A stretch of 64,000 bases of DNA from Hyperoplus lanceolatus. Taxonomy: Eukaryota; Chordata; Actinopteri; Uranoscopiformes; Ammodytidae. The position numbers and the translations under genes were made by a program. Shown one piece after another: positions 1-64,000 of the stretch; the first letter of the stretch is position 1, and the number at the start of each line of letters is the position of its first letter. The stretch covers positions 8,167,501-8,231,500 of the forward strand of contig CM049410.1 of NCBI GenBank assembly GCA_026929865.2. The letters are read 5' to 3'. A model generated the notes under the pieces. The model was not told the DNA's origin. It saw only the letters and a list, made by a program, of their open reading frames with translations, and ran no database searches.

Positions 1-341
<341 letters not shown>

Positions 342-747
342 AAACACACAGACAATGGTTAATCTTAAATACGTAAAATGTCCCAGGGCAGAGGACTTCC
401 AATCTGACTATGTTGGTGAATCTCATTACATATAGCCGAGCTGCCGTCTCCTTGGATCCTGAGACATGAGGGAGCCACAGAGAGAGCAGATAGATTGCCA
501 ACTCTCTATGCAGATGTCAGATCCAACAGCAGAGTCGTTTTGGACGACATAAACTTAAGCGGACCTGATCCAGATGTTCAAAGGGAGCTTCAACCAGCGC
601 CAAATCCCACTGAGGGGCGAAGAAGTGTGAAACCGGCCTGTGTAAGACGCTATGGTAGAAGAAGCTCCCGCACCCTGGATGGAACATCCTAAGGGATGTT
701 GTGCGCAGAGGCCCATCCTCTCTAAGCATTCCCATTCAGCAACTTAA

Positions 748-1474
748 GGCTCATTTATGCTTTACGTTACATACGCATACGGATACGGACGGAGCCTTCT
801 GTCCGTACTCTGCGTACATTACGTCCGTATTTCTGCACGTATCCTGCAAGCTTGCGGATGCGTATACCAAACGGACAGAACAGAGCAGTATCACCCAAGA
901 TCACGGGGGGCGCATCGCCAACAGTTCACTTTCACTTACTGTACATTTGTTTACAAACATAAACGAAAGACATAATTCTTTAGAAAATGTCTTAACGTTT
1001 GAGGAGAGGTTTTTGTGAGTTGGTACGAAATTACATACACATTTACCTATCTACGAAGTTACACGGCCGGAGCATGAGCGGGGATCGCACGGCGAAGAAT
1101 GTCAGCTAGACGGCAGGTCCGTGCGAGACTAGTTTGTTGACATGTCGCGATTAATGTCCTCACAGACCCCCGCTATCTATAATACAGCCTCTAGTTTAGC
1201 CTCTTCCATAGCTACGGTAGTAGACCTATATCGCTAAAGCTGTTTCTTCCATGGATCTATTATTGAATATGTATTCCAGTTAATTCACTGTTTGACTCTT
1301 CTTCTTCCTATTTGAGAAACGTTTTACTCTGAGCGGCGCTGCTGCCCACTAGTGGTTGATTTGCTTAATGTCGATTCCAACATAAAGGACGCATGGAAGT
1401 ATGAGGGCAGTGACGGATATAACGTTGTAAACATACGTCTCTTTTTACGCACGGAATTGGAGCATAAATGAGCC
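748..1474. mobile_element. MITE flanked by TTAA (piggyBac-like?)
   Basis: Inverted ends GGCTCATTTATGC (748) and GCATAAATGAGCC (ending 1474) are each bordered by TTAA (744-747, 1475-1478), the target duplication typical of piggyBac elements. The interior has variants of a TACGTCCGTA/ACGGACGGA motif and no transposase. The family assignment is inferred from the TTAA alone. Confidence 0.6.
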
Positions 1475-2717
1475 TTAACGGTGCTGTAGTCAGCATGGAC
1501 ATATAAAGAAAGGTAGACAGTAGTAACGCAAACCAATGTGATGATTGCACATATATGCCAGCATCCATTTTTGTTTAATCAGAACAGAACTGTCAAATCA
1601 ATCAGATTATTGTGATTAATTGTAGAGCAGGTCTCTTAACTTTTAAAGGAAGCCTATCTGAGGAGCACACTGGTAGATGACAAGTTATCTGTGAAGGCCA
1701 CAGCCGGATAATTAAATCATATTAGAGCTAAAATAATTTTATTCAAGAAATTAACTAACTTTATGTCCAAAAGTCCTGTACAGTGCAATGCTTTTCTAAT
1801 GTTGCCAGAGTGGTTATGCCAGATGAACAGGAAAAACTAACTGTTAAATGCAATATGACATTTTCATATTAGCTATCTGATTTAGGTTCATTTTGGGTCA
1901 TTTTACCCATCATGGCAACAATTGCCCCCCCTGAGATTATTGTCAGGAGCCGCCACTGGTAGAACAGCTCAAGTGTGCAGGATAGTATTTACAGTAGAAG
2001 ATGATGATAGCGGGGAGAAGGAGTGAGGGGAGGGATATATCGTAGGTGTGTCACTGCCAAAGCACACGTGTGTGACTGCAGCAGAGGGATACACCAGAAC
2101 AGAAGCTCCTCTCAATCAGTGAGTATATTATTTTACCTTCAATTAAAGTTCTCATGTTTTTGTTTATGTGAGTTTCTTTTAGATGTAAACGGTGATGTAC
2201 AGTTGTAGGTACAGATGGATGCAAAAATTGAAAGTCGACAATTGAATTAGTCAATTTAAATTGCTATTAATGGTGTAATTGATTAAAAAAAAACTGTTGA
2301 TATTGAAGATATGGGTTCCCATGTGTGTACAGCTTTGTTAATAATCATTGTTTTTCTAAAATAAATAATGCAGGGTGGAAAGACATTAGCCATGGCATGT
2401 AGAGTTGATTCAAAGAGTTTTTCTCTTAAGTACATATCGTATATGCCCGGGTAACTGCTTGTGCATTTTACAGAAAGATCCTTCATACATTTGATTTATT
2501 CTAAATTCATATGTAGCCTACTTGTTCCCCCTTTTGTTCTGACTAGGCAGCACTTTTCCACCATGACCATCTCCTTCAGTGTTAGCTGTGATCAAGCTTC
2601 ATAGGAAATCCATTGGTGTGCGTCACATTTGCGCCCTGTAACCTGGGGAACAAGCACACCTCCCTCTCCGCTTTCTCTGCTGTCACTTTTTTCGGTCCAA
2701 ACCCAACCTGCACTATC

Positions 2718-5700
2718 ATGGAACTCATGGGGATGGGAGACATGGACAGTGGTTGTGAAGAGGAAAACTGTGGCCTCGCATCGGGATTCCCGGAGGACTG
2801 CTCGGACCAAGCGTGCCTGTGGGAGGAACCTATGTTTGGCTTGATTGAGTTAGGTGGGTGAATAGAAATATTAAAAAAATATATATATTATGTTTTTTTT
2901 TACTTCTTGATGGAGCCTGGATAAGCTGTTTCCACATTAAACAATTAAGTTTATTTCACATAATGTCAAATATTTACCTTAAATGTTCACAGGCTAGCAG
3001 TGTATGGTGCAGAACTGCAAAAATTCAAAAACTGTTCTTTTAATTTTTCTAACAATATTGACTGTTCTGCAATACACACACAGTGGTTTTGATGAAACAT
3101 AACAATGTTTCATATTCTAGTGTGTGTGACGATCCTTTACATTCCGCTGATGCTCTTCGGGCTTCTGGGAAATATTCTGACAATTCTGGTGGTGTGTCTA
3201 CGACCTCACATGAGAAGCTCTACCTACCTCTACCTGAGCAGCATGGCTGTTAGTGATCTGTTGATACTCTTACTGCTGCCTCTGGATCTATATAAGGTAC
3301 CCATACAACCTTTTTCATGTTATGACAATATACAGTGTGGTCTGACCAGATACGGATGTTTTGGCTCAAGGTACAGTCAGAAATTGTAGACTACTGAATC
3401 AGTATGAATAAAGAAGGGAGGCATGACGCATTGGCTTCCGTCTAACAATTGTGCGCCAACACAAGCCCTCGCTTCCTTCCCGTCAGGGAGAATCCCTGCT
3501 GCCAAATTCAGTTTATTTTATTACACTCAATGGTCATTTCATACCCAGAGTGCTCTGATATCAATCTTCAATCATTTCCTCAGCACAATCACAACGGAAG
3601 ATCAAATTATATGTGTGAGTAAATATATAATATGTTATGGTGTAAGCGTCATTGATAAAATCGTAAATTCTTCAAACACAAACTTTTATTTTCACGGTGG
3701 ATGATGTCCTGTCAACATTATTTTCTGTTGACAGTTGCTAAAGGAGGTTAACCTTGGGGTGGCTTCTCCCCTATGATGTCAAAAGGGGAGAGAAATCTGG
3801 GGGTTTAGAACACAAGTTTTTAAAAGGGTGTAGTTGGATAAAATGAGAGAGGGTTTTTTTCACCATACATTGCGAGTCTCTAGACACACTGGACCGGGGA
3901 CATATTTTAATGTTTAAAAAACAATGGAAATATTGCAGTAATATGTGACCTTTAAGGTTGGTTTGTCATTAAGTATATCAATAGATCTGAGTGTGACAGC
4001 GGGTAGTGATATAACGTGGGATAACGTTGAAAGTGAAGATGTTTTCATCCCCCCCACCAGCTCTGGTGGCCCAGACCCTGGCCCTTGGGAGACCTTGCCT
4101 GTAAGCTGACTATGTTCCTCTCAGAGTGCTGCACCTTCTGTACCATCCTCCACATCACCTTCCTCTCTGTGGAGAGGTACCTGGCGGTCTGTTGGCCCAT
4201 CACCTCCAAGACCCTGGTGACGCGGCGCAGAACAAGGGCTCTCATTGGCTGCCTCTGGCTGGGTGCGGCCGTCAGCGCGGCACCTGTGTTGGTCATGGTT
4301 GGGGTGGAGGAAGTTGGGGCGGAAGAGCCAGGGCTTGTTGGTGGATGGAGGGAAGACGGAGGGTGGACAGGCATGGAAGGAGAACAGGGAGGATTTATGA
4401 TAGGTGGAAGGGAAATAGGAAGTGGGCACGTGACCTCGATGGATGTAGGATTGGAGAGAATAAAGTGGGGACAAGATGAGAAGAAAAGATGGGGTGAAGG
4501 AGTTGTGGAGGAAGTAGAGAGAAAACTAAGAACAGGTGAACCGGATGAGAGCAAACAAGGAGTAGGAGGAGGAACTAAAGACGATGCAGGAGAAGGTGCA
4601 GGAGAAGGAATGATGGAGGCCGAGGGAAAGCAGCAAAATAAAATGAAAGAAGACGAGGGAGGGGGAAGGGAAAAAGGTGTGGATGCAGGCAGTAGGGGAG
4701 AGGTGGACAACAGAGAGTGCCGCTGCACCCACTATGCTGTCTCCTCCGGCCTGCTGTCGGCCATGATGATTCTTTCCAACTTGTACTTCTTGGTTCCCCT
4801 CTGTATCCTGGGCCTGGTCTACAGCCTGATTGGACGGACACTGTGGCTCCGCCCACAGAGCAGCCGTAGAGACCAGAGCCACCGGCACACTGTCAAAATG
4901 CTTGGTGAGAAAACCACACACTCACTACCATTTAAATAATCAAAATCACCTATTATATTGATGATTTTCTTTTCGTCAATAATGGCTTCTTTTTATATAA
5001 AACATGGATAAGAACAGTTTAATTCAGACTCATATTGTATTATAAACATTTGAAATATTTCTGCTTATTAAGAAGAATTTAATGATTAAAACGTCCTTTC
5101 AGTCGATGTCCCCATGGTGTTGAATAGTGATAATGCTGTGACTCTCGATCATTATTGAACCACAGCGGTGCTTGTAATTGGGTTTTAAATAATATGGGAA
5201 CCTGTTTTTCTTTGGGACCTGTGCCATCAATACAGTGGTTTTAACTATGATTTAGTCCATAGTAAGTTCAGCTGATATTCCCTGATCCCACTCTAAAATG
5301 GCTAAACATACACCAACCTTCTGTTCCTATTCTGAAGTTATGAATCGCTGTGCTTAAGCAACAGCCTGTAAATTTCAGCCTGTTATATGCATCATTGTGC
5401 ACTTGACACCGAAAGAGGACAAGTTGAAATCTGCAGAGATTTTGAAGCAAAGTTTATTCTCCCAATGACTGCTGATATCGAAATATTCGTATTTAACTGT
5501 TCTTCCCTTTCAGGTGTCAGTCTGGTTGAACAATTGTACAATATGTTGTTCTCATGTACAAAACACTTATTTTCTTTCAAAACCATTCACAAACCTGTGC
5601 ATGTATTATTCTTAAACACGTATATATACATTAACAACTACATTGAAAAAAGCTTGACACTTGCGTTTAATATATTATGTCTACCTGCTTGAAATGACAT

Positions 5701-6685
5701 TTGCGTACATTAGCTGTTTGGCAGCTAATGATACAACAGTGACTTCCTGTTTAAATAGTTGATCACTTGTGATTGGATGACGCAACAGATGTTTTCTTTT
5801 GTTGAGACATTTGTAAAGTTTTGACTCTTCACATTTCTTATGTTTTACTGGTCCGAACTAAGCACAACTGAGACAACTTTATTACATGGTTAGCATTTGG
5901 GTATTTTAGTGTAAGCGACATCTTTCACCACTTTTGCTTGAGGTATTAACAATTATGTTTTTCTCCCCGTCCATTATGTCCCTTCACATTATCCAGGAGT
6001 GATTGTCTTGGCATTTGTCCTGTGCTGGCTTCCCTTCCACGTGGGTCGGACCATTTTCTCTCTGTCTCAGAGCACTGGTGCCGACAGCCAGGAAGCTTAC
6101 TCTGACTCAAACGAGATGAACACAGTTTCTGATAGCACAGACGGAGGTATCAACACAAACGCTGTCAATGAACCCATTAACTTCAAGACCTTCTCCGAGA
6201 CCACAAAGATGACTACACACGGTCACCTAGAGAGAGATGACATGTTCTGTGACAAATGTGCGAAGAACAAAGTCGAAATCAACATTCAATCAGCGTTAAA
6301 TTCACATACGAGTTTCAACACTGACACAAGCACCAACACACTATATAACGTGCAGGACTACAGAACACCTTCCACCGTAGGCACAAACACATACACCGTG
6401 TCACCCACCCAGCTATATAACGATCAAACAAATGATTACACACCCTTCAACTATACATATACAGACCCTGACACAAACCTGTATTTTTTGTACTACCTGT
6501 CTCAGTATTTCAACCTGGTGTCCTCTGTCCTCTTCTACCTCAGTGCCGCTGTAAACCCTTTGCTATACAACCTTATGTCTGCCAGATACAGACAAGCTGT
6601 ACACAGCCTAATACACACACACTCTCACACGCAGTCACACCGCCTGCGTTCATTCACGATTCGGCACTCCACCACCACTTTGTAA
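2718..6685 (+). CDS. mlnr: Motilin-receptor-like GPCR (ghrelin/motilin receptor family), 4 exons
   Basis: Rhodopsin-class receptor of the GHSR/MLNR family, expected in the plasma membrane and coupled to a G protein. Joining 2718-2853, 3121-3296, 4061-4904 and 5997-6685 gives an uninterrupted 614-residue protein, with GT-AG ends and compatible phases at each junction. Landmarks: LYLSSMAVSDLL (TM2), SVERYLAVC with the ERY motif near residues 142-144, LVTRRRTRALI before TM4, CWLPFHVGR (TM6, about 395-403) and NPLLYNLMSARYR (TM7, from about 572). The LVTRRR and FDLY/LDLYKLW stretches look more like the motilin than the ghrelin receptor. The human motilin receptor has about 412 residues; the excess here is a purine-rich, Glu/Gly/Lys-rich second extracellular loop (about 186-325) and a Thr/Asn-rich third loop (about 408-545). 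A poly(A) signal lies at 6895. A fish GHSR-like receptor is the alternative name. Confidence 0.82.
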
Positions 6686-6894
6686 GGGCAAATACTGCAA
6701 ACACAATACTGTACGTATTGGGATATACTGTACAAACACACGTTGCATGCACAAAAAGGGGAAACAATCAAGCAGCACCTTTCAGCCACTGTTTAAAACG
6801 TACTTGTTTTGGTGATGGTAAAACTTTTATTGTGGTACTGCAAAGGACATGACCAGCTTACTGTAATGACATGTGTGATCAAAGAGTTGGATGA

Positions 6895-6900
6895 AATAAA
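6895..6900 (+). terminator. Candidate poly(A) signal of the receptor gene
   Basis: AATAAA about 210 bp after the stop codon of the motilin-receptor-like gene, on the same strand. Confidence 0.45.
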
Positions 6901-6901
6901 T

Positions 6902-7385
6902 TAAAGGTGCTGTAAGCGGAATGGTTCTTTTAGCTAACTTCCTGTCAGTTACTGCAGTTAGCAGTCCCCTCGCTCATCCCTACGTCACCACATTAATGCA
7001 CTGCGGTCTTCAAGCATTGAGTTATCTAGCATCATCTCAGATCCATAAGTGTGATAAAACATGATAAAAACCATCAAAACAGACATTGGGAAGGATTTGT
7101 ACCTTCTCCGCCATTGTAGGCGCATAAACATTCATCCATCTGTTGCTCTGGCGTGCACCGGCAGTGAGACCATGAGTGAGTCGGGTTTCGGTTTGTAGAG
7201 TTCTCTCTTGTGATTGGATAAAAATTTCGGGATCCTCCAACAAGTTTATTTGCCGATTACATGCAGAGCAGCTGACTGAGAGTTCGGCTTTATGAAACGC
7301 GCATATTATGTAAGTGATCACTGTATGAATAAAAAGCAACTTAACACTTATATTGACATAAATAAACCGCTTACTTCACCTTTAA
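6902..7385. mobile_element. MITE with TTAAAGGTG termini
   Basis: The left end TTAAAGGTGCTGTAAGCGG is mirrored by CCGCTTACTTCACCTTTAA at the right end. There is no coding capacity. The AAAGGTGC terminus resembles the small elements at 21818-22068 and 37178-37427, so this may be one related family. It starts just after the receptor gene's poly(A) signal. Confidence 0.5.
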
Positions 7386-8226
7386 CTGTTTACCAACATC
7401 ACTGATGTAACAGGCCTCAGCATATATGAATAACTTTCTTTTTGCCCATATTTTTTTTCATTACAAGACCTGTTAATGGACTTGGAACAACAGCATTGTC
7501 CCATTTTCCCATTTTTTAATATGTTGGTGGTATTGCTAACCTGCTATTTAAATCTAGGCCTTCAAAGCACAGCTGCAATTTTGACCTGTCAAGCACAGGT
7601 GTGACTTGTGGCACTTTTCCAATACATGGCACTGTACTCACCTTTGGTATAGGATGACCCTGCCTGGGGAAGGCTTTGATAGTATGGAGAGATGGTTAGC
7701 CTCTCTCAAAAATCGGAAAGAATTAGCCTCTTTACATGTCTGTGTTAACTACTCGTAAACCTAATCCCAAAAATCTGTAAACCTCTGCAGTGCTGTGTGC
7801 AGTCACCGTGGTTTACGTAAAGCTAGCTGTTTATGGTCACTTGAATAGAACAGAGCCATCATTAATGTTTTTAGTGACCGCTGTGCTTTTTCTATTATAT
7901 ATGAAAAGTTGAAATGTCTGTTATGCCTTTCCCCTCATAGTGTGACGGAATGAAACGTGAACAAGCATATTCTTAGTGTATATAGCATGTCAATATTGTA
8001 CTAAACTATGAGGGGGGGAAATGCGATTTGTATTGCAGCTCAGTGAGAATCTTATGTCTTTTCTTTTGAAGCAGGGCTAACTTAGTTTGAGAACATGTGT
8101 ATATGTGTATTTCAAATGAGGTACTTTTCACAATATATTTATTTACAAAGAATAAATTGTATGTGTAATTAAGTTTAATAGCGAAACAGTGGTCTGCTCT
8201 AAATATGTTCACACCCACACACACAC

Positions 8227-8228
<2 letters not shown>
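7386..8228. other. Intergenic sequence, nothing recognised
   Basis: AT-rich sequence between the receptor gene and the (GA)n tract. I see no open frame with family resemblance, no RNA gene and no clear inverted repeat. Confidence 0.5.

Positions 8229-8286
<58 letters not shown>
8229..8286. repeat. (GA)n microsatellite
   Basis: About 29 uninterrupted GA units. Confidence 0.95.
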
Positions 8287-8289
<3 letters not shown>

Positions 8290-8954
8290 GGGCTACCCTT
8301 TTGATTCATGTAGTTTCATAAAGGCTGATGTGTTTTGATGTTGTAGACAGTATAGAATATATATAACCATACGTGTCCTGGTGTTTCAGATAGTGATATA
8401 AATGCCTTTATCTGATTCACAGTTGAGCTTTTATCACCTCTGTGAAGAACGTTGTGTTCTCCCCCATGTTAGTGTCTCTGTAGGAAATGCTCCAGAATGG
8501 ATTTGCCGGTGTTAGGTGGACAGAATGGTCTCAGGCTCAGGGACAATTGATTTGATTGTGCCAGTAACACAAGACATTTCTTCCATGAGATGAGATCAGG
8601 TCAGGTCCAGAAATCAACATAAACCTCTGTTTGATCAGTGTCTTAGTTGATGGACAACATTCATCATATTTTTTGTTGTAACTGTACCCTTTTTAAAATG
8701 CATTGATCTACCATATGTGTTAAATGTGTTGCTTAAGTATTGTTACAAATGACTCTGAGATGTATATTTTTTCCTGTTAATTTTGATGAATTTGTATTTG
8801 TTTGTAATAGTATTTATGTAAAATGCTTTGCATTGGCTTGTGTCTTTTGTTGAAAGTTGTAAGTGTAGCAACGTAACAGCCCTAATTAACTTCTGAACAT
8901 AGTGCTCTTGAATGCAGCCCGAAAATGGTCCATTCCCCCAATCAAGGCCCTTAC

Positions 8955-10521
8955 TAGCCTGGAAATCCAGACCCTGATATCTTGAACGATAGAGGGTCTG
9001 GCCACGATCAATAGTAATTTCCAACTCAAGGGGCGGCTCCTACTCGTGCATTTCAAATGCCACTGCACGCAGTTGGATAGCACTACAACCAATCAGAGGC
9101 ATCGCTCTGACAAGGCGACGTAAGCCCCTTTCGTTTAGCGAACAGCTGTTAAACTGTTAAATTAAACGTTTGCCGTTGTCGGTCGGCAAAATAGAACACT
9201 CCACTTACTTGCTAATGAAAGATTTGAGTGCCGTCTTCCAAATCGTTAAGGGTCGAGGCCAAAGCAGTCTCAAACTCACACAACATATCCTCAGCCATCT
9301 TTGATGTTTACTATCACAGCTTCGACGTCGCATGCACGTCACTGTCGTCATCCGGTTACGTCCGCCCCAGAGTACCATATAAAGGGCTCTGGTGCACCCA
9401 TATTATGGCGCTTTTCCACCGCATGGTATCAGCTCGACTCGACTCGACTCGACTCGCATTTTTGGCTTTTCCACCGCAATTTCATGGTACCTGGTACCAC
9501 GTAGCGGCTGCTTTTTTGGTATCGCCTCGCTCTAGGTTCCAAGCGAGCTGAGCCGATGCTAAAAGGTGACGTCGACAGACGGCCGGCCACTGATTGGCCA
9601 GAGACTATTGTCTGGCCAATCAGTGGCCAGAGACTACCGGCTTCATTCTGTTGTTTATTCTCCCCAACTCTCCGGGACTTTTGAGTGTATTTACGCCGTG
9701 TGCAGCCTTCTCTGGCTCTCTTTCATTTGATTTGCATCACAGATCCGAATTTATTTTCCATATATTCGCTAAGCTCACCCAGTGTTGGTTGTTGGGGAAG
9801 TTACTTACATACGAGAGGAGACATGTAGGGCAGCTAGCAGCTAGGCTAAATAGTAGCCAGCTGGGACAGACATGATAGCGGCGATTACATTACAAGCCTC
9901 GGACTGAACTGATTACCTCAATAAAATATTCAGGCTGAGACACGGCTTGCATTTGAAAACACGTATCCTGAAACAAGAACTAAACAGTCAACTTTATCAT
10001 GCCCGTGTTTACGTGCATAGGGATGTACGTGACGCATCCCTACAGCTGACTGTGTGGCAGAGTCACACATCGGGACAACAACCATCCCTTTTAATGGCCC
10101 GTAGCAATATTCTTCTACTTCTTTTAGCAAACAGATACAAGGGGGTATTTCTTAAACATTTTTCATCCGTGTTTTTGGTGGTTGGTTCAGTTAATAGTGC
10201 AACAACTGCTCGTAATTTCTGCTTTGCTACTTTGCTCCGGAGTAGGCTTTCAGCCCCTTACGACGACCCCGCCCACGTTCAGCAGGTACTACTTGCGGTG
10301 GAAAACGACCCGTGCTGCTACCAAACCAAGTTGAGTCGAGTCGAGTTGAGTCGAGTCGAGCTACATGTGCGGTGGAATAGCGCCATTAGATAGAACCAAT
10401 TGAAACCACCAGCCAGATTTCTGGCTTTCTTGATAAAGCTTCAACGGAGCGTGTCCAGACCAACACGCGCAGCAAATTTAATTTGCCAGCGCCTAGTGGC
10501 AGGTCTGGGAATGCCAGGCTA
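8955..10521. mobile_element. hAT-like non-autonomous element with nested insertion
   Basis: The ends TAGCCTGG and CCAGGCTA are inverted repeats, extended imperfectly by TCCAGACC/GGTCTGG. The flanks share GGCCCTTAC (8946-8954 and 10522-10530), consistent with an 8-bp hAT target duplication plus one ambiguous base. The interior is interrupted by the element at 9406-10385. No transposase was seen. Confidence 0.7.
9406..10385. mobile_element. PIF/Harbinger-like MITE nested in the hAT-like element
   Basis: Termini TGGCGCTTTTCCACCGCATG and CATGTGCGGTGGAATAGCGCCA pair as inverted repeats; both ends carry TTA (9403-9405, 10386-10388) as a 3-bp target duplication. Just inside each end are reiterated CGACT/AGTCG pentamers. 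A second copy in inverted orientation lies at 30875-31846. Three-bp TTA duplications point to PIF/Harbinger; there is no transposase to confirm it. Confidence 0.65.
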
Positions 10522-10530
10522 GGCCCTTAC

Positions 10531-11525
10531 ATGTTATCGTGTGAAATGGCTGAACTGAACCTAATGTTAATACTCTCTTAACTAAACAAAGTAACCCTAA
10601 TGTAACCCCAGTTTTAACTTAAGTTAAAAAAAATAAAGGATGAAAGTTTTGTCAAAAATTGCTATAAGGTAAACAAATTAGACCAAGTTATCATACTGGT
10701 GTTTGCTTTGCATTCTTAATGTGTCACTATCCTTTCATTTAACTCAACATACCTTCACTTTTCTTTTAAACTCAACATCAGACACAGCTACACACTGACG
10801 TCTACTACCGTTCCTATGGAGGACTGTATCTGACATAACTAAAAGTAAGTAAATAAACAAAACTCAATACATGATTGTACTGTATATAGCCTACCATTTA
10901 ATGCACCAAAGATTAAATTAAAATTGGAAAATTTAGGCATTTATAAATGTTTAAACGGACATAAACTGACATTTCTTTAAAAAAATTATCTGAATTTAAT
11001 TACCTTTTTCTGCCTTTTTGTATTTTCACACTTAATTTTACGCCTATTAATCCATTTTAAATGTATTTATTTATTCATGCATTGATGTATATTCATTTAC
11101 ATTTATTTTGCATTGTTGTTCCTCTTCTCTTTGCTAACCGTATTTATTTTTGTGTTTTCTTCCTGACGCAAATTAGGGGGTCAGTAATTCAGAGTGTTTC
11201 ATGGTGTCAGCCCTGTGTATTGTTGGATTTAGATGGATTTAGATCATTTATTGCGTCATGTATGTATTTTTAAATGTTTGATTAGGCCTATGTCAGTTAT
11301 TGCCCTCCACACAAAAAAGTTAAAAGCAATTGAATAAATAAGGAAGCAGTCTGGAATGGCATTAATATTAAACTCTCTGGTACGCCCTCCGAACCAGTAG
11401 GTGGCACTGATGTTTTTAAAGTGCTGAAGACCAAACTCCGTCAAAAAACATAGTCGAGGAAGAACTATCCCGCCTTTGGATTGGTCCAGGCGGTCTCGCC
11501 ATTAGGGAAGTATCAGCAGGACAAG
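10531..11525. other. Intergenic sequence and eci1 upstream region
   Basis: AT-rich spacer, then from about 11380 a less AT-rich stretch leading into the eci1 start. An inverted CCAAT box (ATTGG, near 11480) lies about 50 bp before the start codon. No TATA box was seen at a convincing distance. Confidence 0.4.
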
Positions 11526-14220
11526 ATGGCATTGAGAGCTTCTTTGAGGAGCAAGAGCCACTTATCAGGTATGCCTGCATTTGTTAGCGCGCGTAGGCAC
11601 ATTGTAAAGAGGCGGTTTTATTGTATGCGTCGATGTTTGACAATTATTCAGAAGGAATTAATTAAAGGCCACAGTCACCATCTGGCTGTTAGCATTGCAG
11701 AAACTGGGACAAAGGTCACATAGCCTACTAACTGCTAGGCTCCTTCCTTCAAACATTAGCTTGCTTAGCCAAAGTTCATTTTGGGTCATTCCAATGTCCC
11801 CAGGGTTTAATGTTCTCATATTTATATGGCAACAAATGATGATGTCATATTTGCTTTTGCGGATAAATTACAGTTGTAAAGTAGGCCTAAGCAACACTGG
11901 CTTGATATGATACATTCCTGATGTGTTACCCTAATAAAATAATGTCTCGTATGAGGCTAATGATGTGTTAATTTGACCAGACAACTCCTTTCTATTTCCG
12001 CTCGGTTAAGTAGCCTAATGTTATGCAGAAGAGAAAAAAATACAATAAATCACAGTCTTTAAATAGCGGACTATGCCTTTTCAGTCCACCTCCTACTATT
12101 GTTTTCCCCCGAGATAAGATGACACTTATCATCACAGCACTGATATCACGTTATGGCTAATTCGAATTGAATTAAACAGCCAGCGTGTACAAAAAGAACT
12201 CAGGCTAGTGTGTCCCTGTTCGTTACATTTTGACAATACTATTTTGATAGTGGAGACTTAATGTGGCTAGTTTGTCATTTTGGATTTTCTGATATGAAGA
12301 AATTAGGAACCTTCAATATGTAAACCAACAAGATGTTGAGTGATGAATTTTGAATGAAGTGGATATGAAAGACATTTTTTACCATCTGCTATAACGTGTG
12401 TGCGCGTGCAGGGTTTCTTTCCCAGTGGTCCTCCTGCAGCAGTCATGGCAGAGTGTGTGTGTCTCCAGTCCTTGTCGCTCAGCGGAGGAACAACTCCACG
12501 TCTCCTAAAATCAAAGTGGATTTTGACCAAAGCACAGGTAGACAATTTTTTCCCAACATCCTCCCTACATAATGCAGTGTGTTTGAAATCAGGGCTTTAA
12601 ACTGGCATGTCAAGGAGTTTCACTAATTCAGCCAAAATTTCACAAACTGGAAAAAAAAAACGCAAATTGAAATGTCAAAGGTTAAAAAGGATCTCTGTGT
12701 TTTGGTAGGTGTGGCGGTGATGAGCATGCAGAGTCCGCCAGTCAACAGCCTCAGTTTAGACTTTCTCACGGAGTTCTGCATCAGCGTGGAGAAGCTGGAG
12801 ATGGACAAGAGCTGCAGAGGGCTCATCCTCACCTCGGTACAGTACAGCGGCATTGGTTACCTTTGTGCTTTAAAGGGGTAGTTCGGAATTTTGGACATAG
12901 GGCCTGATTCCCAAGTTAGCCTTGGTGTTATTTATCATTGGAAACAGTTTTCAACACATTTCTTTCAGTCCCTCTAGTTGCAGAGTTGGCTCGTGCTAGG
13001 CTAGCGCACGGCAATGGGGAAAAACTAGCCTGCTACTAAAACAGTCTGACCCACTCCACAGTACACCCGAGGCAAATCAATTATAATGCCAGACTAAAGA
13101 TGTTTTTTTTTTTTTTTTTTACTGCTGCGGTGCATGAAGGTTTCTAAAGGTGTGTGTCTGTGTGTGTTGCTTTCAATACAGAGCCTGCCCAAGGTGTTCT
13201 CCGCCGGCCTGGACATCATGGAGATGTACGGAAAGAGTCCCGAACGCTGTGGAGAGTTCTGGAAGGCCGTTCAGGAGATGTGGCTGAAACTCTACAGCTC
13301 CAACATGGTCACTATAGCTGCCATCAATGTACGTATAAAAAAAACAATCTTAAAAAACTCGGAAGTTATCCTATTTACCGAAAGTCAATGGGGTTTGAAG
13401 AACAGAGAATTCGTCAAAATCAGAATAGCCCTCCTCACTACCTGGTCGCTCCTTTCCACAGGGATCCAGTCCTGCTGGTGGCTGCCTGATGTCTATAGCA
13501 TGTGACTACAGGATAATGGCAGACAACCCACGTTACAGCATCGGCCTCAATGAGACTCAGCTTGGCATCGTAGCGCCTTTTTGGTAAGGGATTTAGAAGT
13601 AATGCAACACCCGTGGAGTTAGCATACAGTCAAACAATCACCTCCACTGTTTCACTTGGTTGATTGAGTTAAACAACTGCTGCTGTCCACAGGTTCAAGG
13701 ACACCATGATTAACACAGTGGGCCACCGCACCACTGAGGTAGCCCTGGAGCTGGGGCTGCTCTACAACCCTGCAGAGGCCCTGAAGATAGGACTTGTTGA
13801 CCAGCTGGTCCCCCAAGATGAGGTCCTCACCACAGCCACACAGAGCATGACTAAATGGTTGGCTATTCCAGGTAGATGACTATGCTTTATATCACCTCTT
13901 TAAAAATAGGAAGTTTATGGGATGGATGGATGGATTGATTGATAGAATGTTTATTAATCTGTCAGCATCCTAAACATCAATGATAATCAAATCAAATAAT
14001 TGGCCTGTCCAGATAACGCTGTGTGCTAACTCTTCATCTTTTGACAATCTCAGACCACGCCAGACAGATCACCAAGTCCATGATGAGGAAGCCCACCATC
14101 GACAAGCTCATGGCCAACAGAGAGGCCGACGTCCAACATTTTGTAAACTTCATCACCAAAGACTCCATTCAGAAGTCGCTGCGAATGTATCTAGAAATGC
14201 TTAAGAAGAGGAGAGGCTAG
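11526..14220 (+). CDS. eci1: Enoyl-CoA delta-isomerase 1, mitochondrial, 7 exons
   Basis: Crotonase-fold enzyme that shifts cis-3 or trans-3 double bonds to trans-2-enoyl-CoA so that unsaturated fatty acids can enter beta-oxidation in the mitochondrial matrix. Exons 11526-11568, 12412-12537, 12709-12836, 13182-13328, 13462-13583, 13693-13871 and 14054-14220 join in frame to 303 residues; human ECI1 has 302. All introns have GT-AG ends. The first ~40 residues are rich in Arg and Ser without acidic residues, fitting a mitochondrial presequence. PPVNSLSLDFL, the oxyanion-hole segment FSAGLD, NGSSPAGGC, and NPRYSIGLNETQLGI, whose Glu (about residue 179) is the expected catalytic base, are all present. 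The C-terminus ADVQHFVNFITKDSIQKSL is family-typical. No defects were seen. Confidence 0.95.
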
Positions 14221-15195
14221 AGGAGACAGGGTAAACAAAATGTGAAACGACAAAACCTATACCTGATCATGCACGTAAGAGACTGTGACACTAGTTTCCT
14301 TCCTGTGTCACATGCCCTTTTGTGCTAAGATCCTTAAATACAGCTCATATTCATAACCGTGTTCAGCCAGCAAAACAATATGAATAACGTGAAGCTGTGA
14401 CATTCTCTCCCTCACCACACCAATGACAAACAACAGTTTGTATCCCAATTTCTAAGTGATTTAAGAAATGAGTGTAGAACTTCGTAATTATATTGAGATT
14501 ATTACTGTAAATAATGACCTTGATTTAGAGGGCACATTCACACTTTACAAACCAACCATGAGTCCTTCATTTGGAGTTAAAACAGGTGTCAGACAGTTTT
14601 ACACGTTTTGCTTATAATGTTTGCCCAGACCAACACACTATTTAATCTTTTAGTTACACGTTAGTTCAGGCGTTCTTGCGTTTTTCCTAAAAAGCTAAAC
14701 AAATACCCTTAAGAAATCCAAAGCTTGACAGAACTGCTGTGTGTTCTAAGCTATTATTGACATACATGTTGACAATTGCCACTGGGGGAAGGTCAATTAT
14801 TGTATTTAAAGTGCCTAGCCTTACTGTACCTTCAAGAACTCTTTTAACAACTAATGAATGTCAGCTGTTAGGTGTATTTGCATAGCCCACAGTGGGCAAA
14901 GCCTTTTTGCCATCACAAACCGACATATCTACATTCAGTTTTTCCATTTGTTTCATGGCTATTTCCGAAAAAATGGGCGTATTTATGTGATCAGTGGATT
15001 GATAAGTGTGATTAAAAGAAAGTAAAAAAATCACATTGTTATGCGTAGTCATCATTTTTTGGCAACACTTAAAAATAGACACAAGCATCATCTCGTCTCG
15101 GTTAGAAATAGTGTTTTCTTTCAGACCCAGGTGTGATGATTGCAGATGACTTAAGTTTTATGTGCCAAGATTATCCATTCTAATGAAATGTGTGT
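14221..15195. other. eci1 3' UTR and spacer to the duplication
   Basis: AT-rich sequence after the eci1 stop. No canonical AATAAA stood out and no other gene is visible. The left limit of the tandem duplication follows at 15196. Confidence 0.4.
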
Positions 15196-15674
15196 CTAGT
15201 AACACATTCCAAGGAGCAGAATGCACTTGAGGTTGCTGCTTCAAACGTTGAAAATATAAAAAATATCAGAATGATGGTCTCGGTTACTCTGGATAAACAT
15301 TGCTCTTGTGTTTAGTAGAAAGTGGAGTAACATTCTTGTAATGCTGCCCGCCATGAATAGCATTTTTATTTTTTATTTTTTTACAAATTTTAAGTGTTAC
15401 TTTGTTTGGTCTTTAAACTAGATACTTTCTTTAACTCACAGGTATGTTCCTATATTGTGTGGTAGGGTACAATTTAATACTCAACAATGTGGCATTTGGA
15501 AGGAGTGCACACAGCCCAGATGCCTGTAAATAAATTTAAAAAATTAGCGTTACAGTTAATCTCATAGTTATGTTTACAATACTTTTTTTTCCTCGCCCCT
15601 GTTCCAAGAAAAAAGTTTTGCAATTCAATTATTTGGCAAAATTGGTTTATTTTGGTCTAGTTCCATGGGGGTTA

Positions 15675-15696
15675 CCCCCCCCCCCCCCCCCCCCCA
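15675..15696. repeat. Poly(C) run
   Basis: About 22 consecutive C on the plus strand, in the 3' flank of dnase1 A. The corresponding stretch of unit B has been replaced. Confidence 0.85.
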
Positions 15697-15761
15697 CACT
15701 GAACAATCACATTTCATGTCCAGCCTGCGGGCCATGTGGAACAGTTGAGGGAGTCATGGAT

Positions 15762-16517
15762 TCAGGCGGCAGCAGGAGCCTTGACAATCAAGTTCACTTC
15801 CACGGGGAAATGGTCACTGACTGCGTACGCCTGTGAGACAAAGAGCAAAGATTGTAGAACGTTTGGATTCCTGCTTGGCGTACAGAAGATTGCTTCATGA
15901 CACATAAGATTATGTACTGTTAAACTGAATAGGCCATCACTTCCCACCAAAGGACTAAGGACAGTACACAGCAGCACATAACCCTGAGGAAAACAACTTA
16001 TTGTCACTTCTTTATAAACTAGCTAAAATGAGTTAATCAGTGACCTTTAAAGCTGTTATTCTTTGGACTTTGTCACCGGTAGATTCATATTTAGCAAACA
16101 GACATTAACATAGGATCAATATTCTCCTCTAACTCTTCACCACTAAAATAAATAAACAATATTCCAAAATGTCCGACTGTTCCGGTGTCTTGTTGACAGT
16201 TTATTGGACCTCTGCCTACAACAATAGCAACAGTGATGTCACAATGCACTGACCACACCCCCTGAGTACAGTCCTTCATCACTGCTGCAAGGTGAAAACA
16301 TGGCCGGTGTTAATTGCTCTTTATTCTACTAAATTATTCTTTATGAAGGGAAATATCAAGGAGCATTTAAACTTGAGTTATTTTTTTTACCAGACTTTGG
16401 CTGAGACTCATGTCCGCCATGTAGTCATAGACCTTGGCACTGCCGCGCACCACTCCCTCCATCATGTCAGTAGTGACCACAATCCTGCAAAAACAGGAAG
16501 AGGGATGGAATTAAATA

Positions 16518-16553
<36 letters not shown>

Positions 16554-19500
16554 ATGAATATGCCGGTATTCCCTTCACCAGTTAAAACACCCCTGAATTA
16601 ATATCAGGACGTTTCCATGTAAATATAGCCCCCCAAGTCTATTTGTTCCTTGAATAAACCTGTTCCACTGTAAAGTTTATGTGTTCATTGACCATCACCC
16701 TTCAACGTGGAAAGAAGGACCAAAGCCGATACACACAATTCCCAAAAGGTTTTACTTTTCACCAAAAACCTTCACACCTTTTAATATTCTAAAGGCTCTG
16801 GTTTAAAGCATGTGACCCTTTGACTTCTGCTCTGCCTATCTCCAGATCTCCCCCTGTTTTGTCCCTTAATGACACATACAATGTCTCTTCTAATTGATCC
16901 TAGGTTAAAGCAGCAACGAGTAACATTTAAATATCTTTTAAACAGCCTCATGTTTCCTCTCATAATCATAAATTACCTTTAACAGCAAACGAGACCATCT
17001 GTGCAAAGAAAGACTTTTTTGTATAGTTTTTATTACTGCATTTGATCTGGTCGTACACCCAGTCCGATTTTCGGTTCACGCGTGCATGCTTTATGGTCAC
17101 ATATCCGTATTGGTCGCAGATTTCAGTGCGGCGCAGGAACGCGATTTGAGAAGCCTATGGCTCCAGGTGAGGGAAGGGGAGCGGGAGCCTTGTTTGAGAC
17201 AGTTGTTTGTTCATAATGACTGATAACGGGGCTGAACCATCAAAGAAAAAAAAGAAAATGCAATGAAGAAAAGCTAAAAGGGAGAGTGATAGGCGGGGCG
17301 GGGAGGGCGTTGCCAAGCAACGTATACACGATTTCACGCAGCGAACCTAGACTGCAGTGTTTACTCCTAAATGAATGAGCGGTAGCCTACTAAAACAAAG
17401 TTTACTTTGCCTCACCAGCATCATCAGATGACCATTATTCATCTGAAATAGTCATTATTTACAACATAAACACATTACCTCATCGTGATCCATACTAACT
17501 AACTGCCATCTCTCGTTCATTCGCTTGGTGTGAGGACACGGACTCGTTCAGCTCCGTGAGAGGTGACAATGCATCAACTCATTGCAATCAGGTGTGTTTA
17601 GCACTTACTGCCATTAGTTGATGCTGTGTCACCCATAGACTCACAGAGCCGAAAAGAGTCCGGTGCCCTCCACACTTTCAACACACGGACACGCACCATA
17701 TTGCTTCCTGATTATTTGAATCTTGCACTCCCTGCACGAGCTAGCAAACAGCTTCACGACAGCTGGCGTCGTTAAAATACTACCGCATTTGTTCAAAGGT
17801 GTCGCCAACGTGCCGACTTACTCGTAGTGGCTTTAAGTCCAGATTTCAGACCTTTTTCCTAGATAAGTTTTTAGAAAGGAGGAGATTAGATAATGGGTTT
17901 TAATTATTCTGGTGGATGAATACCTTACGTTACCCCTGACTTCAAAAGACTATCGTTAAGTCCTCACTAAGTTCATACACCTGGATGAGCTAGGCCAGTA
18001 GATAAATGCAATTACCTCCTATTTCAAAGAGTGTGTTATGGGATGTGTATCCTTAATTATCAGTGGTGTTGCCGTAGACTTTAGACTTTATTGTCCCCAA
18101 GGGGAAATTCTTTTTCACTTCACATTACATTTGAGGGCCGCACGCCAACAGACAAGACAGATGGACAACAAACACAACAAAATAAACATGCATACAGAAT
18201 ATATAGACAGAGTGGGACTGGGGTGATTTTATCTTGGCCTTTTGTTTAGTGTAGGTTTGAATTGCTTACCTCAGGAGCGCTGCAATCTCTTTAAAGAAAA
18301 ACCCTAATAAGGTCCTTGTTCCCAACTCTAAACTAAAAATCAGGCACAGGATTTATAGGTTTTCAAGAAATTTTATTCAACCAATATAAAAAGATTATAC
18401 GTTCACTATATAGAAAGAAAATATAATATAAAATGAAAGGAAGGAAAATAAGTACCTACACTCCCATTTATGTGGTTAATATATGTAGATAAGTATAAGA
18501 CTTAGCTTATTTGTTTTATGTAGCCTAATTTGTTCACATTGAATTTAGTTCATGAGTTTTCTCGTTCTCAAATTTCAAAGTTTGTCCACTGTTTACACAA
18601 CTTTAAATATTCTCTGAGTTTATGGCCGAGCTTTCACCAAAGTCATATTAATTTGAATTTCTTCAAACTCTTATAACAATGGTGATTTTGCGACACAAAG
18701 AGTCTGGAAAAAGTTGGTTCCACAGCTTTAAAACCTTGTTGATCCACAAGAGATCCTATTCGGAGCGCTATCAAGTATAAAAGTGTATCCACTGTTTACA
18801 CAACTTTAAATATTCTCTGAGTTGATGGCCGAGCTTTCACCAAAGTCATAGAAATTTGAATTTCTTCAAACTCTTATAACAATGGTGATTTTGCGACACA
18901 AAGAGTCAGGAAAGGTTGGTCACAACTAGTGTTGTTTTTGGCGTCCTGTTTTAAGTTTAGTTTTAGTCTAGTCTTTGTGTCAAATTGTCATTTTAGTTTT
19001 TATTAGTCTTAGTCACGTTTAAACTCTTTTTAGTCTAGTCAAGTTTCAGTTGACTAAAAGTCTTGAGCTTTTTAGTCTGCTCTTAGTCAGAATGATCTGG
19101 GACTATTTTCGTCTAGTCTTAGTCAACAAAAGCTGATGACATTTAAGTCTAGTCTTAGTCAATGACTTTTGTATTTTAGTCTTTTTAGTAATGCAATTAT
19201 ACCCAGTTAATATAGTACAATTACCTAGTATAGTACAGCCAAAATCAAAATGTTCTTTAAGTCCCCCATTTCACAAGTCAGACAAGGTTATCTTAGCTTA
19301 TTATATTATTTTCACCTTATAGACTCAAGAATACATGCAATACCAGACACGGAAGACGCTCTGATTGAATTTACATCATATTTATTTGAGCTACCAAACA
19401 TGTAAGAATGCCGGATTCCTCAACCTGAACAGCAGTCTGGTGGAGCTCGGACAGCTTCTCTTTGTGTTTCAAAATCTCCTGTCTAATGACGTACATTTAT

Positions 19501-20688
19501 ATAAAATAAATAGGCCTAAAAAAAATAGCTTCAAATGACAATGCCAGAAAAAAATGTACATTACATTCAAGTTTAATTAAGAGAAACAATGTGCTTGAAT
19601 GCTAGAGCTACAATAACAGGGGTATAATGACCGTTGCTAAGGACCTACGTCATAGTTTTGATGGATAGACGTCCACAAACAGGGCTACTACTCGTTCAGA
19701 AAACAAGGAATACTTTTTCAACATGACTTTGCATGTATCAGGAGAGCAGGGAACACAGGAGTAGTGTTGTTTTTGGCGGCCTGTTTTAATTTTAGTTTTA
19801 GTCTAGTCTTTTTGTCAAACTTTAATTTTAGTTTTTATTAGTCTTAGTCACGTTTAAACTATTTTAAGTCTAGTCAAGTTTCTGTCGACTAAATGTCTTG
19901 AGCTTTTTAGTCTTCTCTTAGTCAATATTATCTGTGACTATTTTCGTCTAGTCTCGTCACTGTCACGTGAAAAAGGTTAGTTGACGACGATATTTAGTCA
20001 TACATTTTGTTGACAAAAACAACACTAGTCACAACAGCTCAAAACTTCAACTCGATGCCATTCCGCAACCTGGTTCATCAATTAATTCCTATTAGTAACC
20101 CAAATGTTTCCTTACCAATCTTCTCAGAAAAAAGAAGAATTGGTTCAGAGCTTCACCCTCTTCTCTAGAACAAAAAATTAACAGCCCTCAATTTTTCTAA
20201 GTATTTTGCACTCAAAAAGATTCAGAGTGTTTCTTTCGAGTTTTTCTTCTAAGTCTTTTGTCTATGCTAAAAGAACAAAAAAGTGCAGCCCTTCTTGCTC
20301 AAAACCCTGGCTTTATATAGTCTGAAGACAGAGAGAGTGGGTGTGTGTATTAGGAGGGGAGAGGGTGGGGGAAAGATGAGGGTGTGTGTGTGTGTGTCCA
20401 GCTCAAGGACCCACTGCCTCCCTTGTCTCTCTCACCCCTGACCGGTCCCAGGACAAGCCCAGGCATGCCTTTTCAGAGAGGCCTTAGGAATTCACAATTA
20501 TGTATATATTTCAGGATAAAAACTTGAAAACACTTTTAGTGATTCTACCTTAATATTAAAGGTCACTTGTTACTTTGCTTGTCTTATTCAAAATATCATA
20601 CTTTTCCATACGAAAACAAGAAATATACATTTCCCCTTCACCTAAGACCAAGATATGTGCAATGAAAAGTTGCAATATTCTTGCCTAT

Positions 20689-20758
<70 letters not shown>

Positions 20759-23342
20759 TGTGAGTGTGTGAGTGTGTGAGTGTGTGAGTGTGTGAGTGAG
20801 TGAGTGAGTGAGTGAGTGTGTATGATTGTGTACCTGTCGTAAGGACAGTCGGAGTTTGACACCGTTGTGTCAGCGTCGTTGGTGATCAGCCAATGGAAGC
20901 TCTTGTCGGTGAAGAGGCGGATCTTTGGCCAATCATAGCGTCTCACATAACTGCAGCCTGCGTTGAAGTCACCCAGCAGCAGAATGTCCTGTATGACAAA
21001 GGGAGAGTGCAATGGTTTAACCACTCTGATCCCCATCTATCCATCCATCCATCCATCTATCTATCTATCTATCTATCTATCTATTTATCTATTTATCTAT
21101 CTATCTATCTATCTGTCTGTCTGTCCGTCCGTCCGTCCGTCTGTCTGTCTATCTTAATAATTGTATATCTATCAGTCTGTGTCTGTCTGTGTGTCACTGT
21201 CTATCTAACTATCTTTGCACATTTTCCCCCTAAATAATAATTAAGAGAATTTTACATTGGTGTTCCAGCGGTTGCGGACATCAGCCACCACATCATAGAG
21301 AGCATTGACTCCCACCACAGCAGAGTCTGGAGAGGTGTGCTGTGGGATCAGGACAAATTTCTCCAAAGCTGGAACATATAGGGAGGGAGGAAGGAGGAGT
21401 GGATGGCAACAAGTTACTACATTTCAAATGTTAGCAGGACAGGACTGTTTTGCTGCGACATCCTCTATGGTAGTAAGTCAACCATTTTTAAAGTGGCATC
21501 AGTTCTCACGTGATGACCTACTATGTACATTATGGTAAAATGGTAAATGGACTCCACTTATATAGCGCTTTTCCCTGGTCTTTCACAGACTCAAAGCGCT
21601 TTACATTGTTGTGTACACATGACCTACTATGTACATTATGAGCAACACTCATCATTTACCGGTGTATTTGGAGGAGAACATGACGACAAAGGGCTCTCTG
21701 CTGAAGATGTCTGTCCTGTCGTTGTAGGTGTAGTTTTTAACCACGGACACAGTCTGCTCCCTGAACAGGAAAGATAAACATTTTTACTGATGATCCTTTT
21801 ACATCAGTAGGATCTTTAAAGGTGCTACGAGAAAACTTTTTAATATTTCTGAAACAGTCACATTTTTCCTCTGGTGATCATGAATGACATGTAACAGCAA
21901 ACATGACCATCAATGCAAAGAATTATATTTTTTGTAGTTTTCTTAATGCCTTTGTCATGGATACACTCACCCAGGAACAATAACTGGTATGGTAAAAACA
22001 CTACTGCTTTTGTCCAAAGGCGGTGCAAGAATGAATCCAAACTGAAAGTCCCTCAGAGCACCTTTAATGCTCTACATGCTACTTTACTTGTATTTACACA
22101 AGAAATGGATCTTATAGTGATCAGAGGAAAGAGAAAGCGCAGAGCTGATGAAAATAAAGCTCTGAAAAAGAGAAATATTTCTGTTTGTGGTTTGCTGATG
22201 TGGGGCTGGTTTTGCCTTTGTGCGTACCTGTAGAGGAAGAGATATCTCTCCTTATAGGTCGAGCGACCCAGAGGCTCACTGACGACGTGACCGTACCTGA
22301 ACAGATTGGTACCTCTGGGAAAACACACACACACACAGAGACATATATTTGCACAGTGTATATGAAAGGCATTGTTTTTATGATTTATCGTAAATCATAA
22401 TGAGCTACATGACTCAATATTTTTCTACAAACTTCACCACATTGTGTGTGTGTAATGATGCAGTGTATTCTCTAATTGAGGTGTGCGGTTAGTCTCACTT
22501 GTTGACATGCTCCATGAGTCTTTTGGTTGCAGACAAATCAGAGTCTCTGACCTCCTGGATGAGTATGACGTCATAGCGGTGGACAATCTGAAAACCAAAA
22601 ATCAACAAATAGTCACGTTATTCTTTTTCCCAGCATAAATACACAGTATGTGTCCATTATTGTTCATTGTTATTGGTCTGTGTCCATTATGGTACAATTA
22701 GTGAAGAGGCACTCCACTAACTTTACACATAAAAGCTCACTGGTCAATGGGAAGTACTAGTCAGCCTGTGCACAGTTGACTCCTGTGTCTATGGAGGAGA
22801 ATAATATCCTCTGGGTTATAAACTGGGGACATGGGATTTGAGAGTCATGGGCATTTACCATGCAAGAAGGGTCTGAAGAAATTCTCAAATGTCTAATGAT
22901 GCATTGTGGGAAATGTAGGCTCTGGTTTTTGCAGCTTGACCTGTAAGGACTTAAATTGAAAGCAGCCTCTTCTCTATGGAGGTGGTGAAACACAAGAATA
23001 GCTGGAGTGCCCCTCTGCACAATACAATATTCAAACTAAAGTTGATCCATTATTATATTTCCTAATGTGCTACCAACCTATTTCAATTGAAGGGATGCCA
23101 AATATCCGTCATGCATATCGCCTTTATTTCAAATATTAGGTATTTGTGATGAGATTCAATGTAATAAAAACATAAACAATGGATGCATGAATTCAGTTTC
23201 AGACCGTGCTGATGATGTTCATCAGAGTTGCGTTAGAGGACTTCTTGTCTCCAAATGACTTGATGTTGAAGGCACCAATCAGCAGAGAGGAGGACAGATG
23301 CAGCAGGGCCAAAAGCAGCCCCAGAGCACATAGCAAACGCAT
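15762..23342 (-). CDS. dnase1: Deoxyribonuclease I, copy A, 8 coding exons
   Basis: Secreted Ca2+/Mg2+-dependent endonuclease that nicks double-stranded DNA. In gene order the coding exons are 23205-23342, 22499-22587, 22228-22314, 21660-21760, 21256-21368, 20834-20988, 16391-16484 and 15762-15830; they join in frame to 281 residues (human 282). The N-terminus [19 protein letters not shown] is a signal peptide. IQEVRDSD holds the metal-binding Glu, PQHTSPDSA a catalytic His, GDFNAGCSY the Asp-Asn pair, DCPYDR the catalytic Asp and SDHFPVEV the second catalytic His. The two Cys of GCSY and DCPYD would form the conserved disulfide; the small CxxC disulfide of mammals is absent. SNAT and NYT are possible N-glycosylation sites. 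The start codon directly follows a splice acceptor, so a non-coding first exon is expected. The sixth intron (about 4.35 kb) is inflated by insertions. The gene appears intact. Confidence 0.95.
16911..17840. mobile_element. MITE with TTAAAGC-type termini
   Basis: The left end GTTAAAGCAGCAACGAGTAA (16911) and the right end TTACTCGTAGTGGCTTTAAG (ending near 17838) form an imperfect inverted repeat with TTAA at each border. There is no transposase. Confidence 0.5.
18580..18920. repeat. Direct tandem repeat of ~145 bp
   Basis: The segment beginning TCCACTGTTTACACAACTTT near 18585 is repeated from about 18787 with few changes, through TTTGCGACACAAAGAGTC. The period is about 202 bp. Confidence 0.75.
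18927..20027. mobile_element. hAT-type element with 8-bp target duplication
   Basis: Ends TAGTGTTGTTTTTGGCG and CAAAAACAACACTA are inverted. GTCACAAC flanks both sides (18919-18926, 20028-20035). The interior carries many TTTTAGTCTAGTC motifs. A second copy of the left end begins at 19763, so the element contains an internal partial duplication or a nested relative. Confidence 0.7.
20692..20756. repeat. (GT)n microsatellite
   Basis: About 32 GT units followed by GTGA-type derivatives to about 20820, close to the exon 6 splice donor of dnase1 A. Confidence 0.9.
21040..21160. repeat. (ATCT/ATCC/GTCT)n tetranucleotide repeat
   Basis: Runs of ATCC, ATCT, GTCT and GTCC in the intron between dnase1 A exons 5 and 6. 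A shorter ATCT tract occupies the same position in copy B (36444-36476). Confidence 0.9.
21818..22068. mobile_element. MITE in dnase1 A intron 3 (older than the duplication)
   Basis: TTAAAGGTGCT at the left end and AGAGCACCTTTAA at the right form short inverted termini. The same insertion is at the same intron position in dnase1 B (37178-37427), so it predates the duplication. Confidence 0.6.
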
Positions 23343-24046
23343 CCTGCACAACAGAGGTTAAGACAAAAAACCTTTTAAAAAAACACCACTAACGACATGA
23401 CTGTTACAGCAATTTAGAATTAGAATCCCAAATCTTGATTATTTGACATAGAGACAGTTAGAGTGGTCTAATAGTTTGCAGGGGCTGTGCTGTTATCCTG
23501 CAAGTCACACACTGTGGGAGCTAGAGACGGTCTCATCACCTGCGCCACCTGGACACATGAGCACAGGCCCTGATGCTGGCTGTTTGTTTAACTGCACTTG
23601 GACATGCCAGTTGGGCCGAGGTTGTAAAAGAAAATTAGGACATTGAAGGCAGAAGCTGTAGTGTGGGCATTTCTCTGTTATGGTAATCCTGCTCACACTG
23701 CCGCTGTGTGCTTCATGGTGTCAGCCAGAGTAAAATGAGTGACATACAGCACCGTATTTGACCTTAAAGAGAAATGGAATGAAATATGAAGGAGACCCTA
23801 TCACGCTAAACCACAGAGGTGTGTAGTATATTGTTTTTAACAATTCCTCCATATTACTTGTGCTGTTTTTATGTGTGTAAAGAAGAGTCAAGAGGTGCAT
23901 ATCTACCTGCTTTTTGAGAGTCTCAGCGGTTGGAGAAGTTGCACCTGTTACAAGCAGAGAACAGAGCCTTTGCTTGTGTGGAAGGGCTACAGGCAGATTT
24001 TCTGATCGCATTGACCGATAGTGTCTCTCGTAAGGTTTTTATTTAC

Positions 24047-24125
24047 CTGTAAGAACATGTGACCAGGTCTGGCTGAGGAGGGGTGGAGAGAGGAAGTGTG
24101 TTGTGTGATGGAGGTCCTCAGTACA
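24047..24125 (-). other. Candidate non-coding first exon of dnase1 A
   Basis: On the minus strand CACATGTTCTTACAG is followed by the donor GTAAAT at 24046-24041, and the coding exon begins right after an acceptor at 23343. The same sequence and donor are kept upstream of copy B at 41413. The 5' end is arbitrary. Confidence 0.4.
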
Positions 24126-24184
24126 AAGGATTTTTTGTTCATTAGGGCTTGAATTTTATTTAGTCCAGGACTAGGCCTAATCTA

Positions 24185-27011
24185 CAGTGGAGGAAATAAG
24201 TATTTGATCCCTCACTAATTTTGTAAGTTTGCACACTTACAATGAAATCAACGGTCTATAATTTTAATGCTAGGTTTATTTATTAACCCTTGTTGGCAAG
24301 TACAGATGTTAGACGTGTCTTGTAGTTGATGACCAGGTTTGCACACATCTCAGGAGGATATTTGGACCACTCCTCTTTGCAGATCCTCTCCTAATCTTTA
24401 AGGTTTTTTAGGCTGTCACTTGAGCTCCCTCCACAGATCTATTGGATTAAGGTCCGGAGACTGGATAGGCCACTCCATGACCTTAATGTGCTTCTTCTTG
24501 AGCCACTCCCTTGTAATGTAATGTAATGTAATGTGCTTTATTTATACAGCCCTTTACAACAGTCCTTTCGGTGTACCAAAGTGCTTTACAAGAGAAGTAA
24601 ATAAAAACAATTTAAAAAAACAAAAATTAAAAATACATCAAAATCAAATAAGATAAAATACAACAAGATAAAATCAAATAAGATAAAATCAAATAAGATA
24701 AAATCAAATAAGATCAAATAAGATCAAAATGTCATCATACTACTGTGTATTAAAAGCCATCCTGAACAAATACGTTTTTAGCTTGGATTTAAAGAGGCCC
24801 AGGTCAGAGATAAGACGCATATCCGTGGGGAGCTTATTCCAGAGCCTGGGGGCAGCAACAGAGAAAGCTCGGTCACCCCAGCACTTGTATCTTGACCTGG
24901 GCACTTCCAGCAACAGTTGATCGGTGGACCTCAGGGCTCGACCAGGATTTCAGATGGTTAAAAGCTCAAATAAATATGGTGGGGCGAGGCCATTAAGAGC
25001 TTTAAAAACAAAAAATAAAAGTTTAAAATCAATTCTAAAAAGGACAGGAAGCCAATGAAGGGAGTTAAGAACTGGTGTGATGTGCTGCCGTCTGTTAGTG
25101 TTAGTTAAAAGACTTTTTTGCACCAGTTGCAAGCGACTTAGCGACTTTTTAGAGACGCCAACATAAAGTGCATTGCAGTAGTCCAGCCTTGAACTTATAA
25201 GAGCGTGGATGGCTCTCTCGAGGTCACAACGGCTTAAAAACATTTTGACTTTTGCCGCAAGACGTAGCTGGAAAAAGCTTGTTCTTACAACATTTGCAAT
25301 TTGTTTGTCAAACCTAAAGTAGCTGTCTAATGTAACTCCCAGATTTTTGACAGTTGGAGACATTTTTGAGGACAAGATGCCCAAGTCAGCCGTCACAGTA
25401 TCCCCAAACATGATACATTCGGTTTTTTTCTCATTTAAATTAAGAAAATTTTGGGCCAACCAATGCTTAATGTCGACAATACAATCCAACAAACATTGTA
25501 CACTGTTATTGTTTGGCCTCACTGGCAGGTATATTTGCAAATCATCTGCATAGCAATGAAAAGAAAGGTTGTGCCTGGCTATAATTGACCCCAGCGGTAA
25601 CATGTACAATGAAAAAAGGATAGGGCCAAGAATAGATCCTTGTGGGACTCCACAGGAGAGAGGAGCAGTGGAGGAGGACAGGCCACCAACCATGACAGAG
25701 AAAGTTCTACTGGACAAATAAGATGAAAACCACTTCAGTGCAGTGCCACGGATGCCAACATAATTACTTAGCTGTGACAGGAGGACTGAATGGTCCACCG
25801 TGTCAAAGGCTGCTGTGAGGTCAAGCAGCACTAAGACAACGGGGCACTTGGCATCCACGGACAGAGCAATATCATGGCCCTTGTTGCCTTTGCTGTATTT
25901 TTAGAGTCATTGACGTGCTGGAAGACCCATCCATGACCCATTTTTACAGACCTGGCTGAGAGAAAGAGGTTGTCACCTTGTATTTCATGGTACATGGCCC
26001 CATCCATATTTCTTTTGATGCAGTGAAGTCCACCTGTCCCCTTAGCAGATAAACACCCCCAAAGCATAATGCTTCAATCTCCATGCTTGCCTTTGGGGAT
26101 GGTGTTCTTGGGGTCATAGTCAGAATTCCTCTTCCTCCAAGCATGGTGAGTGACTATGATACCAAAGAACTTGATTTTGTTCTAATCTGACCACGTCACC
26201 TTCTCCCAAGCATTCTCTGAGTTGTTGAGTTGTTCATTGGCAAACTTCAGACGGTTCTGTACATGTCCCTTCATGAGCAGGGGGACCTTACGGGCACTAC
26301 AGGATTTCAATCCATTACGGCATAGTGTGTTACCAATGGTTTTCTTGGTGACTGTGGTCCCAGCTGCTTTGGGATCATAAACAGGCTCCTCCCGTGTAGA
26401 TCTGGGCTGATCCCTCACCTTTCTCATGATCATTGATACCCCACGAGGTGCGATCTTGCATGGAGCCCCAGACAGAGGGAGATTGATGGTCATTTTGTGT
26501 TTCTTTCATTTTCGAAAAATCGCACCAACAGTTGTCTCCTTCGCACCCAGCTTCTCACCAATGATCTTGTAGTCTGTTCCGGCCTTGTGCAGGTTTACAA
26601 TCTTGTCCCTGATGTCCTTAGACAGCTCTTTGGTCTTGCCCATGATGGAAATATTGGAGTTTGATTTATTGACTCTGTGGACAGGTTTATTTTATACAGG
26701 CAACAACTTGAGACAGGTGTGTTTTATACAAGAAACTAGTTGAGATTAGGAATACTTTTTTAAAGCACGAGGACTAATCTGTGGGAGCCAGAATTCTTTA
26801 TGGTTGGTAGGGGATCAAATACTTATTTCACTCAATGAAATGCAAAATAATTTATATCTTTTTTCTAATGTGATTTTCTGGATTTTCTTTTTGATATTCT
26901 GCCTATCACTGTTAAAAGAAACCTAGCTTGAAAATGATAGACCGCTCATTTCTTTGTAAGGGGGCAAATTTACAAAATCGGTGAGGGATCAAATACTTAT
27001 TTCCTCCACTG
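24185..27011 (-). mobile_element. Tc1-like transposon, interrupted by a LINE
   Basis: Perfect or near-perfect termini CAGTGGAGGAAATAAGTATT at the left and AATACTTATTTCCTCCACTG at the right are flanked by TA (24183-24184, 27012-27013). Unit B has the empty site near 41684. The minus strand encodes Tc1 transposase fragments: the DNA-binding and central part at 26182-26493 and the ...[10 protein letters not shown]... part at 25831-26067. The rest continues beyond the nested LINE, where the minus strand at 24513-24480 reads the Tc1 EWLKKKH-type segment. Confidence 0.85.
24514..25877 (-). mobile_element. L2-type LINE, 5'-truncated, nested in the Tc1 element
   Basis: The minus-strand frame 25858-24950 encodes a non-LTR reverse transcriptase fragment with LLDLTAAFDTVDHSVLL, GVPQGSILGPILFSLY and the catalytic FHCYADD motif, in the style of the L2 clade. 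The 3' end carries tandem TTACA units (plus-strand TGTAA, 24513-24532). CCCTTG on both sides (24508-24513, 25878-25883) looks like a target duplication. The element interrupts the transposase frame of the surrounding Tc1 element. Confidence 0.8.
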
Positions 27012-27229
27012 TATGTCTGAGAAACTGGCCCATTGTATCACTGTTAAAAGTGATATAACAATGTATGTTACTTTAGGAGTAGCATTTACATATAATACTT
27101 TTCTAATGTCAGTGTTTAAAATTGTACTACATAGTATAATGTTTATTAACTTCTCATTCTTATATTATTGTTGGATTTGTATTGTTGGCTTTAACTTGTG
27201 GCACTAAGCACATATATGTGCTTATATTG

Positions 27230-28785
27230 TTGGAAACCACAAGTTAGCCATCTTAGGGGCAAAATAGCCAGGAGTATTTCAATACTTTGGAAATCACAAA
27301 AAATGTTCAATCAAAAGGCCTTACTTGTATTATACTGGAGTTTAGTTTCCCCACATCTGCATTACTGTGCCGAGGTGTGGGGAAACACTTACAAAGGTAA
27401 ATTGCACCCCTCGGAGATTCTTCAAAAAAAGGCAATAAGAATTATATACCAAGCCAATTACAGGGCACACACTAATAACTTCTTTATTGAAGGTAGAATT
27501 CTCAAATTACGTGATGTGGTAAATTACCACACTGTACAAATGATTTACAAGGCTTCAAAAAAAGTCTTCCTGTCAGTTTACAAGTAATGTTTGAAGAAAG
27601 AGGAGTTTCGCATGATTTAAGAAGAAAAAGAAAATTCACTGAGAAAAATATACGGACCACACTTAAATCATTTTCGATTTCTGTAAAGGGTATTAAATTA
27701 TGGAATGAACTTGATGAAGATGTCACAGGGAGTTGCAGTTAGCGCAATTTCAAAAAAAAAAAAATGGAAAATTACAGACTGAAGGCTGACCACATTGGGC
27801 TTACTAATAAGCTGAGTACATGTAACGGTTGGGTCTGGAGGACACAGGTGCGGAGACAGTATAAGTAAAAGATGATTTATTTCAGGAGAAACCAGCAGGG
27901 TGTTAGGACCGTGATCCGGGGAGGGGAACTGGCTGGCATGGGGGTCCAGGGAGAGAGCAACGGGGCAAGTCCAGGGGGGCTGAGTGGAAGCAGGCTAGAG
28001 CAGACAGGCAGGAGGGGTCCGAGGAGTAGTGCTGGAGAGCTAGGGCTGGAGCTGGTGGCTGGAGTCAGGCCGGGAGAACTGTGGCAGAGAAACAGGGGTT
28101 AACCAGGAAAAAATGCAGAAAAGCGGAGTCGTAAACAGGTGAGCAAGAGAGTGAACTGACGGTATGAAAACAGAAGCTACAATCTGGCAGTGTCTGGAAG
28201 GTAGGACCGGGTATATGTAGAGCAGTTGATGATGATTGAAGGCAGCTGTGAATGTTGGTAATTGACTCCAGCACACCTGACTCCAACCCTGCAATTAGAC
28301 CAGCACACAGTCAAGGGTGAAAGGGAAAACACACACAAGGCCAAGGGGCCCAAGCGAGATCATGACAGTACAAGGTGAATGTCACTATCATAAAATTATT
28401 GTAACGAATAATAGAGGTCAGCAGACAGACTTGTATGGGTTTGAATACTTTTGCAGATGTGTCAATGAATAATGAGAATGGAAATTGACTTTGTATTGGA
28501 CTGCAGCTGCTTAACAAAAAAAATTAGCAAAATCATCAAAAACAAAACAAAAAACAACAACAAAATTGTGTCTTTTCTTTTTCTGTAACAGTAAATGTGT
28601 ATCTGTGTATCTGAATCTGAATCTGATGAAAATGGGGGCGGGACCTGATAAGCCTTTGGCTTCTTCCGTCACTCTTCGGACAACACAAAGTATGATGTAT
28701 GATGTGAAAGAGATAATTGTGTATTGTGTGGAATTGTCCGAAAGAATAATAAATAAAATAAAATATAATACAAATTTTAAAAACT
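27230..28785 (+). mobile_element. LINE 3' fragment with nested solo LTR
   Basis: The plus-strand frame at 27198-27587 encodes a reverse transcriptase C-terminal segment (SLVSPHLHYCAEVWG, LQKKAIRIIY), continued in another frame to about 27730. The 3' end is A-rich near 28750-28780. Unit B lacks it: its TATATGTGCTTATA is followed almost directly by AAAAACATTTTCTACATGG (41837-41880). The LTR at 27821-28367 sits inside. Confidence 0.65.
27821..28367. mobile_element. Solo LTR
   Basis: The segment starts TGTAACGG and ends CATGACA, with GTACA repeated directly on both sides (27816-27820, 28368-28372). TG...CA ends plus a 5-bp duplication are diagnostic of an integrated LTR. At 547 bp and without internal genes, it is a solo LTR. 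The LINE sequence is continuous once it is removed. Confidence 0.7.
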
Positions 28786-29224
28786 AAACATTTTCTACAT
28801 GGTTTTCTATTCTTATTTGGAGCAACTGTAACAAACCGAATTTCCTGCCTGGGGATCAATAAAGTATTTTTGGTTCTGACTCGGTTAGTAAAATGCTGGT
28901 TATCCAGCCAGAAATCTCAGAAAGATACTTTTACTAATTGCTATGTCTTTCAGAAGCCAAATATACATGTTTTCTCTCAAACAAACTGTATGGACCATTG
29001 TATTGGACATAGCTAAAACCGGTGTAATACATGTAAACAGTGTGTAGAGTGCACACCATCTGTAGACACATCGTAGGTACATCCAGGGCAGTCATTCACC
29101 AGTGTAGGCTTAACTCAGCAACCACACAGCAAACAATGTCATACTCAGAAAACGAACAATGTATTAAGGCATATATTGGGTCCTTTTCATGACAAAGCTA
29201 ATTGTAGATGGACATATAGGCTGA

Positions 29225-29305
29225 GATGTTGTATGGAATGTAAAGCCCACTGAGGGAAATGTCTATTTGTGATATTGGGCTATACAAATAAAACTGATTT
29301 GATTT
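29225..29305. repeat. Fish LINE/SINE 3' tail, shared by both units
   Basis: The segment around AATGTAAAGCCCACTGAGGG and CTATACAAATAAAACTGATT is a familiar fish repeat tail. It is found again at 42316-42396 in unit B, so it was present before duplication. Confidence 0.5.
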
Positions 29306-29796
29306 AGATGGTTGTTGGCCACCTTCTGTCTTGTGTAATCATTTAATATGTACCAAGTATTTGAAAAGGACTTCCAGTCTAATTCATTTCTAAAGTTAAT
29401 GTGTAACCCCCTTATCTCCTGTGCATCTTCCCTTGTATCTGTAGAAGGATGCACACCAAGTTTTTAATTTGTTCGCTGTATATATAAAATATTTACACTG
29501 TTATTTGTGGTCGTATCTGTGATGGAAGTTCTGTTAAGGTTGGAGGTTAACTCAGGTGGAAGAATATTTCAGGAGACTTGGATGAATTATGAAGCAATAT
29601 TTATTACAGACTTGGCCAAGGAGAACCGGACTGCAACTCTCGTGACTTGCACTTCAATTCTGACAAACTCATGCTTAGAGCTGTGTTTTAACCTCGCGCT
29701 ATCTCTAACACCTCCCCGGCTCCGGCTCGGGCACCAAGCGTACCAATGTTTTGGTTCAGAGCTGAACACAGTGAACCATAACATTCTGGAGTCTAA

Positions 29797-30762
29797 CGGC
29801 CCCCACACACATCCTACCTCTACTGCGCGTCTACCTCGCGTCTGCGTCTGACTTTTTGTCACAGACTGTGAAATCAACGTAGAGCGAGCACACATCCAAC
29901 CTCAGACGCACTGCTGAGGCGCGTCGGAGGCACGTCTGCAGCGACGCTCCCCTTCACCTCAGGAGGCTCGCCTATTTTTTTTCTGAGAGCAGCGCGTCTC
30001 TCTCGCGTCTCTGTGCTTTAACTGATAGAGAAATACTCTGCTGACAGTCATACCAGCAGCATTCACTCTAGTTACACATTTACCCGGTGTGTTTATTTCA
30101 AAATAAAACATCCCTCAGTCGTATACGCGAATAATCCCTTTATTTCACGATTTAATTGTGCAATCAAAATCCGAGGGATTTAAAACCTAATTTTCAATTA
30201 GTTCTGGCATTTCATTTTTGGATAAATTACACATATAGAGATCCAATATAGTGAAGAAATAAAAAAGATCATGATGAGCGCAACAGTTTTCCGTTGCTCT
30301 ATCTGTGTCTACGGCCTTCTTCTTCCCCGACCCCCCCCCCCCCTCTCTCTCTCTCCCGTATAAATCAGTAAAGTGATTTTTGAAATACTCTGCTGAGAGT
30401 CATATTGACTTCTTACTGGCAGCTTTCGCTGTAGTTTCACCATTTCCTGGTGTGTCCCCTTCAAAATAAAACTTCCAACAAGCAAAAACATGGCAAAAAA
30501 AAGAAAGAAAATGGCAATGGGGCGCACGGATTACTGTCCAGACTCAATATAAATCATATGCATCATAGATGACATGAAATAACTTCATTGTTAATGGGAA
30601 TTATCTATGAAAACTCTATGTAGAAAGATAGGGCTTTTAGAAGCAGCGCTGCAGCAGCAGCTGCTGAGACGTTGCATGTGTGTCCGAGAAAAGTCCGAGA
30701 GAGGCAGCAGTAAGGTAACGCGACGCGCTCCAGAGGTAGACACAGGATGTGTGTGGGGGCTG
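29797..30762. mobile_element. Non-autonomous DNA element, TAA target duplication
   Basis: Ends CGGCCCCCACACACATCCT and AGGATGTGTGTGGGGGCTG are inverted repeats flanked by TAA (29794-29796, 30763-30765), suggesting PIF/Harbinger type. The interior is rich in GCGTCT/AGACGC motifs. It lies in the unit A-specific block 29510-31978. Confidence 0.6.
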
Positions 30763-30874
30763 TAAGGAGATGAGACTTTATCTATACTTATACTTTATTT
30801 AAGCGCTCTGAGTGAGAGAAGAGCGCTATATAAATAAAATTTATTATTATATTATTATTATACAACTGACCTAT

Positions 30875-31846
30875 TGGCGCTTTTCCACCGTACATGTAGC
30901 TCGACTCGACTCGACTCAACTTGGTTTGGTAGCAGCACGGGTCGTTTTCCACCGCAAATAGTACCTGCTGAACGTGGGCGGGGTCGTCGTAAGGGGCTGA
31001 AAGCCTACTCCGGAGCAAAGTAGCAAAGCAGAAATTACGAGCAGTTGTTGCACTATTAACTGAACCAACCGCCAAAAACACGGATGAAAAATGTTTAAGA
31101 AATACCCCCCTTGTATCTGTTTGCTAAAAGAAGTAGAAGAATATTGCTACGGGCCATTAAAAGGGATGGTTGTTGTCCCGATGTGTGACCCTGCCACACA
31201 GTCAGCTGTAGGGATACGTCACGTACATCCCTATGCACGTAAACACGGGCATGATAAAGTTGACTGTTTAGTGCTTGTTTCAGGATACGTGTTTTCAAAT
31301 GCAAGCCGTGTCTCAGCCTGAATATTTTATTGAGGTAATCAGTTCAGTTCGAGGCTTGTAATGTAATCGCTCGCTATCATGTCTGTCCCAGCTGGCTACT
31401 ATTTAGCCTAGCTGCTAGCTGCCCTACATGTCTCCTCCCGTATGTAAGTAACTTCCCCAACAACCAACACTGGGTGAGCTTAGCGAATATATGGAAAATA
31501 AATTCGGATCTGTGATGCAAATCAAATGAAAGAGAGCCAGAGAAGGCTGCACGCGGCGTAAATACACTCAAAAGTCCCGGAGAGTTGGGGAGAATAAACA
31601 ACAGAATGAAGCCGGTAGTCTCTGGCCACTGATTGGCCAGAGAATAGTCTCTGGCCAATCAGTGGCCGGCCGTCTGCCGACGTCACCTTTTAGCATCGGC
31701 TCAGCTCGCTTGGACCCTAGAGCGAGGCGATACCAAAAAAGCAGCCGCTACGTGGTACCAGGTACCATGAAATTGCGGTGGAAAAGCCAAAAATGCGAGT
31801 CGAGTCGAGTCGAGTCGAGCTGATACCATGCGGTGGAAAAGCGCCA
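30875..31846. mobile_element. PIF/Harbinger-like MITE, second copy (inverted)
   Basis: Reverse complement of the element at 9406-10385 over its whole length, with termini TGGCGCTTTTCCACCG and CGGTGGAAAAGCGCCA. The flanking trinucleotides are TAT and TAA, an imperfect 3-bp duplication. Confidence 0.7.
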
Positions 31847-32060
31847 TAAGTGTCTCCTAACAGGCTCCAAGGCTGACCTAGAGTTTGTGAGACAGACACA
31901 CAAGATATAGGCATATGAACTATTAATCTTTACCATTAATATTACAACTAAAGACCCAAAATTCCCTCACAGTATCTATCAGTTTAAGTTGTTCTTGTGG
32001 TCAGAATATGTCACTAACTGTAATCAACTTTAAATTATTTCAAATATTGCTGACTTTGTT

Positions 32061-32153
32061 TACATACAGTGCTGCTTGAAAGTTTGTGAACCCCTTGAGC
32101 CTTTTGGAATTGTATTTATTTTAACCATTATTAATTCATTATTCATTATTTAC
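32061..32153. other. Junction between duplication units
   Basis: About 90 bp that match neither unit's alignment partner separate the end of unit A from the start of unit B. They begin TACAGTGCTGCTTGAAAGTT and read like the terminus of a mariner/Tc1-type fish repeat. Confidence 0.5.
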
Positions 32154-32612
32154 CTAGTAACACATTCCAAGGAGCAGAATGCACTTGAGTTTGCTGCTTC
32201 AAACGTTGAAAATATAAAAAATATCAGAATGATGGTCTCGGTTACTCTGGATAAACATTGCTCTTGTGTTTAGTAGAAAGTGGAGTAACATTCTTGTAAT
32301 GCTGCCCGCCATGAATAGCATTTTAAATTTTTTACAAATTTTAAATGTTACTTAGTTTTCTACAGGGAAACAAGGTGTGTGATCAAATTGTATTGATCTG
32401 GGAACCAAAATATAATTTAAACTAGATACTTTCTTTAACTCACAGGTATGTTCCTATATTGTGAGGTAGGGTACAATTTAATACACAACAATGTGGCATT
32501 TGGAAGGAGTGCACACAGCCCAGATGCCTGCAAATTAAAATTAGCGTTACAGTTAATCTCGTAGTTATGTTTACAATAGGTTTTTTTTTTTTCCTTGCGC
32601 CTGTTCCAAGAA

Positions 32613-33870
32613 CAGTCGCCAGACCTCAGTCTGAAGGGGGGCATATGAAATGCATAGGGGGGCACAATTATTATTAGTCTACAGTACGTATATTTTTAAT
32701 AGTCCTATACTCTATTCGCGCAGCACGTAATCATCACGTTAAACTAACCAACAGCGGTAGTCTAGCCTATAACATCAGTCCTCATAATCTAAAGCAATAG
32801 GCTTACATTACATAGAAGCAATGTTATGAATATCCATAAAACACTTGACTATTCAACATATTAGATGTAGCCTAACACCAGACGCATATTTCAAACATTG
32901 CATTTTAAAGCAGTCAACAGAGGGATATGCATTGCCATTATACACACACACACACACGGTAGCCTACTTTGAGTGGAGGCAGGGCTGTGCTCTCTCCAGT
33001 CCCTTCTATCAGTACAGCGGGAGGCGGCGTTTCTCCGTGCTCAACCTCCTCTTCAACATATATTTCGGCCTCCGGGTTCAAAGCAGCCAGTGCGCCAATG
33101 AGCTCGCTACTGCGCTCTCCAAAACGCGCATCCATCTCTCCTTGCACAGCATCAATAACACTGTAAAATACTCTTGAACTCAGTCTTTTCGTCTATGTCA
33201 CTTTCTGACGGACCAACTCTTTCCTCAACTGCAAATCCGCGGAGGTTCTTGTGAATTGTGCGTCTTCTCTTGCTTGGACCGGGGTCGGTCTCCGGCACAG
33301 CCTTGATGGCCGTGGCTGGAGGAGCGCAAAGTTCCCACAGAGCAAAACTGTGGCTTTACGCAATCAGAAGTGTCACCGCGCTGAACAAGTCCATCATTTC
33401 AGATTGTAGTCTGTCATGCGGCTCGAAAAGTGACAACAGTTTGACGATCCGATTTGGCAGAGGAGACTGTTGGTGGGCTTTTCAACCGTTACCGAATATC
33501 GATTATGATGAACTAGAAATGAAATAGTAAGCCGGCGAAAACTCATCCAGCTTCACTTTCAAAATGCGCGGTAACTGTTGAGCGGCTGCATTGACGTATT
33601 ACGTAGGCCTACGTAGCCTTACTTTCTTTTCAGTGTAGACAGACTCCCATCAATCAAACAAAATCACACTATTGTTTATTTATATTTTAAATGTATTGAT
33701 GATAAAGAATGCAACATTATTATTTATCAACACAAAATTAGCTACTATGATAGTATAAAATAAAAATTAAAGTAATTTTTTTTTTAGAGATCTGTGCCCC
33801 AAGTGGGGGGGGCACAAGCATTTCTGGGGGCGGGCCCGGCCCCCTATGGCCCGCCCATAGCGACGGGTAT
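32613..33870. mobile_element. Unclassified insertion in the 3' flank of dnase1 B
   Basis: Compared with unit A, the sequence after TGTTCCAAGAA is replaced by about 1.26 kb that ends about 40 bp beyond the dnase1 B stop codon. It begins CAGTCGCCAGACC and ends near GCGACGGGTATGCTG, with G-rich GGGGGGCACAA motifs near both ends, recalling hAT-type termini. Several short frames are present, but no transposase was recognised with confidence. Confidence 0.5.
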
Positions 33871-33908
33871 GCTGCAGGGCATGTGGAACAGTTGAGGGAG
33901 TCATGGAT

Positions 33909-34680
33909 TCAGGCGGCAGCAGGAGCCTTGACAATCAAGTTCACTTCCACGGGGAAATGGTCACTGACTGCGTACGCCTGTGAGACAAAGAGCAAAGATT
34001 GTAGAACGTTTGGATTCCTGCTTGGCGTACAGAAGATTGCTTCATGTCACATAAGATTATGTACTGTTAAACTGAATAGGCCATCACTTCCCACCAAAGG
34101 ACTAAGGACAGTACACAGCAGCACATAACCCTGAGGAAAACAACTTATTGTCACTTCTTTATAAACTAGCTAAAATGAGTTAATCAGTGACCTTTAAAGC
34201 TGTTATTCTTTGGACTTTGTCACCGGTAGATTCATATTTAGCACACAGACATTAACATAGGATCAATATTCTCCTCTAACTCTTCACCACTAAAATAAAT
34301 AAGCAATATCCCAAAATGTCCAACTGTTCCGGTGTCTTGTTGACAGTTTGTTGGACCTCTGCCTATAACAATAGCAACAGTGATGTCACAATGCACTGAC
34401 CACACCCCCTGAGTACAGTCCTTCATCACTGCTGCAAGGTGAAAACATGGCCGGTGTTAATTGCTCTTTATTCTACTAAATTATTCTTTATGAAGGGAAA
34501 TATCAAAGAGCATTTAAACTTGAGTTATTTTTTTTACCAGACTTTGGCTGAGACTCATGTCCGCCATGTAGTCATAGACCTTGGCACTGCCGCGCACCAC
34601 TCCCTCCATCATGTCAGTAGTGACTACAATCCTGCAAAAACAGGAAGAGGGATGGAATTAAATTGTGCCTGTGTGTGTGT

Positions 34681-34733
<53 letters not shown>

Positions 34734-36443
34734 TGAGTGTGTGTGTATGATTGTGTACCTGTCGTAAGGACAGTCGGAGTGTGACACTGTTGTGTCGGCG
34801 TCGTCAGTGATCAGCCAATGGAAGCTCTTGTCGGTGAAGAGGCGGATCTTTGGCCAATCAGAACGCGTCACATAACTACAGCCTGCGTTGAAGTCACCCA
34901 GCAGCAGAATGTCCTGTATGAGAAAGGGAGAGTGCAATGGTTTAACCACTCTGATCCCTACCTAGCCATATACACTCAAAAAAAATATAAACGCAACACA
35001 TTTGTTTTTGCTCTTAAAGATCTAAAATTCATTCCAGATACACAATATTACCATTTCTCTCAAACATTGTTCACAAATCTGTCTAAATGTGTGATAGTGA
35101 GCACTTCTGCTTTGCTGAGATAATCCATCCCACCTCACAGGTGTGCCACATCAAGATGCTGATCTGACATCATGATTAGTGCACAGGTGTACCTTAGACT
35201 GTCCACAATAAAAGGCCACTCTGAAATGTGCATTTTTTTGCTTTATTGGGGGTCTGGGGACTCAGAACCAGTCAGTATCTGGTGTGACCACCATTTGCCT
35301 CATGCAGTGCAACACATCTTCTTCGCATAGAGTTTATCAGATTGTCAATTGTGGCCTGTGGAATGTTGGTCCACTCCTCTTCAATGGCTGTGCGAAGTTG
35401 CTGGATATTAGTGGGAAGTGGTGCACGCTGTCGTATACGCCAGTCAAGCACATCCCAAACATGCTCAATGGGTGAGTATGTCCGGTGAGTATGCTGGCCA
35501 TGCAAGAACTGGGACATTTTCAGCTTCCAAGAATTGTGTACAGATCCTTGCAACTTGGGGCCGTGCATTATCTTGCTGAAACGTGAGGTGATGTTCATGG
35601 ATGTATGGCACAACAATGGGCCTCAGGATCTCATCACGGTATCTCTGTGCATTCAAAATGCCATCAATAAAATGCACCTGTGTTCTTCGTCCAAAACAGA
35701 TGCCTGCCCATACCATAACCCCACCACCACCATGGGCCACTCGATCCACAACATTGACATCAGCAAAGCGCTCACCCACACGACGCCACACACGCTGTCT
35801 GCCATCTGCCCTGAACAATGTAAACCGAGATTCATCCGTGAAGAGAACACCTTTCCAACGTGCCAGACGCCATCGAATGTGAGCATTTGCCCACTCAAGT
35901 CTGTTACGGCGACGAGCTGGAGTCAGGTCAAGACCCCGATGAGGACAATGAGCATGCAGTTGAGCTTCCCTGAGACGGTTTCTGACAGTTTGTGCAGAAA
36001 TTGTTTGGTTATGCAAACCAATTCTTTCAGCAGCTGTCTCAGTGGCTGGTCTCAGACGATCTTGGAGGTGAACCTGCTGGATGTGGAGGTCCTGGGCTGG
36101 TGTGGTTACACGTGGTCTGCGGTTGTGAGGCTGGTTGGATGTACTGCAATATTCTCTGAAACGCCTTATGGTGGAGAAATGAACATTCAATGCAGGAGCA
36201 ACAGATCTGGTTGACATTCCTGCTGTCACCATACCAATTGCACACTCCCTCAATGCTTATGGCATCTGTGGCATTTTGCTGTGAGACAAAACTGCACATT
36301 TCAGGGTGGCCTTTTATTGCGGACAGTCTAAGGCACACCTGTGCACTAATCATGATGTCAGATCAGCATCTTGATGTGGCACACCTGTGAGGTGGGATGG
36401 ATTACCTCAGCAAGCAGAAGTGCTCACTATCACACATTTAGAC

Positions 36444-36476
<33 letters not shown>

Positions 36477-39400
36477 ATTGTATATCTATCTGTGTCTGTC
36501 TGTGTGTCACTGTCTATCTAACTATCTTTGCACATTTTCCCCTAAATAATAATTAAGAGAATTTTACATTGGTGTTCCAGCGGTTGCGGACATCAGCCAC
36601 CACATCATAGAGAGCATTGACTTCCACCACAGCAGAGTCTGGAGAGGTGTGCTGTGGGATCAGGACAAATTTCTCCGAAGCTGGAACATATAGGGAGGGA
36701 GGAAGGAGGAGTGAATGGCAACAAGTTACTACATTTCAAATGTTAGCAGGACAGGACTGTTTGGCTGCAACATCCTCTATGGTAGTAAGTCAACCATTTT
36801 TAAAGTGGCATCAGTTCTCACGTGATGACCTACTATGTACATTATGGTAAAATGGTAAATGGACTCCACTTATATAGCGCTTTTCCCTGGTCTTTCACAG
36901 ACTCAAAGCGCTTTACATTGTTGTGTACACATTCACCCAATCACACTCACATTCATACATCAATAGCAGCAGCTACCACGTAGGGTGCAAGCTATTATGA
37001 GCAACACACATCATTTACCGGTGTATTTGGAGGAGAACATGACGACAAAGGGCTCTCTGCTGAAGATGTCTGTCCTGTCGTTGTAGGTGTAGTTTTTAAC
37101 CACGGACACAGTCTGCTCCCTGAACAGGAAAGATAAACATTTTTACTGATGATCCTTTTACATCAGTAGGATATTTAAAGGTGCTACGAGAAAACTTTTT
37201 AATATTTCTGAAACAGTCACATTTGTCCTCTGGTGATCATGAATGACATGTAACAGCAAACATGACCATCAATGCAAAGAATTATATTTTTTATTGTTTT
37301 CTTAATGCCATTGTCATGGATACACTCACCAAGGAACAATAGCTGGTATGTTAAAATCACTACTGCTTTTGTCCAAGGAGGGTGCAAGAATGAATACAAA
37401 CTGAAAGTCCCTCAGAGCACCTTTAATGCTCCACATGCTACTTCACTTGTATTTACACAAGAAATGGATCTTATAGTGATCAGAGGAAAGAGAAAGCGCA
37501 GAGCTGACGAAAATAAAGCTCTGAAAAAGAGAAATATTTCCATTTTTGGTTTGCTGATGTGGGGCTGGTTTTGCCTTTGTGCGTACCTGTAGAGGAAGAG
37601 ATATCTCTCCTTATAGGTCGAGCGACCCAGAGGCTCACTGACGACGTGACCGTACCTGAACTGATTGGTACCTCTGGGAAAACACACACACACACATACA
37701 TATATTTATACAGTGAAAGGCATTGTTTTTATAATTTATCATAAATCATAATGAGCTCCATGCAGTGTATTCTCTTCACGAGGTGTGTGGGTAGTCTCAC
37801 TTGTTGACATGCTCCATGAGTCTTTTGGTTGCAGACAAATCGTAGTCTCTGACCTCCTGGATGAGAATGACGTCATAGCGGTGGACAATCTGAAAATCAA
37901 CAAATAGTCACGTTATTCTTTTTTCCCAGCATAAATACACAGTCTGTGTCCATTATTGTTCATTATTATTGGTCTGTGTCCATCAGTGTTAATTTCGTAG
38001 GTTAAGACTATAACGAAAAATATTCGTCAACGAACCTTTTTCATGCACGAAAACTAAATAAAAAGGCAGATATGATGACGAAGACTGAGACGAATATAAC
38101 TGACACTATAGTCTACGAATAGGAACGAGACGAAACTGTTAGAGCGGGACGAATGGAGAACAGATCCAATCAGAACTGTGGGACAAGTTGGGAAGAAGCA
38201 GTGCAAAACAGCAAATGCAACCCTGTGTCGGTGAAAATCGACGGGAGGACGCGCCAGTGTGAGCGGGTGGAGTGAGCCGCTGTGCAGAAAAACTCTGTGG
38301 TTTGATGGACAAAATGATAGTCAGGGATATCCTGCCCGTTAACGTTGTCTAGGGGAATGGCTAAGTTCCGCGATCTGTTTGTAGTAGGCTGTGTCTCGAG
38401 CTTGAACACACAGAGCCATGTCCCCAAACTGACTGCGCAACTATATAGGAAATGAACCGTTAGTTTCTGTTTTCACCCGAGTAAGTTTACAATCAACTCC
38501 GACGCATGGACAGCGTTCAATTAAAACCTCTAATTTTATTGTCAAAAAGGCTTTGATGCAAAAGAAGTCTAAACACACACAGCTGCAGCAGTGTTGCTTA
38601 AAGGAAAGTGCTGTGTGCTGCCCTGCTGCCCAGGGGCGGCCTTAATGATCTCGGGGCCCGTTTCAAGACCTAGTGTGGGGCCCCCCACTTATTTTTTGTA
38701 TTTTCTGTATTTTCTATTTTTTATAAATGATGCTTGTGCATGCTCCCCGCAAAAAGAAAACAGATTTTGAAATCCAGTTGGTTCATATACGGATCATGAG
38801 ATAATGGGCCCCTGGGCACAGGCTCTTAAAGCCCCCCGTCCCGCCTATCCAGTCAGGTACACTGATTTTATGTGAGATTATTACGAATGAAATAGAATAC
38901 ATGTTTTGTATTACAACCATTACATCTGTGTATGTATTGCATATTCAAAACTTAATACCATTCAATGAAGAAAAACACTTAGTCGACAAAGTCTGCTGTA
39001 GATTTAGTCAACTAAAATCTTCTTATATTTAGTAGACTAAGACTAGACTAAGACTAAAAGATTTCAGATGACTAGAATAGGACTAAGACTAAATGGTGTG
39101 ATATTCAGAAGACTAAGACTAAATCAGAATGTGGTGCCAAAATTAACACTGGTGTCCATTATGGTACAATTATACAGCAGTTGGTTCTGAGCGAGTGATT
39201 TGATTGGACGAGAGACCTTCTGAGCGTTCTGAAGGAGTGCTGATATTAGCGAACAACATCACTCGGGACTGTTCACCAAACTGTAGACCAACTGTCAAAA
39301 TCACTCCGCGGCTCACTGATGAGCCGGAGCTTCACTTGTATGTTATCTGTGTGTGTGTGACTCAGGTTGACTGTGGCGAGTCTCTCCCCTGTGAGAGGGC

Positions 39401-40706
39401 ATCGCTGCCACACACAGACACACAGACAGAGACAGTGTGCGGTAGTCGCTCACACTCACGTTACTGAAGACAGCAATAGTGTGTGGAGATAAACTCAGGC
39501 TGCTGAATAATACGAGCGCAGCATAGCTTTAGACTAGCCTAGCTTTCCCACCTCATTGTATAACGTTACTTCCCCCGGGCCGACATACACTCATAAACTC
39601 TGGGAAATGAAGCGTGGGGGTTTGGATTGGGCAGCGGACCTTATTACCAACTATATTAAGATCCGCCGCTCCGTTTCTTTGGTGATTTTTACGGGACATC
39701 GGGCCGCCGTGGTTAATGTTACCAGAGTAAACAAAGTAGGACGAGCTCACTCGCGTAAAGTTGTTGCCTAGCAACGCGCTCCGCTCTGACTGCTGTTGTC
39801 GAACTATTTGTGTTGGCGGAAGCAAATACATTCTTAAATGATTAAAGATAACATTTTAAAGTTAACTTGTGAATTTCAGTTGTAAAACTGCTGTATAAAA
39901 GCAATAGCACACTCGAGGTCGCATGTTGTCGCTCTATATCAGCACTGCTGTGTTTCTCTTCGGCACTCGGCCTGCGGTCTCGTACCTACGACCGAATCAC
40001 AGCAGTGCTGATATAGAGCGACAACATGCTCCCTCTCATGTGCTATTGCTTAATTAGTGAAGGGGCACTCCACTAACTTTACACATAAAAGCTCACTGGT
40101 CATTCAATGGGAAGTACTAGTCACCCTGTGCACAGTTGTATTATGACTCAAGTGTCTATGGAGGAGAATAATGTCCTCTGGGTTATAAACTGGGGACATG
40201 GGATTTGAGAGTCATGGGCATTTACCACGCAAGGAGGGTCTGAAGAAATTCTCAAATATCTAATGATACATTGTGGGAAATGTAAGCTCTGGTTTTTGCA
40301 GCTTGACCTATAAGGACTTAAATTGAAAGCAGCCTCTTCTCTATGGAGGTGAAACACAAGAATAGCTGGAGTGCCCCTCTGCACAATACAATATTTAAAC
40401 TAAAGTTGATCCATTATTATATTTCCTAATGTGCTACCAACCTATTTCAATTGAAGGGATGCCAAATATCCGTCATGCATATCGCCTTTATTTCAAATAT
40501 TAGGTATTTGTGATGAGATTCAATGTAATAAAAACATAAACAATGGATGCATGAATTCAGTTTCAGACCGTGCTGATGATGTTCATCAGAGTTGCGTTAG
40601 AGGACTTCTTGTCTCCAAATGACTTGATGTTGAAGGCACCAATCAGCAGAGAGGAGGACAGATGCAGCAGGGCCAAAAGCAGCCCCAGAGCACATAGCAA
40701 ACGCAT
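33909..40706 (-). CDS. dnase1: Deoxyribonuclease I, copy B, 8 coding exons
   Basis: Tandem paralogue of dnase1 A, same strand and identical exon structure: 40569-40706, 37801-37889, 37587-37673, 37019-37119, 36568-36680, 34759-34913, 34538-34631 and 33909-33977, again 281 residues without stops or frameshifts. Signal peptide, metal-binding Glu, both catalytic His, the catalytic Asp and the disulfide Cys are all kept. By eye eight residues differ from copy A: Ser to Tyr just after QEVRD, Leu to Gln after GTN, Leu to Ser and Gly to Glu in exon 5, and Arg to Thr, Tyr to Ser, Asn to Asp and Asn to His in exon 6. Introns hold a Tc1-like element (34973-36444) and a hAT element (37984-39151). Its 3' UTR differs from copy A because of the insertion ending near 33870. 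It appears functional. Confidence 0.95.
34668..34725. repeat. (GT)n microsatellite in dnase1 B intron 6
   Basis: GT repeat with GTGC variants, filling much of the 127-bp intron. It is the counterpart of the tracts at 16518-16550 and 20692-20756 that border the large block in copy A. Confidence 0.9.
34973..36444 (-). mobile_element. Tc1-like transposon (second family), right end truncated
   Basis: The left terminus CACTCAAAAAAAATATAAAC follows a TA. The inner part of the left end (GTGCACAGGTGT..., GTGCCACATCAAGATGCTGA) is repeated inverted at the right (36300-36444), giving long inverted repeats. The right copy stops at TTTAGACA and runs straight into the intron's ATCT repeat, so about 95 terminal bases are missing. 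It is inserted in the dnase1 B intron between exons 5 and 6 and is absent from copy A. Confidence 0.8.
35272..36253 (-). pseudogene. Tc1/mariner transposase, frameshifted
   Basis: DD34E transposase of the Tc1 type. The long frame 36253-35465 contains the helix-turn-helix region ([20 protein letters not shown]), FTDESRF with the first catalytic Asp and QQDNARPQ with the second. Just after WPAYSPD the frame is lost through a single-base change, and the rest ([14 protein letters not shown] with the catalytic Glu, to the C-terminus GGHTRY) continues in another frame to 35272. Together with the truncated right end, this makes the element unable to move by itself. Confidence 0.85.
36444..36478. repeat. 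(ATCT)n microsatellite
   Basis: Short ATCT tract at the truncated end of the Tc1-like element; remnant of the longer repeat seen at 21040-21160 in copy A. Confidence 0.85.
36845..36995. repeat. Fish LINE 3'-end fragment, shared by both units
   Basis: GGTAAATGGACTCCACTTAT and TCAAAGCGCTTTACATTGTT are recognisable pieces of a common fish LINE tail. The partner in unit A (21540-21625) is shorter, lacking CATTCACCCAATCACACTCA and what follows. Confidence 0.55.
37178..37427. mobile_element. MITE in dnase1 B intron 3
   Basis: Counterpart of 21818-22068, with the same TTAAAGGTGCT/AGAGCACCTTTAA termini and position. Confidence 0.6.
37984..39151. mobile_element. hAT-type element with exact empty site in unit A
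   Basis: Starts CAGTGTTAATTTCG and ends AAAATTAACACTG. GTGTCCAT flanks it on both sides (37976-37983, 39152-39159). Unit A has one GTGTCCAT at the same place (about 22680-22687). An 8-bp duplication indicates hAT. The ends are rich in GACTAAGACTA motifs and there is no transposase. It lies in dnase1 B intron 1. Confidence 0.85.
39175..40054. mobile_element. Unclassified insertion ending in a long hairpin
   Basis: Unit A reads GTACAATTAGTGAAG, whereas unit B has about 880 bp inserted after ACAATTA and resumes at AATTAGTGAAG. The insert begins ATACAGCAGTTGG; AACTGCTGTAT recurs inverted near 39886-39896. The last 150 bp form the hairpin listed separately. I do not recognise the family. Confidence 0.55.
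39900..40051. repeat. Long imperfect palindrome with a 32-bp perfect arm
   Basis: 39921-39952 and 39998-40029 are exact reverse complements over 32 bases, separated by a 45-base loop. GCAATAGCAC (about 39901) and GTGCTATTGC (about 40040) extend the pairing outward. Confidence 0.9.
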
Positions 40707-41412
40707 CCTGCACAACAGAGGTTAAGACAAAAAACCTTTTAAAAAAACACCACTAACGACATGACTGCTACAGCAATTTAGAATTAAAAATATTGATTAT
40801 TTAGTTAAGTTAGCGTGGTGTAATAGGTTGCAGGGGCTGTGCTGTTATACTGCATGTCACACACTGTGGGAGCTAGAGACGGTCTCAACACCTGCGCCAC
40901 CTGGACACATGAGCACAGGCCCTGATGCTGGCTGTTTGTTTAACTACAGGTCGACAAACTGAACATGCCAGTTGGGCCGAGGATGTAAAAGAAAATTGGG
41001 ACATTGAAAGCAGAAGCTGTAGTGTGGGGATTTTTCTGTTATGGTAATCCTGCTCACACTGCCGCTGTGTGCTACCTGGTGTCAGCCAGAGTAAAATGAT
41101 GACCTGCGTCACAGTAACATATAGCACCGTATTTGAGAAATGGAATGAAAAATGAAGGAGACCCTATCACGCTAAACGACAGAGGTGTGTAGTATATTAT
41201 TTTTAACAATTCCTCCATATTACTTGTGCTGTTTTTATGTGTGTAAAGAAGAGTCAAGAGGTGCATATCTACCTGCTTTTTGTGAGTCTCAGCGGTTAGA
41301 GAAGTTGGACCTGTTACAAGCAGAGAATAGAGCCTTTGCTTGTGTGGAAGGGCTACAGGCAGATTTTCTGATCGCGTTGACCGATAGTGTCTCTCAGGAG
41401 GTTTTTATTTAC

Positions 41413-41490
41413 CTGTAAGAACATGTGACCAGGTCTGGCTGAGGAGGGGTGGAGAGAGGAAGTGTTGTGTGATGGAGGTCCTCAGTGCAA
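41413..41490 (-). other. Candidate non-coding first exon of dnase1 B
   Basis: Counterpart of 24047-24125. The minus strand reads CACATGTTCTTACAG followed by donor GTAAAT. The upstream limit is not defined by the sequence. Confidence 0.4.
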
Positions 41491-42315
41491 AGGAATTTTT
41501 GTTCATTAGGGCTTGTTAATATTGATATGAATGATTAATAATACACCTATTGCCTGTCTTTTGGTTCTTCCTCCTACAAGGTAAAACGCATGGGCCGACA
41601 TGGATTAAGCCATTGTACTTTCAATGGACAATCTCCATTCAAAATTCTATTTAGTCCAGGACTGGGCCTAATCCATGTCTGTGAAACTGGCCCATTGTAT
41701 GTTACATTAGTAGTAGAATTGACATATTATACTTTTCTAATAACAATGTTTAACATTGTATTACGTAGTATAATGTTTATTAACTTCTCATTATTGTTGG
41801 ATTTGTATTGTTGGCTCTAACTTGTGGCACTAAGCACATATATGTGCTTATATATATATAAAAAAAACATTTTCTACATGGTTTTCTATTCTAATTTCGA
41901 GCAACTGTAACAAACCGAATTTCCTGCCCAGGGATCAATAAAGTATTTTTGATTCTGACTCGGTTAGTAAAATTGAGAGCAGCTGCCTGGATAAATGACT
42001 TTGCTGCATGCTGGTAATCTAGCAAGTAATCTCAGAAAGATACTTTTACTTATTGCTATGTCTTTCAGAAGCCAAATATACATGTTTACTCTCAAACAAA
42101 CTGTATGGTCCATTGTATTGGACATAGCTAAAACAGGTGTAAAACGTGTAAACAGTGTGTAGAGTGCACGGCATCTGTAGACACATCCAGGCCAGTCATT
42201 CACCAGTGTAGGCAACCACACAGCAAACAATGTCATACTCAGAATACAAAAAAATTATTAAGGCATATGTTGGGTCCTTTTCATGACACAGCTAATTGTA
42301 GATGGACATATAGGC

Positions 42316-42396
42316 TGAGATGTTGTATGGAATGTAAAGCCCACTGAGGGAAATGTCTATTTGTGATGTTGGGCTATACAAATAAAACTGATTTGA
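42316..42396. repeat. Fish LINE/SINE 3' tail, unit B partner
   Basis: Counterpart of 29225-29305, with nearly identical sequence. Confidence 0.5.
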
Positions 42397-42685
42397 TTTA
42401 GATGGTTGTTGGCCACCTTCTGTCTTGTGTCATGATTGAATATGTACCAAGTATTTGAAAAGGACTTACAGTCTAATTAATTAATTTAAGTTAATGTGTA
42501 ACCCCCTTATCTCATGTGCATCTTCCCTTGTATCTGTAGAAGGATGCGCACCAAGTTCTTAATTAGTTTGCTGTATATATCAAATATTTACGCTGTTATT
42601 TGTTTAAGTTGTTCTTGTGGTCGGAATATGTCACTAACTGTAATCAACTTTAAATTATTTAAAATATTGCAGACTTTGTTTAAGT

Positions 42686-43916
42686 ATTTTTCTTCTGTCT
42701 GCAGCCAGAGATATACCTGTTAAAATTCTTTAAATTATGTTTTATTATTGATAACTATTGTTTTGATGGGTCAAAGCTCACTGACCTTTTGTACTTTTTT
42801 GAGATTGCAGATTATTAACAGGGGCTTATCTTACCTGCAGTGTCTACAGTAGCAATGAGAAGGCGACAGATGGCAGGAATATGAGATAAAGGGAGCTGAT
42901 TTAGGGTGAACTTTTTGCTGCATTGGGGTTGTTGTGTTCATTTAGTTTCACCCCAGAATTAACCTAAAGGCCGTTAGTAAAATAACTTCTAATCTGTTAG
43001 AGCATGATAAGTATTTCAGTGGGTCTTACCAAAGTGCGGTGAAGAACCTCTACGCAGGTGGTGTGTGAAGAGGCAAAAAAAATGAAGCCGGAGAGTTCTG
43101 ACTTTTACAGTTGATCACAAGATGTACTTGGTTTTATTCAGCAAGTTTAAACATTCCAATCAATAGTAAATGATTCAAAGAGTATCCAGCAAGTCAAGAA
43201 GCTCAATAGAGGAGACGGAAATAGAGAGCCCAATTCAATATCACATCCCCTTGGGTTACAGAGTAAGAGGAGGAGTAACATATAGATAAAGACATAAAAG
43301 GTAATACAATCGAACACAAGCAAAGACATGTTTTTTTTCTCACTTCCGTCTACTTCTCTCCTGTTAAATCTATCTCTCAACAGCATAGGCTTAAAGTAAT
43401 AAAGGCACGTATAAATACAATGTTTTCCCACACTAAAAAGGTCAAAGTAAAATATACAAAACTATAAACCACATGCAGGCTGGATAAAAAACATGCATTA
43501 ATATATAAATTCAAACCATGTGAGCACATTTAGCATTAAACTGAACACATAGGCCAATCTATCAACCTACTACCTTCTTGATATGAAAAAAATATTTCAG
43601 TAACAATGAAAACATTATGCATTGATATTGATATTTTTTAAATCAATATTCATTATAATAGAAGACCAGAGATGAGAACAGATGTTTAATTTAGTGATAG
43701 TAGTTCAGTGTTTGTGATTGGTATCAAACTAAATAACAACAATGTATTGTTCCAAAGTGGAACATTCTATTTGAACATATTTATAATTTTGAGTACATAA
43801 AAAAACAAGTCGTTTCACATTACAGAACTGCATATGATTATCATTGATATCCTCCAAAAACACATGCTGTTTGTGCAGTGTTTTGGTTACAGGGGGATGA
43901 GCAAACATTTATGTTA
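42686..43916. other. Intergenic sequence, nothing recognised
   Basis: Unique AT-rich sequence between the duplication and the GATA repeat. No convincing open frame, RNA gene or inverted repeat was seen. Confidence 0.5.
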
Positions 43917-43918
43917 TG

Positions 43919-44084
<166 letters not shown>

Positions 44085-44339
44085 AGAAACTGCAGTGGTA
44101 GACCTATTAATAATTTCCTAGTGACCACTGTTTTTCAGAATATGGCTGTGCAGCTGCAGTTACCTCCTGCTAAAGGCTAAAATGGAAACGGGTCAGAAAA
44201 GAAAAAGACTGGTCAAAGAGAAATAACAGGACAGAACTTCAGCCCAGTAGGTGGCGATAAAACAATAATATGTTTGAGTCAAGAGGCTAGAATGACGTCA
44301 TAACGTCGGCCGCCACAAACAGGAAGTAAACATACAGCT

Positions 44340-44544
44340 GTTACCTAAGCGGAAAGAGAGAGAGCCCCGGCTAGCTTAACGTATCTGTGGTATCATCGGC
44401 ACAGTAATGAAACGGCGTTGCGAGTCGGTGGGAATAAACTGGTGTTGTGTCATGCTGAGTCCGGAGCAGTGACTGCCATCGCTTCACACGCAAAGGGAAT
44501 ATAATTCCCGTCGCCTTTCCTCCAGGTCCGAGTGTAGAAACAAG
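44340..44544 (+). other. Candidate non-coding first exon and promoter region of naa60
   Basis: The GC- and CpG-richer stretch ends at AAACAAG followed by the donor GTACGT at 44545. The first coding exon at 45962 opens with an acceptor just six bases before the start codon, so an upstream 5' UTR exon is required. The transcription start is not defined. Confidence 0.5.
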
Positions 44545-45433
44545 GTACGTTAGCTTAGCGGCAGAACGTTAGCCAGCGGTGGCTAAGGTTAGCGTGTGTG
44601 CTAATTGGCAGAGCACAGTGTTTTATTTCAGTTGTGTTTTGACTGCTTAGGGGTGACTGTGTCGTCTTAGTAACAACACGGTATTATTTTGTTAAACCTG
44701 CGGAAAGAGGAGCGGTGTTGTTGTAATGAGCAGCAGCAACCGCCATTATGGAAACAAACATCTTTCTGTCTACATTCACTATAGAGTCTGTTTCTCAACG
44801 TGATGTCAACAGGCGTTTACTTATTTCAGAGAAGCTCCAAAACACCAGTACTAAATAACAGAGAGCACCTGTCAACACTAAAGGCAGCATTCTATTCAAT
44901 TTACCTGTACTTTGATTTTTGATTATAATTAATAATAATTTACTACAGAAAAAAAAATCTCTTCAGGGCTGAATGAAGAAATTATTATTATTATTATTAT
45001 ATTATCTACTGTCTTCAGATACATGTTCACCATCACACAGAGTTGACAGCAAATTCATTTAGATATTTGGGTCGTTATTTAGGTAATTAATTTCTAAAGC
45101 AAAAATGTCCATGGTTTGAAACACGTAAGAACTTGCTGCTTTTCTTTGTCTATCATTATAGCAGTTTTGGAAATCACAAAAAAAATGTAATACTTGATTA
45201 TTAAAATGAATCTTACTTGCATGTTCCTTACTATTATATATTTTTAAATGGTGTTACCAGTACAGATTTAGTCTGTAAATAAAGTCAATAAATAAAAAAC
45301 TCACAGAACTTAAGGTGCCAACTCCCAGAACTCAAGGTGCCAACTTTGAAATTGTTATATTGTACAGTCTGCTGATACTGTGCATAAACATTGAATAAAT
45401 CTCTGAACTTTGTATCTACATAATGTTATATTG

Positions 45434-45806
45434 TCGGGCTGCAACTAACGATTATTTTGATAATCGATTAATCTGTCGATTATTTTCTCGATTAATCGAT
45501 TATTAATCGATTAGTGTTTTGGTCCGTAAAATGTCAGAAAATGGTGAAAAATTGATACATTTTCCAAAGCCCATGTTGACGTCCTCAAATGTATTGTTAT
45601 GTCCAAAACACAAAGATATTTCAGTTTACTGTCATAATAGGATTAAAGAAACCAGAAAATATTCACATTTGAGAAGCTGAAATCAGAGAATTTGGACATT
45701 TTTTATTAAAAAATTACTTGAAACGATTAATCGATTATCAAAATAGTTGGCGATTATTTTAATAATTGATTAATAATCGATTCGTCGATTAATCGTTGCA
45801 GCTCTA
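45434..45806. mobile_element. hAT-type MITE (GGGCTGCAACTAACGATTA family)
   Basis: The element runs from TCGGGCTGCAACTAACGATT to AATCGTTGCAGCTCTA, with TTATATTG duplicated on both sides (45426-45433, 45807-45814). The interior repeats ATCGATTA. It lies in naa60 intron 1. Confidence 0.8.
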
Positions 45807-45967
45807 TTATATTGGGTGTCAATGATTGTTAGGTGCTGACTCTTGGCCTTTTCCATGAGTTTTTTGTTCAACCTGACATGTTAAGAGTTTGTCTCGGTCA
45901 GAGTTACTTAGAGCAAACCTTGGTCACCAAACCTGTCTGTGCTCTGTTTTGGTTCCTGCAGGCGTGA

Positions 45968-46123
45968 ATGAGTGACGTGGTGTCTCCCACAGCCCTCAGT
46001 GAAGTCCAGCTCCGCTTCCTCTGCCACGATGACATAGAGAATGTCAAGCTGCTCTGTGGTGATTGGTTCCCAATCGAGTAAGAGTCATATGCTGCGTGCA
46101 TAGTGCATACGCATGTTCAAAAA

Positions 46124-46167
<44 letters not shown>

Positions 46168-47026
46168 GGGGTGGTATTATGAACTACTTAAGGACTGGGT
46201 AACAGTTCCCTTTACATGCCCATGTATAAGTGCTTACCTCTCTAACCTCTGACTGCAGGTACCCGGACTCATGGTATCTGGACATAACTTCCAACAAGAA
46301 GTTTTTCTCCCTGGCTGCCACCTTCAGAGGGGGCATCGTGGGAATGATTGTGGCCGAGATCAAAGGCCGGACCAAAGTACACAAAGAGGTACCATTAGTT
46401 TAGTTCATCTATTCTCATTCCATTTTGAAATGTCTAAAGTGGAACACATAGGCATAGAAAAGTCTGTTTTTAGGCTGCTAATTAGATGAACCAGAGATGC
46501 CCTTGACTGAATGAGACTAGCTCATGACAAAAGAAGAAATAGAAATTCCACAGGACTGTTATCAGAGGCTATTTGCTGATATGCTGTTCACTCAATGGAT
46601 GAAAGGCCTGCTGTCAAATCTTCTTTTCACTTTGGAAGAGTATTTGCATTTTGTAAACTGCCTTCCCAGATGACAATTTGCCTAGGTAAAGATGACAATT
46701 AAAAATGGTGTCATGGACAGGTCCCAGAGGGAGCATGCACAGAGTGATTCAAAATGAGCAAACTGAAAGATCTTTATTTGGATCTATTTTTGAGTTCCAT
46801 ACTGAATCAAATGTAGTTTAGATTCCAAAACCTGTTCTATGTTCATAGAGAACGGTTGTTTCTGATCTTTAATTTTCTCTGTGTTGTTGTGTGTATGTCT
46901 TAGGATGGAGACATCCTGGCCTCCAGTTTCCCTGTGGAAACACAGGTAGCATACATCCTTAGCCTGGGAGTGGTCAAAGAGTTCAGGAAACATGGCATAG
47001 GTACTGCTTCTCTCTCTATCTCTCTG

Positions 47027-47116
<90 letters not shown>

Positions 47117-48743
47117 ATTCAATTTCGCTTTATTGGCATGAAAGTTTAAAATAGAAAAACAATGTTGCCAAAGCAAAGTATCAGTAAGATACAATAAATC
47201 AGACAAAACACATGTGACAATTAGATACATTATATTACGTGTGTGTGCCTCAATCATTCACTGTCCCTCAGGTTGTGGCATGTTAATATATACTGGGCAG
47301 CAAGATGTGCCCGGTCTCCTTCTCCGAGGAGTATTTTTAATTTGGAGAGGTCGTTCAGCTCTTTGAAATCTGGTACTAAAGAGCTGAACCTGTTCAAATA
47401 CAATTGTCTTGTGTCATTTAATTTTGTACATTGTAAATTTTCTTCGTCACTTTAGAGGACACTTTATAGATTTGATTTGCCCCAACCTTAACAATAACCA
47501 CAACATGCTCAATCCCGATCCCAGAGGTTTCAAACAGTGAGGAGGCAGGAGAGAGGTGGAGTGGGGTCAGAGCTGGAGGGACGTGATGCCAAGATCCTAC
47601 GTGAAATAATAGGGGCCGTTGCTGCTGCAGTGCTAGTGACTCACGGTTTTTACGGAGGCTAATCAAATACTTAAAGACCACTAACCATGATTGCTGCGAT
47701 TTGCATCACAAGTCATACTCATCTCATTCTGAGTCACAAAACACTGACGCACATGATTTCATATTTTTCAAAATTCAATCTCACTTAGACTTTTTAACTA
47801 GAAATTTATCTCTGAAATTTGAGCTACTATATCAAATGGATTGTTGAGAGAATTCCCACCATCCAAAAAAACTGCAGCTATCTCTGTAGCTGTCGTTTCT
47901 CTTTGCAACAACCAAGTTATTACTTTCCAGGTGTTTTAACCATCTTTCGGACATTTCTTACATTTTTCAAGAACATATTTTTTTCTAATGCGATCAGTTT
48001 ACTTATGATTTAAAAAGCATGAAATAGGAAATTGCATTCAATGCCAAATATTTTATTGATTTGGGGACTTATAATAGACTTTAATAACACACACACACTT
48101 AATAATAACCTGTTAAAATGCTAATCATATTTCGCTTAGGGCCCCATGAAGGCTTGGGCCGGCTCTGGATAATAGTAAACATTTCCACCAGGACCAAGGA
48201 CATATCTCTTTCTATCTCCTTCCTCAGTGATTGACCTCTCTCTATCTCTCCTTGCCCAGGCTCCCTGCTGCTGGACAGTTTGAAGGAGCACATCTCAACG
48301 ATAGCCCAGGACCACTGTAAGGCCATCTACCTACACGTGCTCACCACTAACACCACTGCCATCCACTTCTATCAGAACAGGGACTTCACGCAGCACCACT
48401 ACCTGCCCTACTACTACTCCATACGAGGCGTCCTCAAAGACGGATTCACATATGTACTCTATATCAATGGGGGCCACCCACCTTGGACAATATTATATCC
48501 TTTTTGTGGAAGCCCGAAAGCTTGAAGCTAACTCAGTGTTGTTCAATATTTGATATTTTTACATTTTCCTTTACTCCCTATCCCACTGACTATATTCAGC
48601 ACATCGGTTCGACCCTGGCCAGCCTGAGCCCCTGCTCCCTCCCTCAGAGGCTGTACCGACAGGCCCAGTCCCTGCTGCGCTCCCTGCTGCCCTGGTCCAA
48701 CATCGCCTCCAAGACCGGCATACAGTACAGCCGAACAATGTGA
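45968..48743 (+). CDS. naa60: N-alpha-acetyltransferase 60 (NatF), 5 coding exons
   Basis: GNAT-family enzyme that acetylates N-terminal Met of membrane proteins at the Golgi. Coding exons 45968-46077, 46259-46388, 46904-47000, 48260-48494 and 48587-48743 join in frame to 242 residues, the human length. The start MSDVVSPTALSEVQLRF, the GDWFPIEYPDSWY segment, the acetyl-CoA-binding RKHGIGSLLL loop (R-x-x-G-x-G), AIYLHVLTTN with the active-site His, and YYYSIRGVLKDGFTYVLY are all recognisable. The C-terminal stretch to GIQYSRTM matches the amphipathic membrane-binding tail of the family. Introns 1-4 of the transcript are GT-AG; the last, 48495-48586, begins ATATCCTT and ends AC, so it is a minor-spliceosome intron, and only this reading restores TI-F-DYIQH. 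Confidence 0.95.
46128..46166. repeat. (TG)n microsatellite in naa60
   Basis: About 19 TG units then a G run, in the intron after the first coding exon. Confidence 0.9.
47009..47110. repeat. (CT)n microsatellite in naa60
   Basis: About 50 CT units starting nine bases after the exon 3 splice donor (47001). On the transcript this is a long pyrimidine tract. Confidence 0.9.
47111..47700 (-). mobile_element. LINE 3' region in naa60 intron
   Basis: Starts AATTCAATTCAATTTCGCTT TATTGGCATGAA, a common fish LINE tail in reverse orientation, directly after the CT tract. Sequence of the same style continues to about 47700. No reverse transcriptase motif was identified. Confidence 0.5.
48495..48586 (+). 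other. U12-type AT-AC intron of naa60 (92 nt)
   Basis: The 5' splice site reads ATATCCTTTTT, matching the U12 consensus ATATCCTT. The 3' end is CCCAC, and the branch-point candidate TTCCTTTAC puts its A 13 nt before the end (consensus TTCCTTRAC, 10-20 nt). No GT is available at the point where homology stops, and AT-AC removal keeps the frame. Confidence 0.9.
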
Positions 48744-48905
48744 CTCAACACTTTGGGTAGAGGTGCACCAATCCACTTTTATTCCATTCGATTCTGATAT
48801 CTGCGTTTTTTTATAACGGCCGATACAGATACTGTCCGATATCATAATTATTATACATATTTTTGTTTGTGTTGATATTATGTGTAAGGTTTTAAAGGAT
48901 TAAGC

Positions 48906-48911
48906 AATAAA
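48906..48911 (+). terminator. Candidate poly(A) signal of naa60
   Basis: AATAAA 163 bp after the stop; further copies are at 48965-48970 and near 50917, so alternative 3' ends are possible. Confidence 0.4.
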
Positions 48912-48974
48912 GCAATTTTAATTTAAAAGAGCAGAAAATATACAATAATGCAAAAAGGGGTTTCAATAAACCGC

Positions 48975-51900
48975 CTATAGTGTGCACAAAGCATTTGTTG
49001 CTAACGCAGTCAGTCCATGAATTGACGTCTGATTTTCTTTTTCTTTTTTCTTCCTTTCTTTTGTTTCAGAATCTCAACTTCCATGTCTCCTCAGTCTTCC
49101 CCTGTGCACACCAAGGTGTATGCGCACACTCACAACGCCAGATTTCGTACGGCTCTCCGCACCATGTGTATGACGCAGGACTCAGGTTAAGCCTGCGTTT
49201 GACCGTTCACATTGTCCACATTTCGATACACGTTTGGCACATTTCACACAGGGTCCAGGTTTGTGGCTGTAGTTCGAATCTGTGCCCACTGCTAAACAGG
49301 GTTGTTGCAAAACAACAGCATTCAAAGTGCATCGTGGGGTTTCCACGGACAGACGGTGTGATCTGGTGAAACCATGGGATTTATAAAACAATATTCAGTT
49401 ACTATACTCTCCCATATATACTACACTTTCCCATAGTTACTATAGTAACCTGTGTTTGGCCAGTCCATACCAAAGCTAAGCAGAGTCAGACCTGCTTTAA
49501 CCTGGGCCGCAGAGCACCTGCTTCAGATAAACCATGCTGAGCCAGGCACACAGACATCTAACACAGGTCGTATTTTTGGTGTGAAAGGGATGTAACACAC
49601 ACACACACACACACACATACACACATACATTTGGAACCCTGAAGAGACTAAAGGTTCACCCCTGCCTACCTTTCTGTCTCCCTTCATCCTGTCCACCACT
49701 GTCACAGAGACTATGTATACTGTTTGTATATTATATATACTAAGCTAATATATACATTTCTCTCAATATGTATGTCTGTTCTATGCTGTCGGTAGGCCTA
49801 GTCGGAGGATTTACCCATCCGGTCCCTTTTTTGAGTATAGACTGAATCCAGAGTCAATTCCAGTTTGTAAAATAGAGACTCAAGAACAAGTTAAATTGAA
49901 TAGGACTGTGAATGTTACTAATAGGCTAATATGGTACAATACAGCTAATTATACACATGAAACCTTGAGACACAATGTAGATGGTTGATATAAGTAGTTC
50001 AAAAAGGATTCTTCCTTTTTGAACAATCACTATATTGCCTGAGTTGCTTTGTGTAATAATTGTACTGTAAACTGTACTGGCCTTATTACAGAAAAAGGAA
50101 CCTGTTAGTGTGTTACTCAGTACTTACGGCAACACAACGTTTAACAGACAGCTCAATTCTTATGCAGTGGGATAAAAAAATATGTATGATCAAAAGCAAA
50201 ATTGCCTTTCTACATTGTGTCCAAATGTTGCCCAGGTATAGTTCAGGTGTTTGGTGAGTGGGAGTTGCTCGGGTACCTTTTTTAAATGGCTGCAGCCCTG
50301 TCTTTCTGCTCCATGGCTGTAATATTGCTGCTATTATAGAGATATGTCTATTGTTTTTAAATATGGCCCAGATTAGATTTTTATGTCAGCCTGTAGAAGA
50401 GAAAAACAGTTCAAAGTTATGCTCCCTAAAACACACACACACACACACAAACATACACACACATCATATACCTTGTGTGCCTGCGTGCATGCAGGTATGT
50501 ATGTCTGTGATTGGCTGTGTGCGTGTGTGTCTCTGTGTGTGTAAATATGCACACAGTCAGAAATTAGAACCAAGCAAGTGCCAAATGTTGATCAGTGGAA
50601 GTCAAATAAGTAATGTTCCCCCAACATGTCAACTGGTAACCTTGTCAGTGAAAAACATAATAGCATAACATAATTATTTATTATTATTATTTTTTTTTTA
50701 CATTCTGTTGCTCTTCATGATTTAATTACAAACCTGATTTGATGTATTAGATTCAGTGTATCCATGATCCAATCGTAGATTTTATACATGACTTGGCATC
50801 GAAAAAAGATAAGGGTAACCAAGTGTGCAATTTATTGTTAAAAAAGGTGAACGTTCCACAGTTTACCAGCCCCGGGCACATTAACTCAATGGTAAATTTC
50901 CGATGTTGTGTATGCAATAAACTTGTTTTGATTTGACTGATTATAAGGACAGAGTCAGTGTGGAATCCCCTGCTGTATACACTATTTTACACTGTTTAAA
51001 AACATTTTCATTGTGATATGTGTCATATTATACTGTCATAAATCTGAGCCTTGTTTTCAGTCACACTATGCCATGGTTTCAAGTGTTTGTCTTAAATGGT
51101 TCATTCTTACCACTACGGTGATTTTTAATATTGCACTTCTTGACATTTTTAGAGAGGACTTGAGAAAGATAAAGAATGGTCAAAAGCAAGGCCAGAGGCA
51201 GAGATACCCTCACCAATTCCCTCTCAAAACAGGATCCTACACTTCCCATAATGCATTTGGATAGCATCTTCACAAGACCTATACCCTGACCAATAAATGT
51301 AGATGTCTTTCAGACCCCCAACGGCAAGGCTTTTCTCTTGTTAAAGTGTTCCCAACCTCCCAGAGAGAACACCGCTGATAGTTTGGAGCAGCCGACAACG
51401 ACGTTATAATACAACAGTCTTCAAAAGCTTAATAGTGCTCCACATGTTGACAAAACTGATCTGTATGTGTAAAACTGGTGGATAGCCCCTTTTTAAATGC
51501 AATGTGTCACCACCAAAGCATCTGGCCAGAACAATGCTTAGAAGTTAGAACTTAAGAACTTGAATAGAACCAAAGAAATGTTTTGATTTTCTCATGAAGC
51601 CATATTATTTATTTATATTGACTACAAAAAGGAATCTGATTTTTGTGTTTTAATTCAGTTGGTAGTATTTATATATTGTCATTAAATCATAGTGTGTTTG
51701 AAACATCGTATTTATCGATCCAGTAGTTGTAGATATTTCAGTCTGAACAAAAGTGGTGGTGTGACAATCCCCACAAACGGACATTGCCAAGTTGCTAACA
51801 TAGCTAGCTTGGTAGGTGTCTGTGCATGACACATTCACATATAAGTAATTTATGTGAAAAGTCCATGCACATGTGGCTGTTTAAGGCAAAATAAATGGCA

Positions 51901-52660
51901 GTAGCGAAGTGTTTTGGTGCTTTTTCAGTGCTTTGCTGTATGCAGAGTATCCATACTTTCGTACCAGCTAGCAGGCGGCCATGTTTAAATACTTCTCAAA
52001 CAAGAAATATGTGTTTAGTGTCATGAGTATTGTCCCTCTTTGTCAGAGCGGGTCTCTGTCACTTTTTCATATGCATTGTACTTTTTTCTTTTCCTTACTG
52101 TATGGGTACAGGTCCTAGGTCTCTAAGTTTCCACATGTTCCTTTGTTACACTGTTGCATATCATTTTAGAGATGATAAATTCTCCTTTTTTTTTCCACCC
52201 GGTGTGTAATCATCCTCTGAGGCAGCGTTGCTATAAGTCGTTTACAAAGTTCTGTACATCTGAAGAACAAACTGGAGGTTTCATGCCAAAGCCTCCTCTT
52301 TTCTCAATCCTGAACAAACTGACCTCTCTCTGTCATTCAACAGCAGTATTATGCTCTACTCCTGCCGCATGCTTTCTGTTTTTTTTTCGCGCATTGGTTG
52401 TGTTACAGAAGGAATCAGTGGCCTGTGGTGGTGATGAGAAATTCCACTGACTCATTGCACGGCTGCAGTGTGTTTTCGTCAGCATCACATTACAAAGTCA
52501 TTCATAGGAGAGATAATGATGTAACCACAGACATAAGAAAAAAGTGTGAAATCTAAATCTGCTGTGAGCAGTCCCCTCCCTCGTGACTAGGCTACTACAG
52601 AAGGGAAAATGAAATTTGAGCGGAAGTAGGTAGGCGGGCGGAGCCAGGCTAATGCAGCGG
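48975..52660. other. naa60 3' UTR and/or intergenic sequence
   Basis: No coding exon was recognised. Short CA/GT tracts lie at 49593-49630 and 50430-50545. An AATAAA near 50917 could close a long 3' UTR. Confidence 0.4.
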
Positions 52661-52669
52661 GAGGGAAAC

Positions 52670-52782
52670 AAACAAAGCGCACTGAACTGAACTCCACTCC
52701 ACTGAAAGTTTTCATTGTTGCCCATTCGGACACGTTTTCTTCGGCTCTAGAACATCCTTCAGTCGTGAAGTTGCAGAACAAG
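52670..52782 (+). other. Candidate non-coding first exon of a downstream gene
   Basis: GC-richer sequence ends at TTGCAGAACAAG followed by a strong donor GTGAGC at 52783. No coding exon follows within the window, so the gene, if real, continues beyond 64000. It cannot be named. Confidence 0.3.
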
Positions 52783-54196
52783 GTGAGCGATGAACTCAAA
52801 CAAAAATACACGTAATTTCCTGCCGACGTACGTAGCTAGGTGGCGGTGCATTATTCTTACCTTACCATAGCTGTAAAGTTACATTGGCTGCACAATAAGG
52901 TGTGTGTAATGTTGATAGGTCTACAGATGTTTAGTGGTAAAATCAGGCCCGGATTAAGTGGAAAGATAACACTAGGCATACCGCATTTGTTCGGGCCCCC
53001 TCCAAACGGATAGCCTACGTTATGATTTGGTAAAAAAAACTACATAGCTAGATTTGAATTGCCACAAGATTATTATGCTCATCTATTTATTTGGGTATTT
53101 CCATACACCTTTCAGGCTTTGGTTCACTGTCTATATGCACATTGTTATATTGTAGCCTAACACTAGTTGAAAGCATAGCTAAATATATTTTAGGGATTCA
53201 CCGAAAGTTCGGCCACTGAAATGACAAATTAAATCATGTTCAGTTACCAAATATTGACGAACTACTGACAAAATATTTGGTTTAAGAGTTGCGCGTTTGT
53301 AAACGGGAGTAAAGAGAAACGTAAAAAACGTATGCGAGTTCATGTCTGTTCGTGAGCTCACTGCAGGAGCAGTTCTTTAAAGTGCGTGCAGAGTCCAGTG
53401 TGGGAGCAATTTTTCAAACTGGGTGAAAAACAGTGCAGTGCAATGCTTTATTCAGCATAAAGTTAAAACGCTCGTCCAAGACTGACCTAAATACAAAAGC
53501 CTTGCGCGAGCGAAGCAGCGATTCACCTGGTGAAACCTGGCGTGGAACTCTGTGGTGGGTAACTGCGAAATTCAGTGAGACATCGCCGGTGTAGCCCTAG
53601 CCGCAGCACAGAAAAACTGTGGTTTGACGGCTAAAATAATCGGGGGATTTTTTTACCTTTGTGAAATGCATGAATCTGGTGCACTTTGAGAGGGAAATTA
53701 AGAGCCTTAATCTGAGGAATTTTGTGTGAACAAATAATTTGGAGATACTGGCTCGAATGAATTAGAATTAAAAGCTAGTGTAGAAAGATTTTCCATAAAA
53801 ATATTGATATAAAAAAAAATATAATGCAGGGTCCTCTGGCATGGGCTTGGTGCTTTTTTTCTTTTATGGGACATATTTCTCTGTAATATAATGAATGCAT
53901 TTAAATTCAGTGAGAGGAATGAAGCAGAAGAACTCTGTTGTCCAGCTATCTTTTTTTCACAGACGAGGCTGAAATAGGCTATAGACCAGCGGTTCTCAAC
54001 CTGTGGGTCGCGACCCCATGTGGGGTTGCCTAGAATTTTTAGTAAAACATTAGTGTTTTTTTTATATAGGCTATATACTGGCTCAATATATGCCCCTCAT
54101 CTTTGAAGAACCCGAAAAATAGTATTTAAAAAAATAAATTATTGACTGGCTCATGATAGGCCCCTGATCTTCGTAGAGGGGGTCGTACAGAGATCA

Positions 54197-55426
54197 GGGG
54201 CCTCATTTATAAAGCTTGCGGCGCACAAAAACCTTGCGTAGATGGAAAGAAATGTGCGGGAAAATGTGCGGTGGCAAACGTTGGTATTTATAAAAACATT
54301 CTTTGCGGAAAAATGTGCGTATTCCTACGCCAACTTTCGACCTGGCGTAGAGCTACCGCAAGGTTTTCCTGACTCGGGGAATCAGCGACACTCAATGGCA
54401 ACACCACGAAATAAAGCTCAGTCAACAGAAAAACACAGACAAATGTGAAATGCTTGGCACCCAATATATTTAGTCAATAAGATATATAAACTTACCTATA
54501 GTTGTGAATATATGGCTACTGTAGGCCTAGTCTATGGCATGCAGTTGTGATGTAGGTTGAATTACTTATCAAGTAGCCTAGGTCAACATGTTTTGGTTAT
54601 TTTATAAATTGAATTTTATAGCGCTACTCTATAATAATGTCCTATACGTAGGGAGGTGTTTCCGTGAGTGCCCAGCGGGAGAGCAAATTTTAAGAGGTGA
54701 GTAAAAAGCAGTGTTGTACAAAGTTAAGCCCAACAGATATTAATTAAATTGTATATTTCGTTAGATAAAATCATGTTATGAATTTAGCAAATCATTACAC
54801 GCATCTCTTTCCCATAACAATTCACCCTGGAAGATTAAACTATAATCTGACGTTGTTGGAAATGTGTGGACCTGACGGGAGATAAACAATGCTCTGCATT
54901 GACTATTGGCATTATTTCACTTGTCACACCATATTTTATATAGGCCTACATATAGTACTACAGGTAGGCCTACGCTAATACGTGATATTGCATACAGTAC
55001 AAAGTTGGGCGAAACTGCTTTACAAAGACTACAACGAATGTGCCAATCATGATATGTGATAAGTGCGCGGGTGTGTGTGCCAGTTTCTGCAGCACAGGCT
55101 TTTTTCCTTTACAGTCGCTTTCTTTGCGGCCGGTTGCCTCCCTTTTCTCCTCATGTCAGCCAAAATTCCGTGCTTATTAAGAGCGTCATCATATTTAGGA
55201 GCTATTTAGCATTCGCCATGTATGGTAGATTGTGGGAGGACACGGGGTGGAGATCGTCTGCGCACAATTCACCGCAGGTGGGTATTTATAAAGGGAAGAT
55301 TGCGTGCAACTGTGCGACGCACAGTTTTATAAATCTGAATTCTTTTTTTGCACAGCACATTTTTGGCTTTCTGCGGATGCAATGTTTTAGGATGGTTTCT
55401 ACGCACAGCGTTATAAATGAGGCCCC
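54197..55426. mobile_element. Non-autonomous DNA element (GGGGCCTCATTTATAA termini)
   Basis: GGGGCCTCATTTATAAA at 54197 is mirrored by TTATAAATGAGGCCCC ending 55426. Just inside lie TGCGTAGA and TCTACGCA-like segments. The target duplication is unclear. There is no transposase domain; the short open frames inside have no family resemblance. Confidence 0.65.
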
Positions 55427-55763
55427 AGGGGCCAATCATGTGGCAGTACATTTTAGTTATTTTTTAAATAATATTGTTTGGGGCCACGAAGATCAGGGGC
55501 CTATATTGATTCATTTAAAAAAATAAGGAGCTTCGGGATAACGGATTATTTAAAAAAATCCCAAAACTGATTTTTTTTTTTTATACCTGTACTTTCTGCT
55601 TTTTGGTTAGTCTGTGCCTCCAAAAATTGTTCAAGAAAAAAGTACTAAACAGCTCACATGGACACAGTTAATTTAGCCTTAGTTTTATTCTCGAAACATT
55701 GTATTAATTTTTTTGTATGATAACTTACTTTTGCATAATATGATGTTAATATCAAACACATAT

Positions 55764-56721
55764 TAGGGATGGGCACGAGTAGTGTTTTCGCTACTCGAGT
55801 GATCGCTTGCATTCCTCGAGGATCAATCGATTCCTCGTTTAACTTTTTTCTATTTTTAGAACGCAGTGCACCTGTCTACAGAATAACGGTGCAGCGCAAT
55901 AATGCCAAGACCCAGAGCTTAATGCTTATTGTAAAACAGTCACAGTTACCATATGATTGTAAGGATTTATTTTCCACAAGTTTAAAACACATTTTCCTAA
56001 CTGAAAGTAATTAAATAGGCGGGCCACAATTTAAACCGATCGAGTCTGAGGTGGGGAGAAAAAAAAGCATGGGCTGTAGTTGGCTAACAATCAAAAAAGA
56101 CACCATTTAAAATAAGAAGGGCAGCAAATACAATAAAATGATTGTCCTACAATTTAAATACATAGATAAATAACTCACCAAAGCAGTAGAACTAGTAGTT
56201 GTATATCCAACCGCGTAATGCTCACTCCGTGTCCGTGACTATAATTAGCCTACCGCGACTAATTCCTCGATAACGGAACGTTACACCGGTCGGCTTTTGA
56301 ATCTCAATCCCATATTCCATTAAAGGCTTCTTAACTGTCGTTGGCTCGGAGCGAATGTGCCCGAAGTCAGCCTGGCTTCTTTACGTGACTTTCCAAGTTT
56401 TCCAGCACTGCATTCAGTGCCGCGGTGCTGTGGAGACCACACACTGGCTGCGCTGCATGGAGGTGGCAGTTATTTGCGGTTGCTGTTTGACACAACGCTC
56501 AGTTTATTTCACTTGGATCAAAATATTTAATTTTGTTAAACTATATTTTATCCGTTTTGTGTCGTTTTTTTTACACGTGTAGGCATATAACATTTTAAAA
56601 TAGCGCCGGCCTACAGGCTACAGACACTTAAAAAAAAATAAATAAAAAAAATCGATTTTCCTCATCCACCAATCGAGTTCATTTGAAACGAGGAGTACTC
56701 GATTACTCACGCCCATCCCTA
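55764..56721. mobile_element. hAT-type element (TAGGGATGGGC termini)
   Basis: TAGGGATGGGCACGAGTA at the left and GCCCATCCCTA at the right, with ACTCGA motifs inside both. Flanks ACACATAT (55756-55763) and ACACATAC (56722-56729) agree in 7 of 8 bases. Confidence 0.75.
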
Positions 56722-57544
56722 ACACATACTAAAAAAAAATTTAAAAATAAAATGTAATTCCCTCTTACTGGGCCCCCTAGTGGAAATGGGCCCTAGGCAC
56801 GTGCCTAGAATGCCTATGCCTAGATCCGGCCCTGGGTAAAAGTAGAAAGTGAGGTTGCTCTCGAGGTTGTCACTATGGTCTGTCTGCCTGCCTGTCTGTC
56901 TGTCTGTCCAAGTTATAGGCTAAGTGGTGTTCAGGGCCACTGATTTCAATCCTCTATATTCTTTCCATTACGGATTGTGGTTTTCCTGGCGAGTCCATTT
57001 ATTTTGGAGGTGGGCACTAAACAAGCAAGAAAAGGGACACCATGCCAACAGCAGGCAGAAAGGGTCTGTTGTGGTGTGTGTGTCATCCAATTTAGGCTGC
57101 CTCTTCATCACACAAGTCTGAGTCGAAGCTTGGTGCTGTCAGCAAAGACAGACGCTTTCATTCACAGACTTGAAAGGTTTTCTCTCAACACACACCTCTC
57201 ATTTTGAGTAAATGAAATGCTGGGAGATGAGTTTCTGTGGGCTGCAGGATGTTGTTAATTAGGCCTATCCATCAGCAGCTCATTATGTGACGTGTGTGTA
57301 CACTCATCGATTCGCACAGGAAATGGAGGTGGAGGGAAAGCCCATGTTTGTCTAGTTCTGGTTCAGACTTCAAACAAACAAACGGGGGTAAGCAGCTGAT
57401 ATGGCGGGCAATGGGATGTTTGTGAGTTTATATGTTGGTCTGTGTGTGATTTGAAAAAGAAGAGTCAGATTTTTTGAAGAAGGTTATACTGGCAGGCTAT
57501 TGTGACACAGGTTCAGTCAGGATGTGTGGCCTTCCCGGATAGGT

Positions 57545-58629
57545 CAAGAGTACCTATTTGCAGACCCATGGAGAAACGGAGCTCCACCGGAAATACGAAA
57601 TTTCTTCTTCGTTTTTTTTTACTGGCGGCTATCACTCAGCGTTTCTTCTTCTTTTTGTTTTACTGCCGGCGTTCACCTAGCGGTAAATAATAACAAGACA
57701 CAGTTTCCACCGGTTATGGTGCTAGTAGACAGTAAAATAAGTCAGTTTGTCAAGGGTCCCAAGTGGCCAGGACGTGGTAAAAGTAGATGTTGAGGTAGAA
57801 GATGAATGAAGCAACGGCTTTTGTACATCTTCTGAAACCTCTCTTTAATTCACAATTATCACAAGTAGGTCAATCACATACAAATATAAACTCTTATAAA
57901 TTAAACACAAAAGTGCCACCACATTAAAATAAACAACACATTTTAAAAAATGGGAGGACAGTTTCCTTTGTAGATCATGATTGATTTTACCAGACCCATT
58001 TCCTCTAGTGATCACAGTTTTAATTATTATAATAATTTCTATATTCATATTAGGCTATTTAACGAGCCGTCTGGACTTTGTGATCACGCAAGTGAACAGT
58101 AACGATCGCGTGCAGCCCAGAATGAGAGGCTACATACAATAGATTTATTAATCCGAACACAGTTAGCATTAACCTGCACTCTGCAACAAGGCTCCAACTG
58201 ACACTACGGAAAGGCTATTTAAGCTTTGTTTAAGAGGAAAAGACAAGCATTTTTTCAGGACTTCTAAGATAAAAGTTAAACTTTTCCAACAACCCCATAG
58301 CTTTAAATATATAATGGTATTTGCCATCTGTAAAATGGAAGGGGTTCATATAATTGTATGTTGACAATTACTTTATAAAGCTATTAAAGAAAGATATCAT
58401 CGTTCATTGGTCAAAGGTTTTCCTCCCCTGTCATTTCATTGGTCAAAACCATGAATTTTACTCTTTTACTGTCTACTAGCACCATAACCGTGAAACTGTT
58501 CTTGTTATTATTCACCGCTAGGTGAACCCGGCGTAAAACAAAAGAAGAAGAAACGTGATAGTAAAAAAAAACTAGAAGAAATTTGTATTTGGTGGGCCGT
58601 TTCCCCTGTTCTGCAAATAGGTGCCTCTT
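57545..58629. mobile_element. hAT-like element with ~180-bp inverted repeats
   Basis: The left arm (57545-57745) and the right arm (about 58450-58629) are imperfect inverted copies, sharing CACCTATTTGCAG-type, TTCACCTAGCGGT and CTAGTAGACAGTAAAA blocks. GGATAGGT borders both ends (57537-57544, 58630-58637) as an 8-bp duplication. The interior is unique and non-coding. Confidence 0.75.
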
Positions 58630-58637
58630 GGATAGGT

Positions 58638-59480
<843 letters not shown>

Positions 59481-59879
59481 GGGGTTAGTTAAAAAAGAAA
59501 CTAATTTCTCGAAAGGGACTTTTATTTTGACACAAGGAGAATAGGAACGGTAAAGAAGCAAGAGTAGGAGGAGCAACTTAGATAGGCATGGTGGTCACAA
59601 CTTATGGCACAACCATATTTTGTATTTTATAGGGGCCCTAGCATAACACAGAGAGCTTCTTGAGGGGGGCCTAGCTTATAGGATAGCGCCATGGGGGCCT
59701 GAACACCTGTTGGTGAGTGATTACAACCATTAAATACCAAACTTTTTGTGCAAGCAGAGCTGATGGATTTTAATATCTAGGGCAACAGTCATAGATATCG
59801 AAGATATAAGTAACGGAGATCAAAAAGGACCCAAGAAAAAACAAGGGGAAAGCTTTTAATAAGTAACAATAGGCTATTG

Positions 59880-60310
59880 AAGGCTATATATAAATATATT
59901 TATTATTTAAGGAACACAAACAACAAAAACAAAAAGAAACAAAAAAAAAAAAAAATATTAAATAGACAAAAACAAAACAAACAAAAAAAAACTAAGAACA
60001 AGAACAAAACAGTATCAGAAAAAAACAACAAAAAACAAGAGAGATTTAGCTGCAAAGGCCAAAATACGGTGAATTAGGAGGAGACAAGAATATGAATTGA
60101 ATAAAGCCTATAAATAAAAAGGATATAATACCATAAAAGAGAAAACAGTAAAAATTTATTCCTTTAAAACCTTGTGGGCCTTAAAAGGTTTAAACCTGTG
60201 TCTATATGGGGATTGTTTGTGATCTTAAAAAAACAAACAAAACCAACAACAAAAATAAAAAGGAAAACAAACAACAACACAAACAAAAACCAGCAAAAAT
60301 AAAGTCCCTC
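59880..60310. repeat. A-rich low-complexity tract
   Basis: Dense AAAC/AACAAA runs on the plus strand in two blocks (59915-60045 and 60225-60310). The origin is unclear; it may be the remains of a retroelement. Confidence 0.6.
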
Positions 60311-60962
60311 TTCCAAGAAAATTCAGGTAATGAAAACCAGACAACGAAGTGCAAACTCCTCAATTCCACGAAACCTCAACCCCAGAAGTGACCTGTTTCA
60401 ACTCTGAGTTACCTGAATATTAAACGAAGGTACTACCGCTTGAAAGGAAAGTTTGGTATTTAAGATGATAATTAAGCTGATTACCTCCAAACAACCACTG
60501 TAGCTTCACCCAAACGTTCGGGCGTGTAGGCGTTTTGTTCACAACGAAAGTCAACATACCCATTGCGGTTAGAATGCGCGGGGGATATGACCAACCAACC
60601 AACTAAAACCTCCGTTTAAAAACACTATACGAACAAACAAACATAAACCGAACGCAAGAGACTGTTTGGTTAAGACGGACAGAAAAAAGTGTGGCAGGCT
60701 TGGCAGCTCGGACGGCTTGCCGCGGAAACCAGAAGGAAGTGTAATTAACCCACCTGGCACGTTCATTGGGGAAGGATGAGGGAAGTGTGAGTCCAAGAGG
60801 GCTGCCGGGGCACCCTTTGTCTGCCTTCAGCTGGGGGAGGGGGACCACGTGAGCCTGCCGCACATGAGCAACAAAACGTCATAAACAAACGTAGACGGGA
60901 GACTGATAACACGACTATCAATATTAGCTCAAAGTGCGGCCAGGCCTCGGGAGTACCCCCTA

Positions 60963-61000
<38 letters not shown>
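60963..61000. repeat. Poly(G) run of 38
   Basis: Thirty-eight consecutive G on the plus strand, preceded by CCCCCTA and followed by TGGGTGG. Confidence 0.9.
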
Positions 61001-61001
<1 letters not shown>

Positions 61002-61654
61002 GGGTGGAAGTCCCTTTGCACTTTGCACGCTCCTATTTCGCATACTAAACCTCTTCTCACAACCAGCTGCCAAGTTTCACCAAAAGTTTGGAGTGAGATT
61101 CAAAAACAATATACAAAACGATCCAAAGATCATCTGAATTTACTTGAGGAGATTGAAGGGTTAATATGTTTGATGCACGCCACTGGCCCGGGGCACATCT
61201 TATCGCTGTAACTTGGCACGTATCAACACCCCTTGGAAGAGAAGGGCGGGTAGGGCGCGCTCCCGCCGAATGCACAGTGCACATCAAAGCATAACGTTAC
61301 GCGTTCAGAAAGAGGATCACCTCTGTCTGTTAACTTTTCAAAATAAGAATTTGAAAATAAAAGTCCCGCAAAACAACGTATTTTTGGGATTAATTCCTCC
61401 GTGAGAAATTTGAGGTGTGAGGGTGAACGGGTTGATTTGGGTGTCACGGCCAAAGAGGAGATTGGCTGCTACAACAGACAAAGCGAAGGGCTGTGTGAAT
61501 GTCAAAAGTAGGCATTTACATTGGCTACTGGTCCTGAATTGTTTTTAAATTAATATGCGGTTTGGAACAAAAGCTGGAGCATAAGCTTCATGTTTCACTA
61601 TAAATAAACATAAACTTAACGTTAATTCTGGTGGTTAAAGAAAAATTTAAAGGC

Positions 61655-61774
<120 letters not shown>

Positions 61775-62612
61775 CACTCACTGGCTTCAGGAGGGTTTTT
61801 TTCTGTCCTTATCTCCACATCACTCCAAGGTTAAGCTTGTTGTGACGGGAAAATAATTTTCCCTTGGTGTTTTATTACTCTTGTCCTGTTTCTTGCCTGT
61901 ATTGTTCACACTGAGCATGTTTGAGATCTAACTGTTGTTCTCTCAGCAGCTGCTGTTTACAATGGGGTAATAAGGGGGTTGTTGTTAGATGAAAGAGATA
62001 TTAATCTAAGGAATTTATATCTTAAGGGACACCAAACTGTATTTTTCAAATGACCTCAGGACAGTTGGTTTAGGAGCAGATCCTTTGTTTAGCATTTCTC
62101 CTTTGTAGAACTGATAACATCTTTAGTGACACTACAGTTGATAGATGAAAGCACACACTGTACTGTATAAAGATTGTCTGCAAACCAAGAACGTTGTCAT
62201 TCCTCTCAATGGGCAGACAGGCTTGACCCTTTTCAGCTGAATCAAAAATACTCTGATTTCTGTTTGTTTTATCTACTTTCATTAAATGTGTAAATGTTGA
62301 GGAGTTTCAGTTTCATTTATTCCCACAAGGTTTAACTGATATAGATTTTCCCCGACACTTGTGGTCTTTGCTAAACCGGTAATGTCAACTAAAGTGATAA
62401 TCCTCCATCTTTGCCTGTGAATTGATAACCCACTTCAGTAGCAACTCGGTATGCAGCTGGTCAGTAACCAACCAAACCTCTCCTTTTTAGGTTTGATTTT
62501 TACCATATATTCTTTTTAACCAGTCAAATGTATCAGTGATTTGTGATGATATCGCAGCATGCAGTTTATTTTTCTTCAGTTCTCCCAGCAGCATGTGGAC
62601 TGATTATGCAGT
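61775..62612. other. Non-coding sequence, nothing recognised
   Basis: AT-rich sequence without recognisable exons, RNA genes or inverted termini. Confidence 0.4.

Positions 62613-62614
<2 letters not shown>

Positions 62615-62655
<41 letters not shown>
62615..62655. repeat. (GA)n microsatellite
   Basis: About 20 GA units. Confidence 0.9.
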
Positions 62656-62657
<2 letters not shown>

Positions 62658-62768
62658 ACTTCCAAAATATATATATATGACAAGATGTGCTACTGATGTC
62701 CCCTGGCAACACAATTGAACTGAAAATAAAGGTAGACATTATAGCTTTGTTCTAGTTGGACTTTGCAT

Positions 62769-63260
62769 TAGGGCTGCACAATATATCGAATTTTCATCGC
62801 GATGACGATATTGGCTTCCCACGATGACGTGTACATGAATGTGCGATATTTTAAATGTGTGCTCAGCTGCGAAGCAAATCAATCCCTCCCCAAACCACTC
62901 GCTGATCATGTGCCTGTTCATGCTCCAACCTGGCAACCCCAGGTTCCCCGGGAGCTGTCAATCAAAGTCCAGTGGCTCCGCCCCCAAAGTGTGAACAATT
63001 TTCTGCCCGCATAGACCTTTCTTTATAGACCCATGGCATAGACAGAAAGCACTCCAAGAGCCGCGCGAAGACGCAAGCTGCTGCTGCTGCTGCTGCTGCT
63101 TATCGCGAGAGCAGACATCTGCGCTTGTGAAATCACATACATCCCCTTGTTAGTCTCTTTTTTTGTGTGGGACCGGATTTATAACCCATTATTACATGAC
63201 ACTTTGCCAGGTCTGTTATCCAGCCAGCCAGACAGACAGAACGCTGTCAAGAGTATAATG
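62769..63260. mobile_element. hAT-type element, left part (TAGGGCTGCACAATATATCG)
   Basis: The terminus TAGGGCTGCACAATATATCG is that of a common fish hAT family. No matching right terminus was found, so the right limit is uncertain. A (TGC)n tract lies at 63077-63102. Confidence 0.5.
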
Positions 63261-63269
63261 TATAGCGAA

Positions 63270-63405
63270 CGGGTCACCTAAGGACCTACGTCATAGTTTT
63301 GATGGATAGACGTCCACAAACAGGGCTACTCGTTCAGAAAACAATGGAATACTTTTTCAACACGTCTTTGCATGTATCAGGAGAGCAGGGAACACAGGAG
63401 TCATG
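63270..63405. repeat. Dispersed repeat shared with 19640-19762
   Basis: The segment from GGACCTACGTCATAGTTTTG to GGAGAGCAGGGAACACAGGA matches 19640-19762 with few differences, on the same strand. It is part of a dispersed element of unknown class. Confidence 0.75.
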
Positions 63406-64000
63406 GTTAATGTCCGACAGGACTCCAGCAAGACGACGTGAGTACGTTTTGCTTCAGGCTGCAGCCCGCCATGTAAATGTTCGGCAGTCATTTTCTCCGT
63501 GAATTGTGTTATAGATTTTGGGGGATAATGCTTTGTTAGCTAGATGGAGCTCTGGTTAAGCATGTTGGCCGATTACATTTACTGTTTGTACAGTGTGCGA
63601 GTCTTGAGTTGTGTTAGCAAAACAGTAGCTCTGTGGCTAACAGCTGAGCCGGAGCCTTCAGTCAGCTGAAGCAGTCTAGCTGGGCGAATAGACTATTCCA
63701 CCGTTGCTAGTTCGTATCCTTGGTCGTTCCTATTTACTGGCGTATTGAACTACGTTTTCATTACATAAGAACCTAGTGGGTTTGCAATGACTATTCCAGT
63801 TATTAGACAAGCTCCCAGGGTTGCTAATAACTCCATACAGTCAGTGCCTCAGCGTACACACGACCTGAAGCGAAGATGAAACCTCGCGTTGGCAGTAAAG
63901 GCATGAGAGGCAGCAACATTTAACTAACGTGTTGCTGAGTGTTACCTGCCACTTCCCGTCTCCGTCCTTTCAAATAAAATTCCGACATAGTAGAGCAATA
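63406..64000. other. Non-coding sequence at the right edge
   Basis: No exon, RNA gene or clear repeat was recognised. Confidence 0.35.

Follow-up and report, generated by a model that had tools for sequence, protein, structure and literature searches.

The closest described counterpart of the locus reported here is found in amniotes, in which a second gene, DNASE1L2, arose by tandem duplication of DNASE1; the same study describes DNase1L2 as absent in fishes and amphibians (PMC9208542). Another tandem duplication within this gene family, described there as old, produced the DNase1L4 and DNase1L4-2 pair of bony fishes (PMC9208542). Lineage-specific tandem duplicates are thus of an ordinary kind, and the type of event is already well known. 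A recent tandem duplicate of a fish dnase1 was not met among the open-access papers searched on fish DNase I and its duplication. In the original prediction, a single DNASE1 was taken to be the rule for vertebrates here, which is only partly right, since amniotes carry the tandem DNASE1L2 as well (PMC9208542).

We examined a window of 64,000 bp (the whole stretch of DNA that was analysed, C16:8,167,501-8,231,500), located on a chromosome-sized contig of the Hyperoplus lanceolatus assembly (807 Mb in 527 contigs). Two dnase1 genes, here referred to as copy A and copy B, were found between eci1 and naa60 (Table 1). The units which hold them are collinear and lie on the same strand, their divergence exceeds the usual allelic level and they carry copy-specific insertions with empty sites, as in a segmental tandem duplication. 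It is highly likely that the pair arose by a lineage-specific head-to-tail tandem duplication of one fish dnase1 gene between eci1 and naa60, and the duplication is very probably real and a few million years old. As a side observation, the frame with the naa60 exon gave a weak Pfam match, below the cut-off, to another family.

Table 1 Features of the dnase1 locus, with positions counted within the window
Feature	Position	Strand	Description
Frame with eci1 exon, flanking gene	12627..12878	+	Pfam ECH_1; top PDB hit, mitochondrial 3,2-trans-enoyl-CoA isomerase
Unit A (dnase1 copy A, eci1 side)	15196..32062	-	16,867 bp; collinear with unit B
dnase1 A coding region	15762..23342	-	Exons 23205-23342, 22499-22587, 22228-22314, 21660-21760, 21256-21368, 20834-20988, 16391-16484, 15762-15830; Pfam PF03372; phmmer to DNase I chains E 9e-84
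Exon 6, most diverged exon	A 20834..20988, B 34759-34913	-	10/155 nt differ vs 7/691 in the other exons, Fisher p 0.0002
Longest identical stretch, exon 1 and flanks (candidate gene-conversion tract)	A 23033..23403, B 40397-40767	-	371 columns; 5000 permutations, p 0.0002
Tc1-type transposon, copy A, with LINE-like reverse transcriptase frame inside	24183..27013 (TA at both ends included)		Pfam HTH_Tnp_Tc3_2 and RVT_1, terminal repeats, insertion site; absent from B
Junction filler between units	32063..32153		Gapless; about 32061-32144 (about 84 bp) represents the end of a transposon family with dispersed copies
Unit B (dnase1 copy B, naa60 side)	32154..42682	-	10,529 bp; collinear with unit A
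1,259-bp stretch, 3' untranslated side of B	32613..33871		Takes the place of 114 bp of A which include the nearest AATAAA of that copy; an AATAAA of B lies inside, 234 nt past the stop
dnase1 B coding region	33909..40706	-	Exons 40569-40706, 37801-37889, 37587-37673, 37019-37119, 36568-36680, 34759-34913, 34538-34631, 33909-33977; exon-by-exon rebuild
Tc1-type transposon, intron 5 of copy B	34971..36444 (start approximate; terminal repeats 35080-35237/36288-36444)		HTH_Tnp_Tc3_2 over Pfam cut-off, DDE_3 just under; absent from A
hAT-like insertion (presumed class), intron 1 of copy B	37984..39151		8-bp target-site duplication GTGTCCAT; clean empty site in A
Frame with naa60 exon, flanking gene	48235..48522	+	Best PDB match is N-alpha-acetyltransferase 60, E 3e-47

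Human DNASE1L2 adjoins ECI1, so that the fish pair would lie at the very site from which the amniote DNASE1L2 arose. Both systems share the duplication of DNASE1 in tandem on one strand and the eci1 neighbour. However, the fish event is independent and far younger, with 97.2% protein identity between the copies as compared to 57% in chicken and 48% in human for the amniote pair (PMC9208542). The C101-C104 loop is absent in DNASE1L2, and the C101-C104 cysteine pair in both fish copies; in DNASE1L2 there is a fifteen-codon deletion, whereas 5 residues are missing relative to bovine DNase I in the fish proteins (PMC9208542). Coming from a fish and with a gap of this size, the two copies do not fall within DNase1L2. 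The DNase1L4/DNase1L4-2 pair is likewise a fish tandem duplication, but an old one (PMC9208542), and the L4-like paralogues of the present genome have no Cys173. DNase1L4 is characterised by having no signal peptide, whereas both copies begin with a hydrophobic segment, as judged by eye.

The exon-by-exon rebuild bore out the eight coding exons and exact splice sites originally predicted for both copies. All 8 coding exons are present in each, with equal lengths (138, 89, 87, 101, 113, 155, 94 and 69), consensus acceptors and GT donors, and they join into a single 846-nt frame, stop included, which encodes 281 amino acids. A hydrophobic, signal-like N-terminal segment was recognised by eye in both proteins. 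Each copy probably also has a noncoding exon further upstream, since the predicted ATG lies one base past a CAG that resembles an acceptor and the copies share a donor, AAAAAGCAG/GTAGAT, upstream of it. The two genes differ at the 3' end, as the nearest AATAAA of copy A, 116 nt past the stop, lies in the stretch that is replaced in copy B (Table 1). No third dnase1 copy was found by tblastn over the 64-kb window, in which the only 2 other rows were at chance level (E 7.7 and 8.8).

The alignment of the two units comprised 11 blocks with a total of 5,292 columns, in which 193 mismatches and 29 indels were counted; several of the long matched blocks had an E value of 0.0 and are thus not due to chance. 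Divergence was 4.0% in noncoding sequence (176/4,446 columns), 5.2% in the 5' flank (90/1,734) and 2.0% in the coding exons (17/846 nt), and the proteins differ at 8 of 281 residues (97.2% identity). The copies have about 0.8 kb of sequence before the ATG in common, while their distal upstream insertions differ. The remainder of the units consists of copy-specific insertions, deletions or microsatellites, partly transposons, and at seven loci one copy has more than 1 kb extra (4,268, 2,876, 1,550 and 2,473 bp in A; 1,259, 1,496 and 2,068 bp in B). The units had been described as alignable from end to end; they are indeed collinear throughout, but only the 5,292 columns are aligned and the rest is copy-specific. 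With neutral mutation rates of 2-8e-9 per site and year for fishes, the 5' flank gives an age of 3.4-13.4 million years and all noncoding sites give 2.5-10.2 million years; both would be underestimates if gene conversion occurred. The evidence supports the original prediction of a fairly recent tandem duplication in which both genes are coding-intact, at an age of about 3-13 million years by the 5' flank and these rates.

It is very improbable that the duplication is false, with the assembler having placed two haplotypes of one dnase1 locus one behind the other. Such a misjoin between overlapping haplotype contigs would likewise yield successive units, and the absence of N in the window is compatible with it; since two haplotypes lying end to end give the same unit order, structure alone cannot decide. 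Heterozygosity in fishes is about 0.1-2%, and the 4.0% noncoding substitutions, the 29 indels within blocks and the seven loci of more than 1 kb, per about 5.3 kb of shared sequence, are far above this range. Furthermore, the junction is gapless and includes about 84 bp of a transposon end that is missing from the outer ends of the units. When a 1,454-bp piece of the unit was searched in the 527 contigs, 3 matches were obtained (all 3 candidates scored), namely itself, the other copy (93%) and 70 bp on C7. Among the 40 of 1,183 candidates that were scored, the flank on the naa60 side had a full match at the locus only; a short repeat at its end is dispersed. Two haplotypes placed end to end are thus unlikely, and we keep to a true tandem duplication.

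At least 41 matches to the transposon end at the junction were detected when 40 of 1,640 candidates were scored, 39 of them elsewhere in the genome and 2 at the locus, and some were arranged as facing pairs. At the outer boundaries of the tandem, nothing longer than 12 bp of this end was matched. An origin by recombination between two junction transposons, one on either side of the old unit, is not supported, as the outer boundaries have no such end. Regarding the insertions within the units, we take the one in intron 1 of copy B to be hAT-like, a class suggested by its 8-bp duplication and its ends. In copy A, the Tc1-type transposon has terminal repeats with no more than 88% similarity, which is odd for an insertion that came after a duplication dated by 4-5% divergence.

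Both copies hold the DNase I catalytic set, and PF03372 was detected at 68 bits in copy A, the copy scanned. By phmmer, copy A scored 284 bits with DNASE1 as compared to 234 bits with proteins of the DNASE1L3 or L1/L4 type. In a tree of 113 columns, copies A and B grouped with bovine and human DNASE1 (support 73/93), and the grouping with DNASE1L3 was disfavoured, not rejected (p-AU 0.089). Positions 173 and 209 are Cys in both proteins; positions 4 and 32 align as Gly and Tyr, respectively, so that there is no C4-C32 pair, which marks L1, L1L and L3 (PMC9208542). The cysteine pattern thus disfavours the L1, L1L and L3 types, and the signal-like N-terminus disfavours L4. Judged by their neighbours, by similarity and by exclusion, the best reading is that both copies are dnase1.

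The protein search of the whole genome gave 22 exon-level matches. The two genes on C16 account for 16 of them, and the other 6 are spread over five loci of diverged paralogues (C10, four loci; C2, one locus), with no matches on other contigs. Two of these paralogues, one on C2 and one on C10, are L4-like, have Gly at 173 and form a separate supported pair. The PF03372 search of the genome (150 of 2,987 candidates scored) was swamped by long-frame matches, presumably LINE endonucleases. As for relatives in viral contigs, 9 stretches matched the pattern and none was confirmed.

The two proteins showed 52-53% identity to bovine DNASE1, 50-51% to human DNASE1 and 45-46% to human DNASE1L3. As in bovine and human DNASE1, the catalytic residues checked are present in both copies, together with the C173-C209 pair, the calcium ligands and the N18 glycosylation motif: N7, E39, E78, H134, D168, N170, D212 and H252 are conserved, and D201, T203, D99, D107, F109 and E112 are kept as calcium ligands. 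The prediction that the catalytic residues are retained thus stood for the positions checked, but a magnesium ligand is changed in copy A and a position of the DNA interface in copy B. Unlike the bovine and human enzymes, both fish copies have no C101-C104 pair and no N106 glycosylation site, and calcium site I is altered, with Ser in place of Thr at 205 and 207 and Asp at 208. Changes were also identified in both copies at 5 of the 8 actin-contact positions of DNase I (44, 46, 53, 65 and 114). These changes are in keeping with actin inhibition being a trait of placental mammals, as described in PMC9208542. The C101-C104 pair falls in the 5-residue gap relative to the bovine protein, which removes both cysteines. 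This pair is typical of DNase1 "with few exceptions" (PMC9208542) and Cys101 is present in 73% of 30 DNase I sequences (PMC2987838), so that the pair is not a strict criterion of DNase1. Being common to both copies, its loss predates the duplication.

Between the coding regions, dS was 0.048 and dN 0.012, with a dN/dS of 0.26 (nonsynonymous versus synonymous, Fisher p 0.006). Purifying selection would thus keep at least one copy and probably both, although a ratio below 1 between copies could reflect constraint on one copy only. The differences are unevenly distributed. There is no difference in exons 1, 4 and 8, and 10 of the 17 coding differences fall in exon 6; this exon was chosen post hoc among 8 exons, and the p value in Table 1 becomes about 0.002 once corrected for eight. 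Synonymous sites of exon 6 differ at 6/33.5 as compared to 3/159.7 elsewhere (p 0.001), and exon 6 did not differ significantly from the noncoding sequence (p 0.14). Positive selection on the protein need not be invoked for exon 6, since its synonymous sites are raised too. Five of the differences are clustered in codons 188-194 and may represent one small mutational event; with this cluster removed, exon 6 was still higher (5/134 vs 7/691, p 0.03).

We read this patchy divergence as the probable outcome of partial gene conversion, for which the longest identical stretch, around exon 1, is the candidate tract (Table 1). It is also possible, though not what we favour, that gene conversion played no part and that the identical stretches are conserved regulatory sequence within a background of variable substitution rate, as the longest run spans the signal-peptide exon and splice signals. 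However, the noncoding columns alone still cluster, with a longest identical run of 233 (p 0.011, moderate) and heterogeneity among windows (chi-square p 0.006), and the synonymous sites of exon 6 differ far more than those elsewhere. With gene conversion as the preferred reading, occasional exchange would even the copies out except around exon 6, which may be boxed in by the 4.3-kb difference in intron 6 and the 1.5-kb insertion in intron 5.

Two of the amino-acid differences fall at positions with a proposed role. Residue 213 corresponds to bovine Asp198, a ligand of magnesium site III that is identical in 97% of 30 DNase I sequences (PMC2987838); it is Asn in copy A and Asp in copy B, and among 8 comparison sequences it is Asp in 7 and Glu in 1. 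The effect of D198N may be small, since site III is weaker than the other cation sites (PMC2987838) and both fish copies already have Gly in place of its second ligand, Asp172, a state found in 63% of DNase I sequences in the same source. Residue 62 corresponds to bovine Ser43, one of 24 residues of the DNA interface (PMC2987838), and is Tyr in copy B and Ser in copy A; it is Ser in 5 comparison sequences and Val in the C10:16M paralogue (by alignment to DNASE1L3), with two sequences giving no data. At residue 158, copy A has Gly where all 8 comparison sequences have Glu. Derived states were assigned by eye to copy A at 158, 194 and 213 and to copy B at 62 and 140, with no clear asymmetry, and residues 80, 192 and 221 were unassignable. 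In the 113-column tree, the protein branch was 0.046 for copy A and 0.0063 for copy B. On these grounds D198N in copy A and S43Y in copy B are candidates for functional divergence, not proof of it.

Either copy might instead be heading to a pseudogene, with its frame open and its function or expression lost, which we consider unlikely. Copy A could be suspected for Asn at Asp198, Gly at 158 in place of a conserved Glu and its longer branch (0.046 vs 0.0063), and copy B for Tyr at Ser43 of the DNA interface and for lacking A's nearest poly(A) signal. Yet neither has a stop, a frameshift or a splice loss at about 5% divergence of the 5' flank, the net dN/dS is 0.26 and no checked catalytic residue is lost. 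Subfunctionalisation or neofunctionalisation already in place, with two enzymes that would differ in tissue, metal dependence or DNA binding, is somewhat less unlikely and still doubtful. The changes at functionally marked positions in each copy, the excess divergence of exon 6, and the differing 3' ends and distal upstream insertions would suit it; on the other hand, the proteins differ at only 8 of 281 residues, the genes have about 0.8 kb before the ATG in common, and D198N concerns the weaker cation site, where Gly already replaces Asp172 in the two copies and in 63% of the DNase I sequences of PMC2987838. The original prediction of dosage gain or subfunctionalisation, for example digestion versus immunity, is hypothetical.

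We thus favour two genes that probably both encode a secreted Ca/Mg-dependent DNase I of the same kind. The first effect of the duplication was probably an extra dose of DNase I, which may have been followed by mild divergence (D198N in copy A and S43Y in copy B, in bovine numbering, and the differing 3' ends), and this early divergence may turn functional. A bolder scenario, which we regard as unlikely in its entirety, is that the amniote DNASE1/DNASE1L2 event took place a second time, independently, in this fish, at the ancestral eci1-naa60 locus and from a dnase1 already without the C101-C104 pair, that the copies are diverging reciprocally at Asp198 (A) and Ser43 (B), and that exon 6, with the region of sites I and III, is shielded from conversion by the flanking transposons.

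If real and expressed, the pair would be a young natural pair of DNase I enzymes which differ at 8 residues, including 2 for which a role has been proposed. The effects of Asp198 and Ser43 could then be tested in proteins that are otherwise almost the same. The pair would also offer a compact case of transposon insertions possibly limiting gene conversion between duplicates, and it would mean that the locus that yielded the amniote DNASE1L2 has been duplicated again in a fish.

At the junction between units A and B, the two tandem units with one dnase1 each, we identified a solo transposon end that belongs to a dispersed family. Elsewhere in the genome, several ends of this family were found in facing pairs with a spacing of 1.4–1.9 kb, of which the table gives three examples.

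Coordinates of the features (C1, C2, C10 and C19, other contigs of the same assembly)
Feature	Location	Strand	Remark
Solo transposon end	window 32061-32144		unit A/unit B junction
Facing pair, same family	C2:21037519/21038953
Facing pair, same family	C10:14273996/14275569
Facing pair, same family	C1:25669585/25671474
Pair of ends, same family	C19		0.4 kb apart
Tc1-type element	window 24183-27013		copy A
Inverted repeat, 950-bp	window 9403-10350 and 30900-31849		98.5% identity between copies
Short dispersed repeat	window 45413-45600		whole-genome sequence match
Rhodopsin-type GPCR gene, ghrelin/motilin-receptor type	window 3096-6700	+	PDB matches and Pfam 7tm_1; 3′ limit (near 6700) set solely by a reading frame
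Divergent DNase1-family paralogue (L033)	C10:31721000-31729500, about 3972-4130 within that stretch

The terminal repeats of the Tc1-type element are just 88% alike, a divergence exceeding that of A vs B. Such an excess would be avoided if the terminal repeats were already unlike at the start, or if conversion had reduced the A/B divergence.

In the GPCR gene, GHSR ranked first and the motilin receptor second among the PDB matches of frame 4037-4936, and Pfam 7tm_1 was also matched within 3096-3386. The divergent paralogue L033 on C10 forms a long branch in the tree and has His at the position of bovine Asn170, where the remaining nine alignment rows have Asn.

The genome contains at least 39 further copies of the short dispersed repeat, at 94–99% identity (40 of 1,183 candidates scored); this repeat is probably a young SINE. 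One copy of the 950-bp inverted repeat lies inside unit A (30900-31849) and the other upstream in the eci1 region, and its termini carry CGACTCGA-type repeats; it is probably a DNA transposon that was active recently.
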